The notes under the pieces: generated by a model
Told to the model about the DNA's origin: nothing
What the model saw: the letters and a program-made list of their open reading frames with translations, nothing else
Database searches by the model: none
Program-made: the position numbers and the translations under genes
Shown here: positions 1-64,000 of the stretch, piece after piece
How the letters are laid out: each line of letters opens with the position of its first letter
How positions within the stretch are numbered: position 1 is the first letter of the stretch
Origin: Heloderma charlesbogerti
Lineage: Eukaryota > Chordata > Lepidosauria > Squamata > Helodermatidae
Reading direction: 5' to 3'
DNA: 64,000 nt
Assembly: GCA_026122225.1 (NCBI GenBank)
Contig: JANEZZ010000983.1
Location: forward strand, 2,170,001 to 2,234,000

Positions 1-2690
1 TGACAGGAGGGAAGACGTGTTTAACCTCCGTCTCTCGCCTAGGATAACCGTTGTAGCATAGAACCGAGCAGATGCTGACATTAATATTTAAGTGAATGTG
101 GAACACCAGAATCATACAAACTTTGCAATAAACATTATCAAGACAAACACACACACGTTTCGCTTTTATTACCACAAAAGATGAATAGTTTTCCACTATG
201 CTATTTAAGCTACATTAAGCAACTGCTGAGGACAGAGTCCTTAGGACTTAGAAGATCTTTAATTCTCCATTTTTAATTCAGCATTGCAGTTCAGTTGTCA
301 CTTTTGCAAATGGGCTCTTGGCAATTTCTGCTTGCCAGTGAAGCGAGCGGTGTTCATTCCTCTCTCTTTTATATTACAGATGGTGGAGCTTACAGAATGC
401 TGGGAGCAGGCTGGGGCCATGATGAACAGCGAAAGGTACACAGTTCTAGAGCAGTCTGCTTTCCAGAGGCCCTAAAGTCACTGACTGGAGCTGAAACCTG
501 ATGTGATGCAGAGCTTTTCTACATGAGACTACTTTCAGTTTTAAGACCTGAGGTCTACACAAAGAGCTTTTCCTGTCCCGCTTTTCTGCTTATAGAACTT
601 CTAGGTGGCACTGTGCTAGAGTGGAACAATGCAATTACAAAAGTAGCAAAAAATGTTGTCTTTCACTTTCAAATGGAGAACACTCCATTTTCCCCACTCT
701 AACACCCCCCCCTTTGAAGTGCTCTTTAAAAAGAGAAGTGAAACTGGAGGGTCATGACGTTGTCTAAAGAGCCCATGAGCAACCTTGAGTAACGAAGGAT
801 GAGTACACAGTAAATGTCTCATGTAGGAAAGCTCACAAGCAGAAGCCACTGCTCACCTGACTGAGGAAAGAAGAAAGCCAGGCTCTTTGTCTTCATGCCA
901 GGCTTGTCCAATCCAGAACCGTGACACTGCTTGCCAGCTGCAGGCCCTGTGGGTGCCATCTCCCTATTCCCTATTGTGATTAAAGTGGGCCCCGAGGACT
1001 GAACACTGGGAGTGTGTGCATTAGATTCAGCCCAATCTGGAACCAAATCAGAATAATTTGGACAGAATTGGGAGATGTCTAAATCGAAGTGGGACTCCGC
1101 TGATGCAGGCCCAATCCGAATCTGAACACTCTGAAGATTCGGGATCCAGAGGGACACAGCATCATGGACAGTGTTTCCAAAAATGGATACACCATGGAGG
1201 GGGGAGGGGTATGTTTGTTTGTTTGTTAGTTACCGACCTTAGCTTCTAATCACATCCTGAAATTTCACCACCACCACCCATGGGTGGGGGAGATAGAAAA
1301 AGCAAAAATATCTTCATTGGAATGAATGGAGACATGTTTACTTTTTAAAGCTCCCCCCACCCCACCCAGGGATTGGCACAATTTTGAAATGAACATGGGA
1401 GAGGAGAAAGCTTAAAAAAAACACCTTTCCCAGAGTGCCATGATCCTGATCTGTATTGGGGCTATGTGTATTTACACTGAACTAAATAATCAAATCATGC
1501 ATAGGTCTGCTAAGCATGATTTGAAGAACATTTAGTTTGGCCCCCAGGGCTCTCCAATCTCAATATTTGGGGGATGGATGCTGAAGTGATATATTGCCAG
1601 ACTGATCCAGTCTTCAACTCTTTTTGCTAGTTCTCTTTCCCAGGAGCAGGAATGTTAAGTGACGTTTGGCAGAGTCATGGGATAAATCTGGGAGTTTGCT
1701 TGGAATATTCTGAATGTTGACATTCTTTGGCCTCTGCCACTATATGCTCCACATCCATCAACCACCCCTGTCCTTTGCACTTTCTGTGACTTTTGTGCCT
1801 ACTGAGCAGAAAACAAAAAGTTCTTAAGCTGTTTTTCATTCATCATAACTTCCTAGCTCCTGCACCTATCCTTATGAAATTGTCCAGGTTTCTTCCCTAG
1901 GGAACATCTATGGCATATGCCATTTTCATACAAATTGCCAATAATAAGGAGGAAGAGGAGGAGGATCAGTTATCCCCACTCCAAATTTTGAACACCCCCC
2001 ATCCACACACAAAAATGCTGCACCTATCCTTCTGAAATTTTGCAGCTTTTTTTAACTATGACCACCACTATGCTGTATGACATTTTCATAATGATTGCCT
2101 CTCCAAAACCAAAACAAACAGGGGAATAAGCACATCCATTTTTAGCAATTCTTAAACAGTAAAGGGTGCTCTTGAGCAAAGCTCCCAGAATCTATTCATC
2201 TGAAATGAGGCAGGTTAGATTGTTTCAGAAGGGACAATTATCCCTGAAAATTTCATCCAGTTCTGCCAAGCACTAAAAAAGCTATCAGCAGGTCTCTCTC
2301 TCTCTCGCACGTGTGTATGTGTAGGCACATAGTACAAAAACCTACCCCTATTTGTCTGACGTTTGGCATGCATAATCCCCTCCTATGGGACTATTAGGCC
2401 TCTAAATGTCACCCAATTAGGACAAACAGAAAAACAAACAAACAAACTATATCCATTTGTTGATTTCCAATGATAGTCAATGGGAGGCATGAACATTTGG
2501 ATTCTCAAATCGAGATTCAGATCTGAGTCAAAGTGGTTGACTTCTAAATTGGTCCGAGCTGCATCAAGCTCTTTTCTGAATCAACCAAATCAGGGTCCAA
2601 ACTGAATATTGTGGTCAGTGTACACCCCAGCGGAACACACACAGTCCATGGCTGCTAAACTCTAGCCTCAGACACTACTAGTGCAATCCT
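1..2690. other. No gene recognised; unique-looking DNA
   Basis: I see no exon, RNA gene or clear transposon here. Short open frames occur on both strands but none has a recognisable domain or codon bias. There are small simple-sequence tracts (CA around 149-156, TC around 2294-2306). The stretches near 1020-1150 and 2490-2630 resemble worn MITE interiors but have no end I could define. Confidence 0.5.
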
Positions 2691-2691
2691 A

Positions 2692-2768
2692 TGCATATCT
2701 ATTTGGAAGTAAGCTCCATTGAGTTCAATGAGCCCCACTACTGGGTAAGTCTGTATAGGGTTGCAGTC
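2692..2768. repeat. Short palindromic repeat, CAATCCTATGCAT family
   Basis: It starts GCAATCCTATGCAT and ends TATAGGGTTGCAG, so the two ends are near inverted copies, with AAGTAAGCTCCATTGAGTTC-type sequence between. Similar copies lie at 13745-13930, 22064-22145, 22676-22760 and, weaker, 33739-33850. From general knowledge this motif is very abundant in squamate genomes. I read it as a small MITE but could not define a target duplication. Confidence 0.6.
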
Positions 2769-2909
2769 TGAGGTGCCTAGATCAAATCCTTATGTCTCTA
2801 ATTTAAGAAAAAAATGTACTTCTCCAAATACAGGATCTTAGCTCAATAAAGCTTCACACAACATTATGGAAGCCTCCTTTGCCACATCCACAAGTATTGT
2901 TGCGAGATT

Positions 2910-3261
2910 TAGGGATGGTGCGAGCATCTTACTGGGGCTCGAAGCTTGGCAATTTTTTGCCGGCTTGCCCCCTTCCCCCCACTGGATGCCAGTCCACGGG
3001 TCTTCTTGCTTTGCCCTCTCAATAGGTGCCATGTCAGGCAAGCACACAGCCACCTGCTCCCTTGCCAAGCCACCATTTTGAGTAAATGGTTATTTACAAA
3101 AAAGGCCAAGCCACCATTTTTATGCAAAATGTTGGCTCGATGAGGAAGTGGGCAGCTGCAGACCGCCCGCAGCTTGCTGTATGTGGAGGGCAGGGTCACA
3201 GACCTGTGGGGGTCTGCCAAGTGACACGAGGGGTGAGCTCTGGTGAGTGTGCCAATCCCTC
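2910..3261. mobile_element. hAT-type MITE, TAGGGATGG end
   Basis: The element begins TAGGGATGGTGCGAG and ends GCCAATCCCTC. The 8 bp outside are GCGAGATT on the left and ATGAGATT on the right, six of eight matching. The interior has a short inverted pair around GCCAAGCCACCATTTT. No coding capacity. It resembles the element at 22883-23399 in its TATGCAAAATG interior. Assignment to hAT rests on the end sequence and duplication length. Confidence 0.55.
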
Positions 3262-4833
3262 ATGAGATTGCTGTCTAATTAATATAAGTAATAGAGCTGG
3301 GCCAAATTATTCACCCTGTTCCTTTTTGGCAACTTCAGGGGTGGGGGGGAGGGGAAAAGCAAGGGAATGTTTGCCTCATCCTCCAGGGAAAGGGCAAACT
3401 CTAGCCATTTTCAACAAGGGTGAGGGGGTTTTACCACTAAGATGAGTTGGCACTTGGCAGGGGTTTGCAAAGTTTTTCTGTCTTTTACATGCACCCATGC
3501 ACACACACACATATACAAACATTTGCTGCTGCTTCAAGCAGTTGGAAAGCTGCAATGAGCAGCCTATCAGTGCACTTCAGTCCCATACAATAAACCCATT
3601 GGGAACAAAGCTACATCATGATATGGCATCATTCCCATTGTTGTGGGGTGGGGGAGGAGATGGCCACCACCACCCCCCACCAGCTCCAACGTGCATACAT
3701 GCTCATGACAAGAGGAAACCAATGTATGGTTGAGAAGAAATAACAAAATTTATAATGCACATTAATTTTATCACCTGCCTAACAATATTTTTTTATGCTC
3801 TATAACACAAAACATTTTGTGCAGCTCTACGTTACTGTGCAGTAAAATTTAAGTGAAATTATTCCATGCCTCTAATGGGATTTAAATACAGTGAGGCATG
3901 ATTGTGGAAGCAGTGATTCCCATTCATGAAGCTAGTCCTGTTTACTTATGAGAGTGGAGAGATTACTTGATTCATATAATTGGGATGATTCTGCTTTTGG
4001 CTATCTAACATGTTCAAACCCGACAATTAAGGATGCAATTCATATCCTGAGTAAGTTGATTGCTTGGCCTCATTCAGATTCTCCAAAATCATCCACCAAG
4101 GCAGAGTGATTTCATGGCTACATCATCTTACTGAGGAAATAACGTACAAACCAATATGACCACATTGAGGGCCGAACTACATGGTCTGCTAATCACGTAG
4201 CTGTTGCTGTGCATTTTTTTTTTCTTTACTCCTGTCCTGTGTAGCTACATTTAAATCAGGACCTGCACTCTCAAGATGTAAATCAGGACCTGCACTCTCA
4301 AGATGGGAAGGATTAAACCTTCCACCCCACACACCTGTTTTACCCCCTAAATTCCAACCCACCCCTCATTGGATGGGGGGGTAAAAAAGAGAGAAAACTC
4401 CATTGACCCCAAGCTACGCCTATGTGATTAGCAGAACATGTTGTTTGGCCCTGACCGGTATTGCTTGCCAGAATGCCAGTGGAGATTCACAGATGTGGGA
4501 TACCTAAAAAGGTGCTACCACATTCACACAAAGTGTCATGTGTTATTTTTCTGGGTGGAGAATTTAAAAGCATCTGAACAAAGCAAATGAGGCTTCGCAG
4601 TTGACTTTAAAGGGTACAGACTACATCAATGACTGAACTGGGCTATTGATTGTAAAGGAACATAATTGTGCTTCAAATGTGCATACTAGAAATCCAGATA
4701 TCTGGAAGGATATTCAGTGAACTCAGCAATAGCAAACTGGCTGGATAGGATAAAAGGGTGCACTAAGGCATTCCATTGCATATATGTGATTCCAAATAAT
4801 ATTTAGAAGGCCAGTCATTCTTTCACTTGTCTG
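3262..4833. other. No gene recognised
   Basis: Unique-looking AT-rich DNA with a short CA tract (about 3497-3512). A roughly 20-bp segment (ATCAGGACCTGCACTCTCAA) occurs twice in tandem near 4256-4300. No domain-bearing open frame on either strand. Confidence 0.5.
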
Positions 4834-4985
4834 TTTGATTGATTAATTGATTGATTTGCACCCCACCTTTCTTCCAAGAAAAATGGCACTTGCGGTGTCT
4901 TACAGTCATAACTACAACTTGATTAAAACAATAATAAAACAAATACATTAAAACACAATCAAAAACACAACAAGAACAGAACAAC
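4834..4985 (-). mobile_element. Antisense LINE 3' end fragment (L2-like) after a TTGA tract
   Basis: A TTGATTGATTAATTGATTGA tract is followed by CACCCCACCTTTCTTCCAAG and a run rich in ACAATAAAAC. That is the pattern of an L2-type LINE 3' untranslated region read backwards, as in the better copy at 5560-5780. There is no coding sequence, so family assignment is tentative. Confidence 0.4.
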
Positions 4986-5005
4986 CAACCTAACAGACCC
5001 TCTTA

Positions 5006-5358
5006 GGGCGCAATCCTATGGCTGGTAGTCAGTGGCTAGACAGCCATAGGATAGGTCAGTTCCCTGAGAACTGACCTCTACCCACTCCCGCGCTGCCTTG
5101 TAGGCAGTGTGGAATGGCCCTGCCCTTGTAAGAGGAGTGCGGAGCGGTGAAAATGGGGCGTTCCTGGGGGCAGGGAGGGTGGAAGTGCTGTTCCGACACT
5201 TCCTATGCGTCGTCCGGCACCCCCCCACACACACTCCGACTTCCTGTGGCTAGACAGCTGATCGGCTGCCTAGCAGCGAATGTAAGAGGGACGATCCGCT
5301 CCGCGCTGCTCCTGCCCTGCATTGGATAGGTGGTTGCGTCCGAGCTCAGATTGTGCCC
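5006..5358. mobile_element. Palindromic MITE, GGGCGCAATCC ends
   Basis: The ends are inverted: GGGCGCAATCCTATGG on the left and AGATTGTGCCC on the right. Flanking triplets are TTA and TTT, compatible with but not proving a PIF/Harbinger 3-bp duplication. The left subterminus has a hairpin around CAGTTCCCTGAGAACTG. A related copy is at 17778-18207. No coding capacity. Confidence 0.55.
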
Positions 5359-5786
5359 TTTCACCCCAAGTCCTGCTTTAATAAAAAGGTCTTTGCCTGC
5401 TGGAGGAAGGACAGCAGAGCAGAGGGGCAGCAAACTGAACCTCCCTCTGCATTTTAAATTATATAGAAGAACAGTCGTTCTGTTTGTCTGATATTCTCAC
5501 TAGGAATTTTAGATGAAAGCATCATTGGAGCTTATATTCCATCACAATGCAAATGTTTTTTATTTTATTTATTTATTACATTTCATTTCTATACCACCCA
5601 ATAGCCGAAGCTTTCTGGGCAGTTCACAAACATTAAAACCAAACAGCACACAATAAAACAATTTAAAATATATAGAACATTAAAACCACAATATAACAAT
5701 ACAACCACAATAAAACCTAGCAGCAGTACAGGAGTTTAAAATACAGATTGAAAACAGCAAAGCTAAAAGTTTAGAAAGCTAAAATG

Positions 5787-7511
5787 CTAAAATGCCTGGG
5801 AAAATAAAAAGGTCTTCACCTGGCACCGAAAGGAATACAATGCTGGTGCCAGGCGAACCTCACTGGGGAGCTCATTCCACAGCCAGGGTGCCACAGCAGA
5901 AAAGGCCCTCCTCCTAGTAGCCACCCACCTCACTTCCTTTGGCAGGGGCTCACAGAGAAGGGCCGCTGACGATGATCTTAAGGTCCGGGCAGGCACATAT
6001 GGGAGGAGGCGATCCTTCAGATAACCTGGCCCCAAGCCATTAAGGGCTTTAAATGTTAATACCAGCACTTTGAATCAGGCCCGGAAATGGACTGGCAGCC
6101 AGTGCAGCTGGAAAAGTACTGGCGTAATATGAGCTCACTGGCCAGTCCCTGTTAACAATCTTGCTGCCCTATTTTGGACCAGCTGAAGTTTCCGGACCGT
6201 TTTCAAAGGCAGCCCCACGTATAACGCATTGCAGTAATCCAGATGAGAAGTTATCAGAGCATGGATAACTGTAGCTAGGCTATCTCTGTCCAGATAAAGG
6301 CATAGTTGGTATACCAGCCTAAGCTGATAAAAAGTGCTCCATGCCACTAAGTTCACCTGTGCCTCAAGTGACAGTTCCGGATCCAAGAGCACCCCCAAAC
6401 TACAAATGTGATCCTTTAGGGGGAGTGCAATGCCCTCCAGAACAGGTTGAATATCACCTAGCCTGTAGGGGTGCACGAAAGTCCCTTACCTGTCCTCGAA
6501 GCTTTTCGCGGTGGGGGGAAGGCGCTTCGCTGCTCCCCCCGCGAAGTTCAGGCCGGGGGAGGAGGCTTCCCGCCTCGCCTGGCCAAAATTCAGGCCAGGG
6601 GGGAGGCTTCCCGCCTCGCCCGGCCGAAATTCAGGCCGGGGAGGAGGCGCCTCGCCTCGCCCGGCCGCGAACTCAAAAGTTAAAAACAAAAACACCCCCG
6701 TGATAGGCTACGTGACGATTAACATAGCCTATCACGGCTAGATCTGCAAAGTCAGCCGTGATAGGCTACGTTAATCGTCACGTAGCCTATCACGGGGGCG
6801 TTTTTTTTTTTCTTTTCTTGGAATGGCGGCGGCGGCAGCTGGTCGAAAGACCGGCTGCCGCTCCTGCCCCGGATGAAGACCTGCCGAACCGCCGGCCGGA
6901 CCCCCTGCCGGGAGGGACATTCGCCAAAGGTAAGTCCCATCCCGGGGGGGTGCGGGGGGCGAGGGGGGCAGAGAATTTCTCCCTGAAACTTGTTCGGGGG
7001 GCTGAACACGTTGGCGCTTGGCCCCCTGAAGTTTCAGGGAGAAATTCTCCGCCAACCCTACTAGCTGGGCAGACGATCCACCCACTAACAGTACCTCCGT
7101 CTTGTCTGGATTGAGTTTCAGTTTATTGGCCCTCATCCAATCCATTACTGTGCCCAGGCACTGATTCAGAACAGCCACTGCCTCACCTGGGTTTGATGAG
7201 AAAGAGAGGTAGATCTGGGTGTCATCCACATATTGATGGCACCTCAGCCCACACCTCCGGATAACCTCCCCCAGCGGTTTCATGTAGATGTTAAACAGCA
7301 TAGGGGATAAAATAGAGCCCTGTGGAACCCCATGGCACAAGTGCCATGGCACAGAGCAATAATCCCCCAGCACCACCTTCTGGAATCGGCCATCCAAGTA
7401 GGAGCGGAACCACTGCAGTGCAGTGCCTCCAACTCCCAACCCAGACAACCTATCCAGAAGGATACCATGGTCAATGGTATCGAAAGCCGCTGAGAGGTCC
7501 AGAAGAATCAA
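5787..7511 (-). pseudogene. L2 reverse transcriptase remnant
   Basis: Three open stretches (7511-6771, 6476-6135, 6068-5787) together cover the palm, thumb and C-terminal regions of an L2-type reverse transcriptase. The catalytic box reads YVDD. The first open frame runs on into the inserted transposon and loses homology near 7065. The second resumes on the far side of the insert, and a frameshift near 6100 separates it from the third. There is no intact start and no endonuclease domain. The protein would have primed reverse transcription of LINE RNA at a nicked chromosomal target. Confidence 0.85.
6466..7060 (+). mobile_element. Palindromic hAT-type element, copy A (in L2)
   Basis: It starts TAGGGGTGCACGAAAGT (type I end) and ends GGCGGAGAATT-inverted AACCCTA (type II end). 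Flanking octamers are CTAGCCTG and CTAGCTGG, six of eight matching, and the interrupted L2 polymerase resumes on either side. Two quasi-palindromic boxes lie at 6699-6736 and 6757-6794. Their centres are GTGACGATTAAC and its reverse complement, so the pair also forms a larger inverted repeat. A GGTAAGT motif is at 6929-6935. Three degenerate CCCGCCTCGCC-type repeats lie at 6550-6660. No transposase is encoded. Confidence 0.88.
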
Positions 7512-7606
7512 CAGGGTCGCACCCCCCTGTCCCTCTCCCAGCAGAGGTCATTCCACAGGGCGACCAAGGCAGTTTCTGTTCCAAAACCAAGCCTGAAGCC
7601 ATATGT

Positions 7607-8101
7607 ACATATAATCACAACTTAAAATCACATTGGGTATTATCATAACTGGTTAATATCACTCCCATTTTATCCAGATTAATCAATTGCCAGTTTCTCT
7701 TCATGTCTGTTCCTATCTTAGCCAATTATTAAATGCAAAAACTGTAAAAATCCACATCTAGATTCAATGACAAACTTCCCACTTGCTTCAAATAAGCCAA
7801 GATTGTTCTATATGGTATAATTACTGGGGCGGGGAGAGCGGTAAATTGAAAAGGGTTTTTTAGTAGAACTCTGTATATGTTATGCTTACCAGTGTCAGGT
7901 GTGTAAAATACATGTAAGCAAGTTAAAGAACATTACAGAAGTGGGGAGACATTCTCCTGATAAGGTGTGCTTTTATCTTTTAGAGAAAATATGTGATTGA
8001 GAGGATGTGAACTGGACCTGTCCACCTCTGTGTAAGTTTTTAATAGAGCCAAGCTGAAATGGAAGCACTTTTCAAAAACATTTTCACCCCTGTGCAAAAG
8101 T
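7607..8101. other. No gene recognised
   Basis: AT-rich DNA between two antisense L2 pieces, possibly the original host sequence. No coding or repeat signal that I can name. Confidence 0.45.
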
Positions 8102-8432
8102 GCTCCCAAAGACCTTCTTGAATAAAGTACTCTTTGGCAGCCGGCAGAAGGACAGCAGAGAAGGAGCAAACCTAGCCTCCCTTGGGAGGGAGTTCCATAG
8201 CCTAGGAGCAGCCACCAAAAAGGCCCTTTCTCATGTCACCACCAAACACTCCTCTGATGGCAGTGGTCTTGAAAGAAGGGCCTCTCCAGAACGTCTTACA
8301 GACTGGGCAGGCTCATATGGGAGAAGGCAATCTTTGAGGTAGCCTGGTCTGAAGCCACATAGGGCTTTGTAGGTCATAACCAACCAGCACTTTGAATTCT
8401 GCCCAGAAACAGATCAGATTTGAGGGCTTGTC
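8102..8432 (-). mobile_element. Antisense L2-type LINE 3' coding fragment
   Basis: The plus strand reads GGGAGGGAGTTCCATAGCC, AAGGCCCTTTCTC and GGGCTTTGTAGGTCATAACC. These are the reverse of the L2 C-terminal segments seen at 5787-6068 (lone FSAVAPWLWNELP-type motif). It is short, frameshifted and non-functional, and shows no end sequence. Confidence 0.7.
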
Positions 8433-8568
8433 TAGTAGGAAGAACATATCCTGGAATCGAATTGCCATGGTCTGTGGCTAGGCTCAGAGACAATGAAAGA
8501 GACAGCCTTTGAAGAAGTCTCTCGATGCCATTGTGCTGATGCTTGGGGGCTTGTGCAAAGTAGGCCTA

Positions 8569-8735
8569 ATGAGATATGGGTGAGAATTTTGTTTCAGTTC
8601 AGTTTTGATCAGAATTTACCAAAATTTGCAAAGTTCTCCATGTTTGTGACAAAAAGAACATGAGATTTAAAAGAAAAAAATGGATGTGGGAGAAACCAAA
8701 ACTGACAGATTCATCCATCCAGGCTCAGGACTTTG
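8569..8735. mobile_element. Small MITE, GAGATGGGTGAGAATTT family
   Basis: About 150-165 bp, starting near GAGATATGGGTGAGAATTTT and containing TTTTGATCAGAATTTACC. Two better copies lie at 10212-10361 and 16262-16412. The right end is worn. The left sequence is related to the TAGGGATGTATGAGAAATT elements at 19537 and 43274. Confidence 0.5.
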
Positions 8736-9127
8736 AGCACTGCCACAGTAGCTGGGATGGGGGGAGGAAGAGATGGAAGTGTGGCTCCCTTCTCCTCCTC
8801 ATTCTCCTCCCAGCTACCATGACAGCATCAGCAGGAGGACCATGAGAGGGAAGCCCCTCTTGTTGTTGTTCTCCTGCTCTGCCGGTGCCTGTCATCTTGT
8901 GGAAACAGCCCGTTTACAGGCGCCACTTCCGCAACTTTACATTTGCCAAAAAACACGAGTCACCCACTGTATTGCCAAAAAACAGGAGTCACTATTGTAT
9001 TGCAAACTGCATAAAAATGGAGACTTGCTGGAAGTTTCAGATGGCTGCCAGGCACTCGTGATGGGTCTGGGTAAGTTGCAAGGGGGGCGTATGCAGCTTG
9101 GTGAGGGGTTTGCACACTCACTGAGCA

Positions 9128-9135
9128 CATCCTGG
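9128..9135. repeat. Left target-site duplication of copy B
   Basis: The octamer CATCCTGG here is repeated exactly at 10015-10022, just outside the two ends of the element. An exact 8-bp duplication supports a hAT-type transposase. Confidence 0.9.
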
Positions 9136-10014
9136 TAGGGATATACGAAAGTGACTTACCTTTTCGCGGATTCTGTTCATGGGGGGGAGGCGTTCCGTCC
9201 CTCCCCCCGGAATCCTCGACAGGGGGGGAGGCGATCTGGTCCTCCCCCCTGGAATCCTCGACGGCTGGCTCTGCTGCATGGCGGTGCTGCGGAGCAGCCA
9301 GCCAGGCCAGGACTGTCCGCACTGAATTTCCGGCCATGGTGGCTGCTGGGTTAAAAAAACAAAACAAAAAACGGCATACGCAAATGGCAGCTGCTATGGC
9401 CGCCGCCATTCGCATTCCTTATTTTTCGCCATCTTAGTCTACGTAAATATTTACATAGACTATTATGGCAAAAATAAAGGGGAACGCAAATAGCGTAGTG
9501 GGCGCTATTTGCATCCCTTTTTGATTTGCCGTTTTAGCCTACGTAAATATTTACGTAGGCAAACAGTGAATCAAAAAGGGATGCAAATAGCACCCACTAC
9601 ACTATTTGTGTTCCCCTTTATTTTCACTGTAATAGTCTATGTAAATATTTACGTAGACTAAGACGGCGAAAAATAAGGAACGCGAATGGCGGCGGCCGTA
9701 GCCACCACCATTTGCGTACGCGTTTTTTTTTTTAACTGGGATGTGATAGGCTACATAAGTCTTTACGTAGCCTATCACGTCTCTGTAAAAAAAAAAAACC
9801 CGACAAGACTGCAAATGGCAACGGTGGCAGCCAGTCGGAAGACCAGCCGCCGGAGCCGCCGCCACCCGGAACATCCGCCCCAGGTAAGTCTCGTCCCTGG
9901 GGGGATCCACAGGGGGTGCGGGGGGGCAGGCCATTCCACCACAGATTTCGGGGGGCTGAATGCACTGGCATTCGGCCTCACCAAGATCCGTGGCGGAATT
10001 CTCTGACATCCCTA
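9136..10014 (+). mobile_element. Palindromic hAT-type element, copy B (reference copy)
   Basis: The element runs from TAGGGATATACGAAAGT (type I) to the type II end CTGACATCCCTA and is 879 bp. The flanking octamer CATCCTGG is perfect. Order from the left: type I end with ACTTACC (9154-9160); a C/G-rich spacer with repeated GGAATCCTCGAC; the long hairpin core 9373-9724; an extra palindrome box at 9745-9780; GGTAAGT at 9883-9889; then the type II subterminal hairpin 9926-10000, whose tip is GAATGCACTGGCATTC. There is no transposase frame; short open frames through it follow from stop-poor palindromes. It matches the outer element at 53949-56570 in length once the nested copies there are removed (about 878 bp). 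Confidence 0.92.
9373..9724. repeat. 350-bp hierarchical palindrome (core of copy B)
   Basis: A single long inverted repeat centred at 9548/9549. The left arm starts GCATACGCAAATGGC and the right arm ends GCCATTTGCGTACGC in inverted form, with about 175 bp per arm. The exact centre is the palindrome ACGTAAATATTTACGT. Each arm carries its own palindromes: TACGTAAATATTTACATA near 9440-9460 and ATGTAAATATTTACGTA near 9639-9655, plus AACGCAAATAGC/GCTATTTGC and CAAATGGC/GCCATT pairs. The structure is therefore nested at two scales. Confidence 0.9.
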
Positions 10015-10211
10015 CATCCTGGGGCACGCGAGTGGGGGCAGCAGCTCAGCAAGCACCCAGGAAAGCCAGGAGCCAGTGCACCCATCCATCCATCCCTAGT
10101 TGTCACCTCTTTTTTCAGGCAGGCTCCTCATCTTTAACAGCTCTATGGCAGGCAGGTACATCATGGACCTCTCCAATTTTGGGAATAGCTGTACCTATTG
10201 AATGTGGGTAG

Positions 10212-10361
10212 TGCAGATGGGTGAGAATTTCATGTCAGTTTGTTTTTGATAAGAATTTACCAAAATTCGCAACGTTCTTCATGTTTGGAAAAGAAAGAAC
10301 TTGAGATTAAAAAAAAAATGAATGTGGGAGAAAGCAAAACTGACCGATGCATCTATCTCTA
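10212..10361. mobile_element. Small MITE, GAGATGGGTGAGAATTT family
   Basis: It runs from GCAGATGGGTGAGAATTT to CATCTATCTCTA. The ends look like a worn TAGAGATGGGT inverted repeat. Internal TTTTGATAAGAATTTACC and the A-rich run match the copies at 8569 and 16262. No coding content. Confidence 0.55.
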
Positions 10362-10474
10362 GGCCTAATGGGCTGTTTCGGAATCTACTGCATCCGCTGG
10401 GATATCCAACTCTACAATTGTGGGAGATCGTTCTGTGGGGTTCTAGCAACGGGTTTTGTCAACTGCCTATAAGA

Positions 10475-10608
10475 CAGGATGGGCAGTACGTGACCCTCCA
10501 GGTGTCGCTGGACTGAAACTCCCATCAGCCCTAACCAGCATTAATGGTGAGGGATAATGGGAGATGCAATTCAACAATATCTGGAGGGCCTCAAGTTGCG
10601 CACCCCTG
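10475..10608. mobile_element. hAT-type palindromic MITE, CCCTCCAG..CTGGAGGG family
   Basis: Ends are CAGGATGGGCAG and TTGCGCACCCCTG. Flanking octamers CTATAAGA (10467-10474) and CTATAGGA (10609-10616) match at seven of eight. Internally CCCTCCAGGTGTCGCTGG pairs with CAATATCTGGAGGGC, so the whole is one hairpin. Copies: 11241, 27797, 29260, 32652. The CAGGGGTGGG-type end fits hAT. Confidence 0.75.
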
Positions 10609-11240
10609 CTATAGGATATGGCACCTACCAATCCCCTTTGTGGGATATTTTGACTGCATTGTAAAGGCAGGAGAAAGCAGTGGCACAGCTGTCCTGATAG
10701 CAGCTGCTGCTGCAAGGGGACTAGTGAGGGTCTCAGAATGGATCTTTAGGTTCCACTAGAGTGGAAAACCCTAACAGAAACCCTTTGACGGGCTCTGCAT
10801 TGGAGCTGCCAACTGACAGATGGCCAATAGGGTTGCTTTCAAGCCATTAGCCAGAAAAAAAAAACAGAGAGAATAGTAAAAGATATTTGTGTGGGGTGGG
10901 AATGGACCTCAGATCACTGCTGCGTAGCCTGTGACCAATTAAGCCAAACTCCATTACCCATGGCATAAATGGCCTGCTTCTGCTCCCTGCCTGGACTGCA
11001 AAAAAGGAGATGTCATCATGTCAAACACCTGTTAGGCCACAAAGCTGGTGGCTTGAATTTGGCTTTGTGGGTCACACATTGCTCACACACCTGCCTTAGG
11101 GAAAAAGACAGGGTTGTGATGGGGTCCACTTCTGGACTTGTCCCCAAACTACTGGGCTGCACTAGGGACCCATCAAAAATGTCTAGCCTCCAACCAAATC
11201 TCTGGATCCACTCTGGGCTGTGGTTTCTGAGCCTCTAGCC

Positions 11241-11370
11241 CAGGGGAGGGGAATGTGTGGCCTTCGTTGGACTGCAACTCCCATCAGCACTAGCCAGCAT
11301 TTTCAATGGTGAGGAATGCTGGGAATTGCAGTCCAGCAACATCTGGAGGACCACATGTTCCCCATTCCAG
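11241..11370. mobile_element. hAT-type palindromic MITE, CCCTCCAG family
   Basis: From CAGGGGAGGGGAATGTG to CCCCATTCCAG. Outer octamers CTCTAGCC and CCCTAGGC match at six of eight. The two halves, ACTGCAACTCCCATCAGC and GAATTGCAGTCCAGCAAC, are inverted copies around a GGTGAGGAATGC centre. Confidence 0.75.
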
Positions 11371-12141
11371 CCCTAGGCCCTGCCTAAATAATCAGAAACA
11401 TTTGGTTCAAGAGTTATCAACCCCATCTACCATCATGGTAAGACAAATCAATTCTAACAGTGCTTGAAAATTCATGTAGCCTAGGAGTTAATAATCAGGG
11501 AGACAAGAAAGTGTATCAAGAGTTGAAGGAGAAAATATGAAAAGAAGTACTGATGACACTAATAATATTTTTCAAACCTGAGTGAATTTATGATGTTAAA
11601 GATGCCATATGGTTCTGTGAACTGGGGAATTATTATTATATTATTTTATATCTAATTTGATAGCCCATGTTTCTATACAGCTGGGGGGATAATTGATGAT
11701 TTATTTATAGTCATCACTACAGCATTCATTACCAGGAATCCTGGATGTCTCAATTTTAAATATTTTTTAAACAGAATTTGAAAGTAGAAGGACATCAGTG
11801 AATGAATAATTAGTCTTTCTGCAGGAGAATATTAAAAGAAATAAAGCACCCTGATGATTACAGAAACAGTAATCAGCAGAACTCTAAACAATTGGCAAGT
11901 GTGAATTGCCTATGCTTGTTATGCAATGCCTCATAAATATGTAGCCAAACAGCTAGCAGGACCCTGCTTTAGTGTCCTTGTTCCTGAAGTGAACGTGAAT
12001 GCTGAAAATACTTAAAAGCAAAAACAAAGAGGGAAAAAGTTGAATATTGCTCAAGAATCAAATGTGAGAGATGGAACCGATGGCATGGGAGATAATGGCC
12101 ACATATGGAGGGAAGATTAACAGGGCTGAAGGTAATGATGA
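11371..12141. other. No gene recognised
   Basis: AT-rich unique-looking DNA. No repeat end or open frame that I can interpret. Confidence 0.45.
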
Positions 12142-12149
12142 GAACAAAT

Positions 12150-12816
12150 TAGGGATGTCAGAGAATTCTGTCACAGACTCCCCTCGAAGTCTGTGGCGGA
12201 ACGGCCTCCCCCCCCCCGCCATCCCAGGGAATCCCCCTGGGATGATGGTGGATGCAGTGGCGGCAGTGGCTCTGGCTGCTGCCGGGCTGCTGTGGCCGCA
12301 AATGGCTGCTGTCGTAGCGGCCGCCAATTGCATCCCTACGCTTGCCCCTGATAAGCTACGTATATATTTACGTAGCCTATCATGGCTAAAGCAGGGACAC
12401 AAATGGCTATGTACATTAGGCTACATACAATATTTGATAGGCTACATACAATATTTACGTAGCCTATCACGGCTAAAGCGGGGATGCAAATGGCATAGGG
12501 GATGCCATTTGCATCCCTGCTTTAGCTGTGATAGGCTACATAAATATTTACGTAGCGTATCACAGGCTAGCGTAGGGATGCAAATGGCGTCCCCTACGCA
12601 GGATGTCATTTGCGTCCGCAGCAGCGTGGCAGCGGGTGGAGGCCCTGCTGCGGATCGGCCCGGCCAGTGGCTCTGCAGACTGGCTGCGGAGCAGAGCCAG
12701 CTGGGCAGGATTCTGGGGGGGAGGAATGGCTCGCCTCCCCCCTCGTCGAGGATTCATTCCTCCCCCCATCTGTGGAACCCAGCGGAGCCAGGTAAGTGGG
12801 GTTTTGTACACACCTA
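12150..12816 (-). mobile_element. Palindromic hAT-type element, copy C
   Basis: From the type II end TAGGGATGTCAGAGAATTC to a worn type I end TTTTGTACACACCTA, 667 bp. The octamer GAACAAAT is exact on both sides (12142-12149 and 12817-12824). Palindrome boxes of the GATAGGCTACGTA type lie near 12350-12390 and 12525-12562. In the middle (12415-12475) a partial duplication gives ACATACAATATTTGATAGG next to another box. GGTAAGT is at 12791-12797. A 248-codon open frame passes through but encodes only repeats of DRLRKYLRSLS from the palindromes. Confidence 0.9.
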
Positions 12817-12824
12817 GAACAAAT

Positions 12825-13690
12825 TATAAAATGCTATATCAAACATTGTTCTTGGAAAAAGGGCAGGAATACGATAATGCTACAGGCTGGGCCAGCCCTA
12901 CCATTAGGCTGAGTGCGTTGATCACCTCAGGGAATAGATGCTGGGTGGCAGCCTTCCAGTTATTCCTCATGGACTCTGGCTGTTCCCCTCTGTATGAGGA
13001 TAGAGCTGTGTATACCACACAACCTGCCCCCTAAAAAACTAGCCTGCTGACTTAGGCATGGTGGACAGCTCTTTCTCATCACCACTGTTGAAGTGAGAGT
13101 CACCTGCCAGTCCTGTCAGCTTCTGTACATGAACAGGGGATAGAGCACTATCTTGTCTTTCACCTCAGGCAGGAAAATGTCTTGGCTACAGGTACAAAAA
13201 TTTGATTGGAATACACTGAAAAAGGATCAGTAGCGAAAAGAAAAACTAATGTTCTCACTGGACAAAAGATTTAGGCTGCAATCCTCATCCTAGGGATGGA
13301 TGAACTCCCTGATGCCCAACTTTATTGGGTGCTCGCCGAGCCACTGCTGCTGCCCACCTCTGCTTGCAGCACTGCACAAGTTTCATCGCAGACTAGCATG
13401 TGCCCAATGAAGCCATGGGGCCACCAGTCCTCCCTAGCGAGCCACCCCTGTGCACAACAATAGCAGTTCAGGCACTTCTGGGTAGATAACGTTGCGTAAT
13501 TGATGGATGTAAAGGGGCCATCTATGCAACATTACCTACCGTAAAGCACCCAAGCTGCCATTGTTGCACACAATGGTGATTCGCTAGGGAGGACGGGCAG
13601 CTGCAGGGTACTCACCAAGCTGCAGGGTGCTTGCTGAGAGGTTCTGTGAGTGCCCTGTGGTTCAATGAGCGGAATCCAGGGCATGGAGTC
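12825..13690. other. No gene recognised; possible worn MITE
   Basis: Between 13270 and 13690 the sequence has GGCTGCAATCCTCATCC near its left side and paired segments about CATTGTTGCACACAATGG, suggesting an old palindromic MITE of the CAATCC class. I could not place its ends. Confidence 0.3.
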
Positions 13691-13697
13691 GATTGGA

Positions 13698-13722
13698 CTA
13701 CACACACACACACACACACACA
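13698..13722. repeat. (AC)n microsatellite
   Basis: About twelve CA units in a row. Confidence 0.95.
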
Positions 13723-13744
13723 CAGAGACTCTCACAACATCCCT

Positions 13745-13930
13745 ACCTCATCCTTCTGAGTAGACATGTATATGACTGCACTGTTAGTCTGTAACCTTAT
13801 CCATTTACCTCAGAGTAAGCCTTATTGAACATGGTAGGGTTGTAAGGCTACAATCCTATGCAACTTATACTTATATGTCATCCCCGTTGAACTCAATGGG
13901 ACTTACGTCTAAGGGAATATGCATAAATTG
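13745..13930. repeat. CAATCCTATGCAT family repeats, two partial copies
   Basis: GAGTAGACATGTATATGACTG and CAATCCTATGCAACTTATAC bracket GTTGAACTCAATGGGACTTA, the same parts as the repeat at 2692. They are two adjoining partial copies in opposite orientations. Confidence 0.55.
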
Positions 13931-14075
13931 TGCTTTTGCCCCATGATGCTTGGGTCTGAATGTAGACACCCCAGGTTCAGACCCCAGTTTAGCCATTAAG
14001 CTCATCAGAAGGCTGTAAGGCACCACCATGTTTTTGGAGAAAGGGTGGGATGAAATACAGCAGATTAAATAATGA
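13930..14075 (+). mobile_element. Degenerate Sauria-type SINE fragment
   Basis: GGTTCAGACCCCAGTTTAGC followed by CATTAAGCTCA matches the B-box region of the tRNA-derived SINE seen at 19441 and 29394. GGGTGGGATGAAATACAG resembles its tail. The A-box region is worn. Confidence 0.45.
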
Positions 14076-14405
14076 TCATCTGTGTAATCCTTGGCCTCAT
14101 AATCTTGAGGAACTCATGGACAATGGTCTACATCCTGGGCTAAAGAAAGCCCCTCCATCAAGCAAGTGTTTCACAGAACAAGGCTAGAGGCATGGGAATG
14201 CTTAGACCCACAGTCCCTAATGCAGGGGAAGGCAACACACAGCCTGCAGCCCCTGCCACCACCCCCAATAACCCTCCACTGCCCCTGTTGCCCCCACCAC
14301 ACAACTATTTTTTTCTTTAAAAAGTAGTAGTGGAGGAGAAAAAGCCATGTTTTCCTGTTGAAATTGGTGGCAAACTGCTACAGCGGCTGAGTATGGACAC
14401 ATTTA

Positions 14406-14506
14406 AGGTGCAATCCTATGCATGTTTAAACAGAAAAAAAGCCTACAAGGCTACAACAAGGAGTTGTAGGCCTTTTTTCTGTCTAAATATGCAAAGGATT
14501 GTGCTC
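14406..14506. mobile_element. 101-bp hairpin MITE with TTA duplication
   Basis: AGGTGCAATCCTATGCATG on the left is the inverted partner of ATATGCAAAGGATTGTGCTC on the right. Nearly the whole element folds into one hairpin (AAAGCCTACAAGGC tip region). TTA is directly repeated outside (14403-14405, 14507-14509), which is typical of PIF/Harbinger-derived MITEs. Confidence 0.75.
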
Positions 14507-14570
14507 TTAGCTTGGAAATAACCTGAATTATCCATTCTAAGGCTCTGTAGTGACTACAGAGGCATAGAAT

Positions 14571-15102
14571 CATGGATGTCAGAGGAATCTGTTTGTGGGG
14601 TGGAGCTTGATGAGATTTCTTTGGTCAGCCCTTCCCTTGGTGCCCATCCCTGATGCCCTTTGGTCCATTTTCCACTATGGAGCCCAACTTGATCTGCATC
14701 AAGTCAGGCCAGTTTGCAGATTTTCCTTTAAAACACACACACACACAATTAGTGATTTGTGCAAATTACAGCTTCAATTTCCATATTTTGCACAATTTTC
14801 AGCTGCAATTTGTGCAAATTATGCAAATTACTGCAAAACTGTGCAAATTATGCAAATTGTGCAAATAGCTGCCAAACTGTGCAAATTATGCAAATTGTGC
14901 CCCCAGATTGCACACATTACATAAATTTTAGCTGCAATTTGCATGAATCTCTATTTGCACAATTTTTAAAAAATGCTCAAGAAATTCCTGTCCTTCGTGA
15001 AAGACCCTGCAGCTTGGCCTGCAAATGCAAGCCAAGTCAGGCATGCCACAGAACTCCATCAAGCCAAAAAAGAAACAGATTTCTGGGTGATGGACATCCC
15101 TA
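14571..15102. mobile_element. hAT-type MITE with ATGCAAAT array
   Basis: Left end CATGGATGTCAGAGGAATC is a worn form of TAGGGATGTCAGAGGAATC; right end is GATGGACATCCCTA. Outer octamers CATAGAAT and CTCAGAAT match at six of eight. The middle (14755-14945) is a run of TGCAAATT-like units, including three exact ATGCAAAT octamers, that look amplified in place. No coding content. Confidence 0.65.
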
Positions 15103-16255
15103 CTCAGAATGGACCCATTTAGTTTGTTTTTCCCCTTTCTCTCCCCTACCTTTTTTTCTACAGCATGGGGAAGCGGTGGGGGAAGTGTGACCAACAGTGG
15201 GTCCAGGGGGAATTGGCCCCCAGACCACCTGAAGTTGCCCACCCCTGCCCTAACATGTGATCCTGAAGCAATCCTAGCGCTAGCATAAATTGCCCTGAAA
15301 ACAGAGGAGTGGGTGTAAAATATAATACAGTCTTGAGAAACATGTTGGCCTGAGTTTCTGTTGCTTTGTTTTGTCTTTTTACTCTCCATAGTCAACAGCT
15401 AACTGAGCCTATTCTTTCTCTCCCTAATAGAAGACATCAACATCAGGTGTCACTTGAAATGATGAGGAAGGGGAGCTAGGAAGGTGGCTGCCAAAGTGAC
15501 TAATTGGTTTCAATTGTCCTCTATCACCACCATTCTGTCTGGGGAATGTCAGCTTTAATTGATTGGTTGGTTAGTCCAACCAATCATGAATCTCTCAAAC
15601 CCTTTCCATCACGCAGCTGGCAACGTCATTTCAAGAATGCTTCATTCTCCTGCTATAACAGCCCCACAGCAATGTGCACAATCAAGCAAAAGAAAGGTTG
15701 AAAAGAAAAGAATTGATTCGAAAATGGGAAATGAAGGTAAAACTGAAAAAGTCTCCTTGCTTTTATTGCTCTAGTGTCTTAATCTAATAATAGAATAGAG
15801 TACACAAACTGCTGGATATAGAGGAGGAAAGGATGGAGACCATAGAGGTATGGCAGGAGGCTTTATGAGTTCAAGCCCAATCTCTCATCCTGTGCAGGCA
15901 TTAGTCTTCCATGGAATGCAAGGAGGTTGAGTAGGACCATGCTTCCTGCCTCTGGCCCCAGTGTCACATGCACACCACCTCACTGTCCCTGTGACTGCCC
16001 CGCTCTGCTTGCCTGAGCTCCATGCATTCAGGGCCAAACTAAAGGTTCTTCTAACCACACATAGTGAAGCTATGTGGGATGATAGGTTTCTTTACTCCAG
16101 TGTAAGTGCACATGGCACCAGTTTGTATCAGGACCACAGTGCTCTGGCAGGGAGGAATTAAACCCACCCACCCATTTTCATCCCAGAATTACACACACAC
16201 ACACTTACACACACTCCCTCTGCAGGGGGGTTAAAAAAAGAAGTAGACAACATTT
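15103..16255. other. No gene recognised
   Basis: Unique-looking DNA. A short CA tract lies at 16190-16202. No domain-bearing frame. Confidence 0.45.
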
Positions 16256-16261
16256 CACATA

Positions 16262-16412
16262 GAGATGGGTTAAAATTTTGTTTCAATTTGGTTTTGATAA
16301 GAATTTACCAACATTCACAAAGTTCTTCATATTCAAGAGAGAAAGACTTATGTTTTTTTTTTTAAGCCCAAAGGTGGGAGAAAGTGAAACTGAGAGATCC
16401 ACCTATTCCCAT
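16262..16412. mobile_element. Small MITE, GAGATGGGTGAGAATTT family
   Basis: AGAGATGGGTTAAAATTTTG, TTTTGATAAGAATTTACC and GGTGGGAGAAAGTGAAACTG match the copy at 10212. Both ends are worn. Confidence 0.5.
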
Positions 16413-17518
16413 CTTTACATAGTCTGTATGTAAACATGAGGCCTATGAATTGTTGTAGCACACCTTCATTCCTCCCACCTGAACCACACAGTGCTTCAAC
16501 CAATATATGCTATACCATGAATGCCAGTTCCGATATGACTACATGTGTGGGGAACAAGAAGTTCATGAGGCTTGTGCTTCCTGTTTTCCATGCTTCTCTC
16601 TCTTGTCTAAAATTCTATGTCAGTGGGAAGATATCGAAGGATTCCCAATCCGTTCAGTTCCTGTTCTCACTCCTTTCGTCACGTGTGAAATGGCTTTGAA
16701 TGAAATGGCTTTGAACAACCATTTCTATTCCTAGTTCTTCTGATAACCACCAATGTTTATACTAATATTTTTTTGCCATGATCTGCATTTTCTAACCAAG
16801 CAAGTTCTTTCTGATGTGCATTTCCACTTCTTCATTTCTTTCATGTTTGGTTGCTTATGGACTGCATCTCAAACAAGAATTTTTCACTGCATGAATGGCA
16901 GTGTCCTTGTTCCCTTTTTTTTTTTTGCCTGCCTGCCTGAGCTTCGTCTTGAAGTGTTAACAGGCCATTAACCTTCGTATCCATGAATATTTGTTAAAAC
17001 ATAAATCAGACTAGGGTCATTACCTGTATATTTAACTCTCTTTTTATTAAGAATGCTTTATGCCACAATTAGGGATAAGCACTGGTCTGTAATTTTGTTA
17101 TCTGATAGCTTTGCAAGATCCCATAAAGGGCTTGTACCTAATGCTAATTAAACAGGGATAGGAGCTGCCCAGCCCAGCTGGATTTTGCAGGGCTTCCAGG
17201 ATTCCATTATTCAAATTACTGTGACCTATTTATGCAGTTTGGATGAGGCAGTTTATTCACACTAGCCTAGGGTCTTATCAATATGATCTAGACCAAGTTC
17301 AAATAAGAAATGCAGATTTCAGCAACAAAAGTCAACAATAAAAGTCAGATTTCAACAACAATACAAGTCAAAAGTCAAACAATAAAAGTCAAACAGTGCC
17401 TTGCAGATGCCTACAATCCCCCCACCCCCACTTCTGCCTGACATGGAAGTACATATCACCACTAAAAATGTCACTCCCCATTTTTTCCCTCATACCACCA
17501 CCCCAATACCATGTAGAT
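16413..17518. other. No gene recognised
   Basis: Unique-looking DNA. An overlapping pair of small open frames at 16436-16734 gives a cysteine-rich peptide in one frame, but there is no conserved spacing or splice context, so I do not call it. A tract of repeated CAACAATAAAAGTCA-like units lies at 17320-17395. Confidence 0.45.
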
Positions 17519-18381
17519 CTGGGGTCTCCCATGTGGAACCCTTGAGTACCAATGTGCCCATGGACACCTCTCTTGGCACCAGCCCAAGCTCATTGACCCT
17601 CCTAATGGTTATTTTTTAAAACACTTATTTTATTTTATTTTTTTACTGGGAAGATGGCATGCTGCAAAGCAAAGTGCTGCCCTCCAGTGCCATCTTTATT
17701 TAGGTTCAAAAGAGTGGCTTTGCATTTTGGCACTCAGACTCTACCTCTGCTTTGTACTTTGATTTTTGGGCAATTTATGGCATAATCCTATGGGGATAGG
17801 TGGCCGCATCTGAACTCAGAGGCAACCACCTATCCAATGCAGGGTAGGAGAAGTGTGGAGGGGATCGTCCCCTCTCCTCTTCAGCCGCCATGCATTTATG
17901 GTTAGACAGCCTATTTTGGCTGTCTAGCCGTGGGACCTCGGAGCATGGGAAGTGGATGTGTCATACCAGATGTCCAACTTCCCTGCCTCAACACACCCCC
18001 AGGAATGCCCCATTTTTGCCACTCCACACTCCTCTTTTGAGCACGGAGGATGGGGCCATTCTGCGCTGCCTATGAGGCAGCATGGGAGGGGGTGGAGGTT
18101 GGTTCTCAGGAAACCAACCTCAGAGCGCAGGCTCCGAGTTTGGTTCCTGGGAACTGACCTATCCTATGGCTGTCTAGCTGCTGACTAGCGGCCATAGGAT
18201 TGCTCTCACTTTTAGTCTCATCAGTTTGCTTCTAGGAAATGAGTGTGTTGTTGTGACTGGCCATGCCCACCATGGTAGCCATTTTATAAATGGGCAAGCC
18301 CCCACCTCTTGTGAAAGTACCCATGGCACTCTTCCAAAATTTCAAATTTGCCCACTGACCCAAAGGGGTTGGGGACCCCTA
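17519..18381. mobile_element. Old hAT-type element, CTGGGGTC ends, carrying a second MITE
   Basis: CTGGGGTCTCCCATGTGG on the left and GGTTGGGGACCCCTA on the right are rough inverted ends. Near duplications GTAGAT and ATAGAT flank them. Its right part (GACTGGCCATGCCCACC) matches the element at 46041-46360. The interior is interrupted at 17778-18207. Confidence 0.45.
17778..18207. mobile_element. Palindromic MITE, GGCATAATCC ends, inside an older MITE
   Basis: TGGCATAATCCTATGG on the left and CCATAGGATTGCTCTC on the right are inverted. It shares GATAGGTGG and CTATGGCTGTCTAG segments with the element at 5006-5358, in the opposite orientation. No coding content. Confidence 0.55.
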
Positions 18382-19330
18382 TAGATATACTTACCCATGT
18401 TGCAATATCACTAGTTTATGTTTTTCCTCACCTGGATATCAAGTGGGAGCAGGGAAATCCCCAATGAGATGATATCGCAACACAGATCACCAATCCTTTC
18501 TGCACAGTACAGAAAGCATATAACTGGAATGTAACTAACATGGGGGTAGTTTCTTCTATATCTCTCCCATAATATCAATCATCATACTCTGCACACCAGA
18601 ATAAAGACCAGCAGACAGATACATTTGGGCTGTGTGGATTGTTGGAAGCTATTTAAATTCTAATGCATAGTGGGCAGTTATGGGAGCCAGAGGACAGGCA
18701 AATAGAGACACATGGATGGAGATGGTCAGAAGGTCTTCCATGGATGGAGATGGTCAGAAGGTCTTCCTCTCCCTCAGTTTTGGCTGCTGTTACTTCCCTG
18801 GTAGCTTCAGTTAGCTGAACTGTGTAAATGAAAGTTTTTCATCTGCCCACTTCAGCCAAAATGGCCAGCCACACCAGACCATGAAAAAGCCAGTAGAAGA
18901 ATCCAAGTACATACCAAACTTCAAGGCTGACAAAGCATCCCCTGAAATAATAGAAGCAGGATCTATAAGGCTTTTGGTGGACATGTTCCATGCAAATCAA
19001 TGGGGAGCATTTCCTCAATTGAATGTGCATGACCAGATGAAGGGTCTTGGAGGACACATAGCCTTCTGCTCCAGGCCATAAGATGTGTGTTTTATAGTTT
19101 TCACTTGCTACTTGAATGTATCTTCAAACCTGGATGCAGCACTGACATTTCTATTTCTTGCCTCCTCTTCCCACCACTTCCCCTTCAAGGAGGTGGGGGG
19201 GGGTCTGTTTTTTGTTTTTGTTTGTTTTACTGGTTGCATGTAAGTTTGGGAGCCTTTTTAGCTGAAGAGTGGGATAAAAATATTTTAAATAAATAGATAA
19301 ATAATATGGCAATTTTTAACCGTCTAACAT

Positions 19331-19384
19331 AGATAGATGATAGAGAGGATAGACAGACAGACAGACAGACAGATGGATGATAGG
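19331..19384. repeat. (AGAC)n/(AGAT)n microsatellite
   Basis: Tandem GACA units flanked by GATA-like units. Confidence 0.9.
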
Positions 19385-19536
19385 TCATATATATGCTACT
19401 AATTTTGCTCGTATAGAAATATTCCTATATAGACATGTTTAACCAGTGTGGTGTAGTGAGTGATTGTTGGACTGGGAATTGGGAGACTCAGTTCTGGTCC
19501 CCCCTCAGTCATGAAGCTCACTGAGTGGCTTTGGGC

Positions 19537-19984
19537 TAGGGAGGTATGAGAAATTCATTTCAGTTCATTTTTGATCAGGATTTTACCCAGCTGGACCAAA
19601 CACAGACTCACATGCAATCTGTGGTCGAAGTCTGTACATTTCCAAGCTTGCAATATGATTTGGGGACCAAAAGTGCATACACTTCAAAATGAGCACTTTT
19701 CAAAAATGTGCACAATTATGCTTTAATCAATGGGAGAATCATAGAATAGTAGGGTTGGAAGGGGCCTACAAGGCCATTGAGTCCAACCCCGAATTCATAC
19801 ATTTCAAAGAGGTGCACAATTGGTGCAGACATTTGGAAGAATATGCATGGAAATATGCTTGGATTTTCATGCAAAATGAAAAAAACAAAGCTTGCTATCT
19901 GAGATGGACTCAAGTCAGAATGAGCTTCAGGGTGGAATTCGGAGAATGTCAGCGAGTTCAAGTTTTGCTGATTCGCACATCCTA
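19537..19984. mobile_element. hAT-type MITE, TAGGGATGTATGAGAAATT family, in a SINE
   Basis: Starts TAGGGAGGTATGAGAAATTC and ends CTGATTCGCACATCCTA. Flanking octamers CTTTGGGC and CGTTGGGT match at six of eight, and the SINE resumes on each side. Its sister is at 43274-43697. A 56-bp CR1-derived piece sits inside at 19735-19790. Confidence 0.75.
19735..19790 (-). mobile_element. CR1 LINE 3' end fragment, antisense
   Basis: ATCATAGAATAGTAGGGTTG and GGCCATTGAGTCCAACCCC are the reverse of the CR1 3' end seen at 42190-42271. The sister MITE at 43274 lacks this piece, so it is an insertion. Confidence 0.8.
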
Positions 19985-20174
19985 CGTTGGGTGAATTATT
20001 GACTCTGAGCCTGATCTACCTCACAGGGTTGTTATGAGGATAAAATCGGAAGGAGGAGGATCACGTATGCCACCTTGGTCTCCTTGGAGGAAAGGCAGGA
20101 TATAAATGTAAGAAATAAATAAAATAGTCAGCAAAGGAAGTTAATAGTTAGCAAAGGAAGTTCATAGCTGGGCT

Positions 20175-20752
20175 TGTCAGGGTGGAAACTGAGCCCAGAG
20201 AGCTTCAGAGCAGTTTGGATTCTGAGGAGGAACAGCAATCCATGGGAGAGGGGCCAGCTCATCCCTCCCAGGCTCAGCACCTGGCAGAGATTCCTAAATC
20301 TGCTGCCAGATTTAGGCTCAGCACCTGGCAGCACCTGCCAGCATTCCTAAGATAGATAGCGACCCTGGCAGTGAGGGAATGCGGGAGGGGGGCTTCTTAG
20401 ATGCTCAATGCAGACGCAAAGAACAATGAGCGATGGAGGGTGTGGAAAGGAGGCGTAGTGCCCGTTTGGTGTGCAGGCAACGGCCGCCTCCCATGGACTC
20501 AAGGGAAAGAGGGAGGATCTCTCCCTAGCCCATACGTTCTGGGTCTCCAAGTGACTCTCTTTCAAATGGGGATCAACTGACTACTTGAAGCTTAGGCTAC
20601 CCTGCTGTTCCTTGCTTTAGTCGCTGGTGATTAGCATCTGAAAGAGTCATTAAGTTGTAAAAGGATTAAAGCTTTGAAAATAAATCCTTTCATCTGTGTG
20701 TTGAGTTGGCTATTGGAATATACTGGGAGAGGCTGCCAGAGCGCTCCTGACA
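20175..20752 (+). mobile_element. Solo LTR, relative of the gypsy LTR at 47489
   Basis: Starts TGTCAGGGTGGAAACTGAG and ends GCGCTCCTGACA, giving TG..CA ends. Flanking pentamers are GGGCT and GCGCT (four of five). A polyadenylation-type AATAAA lies near 20681. The first 110 bp encode an acidic peptide with LDSEEEQ, similar to SDSEEEQLLLGEE in the LTR at 47489-48018. That shows the two LTRs are related and that coding sequence extends into the LTR. Confidence 0.75.
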
Positions 20753-20987
20753 GCGCTTCAGTTTCCATTTTCTGGTGAAAAGCACAAAGCTTTAAGAGTG
20801 ACATGCAGAAAAGGCTACTTAATGTACCAACACAAATGCATTCAAGGAGAACGTTTTCATACATACATTGCTCAAGTGTCATTGCTACTATTTTTATACA
20901 TTACTGGGAAAAATATTTGGAATGTTTTTGTAAATGTTTTTGCGATTCATTTTGATGCAGAGAGGAATACAAAGTATTTTGTACTTC

Positions 20988-20995
20988 ATGAAAAG
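20988..20995. repeat. Left target-site duplication of copy D
   Basis: ATGAAAAG here is exactly repeated at 21526-21533. Confidence 0.9.
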
Positions 20996-21525
20996 TAGGG
21001 ATATATGAAAGTCACTTACCTTTTCGCAGGAGTGATTCGCGATGGGGGGGAAGTGCTCCACCCCTCCCCCCAAAATCCTAACCCGGCCAGCTCCACTCCA
21101 CGGCAACTCTGAGGAGCCGCTGGCCAGGGGCATTCGCAGGTGTCTGGAGCCTGCGGATGCAAATGGCAGTGGCTACGGCGGCCGCCATTTGCGTTCATGT
21201 TTTTGGCTGTGATAGGCTACATAAATATTTACGTAGCCTATCACGGCCTCCGCAGGGACACAAGTGGCATCCCTCTGTTAGCCATGATAGGCTACGTAAG
21301 TATTTACGTAGCCTATCATGGCCTACATGGGGAAGCGAATGGCGGCCACAGATGCGGCCGCTATTCACAAAGCAGCGCAAATGGCACCAGGTAAGTGGTC
21401 CGTTTCGTGTGCCTTTCGCGGAGTGGTGGGGCGGGGGGCTTTGTTCCGCCACAGATTTCGGGGGGCCGAATGCACTGGCATTCAGCTTCACTGAGATCTG
21501 TGGCAGAAATTCTCTGACATCCTTA
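20996..21525 (+). mobile_element. Palindromic hAT-type element, copy D
   Basis: Type I end TAGGGATATATGAAAGT, type II end CTGACATCCTTA, 530 bp, perfect octamer ATGAAAAG. Two palindrome boxes lie near 21209-21244 and 21285-21320. ACTTACC is at 21014-21020 and GGTAAGT at 21390-21396. The type II subterminal hairpin is 21447-21512. It is the same subfamily as the element at 57926-58559 and shorter than B, with less of the hairpin core. Confidence 0.92.
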
Positions 21526-22063
21526 ATGAAAAGATGATGAGATCTGAATCTTTGTCTACAACTGAACAGAAGATCTAGAGCTAACAGTTGTTAACATGGA
21601 GGTTAAAATCAGACCACAGAGGTCTGGATTTTAAAGGCAATTTCCCTGTTTCTAACTTAATTGTTCATAGAGTGCTGTACACCATGAAATTTTGAATCTA
21701 GTGAATCATGAATGATCATTTCTTTATTTCCAGGATGCTGACGATAAAATAAAATAATCTGACAGTGACATATGTTTTATTGCAATAACAATAATGTCCA
21801 TGCCCCCTCTTAAAAGGTGTAATTACATTCCTGCATGGCTCCTTTGTTACAATGACTCTAGGAATTTGTTACTGCTGCTGTTTGTACTATGGGAGCACCT
21901 TTTATTTTATCCATTTAAATATGATAGTGTAATAATTACACTTCCCCTCCTGATTACTTTCAGGGTACTAAGACATTGTTGGGCTTTCTGTGTGGTCTTT
22001 TTGGCTAGATGTGTTAAAGGAAAACAAGCGCAAGCAAGCCACCAGCTACATTAGAACCACAAT

Positions 22064-22145
22064 ATGCATCCCAATCCTATACATGTCTACTCAGAAGTAA
22101 GTCGCAATGAGTTCAGTGGCATTTATTGTCAGGTAAGTGTGTGTA
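22064..22145. repeat. CAATCCTATGCAT family repeat
   Basis: CCAATCCTATACATGTCTAC, CAGAAGTAAGTC and CAGGTAAGTGTGTGTAG match the copy at 2692. Confidence 0.65.
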
Positions 22146-22256
22146 GAATTTCAGCATTAACTGGTTACATGAATGCAGGGCCTAAATATATACAAATGGT
22201 GATAAGCTAGCATTCATGCTACAGTATACCCATGCAGGGAATAGTCTGAAGACACT

Positions 22257-22409
22257 TGAGACAGCTACCTTGCTGAAGCTAAGCAGGTTGGGTCTGGTCA
22301 GCACTTGGAGGGGAGACCACCTGGGAACCAAATGTAGCCACCTTGAGTTCCATGATGGAAGAAAGGTGGGATATAAATGTAATAATAAACAAAAAAGAAA
22401 ATAAATAAA
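22257..22409 (+). mobile_element. SINE with 5S rRNA-derived head
   Basis: GAAGCTAAGCAGGTTGGGTC, TGGTCAGCACTTGGA and GGGGAGACCACCTGGGAACC follow the order and spacing of the 5S rRNA internal promoter region (A box, intermediate element, C box). The body then continues into a LINE-like tail, CACCTTGAGTTCCATGATGG, and an A-rich end. It is a SINE of the 5S class (SINE3 type), not a 5S gene: the 5' third of 5S rRNA is missing or worn and a tail is attached. Confidence 0.8.
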
Positions 22410-22675
22410 AAATGCAGACTTGCTTGTGCTTTGAGATCTGTTGAGGAAGCTCTGTTACATGTGCCATCTAAATAGGAAGTGTGGTTGACTGGTACACAAG
22501 GAAGAGCTTTTTTACCGCTCCAATTTGTTGGAGCCGCCTATGTCTTTCTTTGGCTTCATTTTAAAAGCTCATTAAATAACTTTGTATTGGTGTCATGGTT
22601 TAGTTTAGGGGTTTTTTTGGCTGCTGCAATAGTTTGTGGTTGGTTTTTATGCTTTTAGTGAGATTCCTGTGAGCA

Positions 22676-22760
22676 GATGGTCCTATGCATATCAACTCAG
22701 AGGTAAACCCCACAGAGTTCAATTAGGCTTACTTCTAGGCAAGCATTTATAGGATTGCCT
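22676..22760. repeat. CAATCCTATGCAT family repeat
   Basis: GGTCCTATGCATATCAACTC to TTTATAGGATTGCC with GAGTTCAATTAGGCTTAC between; the same layout as at 2692. Confidence 0.6.
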
Positions 22761-22882
22761 TAACCTATTAATTTTGAGTATTGAAAAGGCAACTAATTAA
22801 TACATCATCAATAGCAAAATAACTTGAACCTGTTTCTTTTCTTGGACATGTGCATGTGTCAACTTCGGCTAATACAAGGAAG

Positions 22883-23399
22883 TAGGCATGGGTGACTCAT
22901 CCTAGTCCAGTTCATGCACCACTTTCCAGACCCCGACCACCACTTGCCCCTGCTTTCTGCACACAGCAAGCCACCAGGCAGTCCATGAGTGCCTGGCAAG
23001 CAGTGCACAGCTGCCTAATCCCTTGCTGAGCCAACATTTTGCATAAAAATGGTCACTTGGCCTTTTTTGCAAATGCCCCTGTGTACAAATGGCATCTGTA
23101 AAGTGGCTATTTATGCAAAATTTATGCAAAACAGGTGTGAATGGACCATTTACATCTGTAATTTTGCGTAAATGGCCATTTGCACACATGGGCATTTATG
23201 AAAAAGGCCAGGCTACCATTTTTATGCAAAATGGAAGCTCAACAAGGGATCGGCCAGCTGCATACTTGCCCAACTCAGCATGTGCCAAGTCAGGCAAGTG
23301 GGGGGGGGTGTCTGTGGACTGGAGTCCACAGTCTGGGGCACTGAACAGGGGGATGTCTGCTGGACTCCATCCCCTACCTGGACTCCTGTGACATCCCTA
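22883..23399. mobile_element. hAT-type MITE with TGCAAAA-rich inverted interior
   Basis: TAGGCATGGGTGACTCATCC on the left and CTCCTGTGACATCCCTA on the right. Flanking octamers CAAGGAAG and CATGAAAG match at six of eight. The interior is a large imperfect inverted repeat (GCATAAAAATGGTCACTTGG versus the later CCATTTTTATGCAAAATGG). Related to 2910-3261 and 51594-52927. Confidence 0.6.
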
Positions 23400-23407
23400 C
23401 ATGAAAG

Positions 23408-25781
23408 GCAGATAAATAATAAATACAGCAAGTATATCAAAGGGGTAAGAATAATAATAAGTGATTATGACTCATGTATTCATTCACAGAGGCTATATCA
23501 CACATGATGCTAAGTCAAGATTTCTGTTAACCATGGTTTGCTACTTTAGCCACAAATTGTCTTCCAGACAGATTATTTTCCCTATTTCTGGTTTCTGCCC
23601 CTACCAATTTGCCAGCCTTCAGAGTGGTTTCATTTTCAGGCTGCTCTTGCTGGCCACCTCTGTTTCATGGTGGACAGCTGTGCAAACAAGCAGTCCATTC
23701 AGACATCACAACAAGCCATGGCTTAGATAAGCCAGACTTCATAAGCCAACAAGAAACTATGGCTTTTATTTGTAGTTGATAGCTGGTTAACAAAACATGG
23801 AGCATCTCTACACCAGCCTAAAATTCTCCATTTAAAATAGGGCTTTCTGCTTCCATTTGAAATGCAGGATCATGACAGACTCCCTTGACATGGGCTTCCT
23901 TTTCCCCCTCCCCTTTTCCCCTCCTTCTCCCCCTTATCTGAGTCTTCCAAATGTTTCATTGATATCCTCTTCTTTTGGCTTTTCCTTTTTCACAGAGGGA
24001 ACTCAAATGGAACACAAGCTGGGTAATTTGATAGCTCATTCTCTCTGATCTATTTAAAAATGGAATAAGGGTCATTTAGTGCAGGAGACACCCTGGAGGT
24101 TAACAAGGTCATCTAAAGGGCCTGCAAACTTCTGTGAGTGAGCAATCTCAATAGCAGGATAAAAGCTCTGTGTGAAGAAGTCCATGGTTTGTTTACAGAG
24201 ATGGGTTTGGACACAACAAGACAGATTTCAACAAACCACATTGTGGCTTAGCATTAGGTACAAATCAGGCCAGAGGGTCCATGTTCCTCATATTAGCATG
24301 TGGTATGGGTTTATAAATCCCTTCTATGTGTGAGCTGATAGGGAGCTATGACTTCAATAGTGCAATGCAGTTGCTATGTCTCTTTCATTTCTTTTCTTGT
24401 CTCCAACCCATTTTATGATCATCATAAATGCAACAGAGATGCTGCAGTAGAGCTTTGAAATCCTGTCCCATATCAGCACTTTAATAAAGCCACAATTTTA
24501 CAAATGCATAGACAGTAATTTGCCACAGTAATCCAATTTCAGATGGTTTCCTATAGGGCTCTACATGTTAACTGATATTACCTTCCCATTATCAATTCCA
24601 TCAGCGTTGGACAGCGGAGTCTAATCTAAATTGAAAAGTAGCCTTGTAGCTTTGATTGAAGAGAGATAATGTTGAATGACTACTATGATTAACACACCAT
24701 GTGCAGCAAAATAAATGCTTCCACCCCACTGCCCAATCATACAAGTATATCCATAAAGATCAAGGTGGATGATGGAGACAGAGAGAGATTATCTGAAATG
24801 CACTGGGGAAACATGGATTCCAGTTCCAAGTACCCTGCTGTAGTACAACCCTGTCTTTACATTGCTAAATGATGGAAGTGGCTGAGAGTGAATAGCAATG
24901 AGATTCTGTATTCTTGTAAATGTACTTCCATGGTTAACCAAGGTTAGCTTTTCTGCAAATTCAATCATTTTCCATGTTAATTGCATTTGTGCTCAATTTT
25001 TTCAGAAACATTAAAAAATAATCATGTATGAAAATGTGTGCAAAGGCATAATCTAGTTTGGTAAACATGTCACAGAAGGATGACTTCCCCAGAAGAATAC
25101 ATTGACATCTGCAAATCAAACAAACCAAAATCCAGTAGATGAATATTTGCTCTTGACATGGCATATTCATGAGTTTATTCATATAAACCTTCCATCTTGA
25201 TATTTACAAACAAATGAAAACTTCAAAATCAGCTGGTCTAGGTTGTTGTTGTTTTTTAACACACTCACACACAGGTTAGGAAAGCGTTGCAGGATGTGTA
25301 AAGTCTTTGCTACTGGAACATTAAGAAATGCTCATTATTTCAAATAACTTGTTTTTAATGTAGTCTGCCAGTCAGTTTGCATTTTGATTCTATCTTGGAG
25401 ATGAAATGATGAGGAAATGGCAAGAGCTGCAAAAGTGGAGGTGATCTTGTGCACTTGAAGGATGATAAAGTGTCATTATGCATTTCCACCAGGTCCCATA
25501 TTATCCCCAAATCTAATCTGTACTGAAGGAGGCCTATGGTAGTTGCCAGAGATGGGATGCACATTATGACTGAAATGTGTTTTAATGATCTCGTCTGACC
25601 CTTAATTCCATGACTATGACAAAGACCACCATCTCTCTCTCTCTTTCTCTCTTTGAAGCAAAGATACATTATTTAAAGTGTTTTGTTGTGACTCGTGAGT
25701 GCTACATGTAAGCACTCGTCTTGATTGTAAAATAACAACAGTCCAAGTAACACTTTAATCTTCCCTGCCTGTATTTCTTTC
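23408..25781. other. No gene recognised
   Basis: AT-rich unique DNA with no repeat or exon that I can identify. It is one of the longest transposon-poor stretches here, so conserved non-coding elements are more likely here than elsewhere, but I cannot show any. Confidence 0.45.
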
Positions 25782-25799
25782 GTGTGTGTGTGTGTGTGT
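25782..25799. repeat. (GT)n microsatellite, target of the next element
   Basis: A GT run abuts a MITE start. GT repeats continue on the far side at 26218-26232, so the MITE landed inside a microsatellite. Confidence 0.9.
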
Positions 25800-26217
25800 T
25801 AGGGATGTACGAACTGTGTAAAATCTGCTCCGTCTGTGTTTTGCAAATTGTCAGGCACCTTTTGTTCTGTCATCCACCCATGGACGGATGTGAATATTTT
25901 TTTCATCATGTGGAAAAATATGGAAATAGTTGTATACATATTTACGTAGGTATTTGCATAAGTATTTACATAATTTACCTCAGTATGTAACATTTAGTAT
26001 ATTGTCCCGAATTCCATTCTATGTTTCCTTAGCAGAAACTTACATATTTTTCTACAGAGTTATATGCGTAAATTTCGGGAAAATTAAAAAAAAAATAATC
26101 TGAAAGTCCACGGACTCCGCACAGCCTGAGGGGGGGTGTTCCACAGTAGATTCCGCAGGTTGGATTGTTAGAAATCCAAGCTCATTTTAATCCATCTCTA
26201 ATTTCTCCAGCATCCCA
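25800..26217. mobile_element. hAT-type MITE, GACTGTGTAAAATCTGC family
   Basis: Starts TAGGGATGTACGAACTGTG and ends TTCTCCAGCATCCCA. The two flanks are GT microsatellite. Its sister at 49981-50385 has a perfect octamer duplication. The middle carries TATTTACGTAGGTATTTGCA, reminiscent of the TACGTAAATA boxes of the larger family. Confidence 0.8.
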
Positions 26218-26411
26218 TGTGTGTGTGTGTGTATACACATATTCCTGTGTGATTTTTTCTAGCTATATGTGAGAACATTGCATACATCATGACATTAGCT
26301 GATGTCTGGAATGAGAACTTTTCATACATAATAACAGTAGCCAAATACTTCTACTTTATTAAGACATCTACACTCCATGTTGAATTTTTTCTGCAAAAAC
26401 AAGATATGACT

Positions 26412-26412
26412 A

Positions 26413-26447
<35 letters not shown>

Positions 26448-26473
26448 CCCCCCTCTCTCTCTCCCCCCCCCCT
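26412..26473. repeat. (CT)n microsatellite and C runs
   Basis: Long CT run interrupted by two C-only tracts. Confidence 0.95.
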
Positions 26474-27796
26474 TAATGTGGAGTCATTGTCAGAGATCTA
26501 CTGTCAGGGATTGTTCTTTCTTATCACCTGAAAGCTGGCCTCCACCTTGTTGCATGATGAGCTGATGTGATAAGAGAGAAGAACATTTCATGATAACTGA
26601 TCTGAGAGAATGGCTTCAAGCAAAGAAGCAATCTGATAAGAGCTGCTGTTTATCACATGGGAAGAAACCAATTCCTATCATATTAAATGATCTTGTGAAT
26701 TAGCCCCCTCCATAGTTGTCCATTCCTTCCATCTAGAAATCAAGAGGTTCTCTTGTGTACAACACAACAAGGTCGCCGGCATGTAACATGCAACAAAATG
26801 TTGGTTCTTTTCCCCCCATATAGTGAAGCTGTCTTGATCGGTCTTAGGATTTGGTTTTAAACTGAAGCACTTATTTCCTATAACATCTGAGGAAACTCTC
26901 TATTTTAAAAAGAGCATATTATTCTGGATATAGGTTCACTCCCTCTCTTTCTTCAAAGTTGGGCAGTGCCCAACAATTAACGGATTTAAGGGTATGATGA
27001 CCCTATACACTCTTATACAATGGGGCTTGCTTTTGAAATTTGTGTGTAGAATTGTCCTGTTAGTAAATCATCTGGCTTTTACATGATAATGCAATGGATT
27101 ACATTCTAAGAATGGTTCAGATTCTCCCAGTATAAGTATGTTGAGGACATTATAGGCTGCAATGCCTGCAAGTGGTGTTGTAAGAAGGATAGGCTGCTGA
27201 GTCCAGTGCTTCTACTACATATTCTCATTTCTCATACATATTTTAAACATATTTTTGCAGTATTTTTGTATATGTTGTAAAGAAGCTGAAAAGTTCTACT
27301 TCCACCATTACCCACCATTCAGCTTGTGAAGCCAGGTCTACAATGAAACTGTTGAGTCTACTGCACGCTCACAGTCCCCCCCCCCTTGCTTTCCCTCTTC
27401 CCAGGGCAGAGCCAGTCTCCTGTCCTACTTGTGGGGTTCCCACAGGCAGCTGGTTGGGCACAATATGAACTGAATGCTAGACTAGATGGACCCTTGGTCT
27501 TATCTAGCATGGCTCTTCTTCAGTTCTTGTGTGCTTCTTTGACACACTTTCTGCTTTTGGGGTAGAAAAGGCATGTCAAAGTGTGCATTTTTCAAAATAC
27601 ACTTTTTTCAAATGCAATCCCAAGTTCAGAAATTGGAGAATGTTTTTCCAAAAATAAATAAATTAAAATGCTGTCACTCAAGTTCAGGTTGCAAGTGGAG
27701 CAAGCCTGAATGATTTGCAATCTGAAACAAAATACCCATAAATCCCCACTGAGGAGTGGTCTAAGTACACAAGAGTGTCCTTAGTTTCAAGTTTCA
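26474..27796. other. No gene recognised; short LINE/SINE-like scrap near 27480-27530
   Basis: Mostly unique. CTAGACTAGATGGACCCTTG and ATGGCTCTTCTTCAG near 27477-27525 resemble the 3' tail of a tRNA-derived SINE or CR1-like element, too short to classify. Confidence 0.4.
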
Positions 27797-27926
27797 ACTG
27801 TGAAACACTGGCCCTACAAGTGTTTTGGCCTACAACTCCCTTTGGCCCTTGCTTGCATACCCAATGGTGAAGGATCATGGGATTTGTAGGCCAAAACATC
27901 TGGAGGGCCACAAGTTGCCCACCCTG
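27797..27926. mobile_element. hAT-type palindromic MITE, CCCTCCAG family
   Basis: GGCCTACAACTCCCTTTGG pairs with CATGGGATTTGTAGGCC. ACATCTGGAGGGCCACAAG and CCCACCCTG form the right end. Left end worn. Confidence 0.65.
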
Positions 27927-28685
27927 TATTATATATGCATGGTCATAGAGAGCAGGTGTGTGACTGCTCTTTCACCATTCTCATTCTATCTACTCTCATT
28001 CTGGACATGATGCCCTTGTGTGAAGCAAATGAGTACTCGCCGGCAGGTCCATGCACACCTCAGAATTCCTGCAGACCTGTGGACTGGGTGCCATTATGTT
28101 ATGCAATAAAATATGCAAACCAATAATCTTAAAACGTGCTTGACTTTGAGCTGACATTTTGACAAGACTGCTATATAGCCTCAATTAACTCATCTAATAT
28201 TAATTAGTATTTCATAAGCATGGCAATTTCTATGCTTAAGTTACTTTATCTGTTAAATCAATGCCTTAATAGCCCATTCATGTTAATTAAGAAACAATTC
28301 AGTTTTCAATGGAAGAATATCATCATTATCATTATTAATTGTTTCAAGTGGAGTGATATGAAAGAATATTTCTTTAGAGCTAACTTTAAATTTTTAAAAA
28401 ATATTATGCAAGATTCAACCCAGAGGGAGAATGATCTCAGCTGCAGAGTCTTTGTACCATTTAAATGCAAATCATTCAATCAATGTGTCACAGGTATACT
28501 TAGGTCACAGTAGGAAGGAGAAAGCAGGCATGCTATGGGATGCTAAGGCTTTTTGCTGCTTTTCACTGGTACAATTTTTTTGATGGACGTTCATACATGG
28601 GATTGTTGGTAAAAAGTGACTTCACTCATTGGCTGTTTAGGGCTGTACAGAAAATGGCAAACTCCTGACCATGTGCTTTCCTTGT
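27927..28685. other. No gene recognised
   Basis: AT-rich unique DNA. Confidence 0.4.
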
Positions 28686-28689
28686 GCAT

Positions 28690-28832
28690 GTGATGATGAT
28701 GATGAAGAAGAAGATGATGACGACGACAACAACAACACTTTGTCTTTAGATATCTTATTCATTCTGATGGTTCAACACTATCATTGTCGTCATCGTCATC
28801 GTCATCATCATCATCATCATCATCATCATCAC
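28690..28832. repeat. Trinucleotide tracts, (GAT)n then (CAT)n
   Basis: GATGATGATGATGAAGAAG at the left and a run of CAT units at 28795-28830 are complementary, so the two tracts could pair with each other across about 60 bp. Confidence 0.85.
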
Positions 28833-28869
28833 GTAATTATTATTGGTCCCAAGACATGGTGTGAAGGCA

Positions 28870-29022
28870 CATGAGGCAGCCACCTTGCTGAAGCTAAGCA
28901 GGTCTGGGTCTGGTCAGTGCTTGGAGGGGAGACCACCTGGGAACCGCATGTAGCCACCTTGTGTTCCACAATGGAAGTAAGGTGGGATATACGTGTAATG
29001 AATGAATGAATAAATAAATACT
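28870..29022 (+). mobile_element. SINE with 5S rRNA-derived head
   Basis: GAAGCTAAGCAGGTCTGGGT, TGGTCAGTGCTTGGA and GGGGAGACCACCTGGGAACC match the 5S internal promoter. The tail GTGTTCCACAATGGAAGTAA with AATGAATGAATAAATAAA is the same tail as in the copy at 22257. It is non-coding and transposed by LINE machinery. Confidence 0.82.
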
Positions 29023-29070
29023 ATTTATTCAATTTCTATACCACCCAATAGCCAAAGTTTTCTGGGTGGT
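29023..29070 (-). mobile_element. L2-type LINE 3' end scrap, antisense
   Basis: TTTCTATACCACCCAATAGC and AAAGTTTTCTGGGTGGTT match the L2 tail at 5585-5625 on the minus strand. Confidence 0.6.
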
Positions 29071-29071
29071 T

Positions 29072-29113
<42 letters not shown>
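29071..29113. repeat. (ATC)n microsatellite
   Basis: About fourteen ATC units. Confidence 0.95.
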
Positions 29114-29259
29114 TCCAATCAGTTTATTATCTCATTTTAAATGTGGGTTGTGGGAGACAACAGAGGGAGAAAAGCAAGTATGGGCTTAAACTGGACTTAC
29201 TTAATACCTGAGGTGTATTTCAGTGGTGGATGAGGCTTCACAACTGTAGCCTCATCCAC

Positions 29260-29398
29260 CAGAGCCTTCCCCAATCCAGTGCCTTATAGATGTTTTGAAC
29301 TACAACTCTCAGCATTCCCTGATGGTTGGCCATGCTGGCAGGAGCTGATGGGTGTTGAAATCCAAAACATTTGGAAGGCTCCAAGTTGGAGAAGCTGG
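29260..29398. mobile_element. hAT-type palindromic MITE, CCCTCCAG family
   Basis: CAGAGCCTTCCCCAATCC on the left and TTGGAAGGCTCCAAG on the right are inverted; the centre has CTACAACTCTCAGCATTCCC. Worn. Confidence 0.55.
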
Positions 29399-29830
29399 TG
29401 GAGTGGATAGTGTTGGAGTTGTAATGGGGAGTTGTTGTTGTTGTTGTTCAGTCGTTAAGTCGTGTCCGACTCTGCGTGACCCCATGGATTCCAGGCCTTC
29501 CTGTCCTCCACTTTCTCCAGGAGTGTGCTCAAGTTCATATTCATTGCATCGGTGATGCTATCTAGCCATCTCATCCTCTGCTGTCCCCTTCTCCTTTTGC
29601 CTTCAATCCTTCCCAGCATCAGCATCATCAGGGTCTTTTCCAGTGACTTTTCTCTTGGCATTTGGTGGTCAAAATATTTGAGCTTCAGCTTCAGTATCTG
29701 TCCTTCCAATCAGCAGTCAGGGTTGATTTCCTTTAGGATGGACTGATTTGACCTCCTTGCAGTCCAGGGGACTCATAAGAGTCTTCTCCAGCACCACAGT
29801 TTGAAAGCATCAATTCTTCAGCGCTCAGCC

Positions 29831-30415
29831 TAGGGATGTCAGAGAATTCCGCCACGGATTTCGGTGAGGCCAAATGCCAGTGCATTCGGCCCCCCGAACT
29901 CCATGGCGGAACAGCCTGCCACCCCCCCCACGGATCCCCCGGGCTGTGACTTACCTGGGGCGGATTTTCTGGGCGGCGACGGCGGCTCTGGCGGCGGTGG
30001 CGGCTGGTCTTCCAACACGTTGCTGCCACCACCATTTCCACTCTTGTTAAAAATTAAAAAAAGACGTGATAGGCTACGTAAAGATTTACGTAGCCTATCA
30101 TGGCTAGGTTTAAAAAAAAAACACAACGTGATAGCCTACGTAAATCTTTACGTAGCGTATCATGGCTGGCTGGGTTTAAAAAAACAAACAAACCGCATAC
30201 GCAAATGGTGGTGGCTACGGCCGCTGCCTTTTCCGTTCCTTATTTTTTGCCGTCTTAGTCTACGTAAATATTTACGTAGATTAAGACGGCAAAAATAAGG
30301 AACGCAAATGGTGGCGGCCGTAGCCGCCACCATTTGCATACATGATTTTTGTTTTGTTTTTTTCCGAGAGCCCTCCGCAGCCAGAAATCTGGCTGCGGAC
30401 AGCTCTGGGCTGGGC
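29831..30415 (-). mobile_element. Palindromic hAT-type element, copy E (right end lost)
   Basis: Type II end TAGGGATGTCAGAGAATTCC at 29831, ACTTACC at 29949-29955, then palindrome boxes near 30067-30100, 30128-30163 and 30252-30285. The C/G-rich arm GTGGCGGCCGTAGCCGCC is near 30309. The type I end is missing: at about 30415 the sequence passes directly into BovB linker, without a TAGGG end or an octamer matching GCTCAGCC. The simplest reading is one deletion that removed both the element's right end and the BovB polymerase. Confidence 0.82.
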
Positions 30416-30501
30416 TCTAGGATGTCCGGCTCAAGTTCAGTGACCGCACTATCATGGCTATCACGGACATTAAGATTTTTCCTGGATAGTTCTTCTGTGT
30501 A

Positions 30502-32064
30502 TTATTTCCACCTCTTCTTCTTCTCATCTGCTTCTGTTAGGTCCCTGCCTTCTTTGTCCTTTATCATGCCTGCCTTTGCACAAAACGTTCCCTTGAGATC
30601 TCCAATTTTCTTGAAAAGATCTCTAGTCTTTCCCATTCTATTGTTTCCCTTCATTTCTTTGCATTGTTCATTTAAGAAGGCCTTCTTGTCTCTCCTTGCT
30701 GTTCTCTGGAACTCTGCATTCAGTTGGATATATCTTCCCTTTTCTCCCTTGCTTTTCACTTCCTTTCTTTCCTCAGCTACTTGTAAAGCCTCATCAGACA
30801 GCCACTTTGCTTTCTTGCATTTCTTTTTCTTTGGGATGGATTTAGTTGCTGCCTCCTGAACAATGTTACGGACCTCCGTCCATAGTTCCTCAGGCACTCT
30901 ATCAGGTCTAATCCCTGAAATCTATTCATCACCTCCACTGTATATTCATAAGGGATATGATTTAGGTCATAACTGAATGGTTTAGTGGTTTTCCCTATGT
31001 TCTTCAATTTAAGCCGAAATTTTGCAAGAAGCAGCTCATGATCTGAGCCGCAGTCAGCTCCAGGTCTTGTTTTGACTGACTGTATAGAGCTTCTCCATCT
31101 TTGGCTGCAAAGGACATAATCCATCTGATTTCGATATTGACCATCTGGTGATGTCCATGTGTAGAGTCACCTCTTGTGCTGTTGGAAAAGAGTGTTTGCT
31201 ATGGACAGCATGTTCTCTTGACAAAACTCTATTAGCCTTTGTCCTGCTTCATTTTGTACACCAAGGCCATGCCTGCCTGTTATCTGGTGATTTCTTGACT
31301 TCCTACTTTAGCATTCCAATCCCCTATGATGAAGAGGACATCTTTTTTGGGTATTAGTTCTAGAAGGTGTTGTAGGTCTTCAAAGAACCGATCAACTTCA
31401 GCTTCTTTGGCCTCAGTGGTTGGGGCATAGACTTGAATTACTGTGATGTTGAATGGTTTGCCTTGGATTCGTACTGAGACCATTCTGTCATTTACTCATT
31501 TTTCAGATTGTATCCCAGTACTGCTTTTCCCACCCTTTTATTGACTATGAGTGCTACTCCATTTCTTCTAAGGGATTCTTGCCCACAGTAGTAGATATGA
31601 TGGCCACCTGAATTAAATTTGCCCATGCTTGTCCATTTTAGTTGGCTGATTCCCAAGATGTCGATGTTCAATCTTGCCATCTCATGTTTGACCACCTCCA
31701 GCTTACCTTGATTCATTGAGCTGACATTCCAGGTGCCTAAACAATATTGTTCTTTACAGCATCGGATTTTCTTTTCACCACCAGACACATCCACAACTGA
31801 GTGTCCTTTCGGCTTTGGCCCAGCCACTTCTCTCTTTCTGGCACTACTTGGAAATTCCCTCTGCTCTTCCCCAGTAGTATGTTGGACACCTTCTGACCTG
31901 AGGGGCTCATCTTCCGGCGTCATCTCTTTTAGCCTTGTGATACGTTCCATGGGGTTTTCTTGGCAGGAATACTGGAATGGGTTGCCATTTCCTTCTCCAG
32001 TGGACCACATTTTGTCAGAACCCTCCGCCATGACCTGTCCATCTTGGGTGGCCCTGCACGCCAT
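30502..32064 (-). pseudogene. BovB endonuclease and linker remnant
   Basis: Open stretches 32064-31492, 31483-31280, 31124-30777 and 30897-30502 are successive pieces of one reading frame broken by frameshifts and stops. The endonuclease shows GTWNVSSMNQGKLEVV, LGISQLKWTSMG, VIQVYAPT and FIIGDWNAKVG in order. Next come the SDHELLLAKF catalytic histidine block and the lysine-rich linker IPKKKKCKKAKWLSDEAL. The endonuclease would have nicked target DNA. With the polymerase gone and several frameshifts it cannot act. Confidence 0.88.
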
Positions 32065-32290
32065 AGCTTATGGCTTCCCTGCATTACGCAAGCCCCTTCA
32101 CCACAACAAGGCAGTGATCCATGAAGGGGTGTAATGGGGAGACCTGTGTTGATATCATACCTCCACCATGAAGCTCATGAAGAGACCTAGCTCACTGGCC
32201 TAGGCTGCCACACAGTTTTGTTATAAGGATGCAATGGGAGAACCCCGGAGCTCTTTTTAAGAAGGAAGGGATACAAATTTCAATAAATAC

Positions 32291-33735
32291 ATTCACGAAG
32301 AGGTGTATTTCAAGCTGGAATTTATTTCAGTCATCTTTACAACAATAATAGCAACAACTGTGTAAGGCAAGTGGCCAGGTTGGAATTGCAGATGGGGGAG
32401 GAAACTGAGAAACAGGGACGGTGTTCATGGCTGAGGTGAGATTTGCCTTGGGGACAACCCAGCTCCTACTCTGAGGCCTCTACAGTACACCTGCCCTCAA
32501 ACAACTTCTTTTGATCATGGGCTTTCCCTGTACAGATAATAGCCATTTCACATTATAGAATTATCATCTGTGTTGAAATTGATAAACAACCTCCTTTTAT
32601 TTGGGTATTAGCAAAATGCCTATCATAGGTGGTGTTTGCGTGCATGTAGAGCAGGGGCAGGAACCTCTGGGTCTCCAGATGTTGCTAGGACTCCATCAGC
32701 CCCAGTCAGCATGAGCAGTGGTCATAGAGGATGGGAGTTTGAATCCAGCAACATCTGGAGGGTCAGCATAGAGAAAGAGTTTGTATATTGGACAGACTCC
32801 TAGGGGATGCAATGCACCTCTATATAGTCTGTGCTTGGAGACATATTGGCCCTCTGTGTGGAATCCCTCTCAGTGAGGGCCTGGCCATCTCATAACAGAG
32901 ATGGAGGGCTGGTTTTGCTCTTGCTCCAACAGCAGCTCTCCAAGAACAGCTCTCTCCTTTTCTCCTTAGGCATGAATGGGAACTATTGACTCATATGAAA
33001 CAAAGTAAAGGGGTGAACTAAAGGGTAATGACTAAACCTGCTTCTAATCCTGGTAACCTGAGCCACTGAGAATCCCACCTGCTCCTATTTTAGTACTTCC
33101 ATTTTTTTTTTTTTTTTGTATAACCATATCCTGTATTCTGCCTATTGGTCAGTGTTGTGTTGGGCATTTATAATGTTGGGCATTTATAGATTATTGTTGT
33201 GGTTGTTTGGCCTCTTGGGGTATTGATCTATTCTTGCTTGCAGAGGAATTTTACATTACTTTATGCAAATCCATTACATCTTTGATAGGATAAGGTTCTT
33301 GTTACACAAATCCAGTTAGTTTCATTCCTCTACACACCAGATCCTACAGGGGAGTGTTTTGGGAGCCATACAATCTCCACTTGGAAGTTTAGGATTCACC
33401 ACTAGCTTCTGAGAATACACAAATGCAATTGAGGCAGATGGATTAGGTCTTTTTTTCCATTGGAAAAGGAATCTCCAAAGAATATCATTTACTTTTGTTC
33501 TGACAGATGCAATTAGATGCATGCACCTGGCATTGGTGGAGAATTAGTGCCTCTTTAATTAAAGCACCCCTGGTTAGAGCTTTTCAAGTATGAATCTATT
33601 TATCACAAAGTAGTTTGTCATTCTTAGTCTCTTTCACCTTGCTTTCTATGCTTTTCACTATCAATATCATGGATTTAGTTATTTCATTTTCCATGCTACT
33701 TTTGTTCTTTCTCCAATCTCCATGTGAATGTACAG
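32291..33735. other. Mostly unique DNA with one hAT-type MITE fragment
   Basis: At 32652-32768 CAGGGGCAGGAACCTCTGG, CCAGATGTTGCTAGGAC and CAGCAACATCTGGAGGG form a worn copy of the CCCTCCAG family with its right end missing. The rest shows no exon or repeat that I recognise apart from a T run at 33103-33118. Confidence 0.5.
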
Positions 33736-33738
33736 TGC

Positions 33739-33850
33739 AAGTCTATGCTTGTTTACTTGAAAGTAAAGCTGCAATTCCAGACACATTTACTGGGGGGCAA
33801 GACCCACTGAATACAGTGGGACTTACTTCCTAGTAAACATGCAGAGGGTT
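33739..33850. repeat. CAATCCTATGCAT family repeat, worn
   Basis: GCAAGTCTATGCTTGTTTAC, GAAAGTAAAGC and CAGTGGGACTTACTTCC are the parts seen in the other copies. Confidence 0.45.
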
Positions 33851-34022
33851 TCTCTAAAGGAGTGCTATTCTCAGTGGTGTAGTGGTAAATGTTGAAGTGC
33901 AGATGCTCATCATGACAGGCCACATAACCACATCCCCAAGGAGAGCCCAGAAACACAGACAAGCCATATTGATTCCTATCAACAAACCAGGTCTAGCACT
34001 TTTCATCTCTATCAAGAGTAGG

Positions 34023-34431
34023 TAGGGATGTCAAAGGAATCCACGACAGAACAACATGAGTTTGGATTTTCATGAATCCAACCCACGTATTCTGCAGTGG
34101 ACCAACTTTTCCCTTGTTGGGCAGATTTGCGGCCCAGCTTTCTAACTTTCCCAAATGTTGCACAAATTCCTTTGTAGAAAAATATGCCATTAAACAACAA
34201 ATGGCCAAAAATGTACATTTCTCCCATAGGCTAAAGAGTGAAAATGCACAGTTTGGGCAAATTAGCACATTTTTGCATGTGCACATTTGCACAGCTGCAC
34301 ATGTGGCAATTTGTGGCAATGCAAATTTGTGCACATTCAGAAAAAAACAACAAGATTTCCTTTGATAGGCAGATGACAGACAATCCATAAAACACAGATG
34401 GAATGGATTTTACATGATCTGTACATGTCTA
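34023..34431. mobile_element. hAT-type MITE, reverse-oriented GACTGTGTAAAATC relative
   Basis: Starts TAGGGATGTCAAAGGAATCC and ends GATTTTACATGATCTGTACATGTCTA-like (34407-34431), the inverse of the start of the element at 49981. Octamers AGAGTAGG and AAACTAGG match at six of eight. The middle is rich in TGCACATTTTTGC-like paired words. Confidence 0.65.
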
Positions 34432-34723
34432 AAACTAGGTCTTCTGTAAAGCTAATAAGGTCATAACTGCCCATCAAGACCAAGCCACCCCCAAATTTCA
34501 ACAGCATAGTAACAACAATATATTTTTGCTGGAAAATTCATCCCACTCCCGCTCAGCTATTGTGAGAATTTCAGCTAAGCTCAGAGGGAATAAGGAATTC
34601 TGAGGTAGGTGGCATATGATGTCAATGTCCCTGCTAATAATAAAAAACAATGTAAATACTGGATCCCTCTGAGCCCTGGCTCCATTACACCATTGGTAAT
34701 CCCTTACCCCATTCATTATCAAC

Positions 34724-34850
34724 TTCTCTTAACATGTATATACTGCCATATCTGCTAAAAATCCCTCAAGGCGGTGTACAACAATTTAAAACAATAAAAC
34801 CTGAATACCATACAAACAAGAACATTAAAAATGATTGCTACACTAATGTT
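34724..34850 (-). mobile_element. Antisense L2-type 3' end scrap
   Basis: AAAAATCCCTCAAGGCGGTG and TACAACAATTTAAAACAATA resemble the L2 tail read backwards. Short. Confidence 0.45.
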
Positions 34851-35199
34851 ATTCAAGCAGAGTTTCTTATGAAACAAAACAAGACACGCTGCTTACTGCT
34901 ATCAACATGCTACCTGTTTCAATGGAGCAATAGAACTGTTGCTATGATACGTCATCTGCCCGGCAATAATGACACCCATTGTTCCAAATAAAAATAGCCA
35001 GAGTTGGCACAGATGGAATTTTGTTCAATTTCAGCTTGATAACCATTCTCTGTAGCAGCTCTGTTTTTTTTTCTTTTCTCTCCTTCTGCAAATGTTCCAC
35101 TTTAGTTGATGTAAATACCTATCTGAGTCTTACAGAACATTTGGTTTGTAATACCATATAGATACCATATAGAGAAGGAAAAGAGGGGAAGCCAGAGGG

Positions 35200-35363
35200 A
35201 GTCTCGGTGCATTTGGGGTGGGTTAGGGTATTTTAGAAAATGTTTTTATTATAGAATTTTATTGTTTTAAACTGTTTTATTATATGCTGTACATCGCCCA
35301 GAGTGGCTGGGTGACCAGCCAGATGGGCGATTAATAAATTTAATAAATAAATAAATAAATATT
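35200..35363 (+). mobile_element. L2-type LINE 3' tail
   Basis: TGGGGTGGGTTAGGGTATTT, CATCGCCCAGAGTGGC and GGGCGATTAATAAATTTAAT match, almost base for base, the 3' end of the longer L2 at 61944-62100. This is a heavily 5'-truncated insertion. Confidence 0.85.
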
Positions 35364-35651
35364 CTCCGGAAAGAGTCAAAGAGCAGGGCGCGTCACTTCA
35401 GCTGCAACTGAAGCTAAATGGAACTGGAGGGTATGACCACCATGCTAGGCAGAATCATTAGCAAGACTAAAGTGGGAGATGGAAAAGGGCAGCTGGATAT
35501 ATGGTATGGCACTAGGATAGAAAATGGCAGGGGGGAAAGCACAGAGAAGACAAGAGGTTGAGAGGCTTCCATTTTGAATGCTGGTAGAAACAACTGAGCC
35601 ATTAAGGACAATGAAAGAGAGTGGAATTAGAACCCTCTGTCAAGTAGGAAT

Positions 35652-35659
35652 GGGAGAAC
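35652..35659. repeat. Left target-site duplication of copy F
   Basis: GGGAGAAC is exactly repeated at 36454-36461. Confidence 0.9.
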
Positions 35660-36453
35660 TAGGGATGTCGGAGAATTTCTCCACGAATCTCTGGGAGGCC
35701 GAATGCCAATGCATTCAGCCCCCCAAAATTGGTGAGGAAATTCTCCGCCCCCCCCGCCCCCCCCCGGGATGGGACTTACCTTGCGCGAATGTCCCTCACG
35801 GCGGCAGTTCGGTGGCGTGGCGGTGGCGGTGGCAGCCAGTCTTCTGACCGGCTGCCGCCGCCACCATTTCCAAGTAAAGTGTAAAAAAAAAAAAGTGATA
35901 GGCTACGTAAAGATTTACGTAGCCTATCACGGCTAGATTTTCAAAGTCAGCCACGATAGGCTACGTAAATCTTTACATAGCCTATCACGGCTGTCTTTGA
36001 AAAAAAAAAAAGTGCATACGCAAATGGCGGCGCCCGTATTTTCACCGTAGTCTACGTAAATCTTTACGTAGACTACCCCTGCCCAAATAAGGAATGCAAA
36101 TGGTGGCACCCATGGGCGCCGCCATTTGCGTACCTGCTTTTTTTTTTTTTACAGTCAGCCGTGATAGGCTACGTAAAGATTTACGTAGCCTATCACAGCT
36201 GACTTTGAAAATCTAGCCGTGATAGGCTATGTAAATCTTTACGTAGCTGCCTATCACATTTTTTTTTTTTTTACACTTTACTTTTTACTTTCACGGCCGG
36301 GGAGACGGGGCGCTCCCCCCCAGCCAGAATTTCAGTGGGGAGGGGTGGGGCGCTGCCGCCTCCCCACCCACCAAGAATTTTGGGGGGAGAACCGGAGCCC
36401 CTTCCCCCTGAAAAAAGCTGCGGGGCCAGGTAAGGGACTTTCGTCCATCCCTA
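35660..36453 (-). mobile_element. Palindromic hAT-type element, copy F
   Basis: Type II end TAGGGATGTCGGAGAATT, type I end GACTTTCGTCCATCCCTA, 794 bp, perfect octamer. Left-arm boxes near 35896-35930 and 35955-35990 carry ACGTAAAGATTTACGT and ACGTAAATCTTTACAT. Right-arm boxes at 36159-36196 and 36218-36258 repeat the pair. The outer arms are poly-A/poly-T rich. The centre (36020-36140) keeps one CGTAGTCTACG box and is shorter than in the 59270 copy, so it is an internal-deletion form. Confidence 0.92.
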
Positions 36454-36461
36454 GGGAGAAC

Positions 36462-36820
36462 TAGGGAAGTTTGAGTTCACCAAAATTCTCCAAACTTGGT
36501 TTTGCTCACTCCCATTTTCATTTGCGATATGTTTTCAGGTTCATTCAAATGGGGTAAATGTGCATTTCAAAAAGGGAAAGGTGAGCATTTTTCAGAAGTG
36601 CACCTTGCCCCCCCCTTGACTAAAGCATGAAAATGTGTATTTTGGGGGGAAATATGCATTTCAAAGTGCACCTTTAAAAAAATGCATTTTTGAACGCAAC
36701 TGCAAGTTTGGAAATGTGCAGATATTTTTCCAAAACAATGTTTTCCCGTTCACTCTCGGGGGTGGGAACCGGGCAAATTCAGATGACTTGCTAATTGAAA
36801 TAAAATTCTCATACATTCCA
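36462..36820. mobile_element. hAT-type MITE abutting copy F
   Basis: TAGGGAAGTTTGAGTTCACC at the left, TTCTCATACATTCCA at the right. Interior has CCAAACTTGG and TGCATTTTTG-rich words as in the 43274 family. The left end follows immediately after the right duplication of copy F. Confidence 0.5.
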
Positions 36821-37660
36821 GCTGTCAGATGAAAGTTCTGGGTGATTCTGGTAAACCCCTTTCCCCTTGAGTCTGTAGCTGGAAAAAGTACAATTGTTGA
36901 AATGAAGGGAGCCCTTCTTCAGCAAGCCCAGGGAGTTCCTTCACACACTACCATTGTCCATGTCTCTATTCATACCTGGCATGTGCCCTGTAGATAAGGC
37001 TATATTCCATGGAGGACAGGGATGTTCTTCCTTTAAGTTATTTGAAAAGGACAAATGTTCTTATGCACAGTTTTCCTGTTATTGTATTTGTTCGATGTCA
37101 CCCTGCTTAAGGCCAGTGCACACAGAAATAAATTTACATATTATCCATGGGTTGGGGCTAGGGTGGCCAGATGTAAAGACAGAGAGGGCACTTGCACCTT
37201 TAATAGTTGTGTAGAAAAGGGCAAGTTAGCAGGTGTGGACTGGATTGTCATGCAAGTTACAGTTACATGAAATTTCGACACCACTATTAAAGGTACAGTA
37301 GCTCTGCTGTTATGGATCTGGCCACCCTATTCAGGTCCTTAAGTGCACCCATGGATAGGAATTTGCATGCAAATTGGGCTTTTGCCCATGCCTGCAATCT
37401 GTTAACCCTAGATATATGTGAGATTATGAGGTTGCAGAGACCAGGGTACTGCACATCAACATAATTCACGTAACACTTCCTAGGTGTAATGATTATCTGC
37501 ACCCAAGGGCCTCTTGCACTGTCCTATCATTTGTATAGAATTTCTATGTGGACCAGGTCTGCAAATCAACTTGTGGACTGGCTGTGGAGGTAACTTCATC
37601 AGACAGCAGAACAGACACAGCATATGGCAATCCTCTTTGGCAAGATCTTCACAGAATCAA
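36821..37660. other. No gene recognised
   Basis: Unique-looking DNA. GTGGCCAGATG at 37161-37171 and its inverse CATCTGG-like GGATCTGGCCACC at 37314-37326 may be the ends of a worn MITE (about 37158-37327), but no duplication is clear. Confidence 0.4.
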
Positions 37661-37674
37661 CATGATATCTAACT

Positions 37675-38876
37675 TAGGGATGTTGGGGAATTCCGCCACA
37701 GACTCCAGTGAGGCCAGATTCTTTAGAATCTGGACCTAGGGATGGCGGAGAATTCCACCACGGATTTCAGTGAGGCCAAATGCACTGGCATTCAGCCCCC
37801 CAAAACCCGTGGCGGAACAGCCTCCCACCCCCTCCACCCTGAGGAATCCCCCCCGGGGCAAAGCTTACCTGGGGCAGATGTTTCAGCGGCAGCGGCTCCG
37901 GCAGCAGTGGCGGCAGCTGGTTTCTCAGCCGGTGGCTGCAGATGCAAATGGCGGCTGCCATAGCAGCCACCATTTGCGTCCTGCCAGGCTGCCATGATAC
38001 GTAAATACGTAAGTATTTACGTAGCCTATCACGGCAAAGGCAGCCATGCAAATGGCAGCCACTATGCCAGTTGCGTAGCTGCCTTTACCGTGATAGGCTA
38101 CATAAGTATTTATGTAGCCAATCACAGTAAAGGCAGCTACACAACTGGCATAGTGGCCGCCATTTGCGTGGCTGCCTTTGCCGTGATAGGCTATGTAAAT
38201 ACTTACGTAGCCTATCATGACAACCTGGCAGGACGCATATGGCAGCCACAGCAGCCGACTGTGGCCAGAATTCTGGCTGTGGTAGGGCCTGGCCAGCAGT
38301 TCCACAGAGCCGCCGTGGAGCAGAGCTGGCCCAGGGAGGATTCCAGAGGGAGGGACAGAGCACCTCCACCCCCACCGCGAATCAAAGCTGCGAAAAGGTA
38401 AGTGACTTTTGTACATCCCTATCTGGACCCCCAGAGTCCGTGGCAGAATGGACTACCCCCCCGCCACCCCCCAAAATCGCCCTGCAACAGACCTACCTGG
38501 TGGTGGCGGCAGATGCAGCGGCAGTGGCAGCTCCGGGTTGTCTTCCAGTCCCTGCCGGCTGCTGCAGCCACAAATGGAGGCTGTCGTATAGGCCACCATT
38601 TGCGTCTATGCCTTAGGCTGTGATACGCTATGTAAGTATTTGCGCCCCTGCTCTTTGCCGTGATAGGCTACGTAAATACTTAAGTAGCCTATCATGGCCT
38701 AAGGCACAGACGCAAATGGCGGCCAGTGTAGTGGCCACCATTTGTGTCCACAGCACGGCAGCAGCAGCCGGAAGCCGCGGAGCTGCCGGCCAGGATTCCA
38801 GCGGGGGGGGACAGATCGCCTCCCCCCCCAGTGGATGCCCCGGACTGGAACCAGGTAAGTGATCCGCTCACCCCTA
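37675..38876 (-). mobile_element. Palindromic hAT-type element, copy H (outer of a nest)
   Basis: Type II end TAGGGATGTTGGGGAATTCC, type I-like end GTAAGTGATCCGCTCACCCCTA. The octamer ATCTAACT is perfect (37667-37674 and 38877-38884). After 62 bp it is interrupted by copy G and its duplication, then resumes CCCCAGAGTCCGTGGC at 38428. Removing the insert rejoins the type II subterminal hairpin. Boxes near 38617-38645 and 38659-38697; GGTAAGT at 38854-38860. Own length is about 509 bp. Confidence 0.92.
37737..38421 (-). mobile_element. Palindromic hAT-type element, copy G (nested in H)
   Basis: Type II end TAGGGATGGCGGAGAATTCC, type I end GACTTTTGTACATCCCTA, 685 bp. The octamer TCTGGACC is perfect (37729-37736 and 38422-38429). 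Three palindrome boxes (near 37996-38034, 38089-38128, 38181-38220) alternate with GCAGCCATGCAAATGGC-like arms. GCTTACC is at 37863-37869 and GGTAAGT at 38395-38401. It is younger than H. Confidence 0.93.
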
Positions 38877-39079
38877 ATCTAACTTCATAGCAGGTAGCTC
38901 CTGCTTTCAGATGAAGTGTTGTTTCTGAATGGCAGAATCATCCCATTATAGCTCTCCCACTATTACGCTATTTGTCTGAAGGTGTGAATTTTCTGTACTT
39001 GTTCAGCCATTCCCATCAGTGCTTCCCATGTGAGGGTTATTGTCATGTTTGAAAAAGTTCCATTTGTTCTAGTCTCCCC

Positions 39080-39965
39080 TAGGGATGCTGGAGAAATTTG
39101 AGACAGACTAAAATGAGCTCAGATTTCTAAGAATCCGACCTGCAGGAATCCACTGTGGAGTAGGAATGTGAGAACTCACCCCTGTCTAGGTTCTTTGGAT
39201 GCCTGCCCAGCCCCTGCTCGTGCTCACTGGTCCCCAGACCATGCTCAAGCCCCTCCCATGCTCAGCGAGCAGCCCACACTCACCCCAGTGGCCTCATCGA
39301 GCTCCGCAGTCGCGATTTTTTTTTTAAAAAAATGCGATCGCAAAAATGTGCATATTTTTGTATGCGAACATGTGCATTTTTGCATGTGTGAATGTGCTCA
39401 TTCACAAGAATGTGCATTTTCACACATCACAAATATGCACATTTTTGCAGTCACCATTTTATTTCTCAAAAAATCGCAACCACGAAGCTTGATGAGGCTG
39501 CTGGGGTGAGTGCAGGCCATGCGCTGAGCCTGGGCAGGGGTCCAGCAGGGGCAGGGCCTCAGCAAGCGTGGCTTGGGGGTGCAGGCAGGGGTGGTTCCAC
39601 CATATTCCCAGACTGAATTGGGCACCTGCACCATCCCTACTGTGGAGCAACCCCCTCAGGCTGTGCAGAGTCCATGTACTTTCAGATTTTTTAAAAAACT
39701 TTCCCATATTTTATGCATACTTATTCATAAATATGCAAGCTTCTGCTCAAGAGAAGTGGAAGAGAATGGGGGACAATACACTAAATGTTACGTAGTAAGG
39801 TAAATTATGTAAAATGTTATGAAACTCCTTATGTAATTATTTGCATTTTTTTCTGCCTGATGAAAAAAACACACAATTCGCATCCATGAGCAAATGACAG
39901 AACAAAAGGTGCCTGACAATCCACAGAACAGATGGAGAAGATTTTACACAGTCCATACATTCCTA
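39080..39965. mobile_element. hAT-type MITE, GACTGTGTAAAATC family, reverse, with nested copy
   Basis: TAGGGATGCTGGAGAAATTT at the left is the inverse of the 50371-50385 end. GATTTTACACAGTCCATAC at the right is the inverse of its start. Octamers GTCTCCCC and GTCTACTC match at six of eight. Without the insert its own length is about 399 bp, close to the 405 bp of the copy at 49981. Confidence 0.78.
39161..39639. mobile_element. hAT-type MITE nested in the previous one
   Basis: TAGGAATGTGAGAACTCACC on the left, CACCTGCACCATCCCTA on the right, 479 bp. The octamer CTGTGGAG is perfect (39153-39160 and 39640-39647). The interior pairs CAGTCGCGATTTTTT with AAAAAATCGCAACCACG and is rich in TGTGCATTTTTGCA words. 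Confidence 0.85.
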
Positions 39966-40359
39966 GTCTACTCTCATGCTTACACCTCTTAATCCCCTTG
40001 ACACTAGGAAACCTGGCAAAACGTCATCTAATGCAGGATGGCCTATCCTTGCATAATGTTTTACATAAGCTAACATTTTATATCAACTACCGCATTACAT
40101 TTTTAAAAAATCTACACACACACCCCAAGACTTACCCAAGGACTGCAGCTCAAGAAGACTGTATTCTCAGATATGTGTTTGTTGGCTATTCAAAGTATTA
40201 CTCTACTATTAAAGAAAGTACTGATGCCTATGAATCATGGGCCAATTCAGACGTTGACCCCAGAAATAACATCCCTCATGTAATAGGAAGTGAAAGTGCA
40301 CATGCCTAGAACTGTATGAATGACATCATGTGTGCGCCAAGCATTAACACATACAAACA

Positions 40360-42271
40360 CACACATGAGCGACCATGTCATACTTGAGTTCTTGGTTCTA
40401 AAGGAAGAAAAAGCCGAGTGTAGCCAAATGCGTACCCTGGATTTTAGGAAAGCCTATTTTAATAATCTCAGAACAATGATAAGTAAGGTCCCATGGAAAG
40501 CGACTCTAATGAGAAAAGGAGTCCAAGATGGGTGGGAGCTTTTAAAAAAGGAAATTCTCAAGGCACAATTACAAACAATTCCAACAAGAAAAAAGGTGGA
40601 AGACAGCAGAAGAAGCCAGTGTGGCTTCACAAAAAGCTTAGAGATGACCTGAAAACAAAAAAGAACATATATAGGAGGTGGAAAGAAGGCCAAGCAACAA
40701 AGGAAGAGTACAGGCAGGTAGCACAGAATTGCAGGGATGGCATCAGGAAGGCTAAAGCTGAGAACGAGCTGAGGTTAGCGAGGGATGCTAAAAGCAACAA
40801 AAAGGCTTTCTTCAGATACACGCATAGTAAAAGATAGAGGAAATAAATGATGGTTCAACTTTTAAATAAGGATGGCAAAATGATTAGAGATGAGATGACA
40901 AAGAAAAGGCAGAAGTGTTCAATTCCTACTTTGGCTCAGTCTTCTCCAAAAGAGGGTCTATGACCTCCTTGGCAAAAGTGAAGTACAGGCTGAAGGGGCA
41001 GGATTGCAGCTTGAGATCGATAGGCATATGGTTAAGGAACACCTAATTACTTTGAATGAGTTCAAATCTCCAGGGCCAGATGAACTGCATCCTAGAGTAA
41101 TAAAGGAACTGGCAGAAGAACTCTCAGAATCACTGTCTATTCTCTTTGAGCAATCATGGAGGATGGGTGAAGTTCCAGATGACTGGAGGAGGGCTAATGT
41201 TGTCCCTATCTTCAAAAAGGGTAAAAAGGAGGAACCTGGGAACTACAGACCAGTCTGTCTGACATCAGTCCCTGGGAAAACTCTGGAGCAGATGATCAAG
41301 CAATCAATTTGTAAGCACCTTGAAAACAATGCAGTGATTATTCAAAGCCAACATGGATTTGTCAATAACAAGTCCTGCCAGATGAATCTGATCTCATTTT
41401 TTTGATCAAGTAACCTCCCTTGTGGACTGTGGGAATGCTGTGGACATAATAGACCTCGACTTCAGCAAAGCTTTTGACAAAGTGCCCCATGATATCCGGA
41501 TGAGCAAACTAGCTCAAAGTGGGCTAGATGAAACAACGATCTGGTGGATCCACAGTTGGCTACAGAATCGGACTCAAAGAGTGCTTATCAATGGGATCTT
41601 CTCAAACTGGGGAGAGGTAACGAGCAGGGTACCACGGGGCTCAGTCCTGGGCCAAGTGCTCTTCAATATTTTTATTAATGACTTGGAGGAGGAGGTGCAG
41701 GGAATGCTGATCAAATTTGCAGATGACCCAAAATTGGGCAGGATAGCTAATACCTTGGAAGACAGAAACAAAATTCAAAGTGATCTTGAGTGGCTGGAGC
41801 ACTGGGCAGAAAACAACAGAATGACATTTAATAGGGATAAATGCCAAGTTTGCACCTAGGAAAAAGAAACCAAATGCACAGTTACAAAATGGGGGATACT
41901 TGGCTCAACCACACTACAAGCGAGAAGGATCTTGGAATTGTTGTAGATCACAAGCTGAATATGAGCCATAATGTGATGTCGCTGTAAAAAAGGCAAATGT
42001 TATTTTGGTCTGCATTAATAGAAGCATAGCTTCCAAATCCTGGGAAGTACTAGTTCCCGTCTACTCAGCACTGGTTAGGCCTCATCTGGAGTACTGTGTC
42101 CTCTTCTACTGTGGGCTCTCCCACACTGGAGGCATTCAAGATGAAGCTGCTAGATAGCCACCTGTCAGGGATGTTTTGACCTGGATACCAGCACTGAGCA
42201 GGGGGTTGGACTCCATGGTCTTATAGGCCCCTTCCAACCCTACTGTTCTATGGTTCTATGATTCTATGATT
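40360..42271 (+). mobile_element. CR1 LINE, 5' truncated, with an internal deletion
   Basis: The sequence opens in the linker after the endonuclease (MRTLDFRKAYFNNLRTMISK region near 40426). It passes through the reverse transcriptase and ends in the typical CR1 3' end: GGTTGGACTCCATGG, CCCTTCCAACCCTACTG and tandem ATTCTATG units at 42246-42270. A deletion near 42112 joins the C-terminal region directly to the 3' untranslated region. The 3' octamer-like tail fits CR1 retrotransposition without a poly-A. Confidence 0.9.
40493..41859 (+). pseudogene. CR1 reverse transcriptase remnant
   Basis: Three open pieces: linker (40493-40837), fingers (41004-41405, with NYRPVCLTSVPGKTLEQ and SQHGFVNNKSC) and palm (41422-41859). 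In the palm piece LDFSKAFDKVPHD is at residues 12-24, RVPRGSVLG replaces the usual GVPQGS motif near residue 69, and the catalytic FADD box is at residues 99-102. Frames are broken by stops at 40838 and 41405. The protein copied CR1 RNA at the nicked target; this copy is dead. Confidence 0.9.
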
Positions 42272-42274
42272 TGC

Positions 42275-43090
42275 CCAATATGTTGCCCTTCCCCAAAAGC
42301 TGGAAAATCAGACATTGTGTAAATCTCTAAGAGGTTTGTGCATGCCAGCATCCAACTTAAGCATGCCATGATGGGTACAGACAATTCCATGTACATGAAA
42401 GTTTGTTACTGCTGCTGCCTGGGTCAGATGTCTGAACTCATCCTATTTGTTCTATTAATAAAAATGGCATAACTGCAAATATTTCCACGTGTTCATCTTA
42501 AAATACAGACAGGAAAACATGGCTTTCTGTTATTTGTTTTTTTGGTTGCATTCTAGGAAAACAGTAATGTTTTTGTACGTGTTTTCACTGGTGTAAGGAC
42601 ATTTAATTATTTGCTTTGTCAAGAAACTTGGATTTAGAAAGTGGAGAAATGTTCACTATCCTAACACTTATCAAATCCTTTACATCTGCTATCGTTTATG
42701 CCAGCGCATCATTTCCAATCTCCAAATGAAAATAAAAGCCTATCAGCTACCATTCCAGCAAACCTGTTATTAACATGCTTTAAAAATAGACCAGAGATGC
42801 TTCCAGGGTATTAAAAAATTGGTGGCCCATTTCAGCAACCATGTTTATTACTTCTAATGGGAAGAGAAAGATTAGCATGAGGGTCACATTTTTATAGGGA
42901 AGAAATTTACACAAAGATCATGTAATCCAGCTGAAAAGCTTCAAATGAAAGTTAATTAGATGTTATTAATATGGGACAGTGTTAAGCAGAAGCATATTAT
43001 CTTTTGGAATCATCGAAATTTTAGGAATCAGTATTTTTTCAAGAATGAAGCTGTTAAACACAGAGCTTGACATGTCAAACCTCTCCAAAT
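42275..43090. other. No gene recognised
   Basis: AT-rich unique DNA without a recognisable exon or repeat. Confidence 0.4.

Positions 43091-43092
<2 letters not shown>

Positions 43093-43139
<47 letters not shown>
43093..43139. repeat. (GT)n(AG)n microsatellite
   Basis: GT run passing directly into an AG run. Confidence 0.95.
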
Positions 43140-43273
43140 AACAAATTTATTTGATGGGGTGAAAAACATTTTGTGTGTGTCAAGGGCTGCATTCCCTAGA
43201 AGAGGGGAGAATCTGTTGTAGGCTGCAGGCTGTCAGTGAGCAGGGTTGAAGGTAGGGTGAGCAGGGGCCCCCC

Positions 43274-43697
43274 TAGGGATGTATGAGAAATTGGTTTCAG
43301 TTCATTTTTGATCAGGATTTACCTAGTTCACACCTTTTGGATCAAACATGGACTCGGATGCGATCTGTGGTGAAGTCCATACATTTCTGAGCACTGAAAA
43401 TTTGCATTCGATGGCATGCGCGTGTTTGAAAACTGTGCATGAAAAACTGCATACTAACTTCTGAAAAAATGTGCACAAATATGGTTTAATCAATGGGAGA
43501 AGAATGCAAACATTTCAAACATGTGCACAATTGATGTGCACATTGGGGAAAATATGCACACAAATACTCATGGATGTTCATGCAAAAAGAAAAAAGCAAC
43601 ACTCACGATCTATATATGGACTGGAGTCAGAATGAGCTGCAAAATGGAATTTGGAGATCTTCAGCAAGCTCGAGTTTTGCTGATTCATACATCCCTA
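43274..43697. mobile_element. hAT-type MITE, TAGGGATGTATGAGAAATT family
   Basis: Starts TAGGGATGTATGAGAAATTG and ends GCTGATTCATACATCCCTA. It matches the element at 19537 along its length, without that element's CR1 piece. Flanking octamers match at only five of eight, so the duplication is uncertain. Interior is rich in TGTGCACAATT-like words. Confidence 0.7.
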
Positions 43698-43872
43698 GCC
43701 ACCGCCATCTCTTTCTTTCTTCCACCACCACCCTCTCTCTCTCCCTGTTCCTCAATTCCCAGCAGGCTTCTGGCTATGGATGGAAAGCTTGCCCTTGACA
43801 GGGGTCTGAACTGAACACTTGTTGAGGGCTCTTAAAATTAGGTCAAAGGCTGCCTGTGGCCTGCTTTAAGAT

Positions 43873-44211
43873 TAAGGATGTATGAGAATCTCAATTCAGT
43901 TCACAAATCATTCAAAAATGCCCCATTTGCAATGCCGAATGCAAACAGGAGCGCATGTTCTTCGAAAATGTTCAAAATTTTTGAACACATGTTTGTGTTT
44001 GCAAAATGTGCACTTAGAAAATGCACAACTTGAAAAATGCACAACATTCTCAAAATGAACAGCTTTTGAAAGGTGCACAGCTTTTGAAAGATGCATATAC
44101 ATTCCCCATTCGAATGAACCAAAAAAAACAGGTCACAAACGAGAACAGGAGTAGGCTGAACTAAGCTTTGAAGTCAAGTTCAGACAAGCATTCCTGGTTC
44201 TCCCATCCCTA
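43873..44211. mobile_element. hAT-type MITE, TAAGGATGTATGAGAATC
   Basis: TAAGGATGTATGAGAATCTC on the left and GGTTCTCCCATCCCTA on the right. Octamers TTTAAGAT and CTTATGAT match at six of eight. The middle is a run of related AAAATGCACAACTT-like units (43995-44095). Confidence 0.65.
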
Positions 44212-44219
44212 CTTATGAT

Positions 44220-46030
44220 GTTTTGTTTTCCCAAGTAATGCTAAGGGCAGCTTTCAGTGTCACTTGCATTATTCACGTGGTGGTCTTGTGAAGTTCATTT
44301 TATTCATGAGCTGCCTTGTGGATTTTTTTATTTTATGGTTTAAATAAATCAGTAATACAGATATTATGCTAGAGACATTTTAAATTTGATCACGGTCTTG
44401 GCCGAAATGGTCACATCTCATGTTACATGTGTGGTTACATCTGCATTCCCCCTGGTACTGCAAAATCTTGGAAAGTGAGTGACTTGAGGAAGTGGCAAGG
44501 TAAAGGAGCAGTGCAGCACAGAAGTAGGTTTTAAGTACATAGAAAATTATTCGGGACTGGCTGTTAAAATATTTTTAAAGAGAAATCATGAGAATCACAC
44601 AGTCCAAGATGGCTAATACGGGGTTTGAAGGCACAATGCTGGTTTTATTGCCATCACTGAATTACAATTGCAACCATTCAGGATACAAATGCTTCCAAGA
44701 TGGCTTACGAGAAACAGCAAATATGTGAACAAAATCACAATGACCAATATGTAAAAAGTCATCTGGTTCCTTCCCACAAGGCAGCTGGTGACAGATGACT
44801 TTGTGGCAGCGGGGAGGAGAGTCCAGCTGGAACAGAAGGAGGTGCCTGGTATTATCATCACCTGCTTCCCTCTTTCTCCTGGGTCCTTTCCAATGGGCAA
44901 TTTATAGTAGGTGGCCCTGTTCAGGGAGGGAGAAGTCTAGCTGAAGCAGGTCCTGATGTCTTCCTCAGCTGCCTCATTCTTCCCTGCAATTCTTCCCACA
45001 GAAACGGTGTTTGCCAGCCTCAGCCTTGCTGCTTTAAGATTATGAAGGAACAGAATTGTCCACCGTTTTTGTATTTAGTTTGGTTGTAGGATATTATGGG
45101 ATTAAATCTTTGGTGTGTGCTAGTCAATTTCAATCAAAAGGTTAATGGTTTAGAGGTCAAAAGTTTAGTTAGAATATAGAGGTCAGGAAGTTTGGCTCAG
45201 GAAGCAGGGGGGATGACAAAGTTCAACAGAAAGTCAGAGGAAGGGAGAAAAGTCTTAAATGAAGAAACAGAAATTTAGCTGGCAGAAATGAACAAGAAAC
45301 TACCATCCTGACTGGTTGGAGCTGGGGAGAGAAAAAACTAATTTTAGAAGATAAAAACGAAAAGCAAAAGGCAAGGAGGCAGAGTGGGGGGGGTTGGGGG
45401 GAATCAAGAAGGCCGGACTCCGGAGTCCTGGAGGAAAGAAAGAGTCAGAGCTGCTGGAATGGGAAGACTAATTGAGAGAGCTGGACCAATGACAGTAAGA
45501 TATTGCTTGGAAAAAGGACTTGGATAAAACAGGGATGCCATCTAGTTAGGTTAGCTGGACGCATTTATCCTTAGTTGTTTTTATTACTTATATACTTGTT
45601 TGTGCATCTGTGTGTGTCTCCATTCAGTTTTTAAAATGTTTTCCTCTTGACATTTTCAATAAAATGTAAACTTTGCTATTTCAACTTTGGTGGTCTCTTC
45701 CCCCCCCCTGCCGCCTTTTTATGTTACTCACCCTACATCTAGTAGCCAACACTATCTAAAGTAGATATGTGAGACCTAAACAGTTTTGAGGCTGATTTGG
45801 AGGGGGCAGCCAAACAAATAAAGATTTCCACTTCATGGTAGCAGAAAAAAACAGAAAGGGAAGATAAAAAAGGAGTAGGTACACTACTTTGCCTGTGTTC
45901 GCCTTCACTCATAGAACACGGCATCACCGGTCCATGACAAACTTAGAACCACAATGCTCTCACACTGCCTAGAGTGAGGCTTTGACTTTGGAACATAAGC
46001 ATCTGCTTTCCACCAAATAAAACTATATGT
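44220..46030. other. No gene recognised
   Basis: Unique-looking DNA. A scrap GAGCTGCCTTGTGG followed by an AAATAAATC tail near 44309-44352 may be a LINE 3' end. Confidence 0.4.
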
Positions 46031-46040
46031 CCATCTAGCA

Positions 46041-46360
46041 CCAGGGGTAGGCAACATGGTGCCAACAGGCACCAGTGCCCTCCTAGACATCTTTCCTGGT
46101 CCCTCCAAGGTGCCCACTCCACCCAATTCTATTTTTAAAAAAAGATTGACACATTTTCTTACCAGCTGTGGATTCAAAGCAGTTGTTCAGTGTGTTGGGG
46201 CTCAGACCCAACCTCTGTCTTGTACTCTGTCTTTGGGGCAGGTTATTTGTCCTTTATGACTAGCCATGCCTCCCAAGGCAGCCATTTTGTGGTGGTGCCC
46301 AGGATAGTTCCTTGAATTGCCAAGTGTGCATACAGATCCAAAAAGGTTGCCTATCCCTGG
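46041..46360. mobile_element. hAT-type MITE, CCAGGGGTAGGCAAC ends
   Basis: CCAGGGGTAGGCAAC on the left is the inverse of GTTGCCTATCCCTGG on the right. The interior GACTAGCCATGCCTCCC matches 17519-18381. The flanking octamer is not clear. Confidence 0.65.
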
Positions 46361-47085
46361 TCTACTCTTGATTGGCAGCAACTTTCTATGCTCTTGGGCA
46401 GTAGTCTTGAAGTAGATAGCCACACAGGAATGGCCACACAGGATTCTTGTGGCTCTCTTCCATTTGGAGCAGCTCTCATACAAATACCTCACAATATATC
46501 AAGGATTTTTTTTTTAAATCAAGTTGCATGTGATCATCCATCACTTTAAAAGGGGCAATGAATCAACCATAAGACATTATCCATGTAAGTTTATCTAGCA
46601 CAGGTTTCCTGAAAATTCTGATAGCTGAAACACGCTTTTTTCTGAATTAAAATTGGAAGTACACTAACATACAAAAAGTCTAGAGAGTAGCATGCCTAAG
46701 GCAGCATCTCTTAGACAGATATAGCAGGTGACCTCATCTGAAGGTTAGCAGTTCTGCTGGTGCATCTGTACATCAGTTGCAACTGGGTCATTTAATCACA
46801 GCAGAATCACTTACCCTCATAGATAGGAGTCTGACTGGTAAAAGGTACACCCAGATTCTCACAGGAACCTTTAATGATTTGATTAATTTACTTCTTGCGG
46901 CACACTAGCAGTTCTTTCAAGTCACACTTGTATACTCCAGTGCACAGTTTTTGAATTCCTGCACTAGTAATGAGCCAGGTATCCATATGCAAAACCAGGA
47001 CCAAAATATAAGGTACTGAAGTAAGTGGACGAGTGAATGATTGTACGTAATACATTCCTGCTTTGTAGAAAAAAATAGAAAGAAT
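46361..47085. other. No gene recognised
   Basis: Unique-looking DNA; CAGGTTTCCTGAAAA and similar short runs only. Confidence 0.4.
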
Positions 47086-47087
47086 GA

Positions 47088-47262
47088 AGATAGGAAGCTG
47101 CCTTATATGAAGTCTGACATGGTTACGTCTAACTCAGTATTGTCTCCATTAACTGGCAACAGCTCTCCAGAGTTCCAGACAGAGGTCTTACCCAGCCCTA
47201 CCAAGTGATGTTGGGGACTGAACCTGGGACCTTCTACCACTGAGCCATGTTCCTTCTCCATA
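47088..47262 (-). mobile_element. tRNA-derived SINE, antisense
   Basis: On the minus strand the head reads GCTCAGTGGTAGAAGGTCCC, with GGTTCAGTCCCCAACATC as the B box. The body is CTGGAGAGCTGTTGCCAG and the tail AAGGCAGCTTCCTATC. The A-box to B-box spacing is shortened by a deletion in the anticodon region. The other copy is at 50733 on the plus strand. It is not a tRNA gene because no cloverleaf can close. Confidence 0.7.
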
Positions 47263-47488
47263 TGTTAAAAGAAGAAGGATGCTGTGTTAAATTGGATGCT
47301 GGCTTGTACTTTTTCTTTTGACTATTCCCCACCACCACACAACAATATTCAACTTTTGTTATAAATAGAATAAACATGTTCTTGGAAAGTCAATGAGTCT
47401 AAGAGCAATTAGGTCACAGCTGTTAGCTTTTCCATCAAATAAATGTTATAGTAGGCAATAAGAGATGCTACTTATGGAAGAAGGTTAC

Positions 47489-48018
47489 TGTCAAGGGCTC
47501 CTTGGAGGCCTCTCTCAGTCTAATCCAGTAGCCAAGGCCAGACACAGACAAAGGGATTCTTTTCAAAGCTTTATTCCTCTTTTACAACTTAACAACTCTA
47601 CCGTTAGCAACTAGATATGAGCAGCAGAGTACCTATGCCCTAAGTTGGAACAGTTGGTCCCCGTTTGAAAGGGAATTACTGGCAGACCCCTGAACTTAAG
47701 GACTAGGGAGAGTCCCTCCCCTTTTCCCTTGGATCCTCTGGGCGCAGCCGTTGTTTGCGCACCAACCGGGCACTACGCCTCCCTTCTGCGCCCTCCATTT
47801 GGCGCCATTCTCTGCGTCGGCGTCACGTGTCCATCAAGTCTGCTTCCCGCACTCTGTCACTCCCAGGACTGCTATCTAAGCTAGGAATGCTGGTGGGAGG
47901 AATGTCCATCAGCTGTTGGCCCTGGGAAAAAGGAGCGCGCTCCTCTCCTAGGAGCAACTGCTCTTCCTCAGAATCAGAAGTATTCTGGGATTCTATGGGC
48001 TCAGTGTCCACCCTGACA
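47489..48018 (-). repeat. 3' LTR of the gypsy element
   Basis: 530 bp, minus-strand start TGTCAGGGTGGACACTGAG and end GAGCCCTTGACA. A reversed AATAAA-type signal (GCTTTATT) lies near 47570. The first 140 bp are almost identical to the remnant at 49300-49427, so the insertion is fairly recent. They are also open in the pol C-terminal frame (ESQNTSDSEEEQLLLGEE). Confidence 0.88.
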
Positions 48019-49300
48019 TCATCCCCGCTCCCATGAGGCCCCCCTCGTGCTCCTCCCCTGGGGCCCCGGGTTTGTGGGGGTACAGCTGGTGGAAGTGCCT
48101 GAGCAGCAATGGAGCATACACATTTTCCACGGGTTCCCAGGATCACTCATCAGGTCCGTACCCCTTCCAGTCCACCAGATATTGCAAGTGGCCATGAGAA
48201 AGGCGGGAGTCCAGAATCTCTGAGACCTCAAACTCCTCCTCCCCCTCCACCAGCACTGGTGGTGGGGGGGGGAGCCGACTGAGCAATGAGGGTCACCAAA
48301 AACCAGGGGGGACAGCAAGGACCGATGAAAAACAGGATGGATCTTCATGGAGGGGGGGAAAGCCAGGCAAAAAGCAACGGGGTTAATCTGGGCCATAATC
48401 TGGAAAGGCCCCATGCGGCAAGGCGTGAGCTTCCTTGCGGGCGAGTGAGAGGGGAGGTATTGGGTGGACAACCAAACCCAGTCCCCCGGTTGCAGAGACG
48501 GACCCGGCTGGTGCCGCCGGTCTGCAGAGGCCTTGTAGGCTGTCTTGGCTTGCTCGAAGGAGTCCCGTAAGAGGTGGTATACCACTTGCAACTCCTCTAA
48601 AAAGTCCTGGGCCGCTGTCACCGAAGAGGGAGCTAGGGTGGACGGGAAGGCCTTGGGGTGGTAACCAAAATCGGCAAAAAATGGAGTTTGGTGGGTGGAA
48701 GCATGGCAGGCATTGTTATAAGCAAATTCTGTGAGAGGCAGCAAGGAAAACCAGTCATCCTGCTGGTAATTGACATAACAGCACAGATATTGCTCCAGAG
48801 TCTCATTGGTGCGCTCGGTCTGACTGTCCGTCTGTGGATGGTGGGCGGAGGAAAGATGGAGCGTCACATGGAGCAACGCAAGTAGCTCCCTCCAGAAATG
48901 GGCAGTGAATTGGGCCCCCCTATCCGAAATGAGACCCTCGGGCCATCCGTGGAGGCGGAAAACATGCACCACGAACACCTCTGCCATCTCCCTGGCTGTG
49001 GCAACCCAGAGCAAGGGATGAAATGGGCCATCTTAGAAAACAAATCCACCACCACCAGAATAGTGGTCTTACCAAGTGAGCGAGGCAAGTCAGTGATGAA
49101 GTCAAGGGAGAGCAGTTTCCAAGGTCCTGAGTGGGTAGGTAGGGGGTGAAGCAAGCCTGTGGGCTTGCCTGAGGGGGCCTTCGCCCGCTGGCAGGTTGGG
49201 CAGGAGGCGACATAGGACTTGACGTCCTGACACACACGAGGCCACCAAAAATCCCTCATCACTCCATGCAGGGTCTTGGCGATGCCAAAATGCCCAGCTG
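48019..49300 (-). pseudogene. Gypsy integrase (pol C-terminal part)
   Basis: Two overlapping open frames. The upstream one (49262-48864) begins in the zinc-binding region (MMRDFWWPRV, SCPTCQRAK) and reaches the first catalytic aspartate in LDFITDLP. A frameshift near 48990 leads into the second (49014-48019, 331 aa). There LISDRGAQF gives the second aspartate at residue 31 and SQTERTNETLEQYL the glutamate at residue 67, a D-35-E spacing as in retroviral-type integrases. A GDWVWL segment and a frameshifted chromodomain (near 48150-48250) follow. Function: joining element DNA to the chromosome. The frameshifts and the lack of polymerase make it inactive. Confidence 0.88.
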
Positions 49301-49427
49301 TGGGGGAGGAATCTCCATCAGCTGTTGGCCCTGGGAAAAAGGAGCGCGCTCCTCTCCCAGGAGCAACTGCTCTTCCTCAGAATCAGAACTACTCTGGGAT
49401 TCTATGGGCTCAGTGTCCACCCTGACA
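49300..49427 (-). repeat. 5' LTR remnant
   Basis: Only the first roughly 128 bp of the LTR in minus orientation remain. It matches the 3' LTR at 47890-48018 closely and runs straight into integrase sequence at its inner edge. Confidence 0.8.
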
Positions 49428-49432
49428 GTTAC

Positions 49433-49972
49433 ACAATACAATTAATTACTGTCTGCTGTAAATTTCAAAATTTCTTCATCAGAATGAAAACTTACTCTAT
49501 AGTGAAGATGGGGGGAAATCACATCTAATAATGTTATGCACACAAATCAGCATCCATTGAGATTAGACATACAGAAATAAAAATACAGATCACTGTTTAT
49601 TATTTACATCTGTGGAACTCAGGGGTCCTGGTTAAGACAGAGGTCCTGTTGTGTTTGCCTACAATAAATTCAATAGGAGTTATCTATCTCTCCTTGGTTT
49701 CATGAGTGCTATTAGTTTTGTGTAAACATAGTGAGTAGAGGCCAGAAAATCTTAGTTGCAATTTAGGGTTGGTTGACAACATGCGACTTGCATTTATGAA
49801 TAAGCCATTGCAGATCAACCCCCCACAGATACAGCTAGCATATAAACTCACATAATCTCAGATGCAATGCTTTTTAATGAAGTCAGTTAATACATTTTTG
49901 AAGTGCTGTTGCATATTCAACAATGAGCATGCCTGTGTGCAAACCAACACTAAATCTCTTTGATTGCAATGG
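49433..49972. other. No gene recognised
   Basis: AT-rich unique DNA. Confidence 0.4.
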
Positions 49973-49980
49973 GATGTAGC

Positions 49981-50385
49981 TAGGGATGTATGGACTGTGT
50001 AAAATCTGCTCTGCCTGTGTTTCACATATTGTCAGATGCCTTTTTTTCCATCATCTGCCCACAGACAGAGGCAAATATATTTTTTTCATCATGCGGAAAG
50101 TCACGCAAAGAATTACGTAAGTATTTACGTATTTACATAATTTGCCTTAGTATGTAACATTTAGCATATTGTCCCCGATTCCATTCAACATTTCCTCAGC
50201 AGAAACATACGTGTTTCCCTACGAATTTATATGCGTAAAATTCGGGAAAGTAAAAAAAAAAAATCATCCGGAAGTCCACAGACTCCATGAGGCCTGAAGG
50301 GGTCGCTCCACAGCAGATTCTGCAGGTTGGATTCTCAGAAATCCAAGGTCATTTTAGTCCATCTCGGATTTCTCCAGCATCTCTA
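49981..50385. mobile_element. hAT-type MITE, GACTGTGTAAAATCTGC family (reference copy)
   Basis: Starts TAGGGATGTATGGACTGTG and ends CTCCAGCATCTCTA, 405 bp, with the octamer GATGTAGC exact on both sides (49973-49980, 50386-50393). The middle has ATTACGTAAGTATTTACGTA, a partial version of the TACGTAAATA box of the larger family. No coding content. Confidence 0.9.
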
Positions 50386-50732
50386 GATGTAGCCTTATTT
50401 CTCAGCACCAAACTACATGTTGCCTATAGTTCTGTGACTCTTTCTCCTGATTGGATTGTTTGAATTATTATTATTTTAGTACAAAGCAGCTGTGGGTGGC
50501 TTTGAGACTGAGCAAAACAGGGTCTACCTAACTCTTCCCCTGCCAGCAGGTTGCGTCCACCAGTACTTTTCCATCCACAGGGGGAAGCAATAAGGGTCTC
50601 TGTAGCTTTTCCCCTACAGGGAGAAAAGCAGTTGGAGGAGCAAGTTCACCACAGCTTTTACAGCTGCTGCTTTGCATTTTTAAAAGTCTGGGGGAAAGTA
50701 TCGTGTAACTGTTGGTAAAATGCAGTTAAGGG

Positions 50733-50926
50733 AGGGGCTATAGGTCAGTGGTAGAGTACATGCTTTGCTTGTAGAAGATCCCAGGTTCTATTTCTCACAT
50801 CTCTAGATAGGGCTGGGAAAGAATCCAGCCTGAAAACCTGGAGAACTACTGCTGCCAATCAGTGTTGACGTTACTGGGCTAGATGGACCAATGGTCTGAC
50901 TCAGTATAAGGAAGCTTCCTACGCCC
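50733..50926 (+). mobile_element. tRNA-derived SINE, plus strand
   Basis: Head GGCTATAGGTCAGTGGTAGA has a clear A box. CCCAGGTTCTATTTCTCAC is a worn B box about 35 bp on. Body AGGGCTGGGAAAGAATCC and CTGGAGAACTACTGCTGCC; tail CTGACTCAGTATAAGGAAGC. The head resembles a tRNA of the GGGGCTATAGCTCAGTGGTAGAGC-like class, possibly Ala. Not a functional tRNA. Confidence 0.8.
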
Positions 50927-51593
50927 TTAATGTATAATTTGGCTTCTACTGAAGTGAGAAACCTAAGTTTTATCTTTACACTTCATTGCAGGTATAGGAT
51001 TTTGTACGATTGAATATTCCTCCATGAATTCAATTCCCTGGTTTTTCATTATTTGATGTCATGGGGAAGAGTTTGTCTCTCCAGCCCATGGACCATATAT
51101 GGCCTGAGGGGGAGCCCACATATGGACCTCAAGCGTCTCCCCCAGACTTCCCCTCTTGGCACCACCACCTCTCTCAACATCCCAGGCCCTATCCCCCCTG
51201 CCCACACACACATGAAAATCTTTTTATCTCCAGTCAGCAGTGGATTCTAAAATGGGGTGCCATGGGGCCTGCAGGCTCAGCCAGTGTGTTCTTTAGCCAG
51301 CAGGGCTATCCAGGTGGGCTGGTGAGGAGGAGGAAGAGGATGGTGGCAAGTGCAGCAGGCATGGGTCCTTCTGACCCTCTTGGGACCTCTATGACTGCCT
51401 GCCCATGCTGGCTGCTGACTCCAAACCTGAGCATGTGTTGTCTGTGAATGTGTTTTATTTGTGTGGATGTAGGTGTGTATGAGCATGAATATGTGTTTGT
51501 ATGATTGAGTGAGTGAATTGGCCCTGCCCACTTTTGGCTTTGGCCTTGCCCACATCATCTTTGGCCAGGCCCACCAATGGAGTGTGCCTCAAG

Positions 51594-52927
51594 TAGGGAG
51601 GGATGGACTCACCTCCGTCTGCTCTCATGAGTCGCTTGCCGAGCCACCTCTGCCACCCACCCCCACTTGCCATGCCACACAAGCTGCTGGAGGGCTCGCA
51701 GAGCAGCCGATGAGCACTGCAGGGCCTCCCATCCCTGTAGTGATCCTCAATTATGTGCAAAATGGTGGGGGATAGAGGAAAATGGGAGAGTAGGGGAAGA
51801 ACTGCTCACTTTTCGATGAAGAAGCTAAAATCCACAATTATCCCTGACAGCATCTGAAGGGTCTCCATGACAGCACCCCACCACCACAATTTCTCCCCAA
51901 TCCAGCAGTCAGAGAATTATAGCTCCCACCCCCTTTTTCCTGTTATGTACACTTTTCCATGAAGAAGCAAAATCACACAATTATTCAGTAGAGCATCTGC
52001 AGGTTCCCCATGAGAGCACCCCACCTGTGCAATTTTGCCCCATTCTAGAAAACAGTCGGAGTTATCGCTCCCCCACACCCTTTCTCCTTTTCTGGCCACT
52101 TCTCCCTGTTTGCAATGACAGGCTTCCCTGTTGTCAATGACAGCTTCCTGTGATCATGTGATCCCAGTTCCCAGATCACTACCATGGCAAAATGGTAATG
52201 CACATTTACGTAATGGCAAAGTAAAGAGTAGAGCGGGAAATTCCTGTTCACAACTCTGAAAATGTGCACATTCAAAAAATGTGCAAAAATGCAAAGCAAA
52301 ATAAATAAGAGGAACAGAAGTAACTGCCAAATAGGGGGAAAGGAGAGATAGAGGGGGAAATGTTCACTTTTCCATGAAAAAGAAGAACTGAGCAATTATC
52401 CAGTACAGCACTTGGAGGGTCACCCCGAGGCACCCCACCTGTGCAATTTCACCCCATTCTAGCGAACAGTCAGGGATTTATAGCTCCCACCCCCTTTTCC
52501 CCTTTATGCACACTTTTTAAGCTGCAAAGTAACACAAACATCAGAGGAGCAGTGAAGTTAGGCAAGCATCAGAGAAGCTCCCAAGTAACACATGCATCAG
52601 AGAATATTTACAATTCCCTGAACGCGCAGCCCTGATACAGCAAAGTTACACAAGCATCAGAGAAGCAGCGAAGTTGGCCCCTATTTCCGTAAAAGAGGTC
52701 TTACTTACAATGGGAACAGCCACCATTTTGTGCACAACTGTGGTTCGATTACGGGGACGAATGGCCCTGCAAGACTCGTCAGCCACCTACTGAGCCCTCC
52801 AGCAGCTTGTGCGGTGTAGTGAGTGGGGGTGGGCAAAGGAGGAGGCTTGGTGATTGGGGTCTGGAGGGGCGAGCAGCAGGGAATCTGTCAGACTCCATCC
52901 CCTTCCTGGATGCCCATGCCAGCCGTA
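51594..52927. mobile_element. 1.33-kb hAT-type non-autonomous element with internal repeats
   Basis: Starts TAGGGAGGGATGGACTCACC; the right end is worn (CATGCCAGCCGTA). Octamers GCCTCAAG and GCCTCGAG match at seven of eight. The first 140 bp, with CACAAGCTGCTGGAGGGCTC, are inverted at 52770-52880. Inside are three diverged tandem units of roughly 150-190 bp (near 51805, 51950 and 52360), each with ACTTTTCCATGAAGAAG, AGCATCTGAAGGG-like and CTCCCACCCCCTTTT words. No coding frame. Confidence 0.65.
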
Positions 52928-52935
52928 GCCTCGAG

Positions 52936-53940
52936 GGAATCGCCAAAATGAATTTGGGCTGAAATAGTCGTTGGGCACCCCTGGTTTGATGCCTAATCGG
53001 CAACGTGTTACAGCAGATTATATTTCAGTTTTTTTGTTTAACCTGAAACTGACTTTGCAGATAGGGCAAATTCAGGTTGTGCTACAGTGGATTGCTCTCT
53101 TTGTAGCCTGATCCATTTTCAGTGCATGGTTTTTTGACTGGGAAATAAAAATAATGAACCTGAACAGGGGCTGAAAATCTATTGGGCCATGAAAAAGATT
53201 GGAACAGCTAGATAAGTGCTTCTCCACAAGACTATGACATGACTTCAATGCATCATTGTACCCTGGAGTGAATTTGAGATGATTTGAGTCAACCATGAGA
53301 GAAACCCAAACAAAGTCTGTGGAAAAATTGGGATCTGAGTGCATTGCAGTTAATCAGATATGCACTTGATTCCCAGCCCCACTGTTACTCTTTCAGAAGC
53401 TGCCCACAAAGAACCCCACATTTGTCCTTGAACTCTGTTCACTCACACATACACACACACACACACATCGGAGATTAGATTTCACACAAGAAAAGTGACA
53501 TGAGGAACACAAGGTAAAGTGCCATTACACCCTGGCCTTTCCCATTTATTCTGTTGGACTGAAGTTTGCATTGTATATTTGCTATCTATTTTTAACTTGC
53601 ACTCCTGATTTCTCTGTGTCTGCCTGCATTTTGTCCCTTGCTCATTTGTAATGGTCTATGGCTAGAACAAATAAAGAATGTTGTAGTTCTCACCTTAAAC
53701 TGCTCTACCAAGCCCCAAACTGGCCCTCCAACTGCCAGGTGTCCTGGTTAATCAGGCTTCAGATCAAATAAAAAGGCAGAGAAAAGCTGAGTACTTTGCA
53801 AAAATACAACAACCTCAAAACAAATACAGTCTGGAACAAATGAAAATAACAGGACCTTACTGCCACATTTATTTCTGATGTATGTTTTATGATCAAGAGA
53901 GATACAAATGTTATACAGACATGACCAAATGAAGATGGCA
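52936..53940. other. No gene recognised
   Basis: Unique-looking DNA with a CA tract at 53448-53466. Confidence 0.4.
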
Positions 53941-53948
53941 CCTACCAC
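53941..53948. repeat. Left target-site duplication of copy I
   Basis: CCTACCAC is exactly repeated at 56571-56578, 2.6 kb away, beyond two nested elements. Confidence 0.92.
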
Positions 53949-54012
53949 TAGGGATGTACGAAAAGGACTTACCTTTCGCGGATTATGTTGATGGGGGGGG
54001 AGGCATTCCGTC

Positions 54013-54932
54013 TAGGGATGTACGAAAGTGACTTACCTTTCCGCGGATTATGCTGATGCTGGGGGTGAGGCGTTCTGTCCCTCCCCCCTGGAATCCTGGC
54101 CGGGGGGAGGCACTCCATACCTCCCCCCCAGAATCCTGGTTGGCCGGCGCCACTCTGCAAAGATTCTGCGGAGCTGCCAGCCGGCTCCGCCAGTGGCCGG
54201 ACATCCAGCCGCTGGCTAGCAAGGACGCAAATGGTGGCAGCCGTAGCCGCCGCCGTTTGCGTCCCTGCAGTCAGCCGAGATAGGCTACATAAATGTTTAC
54301 GTAGCCTATCACGGCTGAGTTAAAAACAAAAACAAAAACACACACGTATGCAAACGACGGCGGCCATGGCCGTCGCCATTTGCGTTCTTTATTTTGGCAC
54401 GTCTTAGTCTACGTAAACATTTACGTAGACTAAGACGGCAAAAATAAGGGGAACGCAAATAGCTTAGCGTCTACGCTATTTGCGTTCCCCTTATTTTCGC
54501 TGTCTTAGTCTATGTAAATGTTAACGTAGACTAAGATGTGCCAAAAAAGGAACGCAAATGGCGGCGGCCATAGCCACCTCCATTTGCGTACGCACGTTTT
54601 TTGTTTTTAAGTCAGCCGTGATAGGCTACGTAAAGATTTACGTAGCCTATCACGGTGTTCTTTAAAAATCTAGCCGTGATAGGCTACGTAAATCTTTACG
54701 TAGCCTATCACGTTTTTGTGTGTGTGTGTGTTTTTTTAACTGGAAATGGCAGAGGCGGCGGCCGGTCAGAAGACCGGCCGCCGCCACCACTGACTCCAGG
54801 AAGATCCACCCCAGGTAAGTCTTGTCCCGGGTGGGCGGTGGGGGCAGACAGTTCCCCCACCAATTTCGGGGGGCCAAATGCGCTGGCATTCGGCCTCCCT
54901 GAGATCCATGGCGGAATTCTCTGACATCCCTA
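54013..54932 (+). mobile_element. Palindromic hAT-type element, copy J (nested in I)
   Basis: Type I end TAGGGATGTACGAAAGTG, type II end CTGACATCCCTA, 920 bp, octamer ATTCCGTC exact (54005-54012, 54933-54940). The hairpin core is centred near 54469 at AGCGTCTACGCT. Boxes at about 54418 (GTAAACATTTAC) and 54519 (GTAAATGTTAAC) mirror one another. Further boxes lie at about 54295, 54637 and 54695. ACTTACC at 54031-54037, GGTAAGT at 54814-54820. Confidence 0.94.
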
Positions 54933-55085
54933 ATTCCGTCCCTCCCCCCGGAATCCTCGACTGGGGGGGAGGCGATCCATTCCTCCCCCCCAGAATCCTC
55001 GATGGCTGGCTGTGCTCCACGGCAGCTCCGCGGAGCAGCCGGCCAGGCCCAGCCAGCCCAGAGCCGTCCGCAGCTGGATTTCCAG

Positions 55086-55893
55086 TAGGGATGTCAGAGA
55101 ATTTCGCCACGAATCTCAGGGAGGCCGAATGCCAGCGCATTTGGCCCCCCAAAATTGGTGGTGAAATGGTCTGCCCCCCTCGCCCCCCCCGGGACGGGAC
55201 TTACCTTGGGCAAATCTTTGTGGCAGCGGCAGTGTGGCGGCGGTGCGGCAGCGGCGGCGGCTGGTCTTCCGTCCGGCTGCTGCTGCCGCCATTTCCAGAA
55301 AAAGATTTACGTAGCCTATCAAGGCTAGATTTTTTAAAAATACCATCATAGGCTACGTAAATGTTTACATAGCCTATCACAGCTGAGTTAAAAAAAAAAA
55401 AAGCGCGTACGCAAATGGCGGCGCCCATGGGCGCTGCCATTTGCGTTCCTTATTTTAGCACATCTAGTCTATGTAAACATTTACGTAGACTATGGAGAAA
55501 ATAAGGGGAACGCAAATAGCGTAGCGTCTACGCTATTTGTGTTCCCCTTATTTTCACTGTAGTCTACGTAAATGTTTACGTAGACTAGACGTGCCAAAAT
55601 AAGGAAGACAAATGGCGGCGCCCATGGACGCCGCCATTTGTGTACGTGTGTGTGGTTTTTTTGCTCAGCCGTGATAGGCTACGTAAACGTTTATGTAGCC
55701 TATCACAGCTGACTCCAGGGATGCAAGCGGCGGCGGCTATGGCCGCTGCCATTTGCGGACCCGGCCGGCCAGGATTCAGGGGGGGGACGGAGCGCCTCCC
55801 CCCCAGCCAGAATTTCAGGGGGAGGGACGGAGCACCTCCCCCCCACCTCGAATCAAATTTCATGTAAAGGTAAGTGACTTTCGTACATCCCTC
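55086..55893 (-). mobile_element. Palindromic hAT-type element, copy K (nested in I)
   Basis: Type II end TAGGGATGTCAGAGAATTTC, type I end GACTTTCGTACATCCCTC, 808 bp. Octamers ATTTCCAG and ATTTATGG match at only five of eight. However, sequence of copy I stops at the left edge and resumes at the right edge, as comparison with copy B shows. The hairpin core is centred near 55525 (ATAGCGTAGCGTCTACGC). ACTTACC at 55199-55205, GGTAAGT at 55869-55875. Confidence 0.9.
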
Positions 55894-56578
55894 ATTTATG
55901 GCCGCGGAGGGCTCTGGGGGGGGGGGGAACCCGGTACGCAAATGGCAGCGGCTACAGCCACTGCCATTTGTGTTCCTTATTTTTCACCGTCCGAATCTAC
56001 GTAAATATTTACGTAGACTATGATGGCAAAAATAAAGGGGAACGCAATTAGCGCCCATTACGCTATTTGCGTTCCCCTTTATTTTCGCCGTCATAAGCTA
56101 TGTAAATATTTACGTAGATTCAGATGGCAAAAACTAAGGAACGCAATGGCAGCGGCTGTAGCCGCCACCATTTGCATATGCGGTTTTGTTTTGTTTTTAA
56201 CCCACCCAGCCATGATCGGCTACGTAAAGATTTACGTAGCTTATCATGTTGTGTGTTTTTTTAAAAAAAACTAGCCATGATAGGCTACGTAAATCTTTAC
56301 GTAGCCTATCACGTCTTTTTTTTTTTTTTTTTACAAGACTGGAAATGGCGGTGGCGGCAGCCGGTTGGAAGACCAGCCGCCTCAGGCGCCGCCACCGGAG
56401 CCGCTGCCGGAGCCGCCACCGCCCGGAAGATCCGCCCCAGGTAAGTCTCATCCCAGGGGGGATCCATGGGGGTGCAGGGGGGCAGGCCGTTCTGCCATGG
56501 AGTTCGGGGGCCTGAATGCACTGGCATTCGGCCTCACCGAGATCCGTGGCGGAATTCTCTGCCGTCCCTACCTACCAC

Positions 56579-57181
56579 ACCAAAATCTAATGTGGCTCAC
56601 TGTTTTAATTCTTTTTGTGACTATATTGAATGGTGAGCTATTTAAGAAGGATACTGTGAGACATACTGATACAGAATGAATATCCTTTCTGTTCTGTTAT
56701 CCATGATAACCTGCATTACTGTGAAATAAATGGACGGAAATGATGAGTTTTAAAAAAACAACAACAATGACAACCAACCAACAGAAACAAAAATATTTAG
56801 ATTGAACACACAGGGCACATTTGAGAGGAGGATAAAGAAGCTTAAGCCCCATAGAATTAAACGTGCGGAGACAATTACAAATCAACAAACTGGTGCCCTC
56901 TGCTATTGCCTTGAGGCAGAATGATCAAGGGAGAGGATTTCTGAGGGTTAAGGATCAACATCCTACCCAATTGCTAAAGAAGTTGCAGCATTACAGAAGC
57001 CCTGGATAATGAACACAATATAAGATGTGAAAATTTAAATAGCCAATTATTCATACAGTTTGTTCAGTTGAGGACCGCTATTCTGGTTTGCTTGTTGTTT
57101 GAGGGCCAGAACATTTTAATTTGGGAGTCTTTCGAAGTTAGTTTCCAGTTAAAATAAAGCTGTTAGCCTTGACTGTTAAGG
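56579..57181. other. No gene recognised
   Basis: AT-rich unique DNA. Confidence 0.4.
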
Positions 57182-57189
57182 CTCTAAAT

Positions 57190-57493
57190 CAAGGGTGCAC
57201 AAGCTGCATCCCAGGGGCCACATATGGCCCCCAAAGCCTGAACTGTGCCCACCAGGTGCTCTGACCCCCCACTGCCAGATCTCCCTGCTGTTGCCATCAT
57301 TTTCCCACCAATTGTACCATTGCTTGCTGTGATACACATCGCTCTTTCCAGCGAGGAAAGAGCCATCTGTGTGAGCATCTCTGGGGGAGACTTCTGTATC
57401 AGGAGTGATGAGGTAGGCGGGTCTTCACTCCCTCCCCCATGGATCCTTGCAAAGTGTGGCCTGTGACCCAGAATTGTGGGTTACGTACCCCTG
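57190..57493. mobile_element. hAT-type MITE, CAAGGGTGCACAA ends
   Basis: CAAGGGTGCACAAGCTGC on the left and GGGTTACGTACCCCTG on the right, 304 bp. The octamer CTCTAAAT is exact (57182-57189, 57494-57501). CAGGGG-type ends fit hAT. The interior GGCCACATATGGCC is palindromic; no coding content. Confidence 0.82.
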
Positions 57494-57501
57494 CTCTAAA
57501 T

Positions 57502-57717
57502 GGCCTAGGATCAGGGTATCTTAGAGGATCTTCCTTCCATACAAAGTCCTTTCTACATTGGAAGATTCCTGGAGACTTCTCAAAAGATGGATTGACGTCA
57601 TTCTGGAAGAAGACTTTCTTTTCCAGGGCATCTTCTTATGGAATGCTCTCTCTTGGCAAGTCTGAAGGAATATCGTCTTGAAAGCTTTTTAAAATCCACA
57701 GTGAGCTACACAGTACA
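57502..57717. other. Possible LINE C-terminal scrap
   Basis: In one frame the first codons read LNGLGSGYLRG, like the L2 segment LNGLGPGYLKD at 5787-6068, but the match fades within 15 residues. CTTATGGAATGCTCTCTC would fit the later WNELP region. Tentative. Confidence 0.3.
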
Positions 57718-58934
57718 TGTCAGGATTGGGTACAAACTCCCTGCAGGGACTGTGGAAAAATATTCAGAGTCAGGAGATGAACAGGGCAAGGGGGCAGGGC
57801 AGGGCAGGAAATTCCTCAAGGAGCTCAAAGAGCTCAAGGAGACAGAGACAGGGAAGAATCTTCCCAAGGGCAGGCTAATCAGCTGGATCAAAGCCCAAAC
57901 CTAACTACTACTGTGGGAATCCAGCTAGGGATATGCGAAAGTCATTTACCTTTTCGAAGGGGGTGATTTGCGGTGGGGGGCAGGTGCTCTGCACCTCCCC
58001 CCGAAATCCTAACCCAGCCAGCTCCACTCTGCAGCAACTCCGCGGAGCCGCTGGCCAGGTGCATTCGCAGGCATCTGGAGCCTGTGGACGCAAATGGCGG
58101 CAGCTATGGCGACCGTCATTTGAGTTCCTGTTTTTTTGCTGTGATAGGCTACATAAATATTTATGTAGCCTATCACGGCAAAAAAACAGGGGCGCAAATG
58201 GCGGCAGCTACAGCGGCCGCCATTTGCCTTCCCTTTTATTGCCGTGATAGGCTACGTAAATATTTACGTAGCCTATCATGGCCTCCGCAGGGATGCAAAG
58301 GGCATCCCTGCATGAGCTGTGATAGGCTACGTAAGTATTTACGTAGCCTATCATGGCAAAAATGGGGAAGCGAATTGCGGCAGCAGACGCAGCTGCCATT
58401 CACAAAGCAGCGTGAACAGCACCAGGTAAGTGCTCCATTTCACGTGCATTTCGCGGGGTGGTGGGGCGGGGGGCTTCATTCCGCCATGGATTTTGTGGGG
58501 CTGAATGCACTGGCATTCGGCCTCACTGAGATCTGTGGCGGAATTCTCTAACATCCCTAAATTCACCGAGGGCGAGGTGAAGGAAGTGAGCATGGCAAAT
58601 GCATGGATCAAACGTAGATTCAAGAGGGAGGAGCAGCATAAAGAAGTAAGGCAGTCTACCAGGTTGGCTCATCACCAGAGGTATCTAGGGAAAGATCCTC
58701 CCTGAAGGTGGGACTGAGAAAGCCTTTCAGGTTCTGTGCTGTAGAGTAGCTTCAGAAATGCAACAATTTTCTCTTCTACTGTGGTGCATCCCTAACTACT
58801 TAATGTTGTGCCAGCTTAACCAGGGATCTTGACTTTAGAACCCAGTCAGGACTGTAAATCTGAATTGCTATGGATGGTTTGCTTCACATAATAAAGTCTA
58901 TTTGCTTGGAGATCGACTTCTTTGTTTGACTACA
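57718..58934 (+). mobile_element. Probable solo LTR interrupted by copy L
   Basis: Starts TGTCAGGATTGGGTACAAAC and ends TTTGTTTGACTACA, with AATAAAG at 58892-58898 and TACA directly repeated outside (57714-57717, 58935-58938). Removing copy L leaves about 575 bp. The first part is open and acidic (EYSESGDEQGKG), as in the other LTRs of this window. The short duplication makes this a moderate call. Confidence 0.45.
57926..58559 (+). mobile_element. Palindromic hAT-type element, copy L
   Basis: Type I end TAGGGATATGCGAAAGT, type II end TCTAACATCCCTA, 634 bp. Octamers AATCCAGC and AATTCACC match at six of eight. Three boxes (near 58139-58177, 58243-58281, 58317-58356) alternate with GCAAATGGCGGC arms. 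GGTAAGT at 58425-58431; the left motif is worn to ATTTACC. Same subfamily as copy D. Confidence 0.9.
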
Positions 58935-59269
58935 TACACGCTGGAAGGGCTTGTGACTTGACACTATGTCAACGGCCACTCAGTAGAGACCCTGGTGGGT
59001 GGCTGAAATGCCGCAATCACTGGGGCATTAGATCAGGTGGCTCGAAATGCCCTCTCCCCCTGAACAGGGCTCGGACTGCACCATGGTTCAATCCGCGGTT
59101 ACAAGCTCTGAAACAGGAGGTGAGACGGCTAGAGTGCCGGTGGCGGAAGTCTCACTCCAAAGACGATCAGACACGGGCTAGAGCTGTATCTTCAGGCTAT
59201 TACGTGGCAGTGAAGGCAGCAAAAAAGGAATATTATGCTGCCTCTATCGCATCTGCTGAGTGCTATCCC

Positions 59270-60188
59270 TAGGGATGGCCGTGAATTTCTCCACGAATCT
59301 TGGGGAGGCTGAATGCCAACGCATTTGGCGCCCCGAAATTGTTGGTGAAATTTTCCACCACCACCCCGCCCCCCCCTCCCGGGATGGGACTTACCTCATG
59401 CGAATGTCCCTCTCAGCGGCAGGTCCCGGCGGCATTTTGGCGGCGTTTCGGCGGGGGTAGGGGCGGCGGCCGGTCTTCCAACCGGCTGCCGCTGCCGCCA
59501 TTACAAAAAAAAGTTTTAAAAAAAGAACACCCATGATAGGCTACGTAACGATTAATGTAGCCTATCACGGCTAGATTTCCAAAGTCAGCCATGACAGGCT
59601 ACGTTAATCGTTACGTAGCCTATCACGGCTGACTTTGAAAAAAAAAAAGCGTGTACGCAAATGGCGGCGCCCATGGGCGCCGCCATTTCTGTTTCTTATT
59701 TGGTCCCGGGTAGTCTACGTAAAGATTTAAGTAGACTACGGCGAAAATAAGGGCAATGCTATTTGCGTTGCCCTTATTTTCGCCGTAGTCTACGTAAATC
59801 TTTACGTAGACTACCCAGGACCAAATAAGGAACGCAAATGGCGGCACCCATGGGCGCCGCCATTTGCATACGCGCTTTTTTTCTTTTTTTCAAAGTCACC
59901 CGTGATAGGCTACGTAATGATTTACGTAGCCTATCATGGCTGACTTTGGAAATCTAGCCATGATAGGCTATGTTAATCGTTACGTAGCCTATCACGGGTG
60001 TGTTTTTTTCCCATTCACTTTTTATTTCGCGGCCAGGGAGATGGGGCGCTTCTCCCCGGCCTGAATTTCGGCCGGGCGAGGTGGGGCACCTCCCCCCCCA
60101 GCCTGAACTTTGGGGGGAGAACCAAAGCACCTCCCCCCCACCGCGAAGCAAGCTGCAGGACCAGGTAAGTGACTTTCGTACATCACTA
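59270..60188 (-). mobile_element. Palindromic hAT-type element, copy M (in L2)
   Basis: Type II end TAGGGATGGCCGTGAATTTC, type I end GACTTTCGTACATCACTA, 919 bp. Octamers GCTATCCC and GCTGTCCC match at seven of eight. ACTTACC at 59389-59395, GGTAAGT at 60164-60170. The core 59517-60010 is the clearest two-level palindrome of the window. The inserted L2 frame resumes beyond it. Confidence 0.93.
59517..60010. repeat. 490-bp hierarchical palindrome (core of copy M)
   Basis: One inverted repeat centred near 59763. Six palindrome boxes are centred at about 59550, 59609, 59726, 59798, 59919 and 59978, symmetric about the middle. The outermost pair have asymmetric centres that are reverse complements (GTAACGATTAAT and GTTAATCGTTAC); the middle pair are AAAGATTTA and TAAATCTTT. 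Between them lie CAAATGGCGGCGCCCATGGG arms and a central GGGCAATGC/GTTGCCC stem. Confidence 0.9.
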
Positions 60189-60235
60189 GCTGTCCCAGGA
60201 GGCTGCTCCAAGTTGTCCGGAGCCTGGTCAGTCCT

Positions 60236-60799
60236 GTGGTTCCTGAACCACTGGAGCATTCTAAGGCCTCCTGTGAGGCCTTGGTAAGGCACTTTGCAGA
60301 TAAAATTGATCAGATTATGAGTGTTACCCTGCACGCTGTGATACAGTTAGTGAGCAAGAGGCGGCCTGTGGCAAACCGAATTTTGTGGAATCGGTTCCAG
60401 CTTCTTCCTCCTGATGAAGTGGACAAGGTGCTTTCATCTGTAAGGCTGACCACCTGCTTACTTGATCCTTGCCCATCTTGGCTCATTATGGGCTGCAGAG
60501 AGAGACTGGGTGAGGGGATCAGTGCGGTGGTGAATGCCTCCCTTGAGGAGGGAGTGATGCAATCAGCCCTCAAGGAGACAGTGATAAGACCGGTCTTAAA
60601 GAAGCCCTCTTTGGATCCTCATGTTCTGAACAACTTTCGCCCAGTCTCAAATCCGCCATTTTTGGGCATGTTGATTGAGTGGGTGGTAGCGATACAGTTG
60701 AAGGTACACTTGGAAGAAACTGATTATCTAGACCCATTTCAGTCGGACTTCTTGGGCATGGGACAGAAACGGCCTTGGTTGCCTTGGTGGATTATATGA
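60236..60799 (+). pseudogene. L2 linker and fingers fragment
   Basis: 187-codon open stretch. It contains the CEALVRHFADKI linker segment, DPCPSWLI and the LKKPSLDPHVLNNFRPVSN fingers motif. Near 60750 a frameshift separates it from the polymerase core that follows in another frame. Confidence 0.85.
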
Positions 60800-61962
60800 G
60801 GAGGGCTCTGGATAGGGGTGAATGCTCCTTCCTTGTTCTCCTCGACCTCTCAGCAGCTTTTGATACCGTTGACGACGGTATCCTCCTGGACCGCCTGGAG
60901 GGGTTGGGCATTGGAGACTCCATATTGCAGTGGTTCCGGTCCTTCCTCTCTGGCAGGTACCAGAGGGTAGCACTGGGAGAGGAGGTTTCGGACCCATGGC
61001 CACACACTTGTGGGGTGCCACAGGGTTCCGTCCTCTCCCCGATGCTATTTAACATCTATGTGAAGCCACTGGAGGCTATCATCAGGAGGTTTGGGGTGCG
61101 GTGTCATCAATATGCGGATGACATTCAGCTCTACCTCTCATTCAAATCTTTATCAAGGTTGGCCGTAGAATCCCTGTCCAAATGTCTGGAGACGGTGAGT
61201 GGCTGGATGGGGAGGAATAAGCTGAAGCTGAACCCTGACAAGACCGAGGTACTTTTGGTGGGAGACAAGAGGAGTTTGGGGGATGTTGACCTGGTGTTGA
61301 ATGGGGTACGGCTAACCTTGAAAGACCAGGTCCACAGCCTGGGGGTCATTTTGGACTCCCAGCTGTCCATGGAGGCTCAGGTGTCAGCTGTGAGCCGGAC
61401 AGCGCTGTATCAACTCCATCTGATACGGTGGCTGCACCCCTTCCTTCCTGACCATCTGCTCCCATTGGTAGTACATGCCCTGGTCTCCTCTCGTTTAGAC
61501 TACTGTAATGCGCTCTACGTAGGGTTACCCTTGAAGACAGTTCAGAAACTGCAGCTGGTACAGAATGCAGCGGCTCGCCTGATTAAAGGCAGCCGCTGGC
61601 GAGATCACATCACTCCAGTGCTGAAGGAGTTGCACTGGTTACCAGTTGTTTTCCAGGCCAAATTCAAGGTGTTGTTTTTGACCTTTAAAACCCTATATGG
61701 TCCTGGCCCAGCCTATCTTAAGGAGCGCCTCCAGCAACACCAGACAGGCTGCTTAACAAGATCAGCCTCGGATGGCCTTCTCTCTGTCCCATCAGCCAGG
61801 ACAGCTAGACTGGTGGGGACGAGGGAGAGGGCCTTTTCTGTGGTGGCCCCCACTCTGTGGAACTCCCTCCCTAGGGAACTCCGCCATGCCCCCTCTTTAA
61901 TGAGCTTCCGCCGTGCATTAAAAACGTGGTTATTCTTCAGGCAGGCATTTGGGGTGGGTTAG
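60775..61962 (+). pseudogene. L2 reverse transcriptase, palm to C-terminus (395 codons open)
   Basis: The longest open frame in the window. [10 protein letters not shown] is at residues 22-31, [16 protein letters not shown] at 80-95 and the YADD catalytic box at 113-116. Then [28 protein letters not shown] and the conserved C-terminal FSVVAPTLWNSLPRELR follow. It is uninterrupted from palm to stop, so this copy is younger than the one at 5560-7606. It still lacks the endonuclease, carries an upstream frameshift and hosts copy M. The methionine at its start is only the first in the open stretch, not a real start. Confidence 0.9.
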
Positions 61963-62100
61963 GGTAATTTAGAAAACGTTTTTATTGTAGAATTGTATTG
62001 TTTTAAACTGTTTTATTATACACTGTACATCGCCCAGAGTAGCTGGGTGACCAGCCAGATGGGCGATTAATAAATTTAATAATAAATAAAAAATAAATAA

Positions 62101-64000
62101 GCTGGTAAAACTCTTGATGCATCAACTCATTAGACTGATGTTGGACAGGATCCATCACACTTCCAAAGAGTCAGAGGTGGTGGATCCTTCTCCATGAAGT
62201 GGAATGAGTATCTGAACTAGGCCTAACAATCAACCAAATTGATAGATCTCAGGCCCAGAGTAGACCAGAGTATAATTCATTGTGGTTACGTCTGCCTTGA
62301 AGGTCTGTTCTCTTTTCAGATGGAATATTTTATAATCTCTTTTAAGGTTCTAATTCCCCACACTGCCTTTAGGCTTTGAGATTAGTGTTGCTGCTGAAGA
62401 AAGAACTCAAGATGAATTTTGTTGTTCCACAAGTTCAGAATATTGTTCCCCATATCCAGGCAGCCTCTGCTGAACTGGACATGTTGGATGTATTACAGGG
62501 AAGCATCAAATCATCATTTAGTGAATTTGAATCCTTATATGTGAATGCTGATAATCTCATGTGAGTTATGTGAATGCCTAAATCAGAGTTGTGCACAAAT
62601 AGCCTCTCAAAATTCTCCAGCCTATTTGTGGGTAGAGAAATTGGAGGAGACCATGTCACCACATTTCTCCTAGGGGATGAGAAATTCTCCAACAGTTTCT
62701 CACAGATAGTGCTCACTACTGGCAGGGGTTGTAGCACAGGTTCGTTCTTTTTTCCAAAGGGATTTGGTTTACTGCACTCACTGCTCCTGCAAGTGGCAAC
62801 AGCATCAACTGCTCTGAGGCTTCCATTCTTCTGAGGCAGAATTCTGGATTTATTTTGGCAGTATTCTTCAACTTACCTAATCATTGCAAGGAGGCTGAGG
62901 GTGCTGTGTGTATTTTCTCCCTCTATTACACATCTTTCCATTGCTCTCCAGCCTCCCAGGCCACCTGCACTTTCTGAACTGAAAAAGCCCCATGGGAGGA
63001 ATTGCCTCATGATGTCTTCCTCACTATGGCATTAACTGAGGTGGGGGAAGCTGAGGAGGCATGGAAGGGAGGGAGGGCAGAGGTCCTCTCCAACAAATGA
63101 TCAGTACTGTCAGAGATAACTGCATCGGCCATATATTTAATGGTGCATGTATAATGAAAGACCACTACAGATGCTTCAGCAGGGCCTGAATGTATGAATT
63201 CATGCATATCTTTGCATAGCACCCTTTTGTACACAGGAGACCAAATCAAGAAGAATGCCACATGAGCAGAAGCCTGAACATTTCACAGGTAGCTCAGCAT
63301 TGCTGTTCCACTGTTTTTTAGGCCTGGGGTTGCAATTCAGATAGCTAGCAGGCCTCCATTTAACCCCCATATTCTATGTAGAAATAAATCAAAGTAATGA
63401 TATATCTTCTATTTACAGGCTATTCATGGCTAAAGTAACATTGTTCACATCAAATTAGGATCAGCCCTCCCAGATGGAGAAATCTAAGAAGTGAACTATG
63501 ACAAACTCCTTGAAAAAGTCTGTAATTCAGCAAACATTTCCGGAAATGCTTTCTTTGTTCACAATGTCTGAAATTTAAAACAATGGGTTTGTAATGCTAC
63601 ATAGAAGCCTAGGCCTGCTTCAAATTCAAATAAATTATATATTAACTGAGGCTTTTTAAACAACAACAACAAAAAGGAACACTGCTAAAGTGGTCTCTCA
63701 TTAAAGAAACAAATAGTTGTTGCTTAGTAACAGAGAAAATGTTCGCCTTTCCACAGATAATGTTAAGAAGGAAATTGTCCTTGAAAAGCCATACTGGTGA
63801 TTGGGGGGGGGGGGGTGAAATGGGAAAAATAGATAAACTGAACAATTTTTTTACAAGCAACATAAAAAAGGATATATTGGAAGGAAAGCCTCAGTGGCTA
63901 GAACTAATTTTCTTTCATTTTTCCAAGTTTCAACTTTTGTTATTTTTATCTATTAAGACTTTCTGTGATTGATGAGTCATAACATGAATTTTAATGGGTG
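62101..64000. other. No gene recognised
   Basis: AT-rich unique DNA. A G run at 63803-63814 and a CAACAACAAC tract at 63661-63671 are the only simple repeats. No exon recognised. Confidence 0.4.

Follow-up and report, generated by a model that had tools for sequence, protein, structure and literature searches.

The window analysed here, a stretch of 64,000 nt of the Heloderma charlesbogerti genome (JANEZZ010000983.1, positions 2,170,001 to 2,234,000), contains thirteen copies of a small palindromic element together with other elements that have TAGGG ends (Table 1). The thirteen copies had been located by a sequence-only reading, which placed all 13 starts correctly. Its estimate that they make up about 15% of the window is also borne out, as they occupy 9,432 bp or 14.7%, a figure for which the position of the lost c05 end is approximate. 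The eight perfect 8-bp duplications that it listed are exact in every case (8/8), and further duplications are inexact, with 7/8 bases alike at c13, 6/8 at each of c01 and c12, and 5/8 at c11 after a one-base shift read by eye. A scan of the window for TAGGGATGT-like ends recovered 11 exact 8-bp duplications, eight from the 13-copy family and three from other families, versus 0.01 expected at random TA positions. Three copies are nested, c08 within c07 and both c10 and c11 within c09; insertion into hairpin loops of other copies is not claimed from these three cases.

Table 1. Elements with TAGGG-type ends in the window (A and B, the two ends of the 13-copy family; donor, GT of an outward donor)
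Feature	Position	Strand	Details
c01	6466..7060	+	A left, B right; flanks CTAGCCTG/CTAGCTGG; end profiles; donors 6489(-), 6930(+)
c02	9136..10014	+	duplication CATCCTGG; donors 9159(-), 9884(+); long mirror 9362-9534/9561-9733
c03	12150..12816	-	B left, A right; duplication GAACAAAT; A donor 12792(+); no B donor found
c04	20996..21525	+	duplication ATGAAAAG; donors 21019(-), 21391(+)
c05	29831..30420 (right limit approximate)	-	B end only; B profile at 29831, no A profile match nearby; donor 29954(-)
c06	35660..36453	-	duplication GGGAGAAC, its second occurrence (36453) setting the right limit; donors 35779(-) at B, 36430(+) at A
c07	37675..38876 (interrupted by c08)	-	duplication ATCTAACT; donors 38496(-) at B (GTAGGT), 38855(+) at A
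c08	37737..38421 (inside c07 B end)	-	duplication TCTGGACC; donors 37868(-), 38398(+)
c09	53949..56570 (interrupted by c10 and c11)	+	duplication CCTACCAC; donors 53972(-), 56441(+)
c10	54013..54932 (inside c09 A end)	+	duplication ATTCCGTC; donors 54036(-), 54815(+)
c11	55086..55892 (inside c09)	-	end profiles; decayed flanks ATTTCCAG and ATTTATGG by eye; donors 55204(-), 55870(+)
c12	57926..58559	+	B donor 58426(+); A donor decayed to GTAAAT
c13	59270..60188	-	flanks GCTATCCC/GCTGTCCC; six palindromic modules; donors 59394(-), 60165(+)
D4, different TAGGG family	39161..39639 (nested in 39080-39965)	+	duplication CTGTGGAG; palindromic core; outward GGTGAGT 39179(-), 39283(-), 39506(+)
D2, related family	49981..50385	+	duplication GATGTAGC; no donors near ends
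D2, further copy	about 25800-26217		
D2, further copy	39080-39965		
D2, probable further copy	34023-34431		
D5, another TAGGG element	13291..13745		exact 8-bp duplication CCTCATCC

The two ends of the small element are different. In the window copies, end A is TAGGGATGTACGAAAGTCACTTACCT and end B is TAGGGATGTCAGAGAATTCCGCC, and since these diverge past the first ~9 bases, the copies are not symmetric end to end. Most copy ends carry TAGGG, the YARNG-type motif already recognized in the sequence-only reading. The assignment of TAGGG..CCCTA ends to all thirteen copies stands for twelve, which retain both ends (the second with a decayed TAGGG in c03, c04, c11, and c13), but not for c05, whose A end is lost. 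The B profile was built from 13 sequences, one of which is actually an A end (c07, at 38876), and was used unchanged in the window and genome end searches. The asymmetry of the ends, like the outward splice donors described below, had been overlooked earlier. Additionally, one odd genome copy (L068) bears B at both ends. In three of four comparisons, D4 ends show no significant likeness to A or B (p is about 0.04 for the left end against B), and D4 is therefore kept apart from the 13-copy family; in that comparison the right end of D2a was set about 17 nt short.

The interior of the copies is built of palindromes. Modules around the proposed core TACGTAAATATTTACGTA are indeed present, with 46 found at ≤5 mismatches (2 to 6 per copy), but the exact core occurs only four times in the window. 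Palindromes account for 26% of the element sequence but for 0.7% of the sequence in 18 control stretches, and shuffled sequence contained none. In c13 a mirror with arms of about 247 bp lies round the middle of the copy, centred at 427. Similarity between arms is not clearly higher within a copy than between copies, and arm-to-arm conversion is not claimed. The CpG observed/expected ratio is 0.85 in the elements versus 0.21 in the rest of the window. CpG sites shared between copies amount to 57–62% at 82–89% identity and 26–27% at 75–77%; given this decay of CpG sites, lasting protection from methylation is not claimed. A Pfam scan of 30 of the 45 window frames of at least 120 aa revealed no transposase and no match inside the copies, the matches in six of these frames being to reverse transcriptase (four, one under the cut-off), a Tf2-type SH3 domain (one), and an integrase zinc-binding domain (one). 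Scans of viral contig and genome contig collections with element sequence returned nothing, and blastn found no match for c13 among plasmids or for c10 among phages.

The distribution of the element was probed using 40 stretches round the core motif, sampled from the same 2.3-Gb genome. Element ends are present at all 40 loci, and 33 loci yielded 37 elements with duplications at 0–1 mismatch (27 exact, 10 with one mismatch), while no duplicated flanks were found at the other seven. Thirty-five of the 37 elements span 492–1005 bp, and two are longer (1660 and 1764 bp). Genome-wide, the exact 18-mer core occurs 31,410 times versus 4 for a reversed-pattern control, and the exact 27-mer of the A end 19,206 times versus 0 for its control; allowing a wildcard at one flank base gives 19,296. 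The elements are short, non-coding, and present in high copy number, as expected for MITEs. The hAT target consensus is nTnnnnAn. Among 45 duplications (37 from the genome, 8 from the window), T is found at position 2 in 21 and A at position 7 in 20, and both occur together in nine versus about 3.4 expected from window base composition.

A search for a hAT transposase between the same ends, which the sequence-only reading had looked to as the source of the copies, identified two near-identical genome elements of 9.4 and 10.1 kb (X and Y). Both possess ends A and B and exact 8-bp duplications, the A terminus of X having decayed to TTGGG. Element X contains an 879-codon frame, also found in Y, with a hAT dimerisation domain (PF05699, E=1.3e-16) and a BED domain (PF02892, E=6.8e-5), and the opposite strand of the large elements carries a Myb/SANT-like frame (Myb_DNA-bind_4, E=2.6e-9). 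The shared TAGGG ends, the exact 8-bp duplications, and this transposase frame together support the earlier hAT assignment, which is therefore taken to be right. Judged from their sequences, the large elements are likely the autonomous partner of the small copies. No element end was found in a stretch close to a third transposase gene of 81% similarity (L085).

End bases apart, only the A-side tail of the large elements matches the small copies (390 bp in one, 550 in the other). This tail is a row of ~40-bp palindromes that lies upstream of the Myb-like frame, and its CpG observed/expected ratio is 1.1–1.2 versus 0.33–0.36 in the middle of the elements. The two longest matches in c13 run in opposite directions, with c13 12–423 corresponding to element 9376–9004 and c13 426–659 to element 8999–9232, which accounts for the large mirror and the symmetry at two scales. 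The nested symmetry described in the sequence-only reading is thus real, and reflects an A-side palindrome row that recurs in opposite orientation in the small copies. At the settings used, no match to the large elements was found for about 260 bp on the outer B side of c13, so this derivation accounts for the small copies only in part.

Both ends of the small copies bear an outward-facing AGGTAAGT, a consensus 5′ splice donor. In the window, the donor 8-mer is the most conserved of 122 at A and of 195 at B, and in the genome sample it ranks third of 122 at A and third of 182 at B. All but one of the 24 window end donors fall within the 34 strongest U1-pairing GT sites among 6,372, and 23/24 have A or C at −3, which is typical of splice donors. 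The donor lies anywhere between 78 and 174 nt from the B terminus, in differing flanks, and is kept while the bases around it change, the conserved block ending about where the U1-pairing bases end. Strong outward donors (−10 or lower) are found in the genome sample at 31/37 A ends, 32/37 B ends, and both ends of 29/37 elements, and strong inward donors at 0/37 of each end. At a laxer cut of −8.5 an inward site also appears in 12/37 B ends, a cut that shuffled B ends reach in 19%. The large elements have an A-end donor at 24 nt from the terminus, and among the roughly 1,000 U1 sites of each element it ranks first or second. No strong outward donor was found within 400 nt of their B end, where the best outward sites are −8.1 at 394 nt and −7.3 at 99 nt, along with a weak GTGAGC at 115 nt. 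No reading frame from ATG to donor is conserved among the copies, and a coding first exon was consequently dropped. Acceptor-like sites are patchy (26 outward and 8 inward under a loose rule that allowed more length outward), so an internal-exon reading is not pressed. Besides selection, the conservation seen among copies reflects how they are related and which lineages they came from.

On balance, these results favor the view that the small copies are non-autonomous hAT transposons derived from the A tail of the large element, with promoter-like ends able to splice outward. The CpG-rich A-side tail, given its position upstream of the Myb-like frame, may be promoter-like, and the small copies would then retain two such halves back to back. 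A transcript running out through either end could be spliced from the donor there onto a host acceptor, while transposase from the large relative presumably moves the copies. Such an arrangement may have helped active lineages to spread, for instance if it kept copies in open chromatin. A more tentative proposal, which may well fail, is that the small elements, present in tens of thousands of insertions, serve as natural promoter and splice-donor traps working in both directions, each promoter-like half closing with a consensus 5′ splice site directed into host DNA.

Two alternatives, both of which we regard as unlikely, bear on the donors. First, AGGTAAGT could be a subterminal transposase binding site whose likeness to a splice donor is coincidental. 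Such sites are often inverted between the ends, as AGGTAAGT is; it is strongly conserved at both ends, and the large elements carry it at A. However, the large elements have only weak AGGTAAGT-like sites close to B despite possessing both ends and exact duplications. The variable distance from the B terminus, the extent of the conserved block, and the preference at −3 also argue against a binding site, as does the failure to find AGGTAAGT near the ends of D2 and D3 elements, although D2 and D3 may use another transposase. Second, the donors and CpG-rich palindromes could be inherited from the ends of autonomous elements, serving no current function in the small copies. This would fit the presence of tail, palindromes, and donor in the large elements and the lack of a conserved frame in the small ones. 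Under simple inheritance, it is less expected that preservation of the donor should roughly equal that of the terminus at each end (exceeding it in the window and falling slightly below it in the genome sample), or that the donor should persist although its spacing and flanks change.

A structural function of the palindromes in DNA or RNA, as a cruciform or as long double-stranded RNA that gives rise to small RNAs, with the donors incidental, is rather improbable. Every copy does fold far more stably than shuffled sequence (z −13 to −53, 12 shuffles each), and c13 is predicted to form a single hairpin of about 420 nt. Nonetheless, tandem palindromes fold strongly whatever their role, an Rfam search of the element sequence gave no match, and a structural role leaves the conserved outward donors unexplained. 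That a tandem satellite or chance palindromes were mistaken for transposons, an idea to which the near-tandem recurrence of modules inside copies might lead, is already contradicted by exact duplications far above chance, full copies nested within copies, and element ends at 40/40 genome loci with no satellite arrangement seen, which also settles the tandem-satellite test set in the sequence-only reading.

The small copies resemble hAT MITEs in their 8-bp duplications, short TAGGG termini, lack of a transposase gene, very high copy number, and partner with BED and hAT-dimerisation domains. They differ in having a mirror core of palindromic modules and conserved outward donors at both ends. PIF/Harbinger transposons have a two-gene layout with a Myb/SANT-like gene beside the transposase. 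The large elements share this adjoining second gene, but their transposase is of the hAT type and their duplications are 8 bp; to our knowledge, the layout in which a Myb/SANT-like gene lies on the strand opposite the transposase is known only from PIF/Harbinger. In foldback elements the long inverted repeats include both termini, and in foldback-type elements such as FB and Galileo these repeats are composed of smaller repeats. The small copies likewise have long inverted repeats composed of smaller repeats, but their mirror is internal, their termini are unlike, and their partner is a hAT element. Galileo is placed in the P superfamily in the abstract of PMC4168063. Maize Ac/Ds is likewise a hAT element. 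A Ds gene-trap construct with putative splice donors D1–D4 in the 5′ subterminal region is described in PMC2647555. In the small copies the donors face outward at both ends. Literature searches returned no paper containing the element sequences tried or combining the terms for outward donors in hAT elements.

If the donors work, spliced transcripts could begin in either direction at tens of thousands of insertions in the Heloderma charlesbogerti genome, a source of lineage-specific regulation and new first exons that can be tested. Should the copies act as traps, any copy landing within or close to a gene could initiate a chimeric transcript in either direction, and the family would represent a genome-wide supply of alternative first exons. 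The family also offers a worked case of how nested palindromes can originate, through the inverted reuse of a subterminal hAT palindrome row in small derivatives. The likely partner, with its hAT transposase and Myb/SANT-like gene on opposite strands, opens the family to direct experiment. Among the proteins scored, the closest to the transposase are five squamate proteins with 36–42% identity. These ZBED4/6-like hAT proteins are from lizards and geckos, and none is near-identical; some of them carry PF02023 or PF01352, which we take to be SCAN and KRAB, respectively.

Both ends of the small hAT-type elements in the window can be recognized from sequence profiles. The 13 copies claimed in the sequence-only reading (c01–c13) are real, and profiles made from their two differing termini, A and B, and then run for end detection find their ends. 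The claim of shared ends holds for 12 copies, which have both A and B, and fails for c05, which has B alone. The complete copies are divided evenly between the strands (6/12 on +, 6/12 on −), and three of the 13 copies are inserted within other copies. All eight 8-bp duplications reported earlier are exact, while the remaining four complete copies have decayed ones. A scan of the window for termini resembling TAGGGATGT turned up 11 exact duplications, of which eight belong to this family; the number expected from random TA positions is 0.01. The family footprint is 14.7% of the window, in agreement with the initial estimate of about 15%.

The family is abundant in the 2.30-Gb genome, where the 18-mer core of its palindromic modules occurs 31,410 times (reversed control, 4) and the 27-base A end 19,206 times (control, 0). 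Scaled from the window, where 13 copies hold 4 exact cores, this gives a rough guess of about 100,000 copies genome-wide, provided that the window is representative. A sample of 40 stretches around core matches listed for contig C1 contains A or B ends in every stretch. Copies lacking duplications would have spoken against transposition; at 33 of the 40 loci, a sample biased to younger copies because it was picked by exact core, at least one A–B pair has a duplication with 0 or 1 mismatch. These amount to 37 elements, 27 of them with exact duplications. Among the other seven loci, four have no A–B pair at all, and in three (L005, L028, L043) every pair shows 6 or 7 mismatches. Fifteen pairings at 4 or more mismatches, many of which link ends from different copies, were left out.

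A source of transposase was sought with the hAT dimerization domain, for which 150 of 871 candidates in the genome were scored and 30 loci returned. An A or B end lies near 16 of the 30 (L069 and L070 among them seem to be duplicates). Three loci were read letter by letter, and there the ends belong to small copies that had inserted into transposase genes or next to them. At L068:700-1560, an inverted duplication of flanking transposase-gene DNA, roughly 165 bp per side, surrounds a copy of 525 bp whose two ends are both B, an arrangement that looks like a copied hairpin. In two copies, an 879-codon frame, measured stop to stop, served as the starting point for reading outward. Homology between these elements, X (9,387 bp) and Y (10,069 bp), starts at a B end and finishes at an A end, with a main block that is 99% identical, and each is flanked by an exact duplication (CACAACAC, ACTGAAAT). 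Both are hit by the B-end profile (E=1.4e-4 and 3.3e-4), the likeness to small copies being close by eye over the first ~16 bases only. The frame contains PF05699 (1.3e-16) and PF02892 (6.8e-5), so that a hAT transposase between the same ends, the check proposed originally, was found, and X and Y are the likely partner of the small copies. The closest proteins to this transposase among those scored are five from squamates, with 36–42% identity, in line with a squamate host. Its closest relatives in lizards and geckos (P0001, P0003, P0004) carry PF02023 (SCAN) and two of them also PF01352 (KRAB), as if hAT transposases became joined to regulatory domains. A second frame, Myb/SANT-like (PF13837, 2.6e-9), is on the opposite strand, with its start some 1,025 nt away from the A terminus; it is present in both large elements (100% and 97% identity).

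The symmetry at two scales described earlier is borne out, with palindromic modules at the small scale and a single dominant mirror centre in some copies, such as c13 (arms of ~247 bp). Palindromes cover 26% of the copies versus 0.7% of 18 control stretches. There are 46 TACGTAAATATTTACGTA-related modules, 2 to 6 per copy, standing among modules with GCAAATGGCGGC and its complement. The nesting is partly automatic: when palindromes follow one another with mirrored spacers, the whole array is again a palindrome, only larger. Six copies (c01, c03, c06, c10, c12, c13) were compared with X. In c13, positions 12-423 correspond to X 9376-9004 and positions 426-659 to X 8999-9232, that is, one tail in both directions. 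The same pattern is found in c06 and c10 and partly in c01, while c12 has one 150-bp match, the A end and single modules, and c03 single modules only. Across the whole window, X matches inside copies fall within X 8999-9385. Matches to Y extend deeper into the element, reaching ~550 bp inward. With the settings applied, no match to the large elements was obtained for the outer B part of c13 (~260 bp). Since the large-element tail has only self-palindromes of 39–141 bp and some copies match it in two directions, the small-scale symmetry derives from the palindromic modules of this tail and the large-scale symmetry from the tail present twice, inverted. Palindromic modules give short matches without clear direction, and this case consequently rests on the long matches. 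Outside the copies there are three short matches to the large-element interior (42132-42269, 19740-19790, 27812-27918), possibly old remnants or else repeats in common.

Both ends also carry outward 5' splice-donor motifs. In the window, (A/C)AG|GTAAGT or a close variant lies 22–25 nt from A termini, and the same motif lies 118–135 nt from the B terminus in 12 of 13 copies. When GT sites were ranked on pairing with the U1 RNA tail, 23 of 24 end donors fell in the top 34 of 6,372 window sites. Within the window, no other 8-mer at A or B, not even the terminus, varies as little as the donor (3.1% and 2.1% mismatch; mean ~22%); in the genome sample it ranks third at each end (3.7%, 5.7%) and the terminus first. 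Strong outward donors (−10 or lower) are present in 31/37 sampled elements at A, 32/37 at B and 29/37 at both, and strong inward donors in 0/37 at either end; the shuffled-sequence rates are 0.5% (A) and 5.3% (B). At a cut-off of −8.5, the counts are 33 (A) and 33 (B) outward and 0 (A) and 12 (B) inward. L018, L031 and L037 have no strong donor at either end, and three further elements lack one at A and two at B. As the copies are related by ancestry, these counts are not independent events; evidence of a more independent kind comes from the two ends being unrelated, from retention of the motif across subfamilies with differing spacing and neighbouring bases, and from the large elements. At the A end of the latter, the donor is first or second by U1 pairing of ~1,000 GT sites. 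No strong outward donor lies within 400 nt of their B end, where the best sites score −8.1 (394 nt) and −7.3 (99 nt) and a weak GTGAGC stands at 115 nt, near the distance in small copies.

A role of AGGTAAGT in transposase binding becomes less likely, as the large elements moved although the motif is absent at B. The A-side tail of the large elements is upstream of the Myb-like frame and CpG-rich (observed/expected 1.1–1.2 in the last 390 bp, 0.33–0.36 in the middle), as are the first 400 bp at B, and the small copies have a ratio of 0.85 versus 0.21 in the rest of the window. These features suggest that the halves of the small copies are promoter-like, and outward transcription from them could yield transcripts able to splice into host DNA. 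CpG sites in the copies show decay, and reading frames in the small copies show no conservation.

Other TAGGG-ended families occur in the window (table). D2 elements have the first bases of A in common with the 13-copy family, with a B-like end that is clear for one copy and marginal for another, and no donors near their ends. One D2 copy holds a core-like TACGTAAGTATTTACGTA. D4, which lies within a D2 element, combines a palindromic core with GGTGAGT sites that point outward; its ends have no significant likeness past the first bases, one weak value excepted. As a single copy, D4 offers no more than a hint that the donor/palindrome layout may recur.

Table. Additional features of the window and of the large elements (window positions unless an L-number is given)
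Feature	Position	Strand	Remarks
D2 family	25800-26217, 39080-39965, 49981-50385, 34023-34431 (probable)		~400 bp without insert; TAGGG ends
Third TAGGG-ended pair	19537-19980, 43274-43697		~430 bp; very CpG-poor
TAGGG element	13291-13745		exact duplication CCTCATCC; imperfect internal inverted repeat
Decayed retroelement pieces	40899-41859, 60724-61962, 6771-7547		reverse transcriptase domains
Decayed retroelement piece	48019-49376		Tf2-like and integrase domains
Decayed retroelement piece	30502-32067		Bov-B LINE-like by eye; no Pfam match
Myb/SANT-like frame	L082:407-757; L084:408-761	-	117 aa; antisense to transposase
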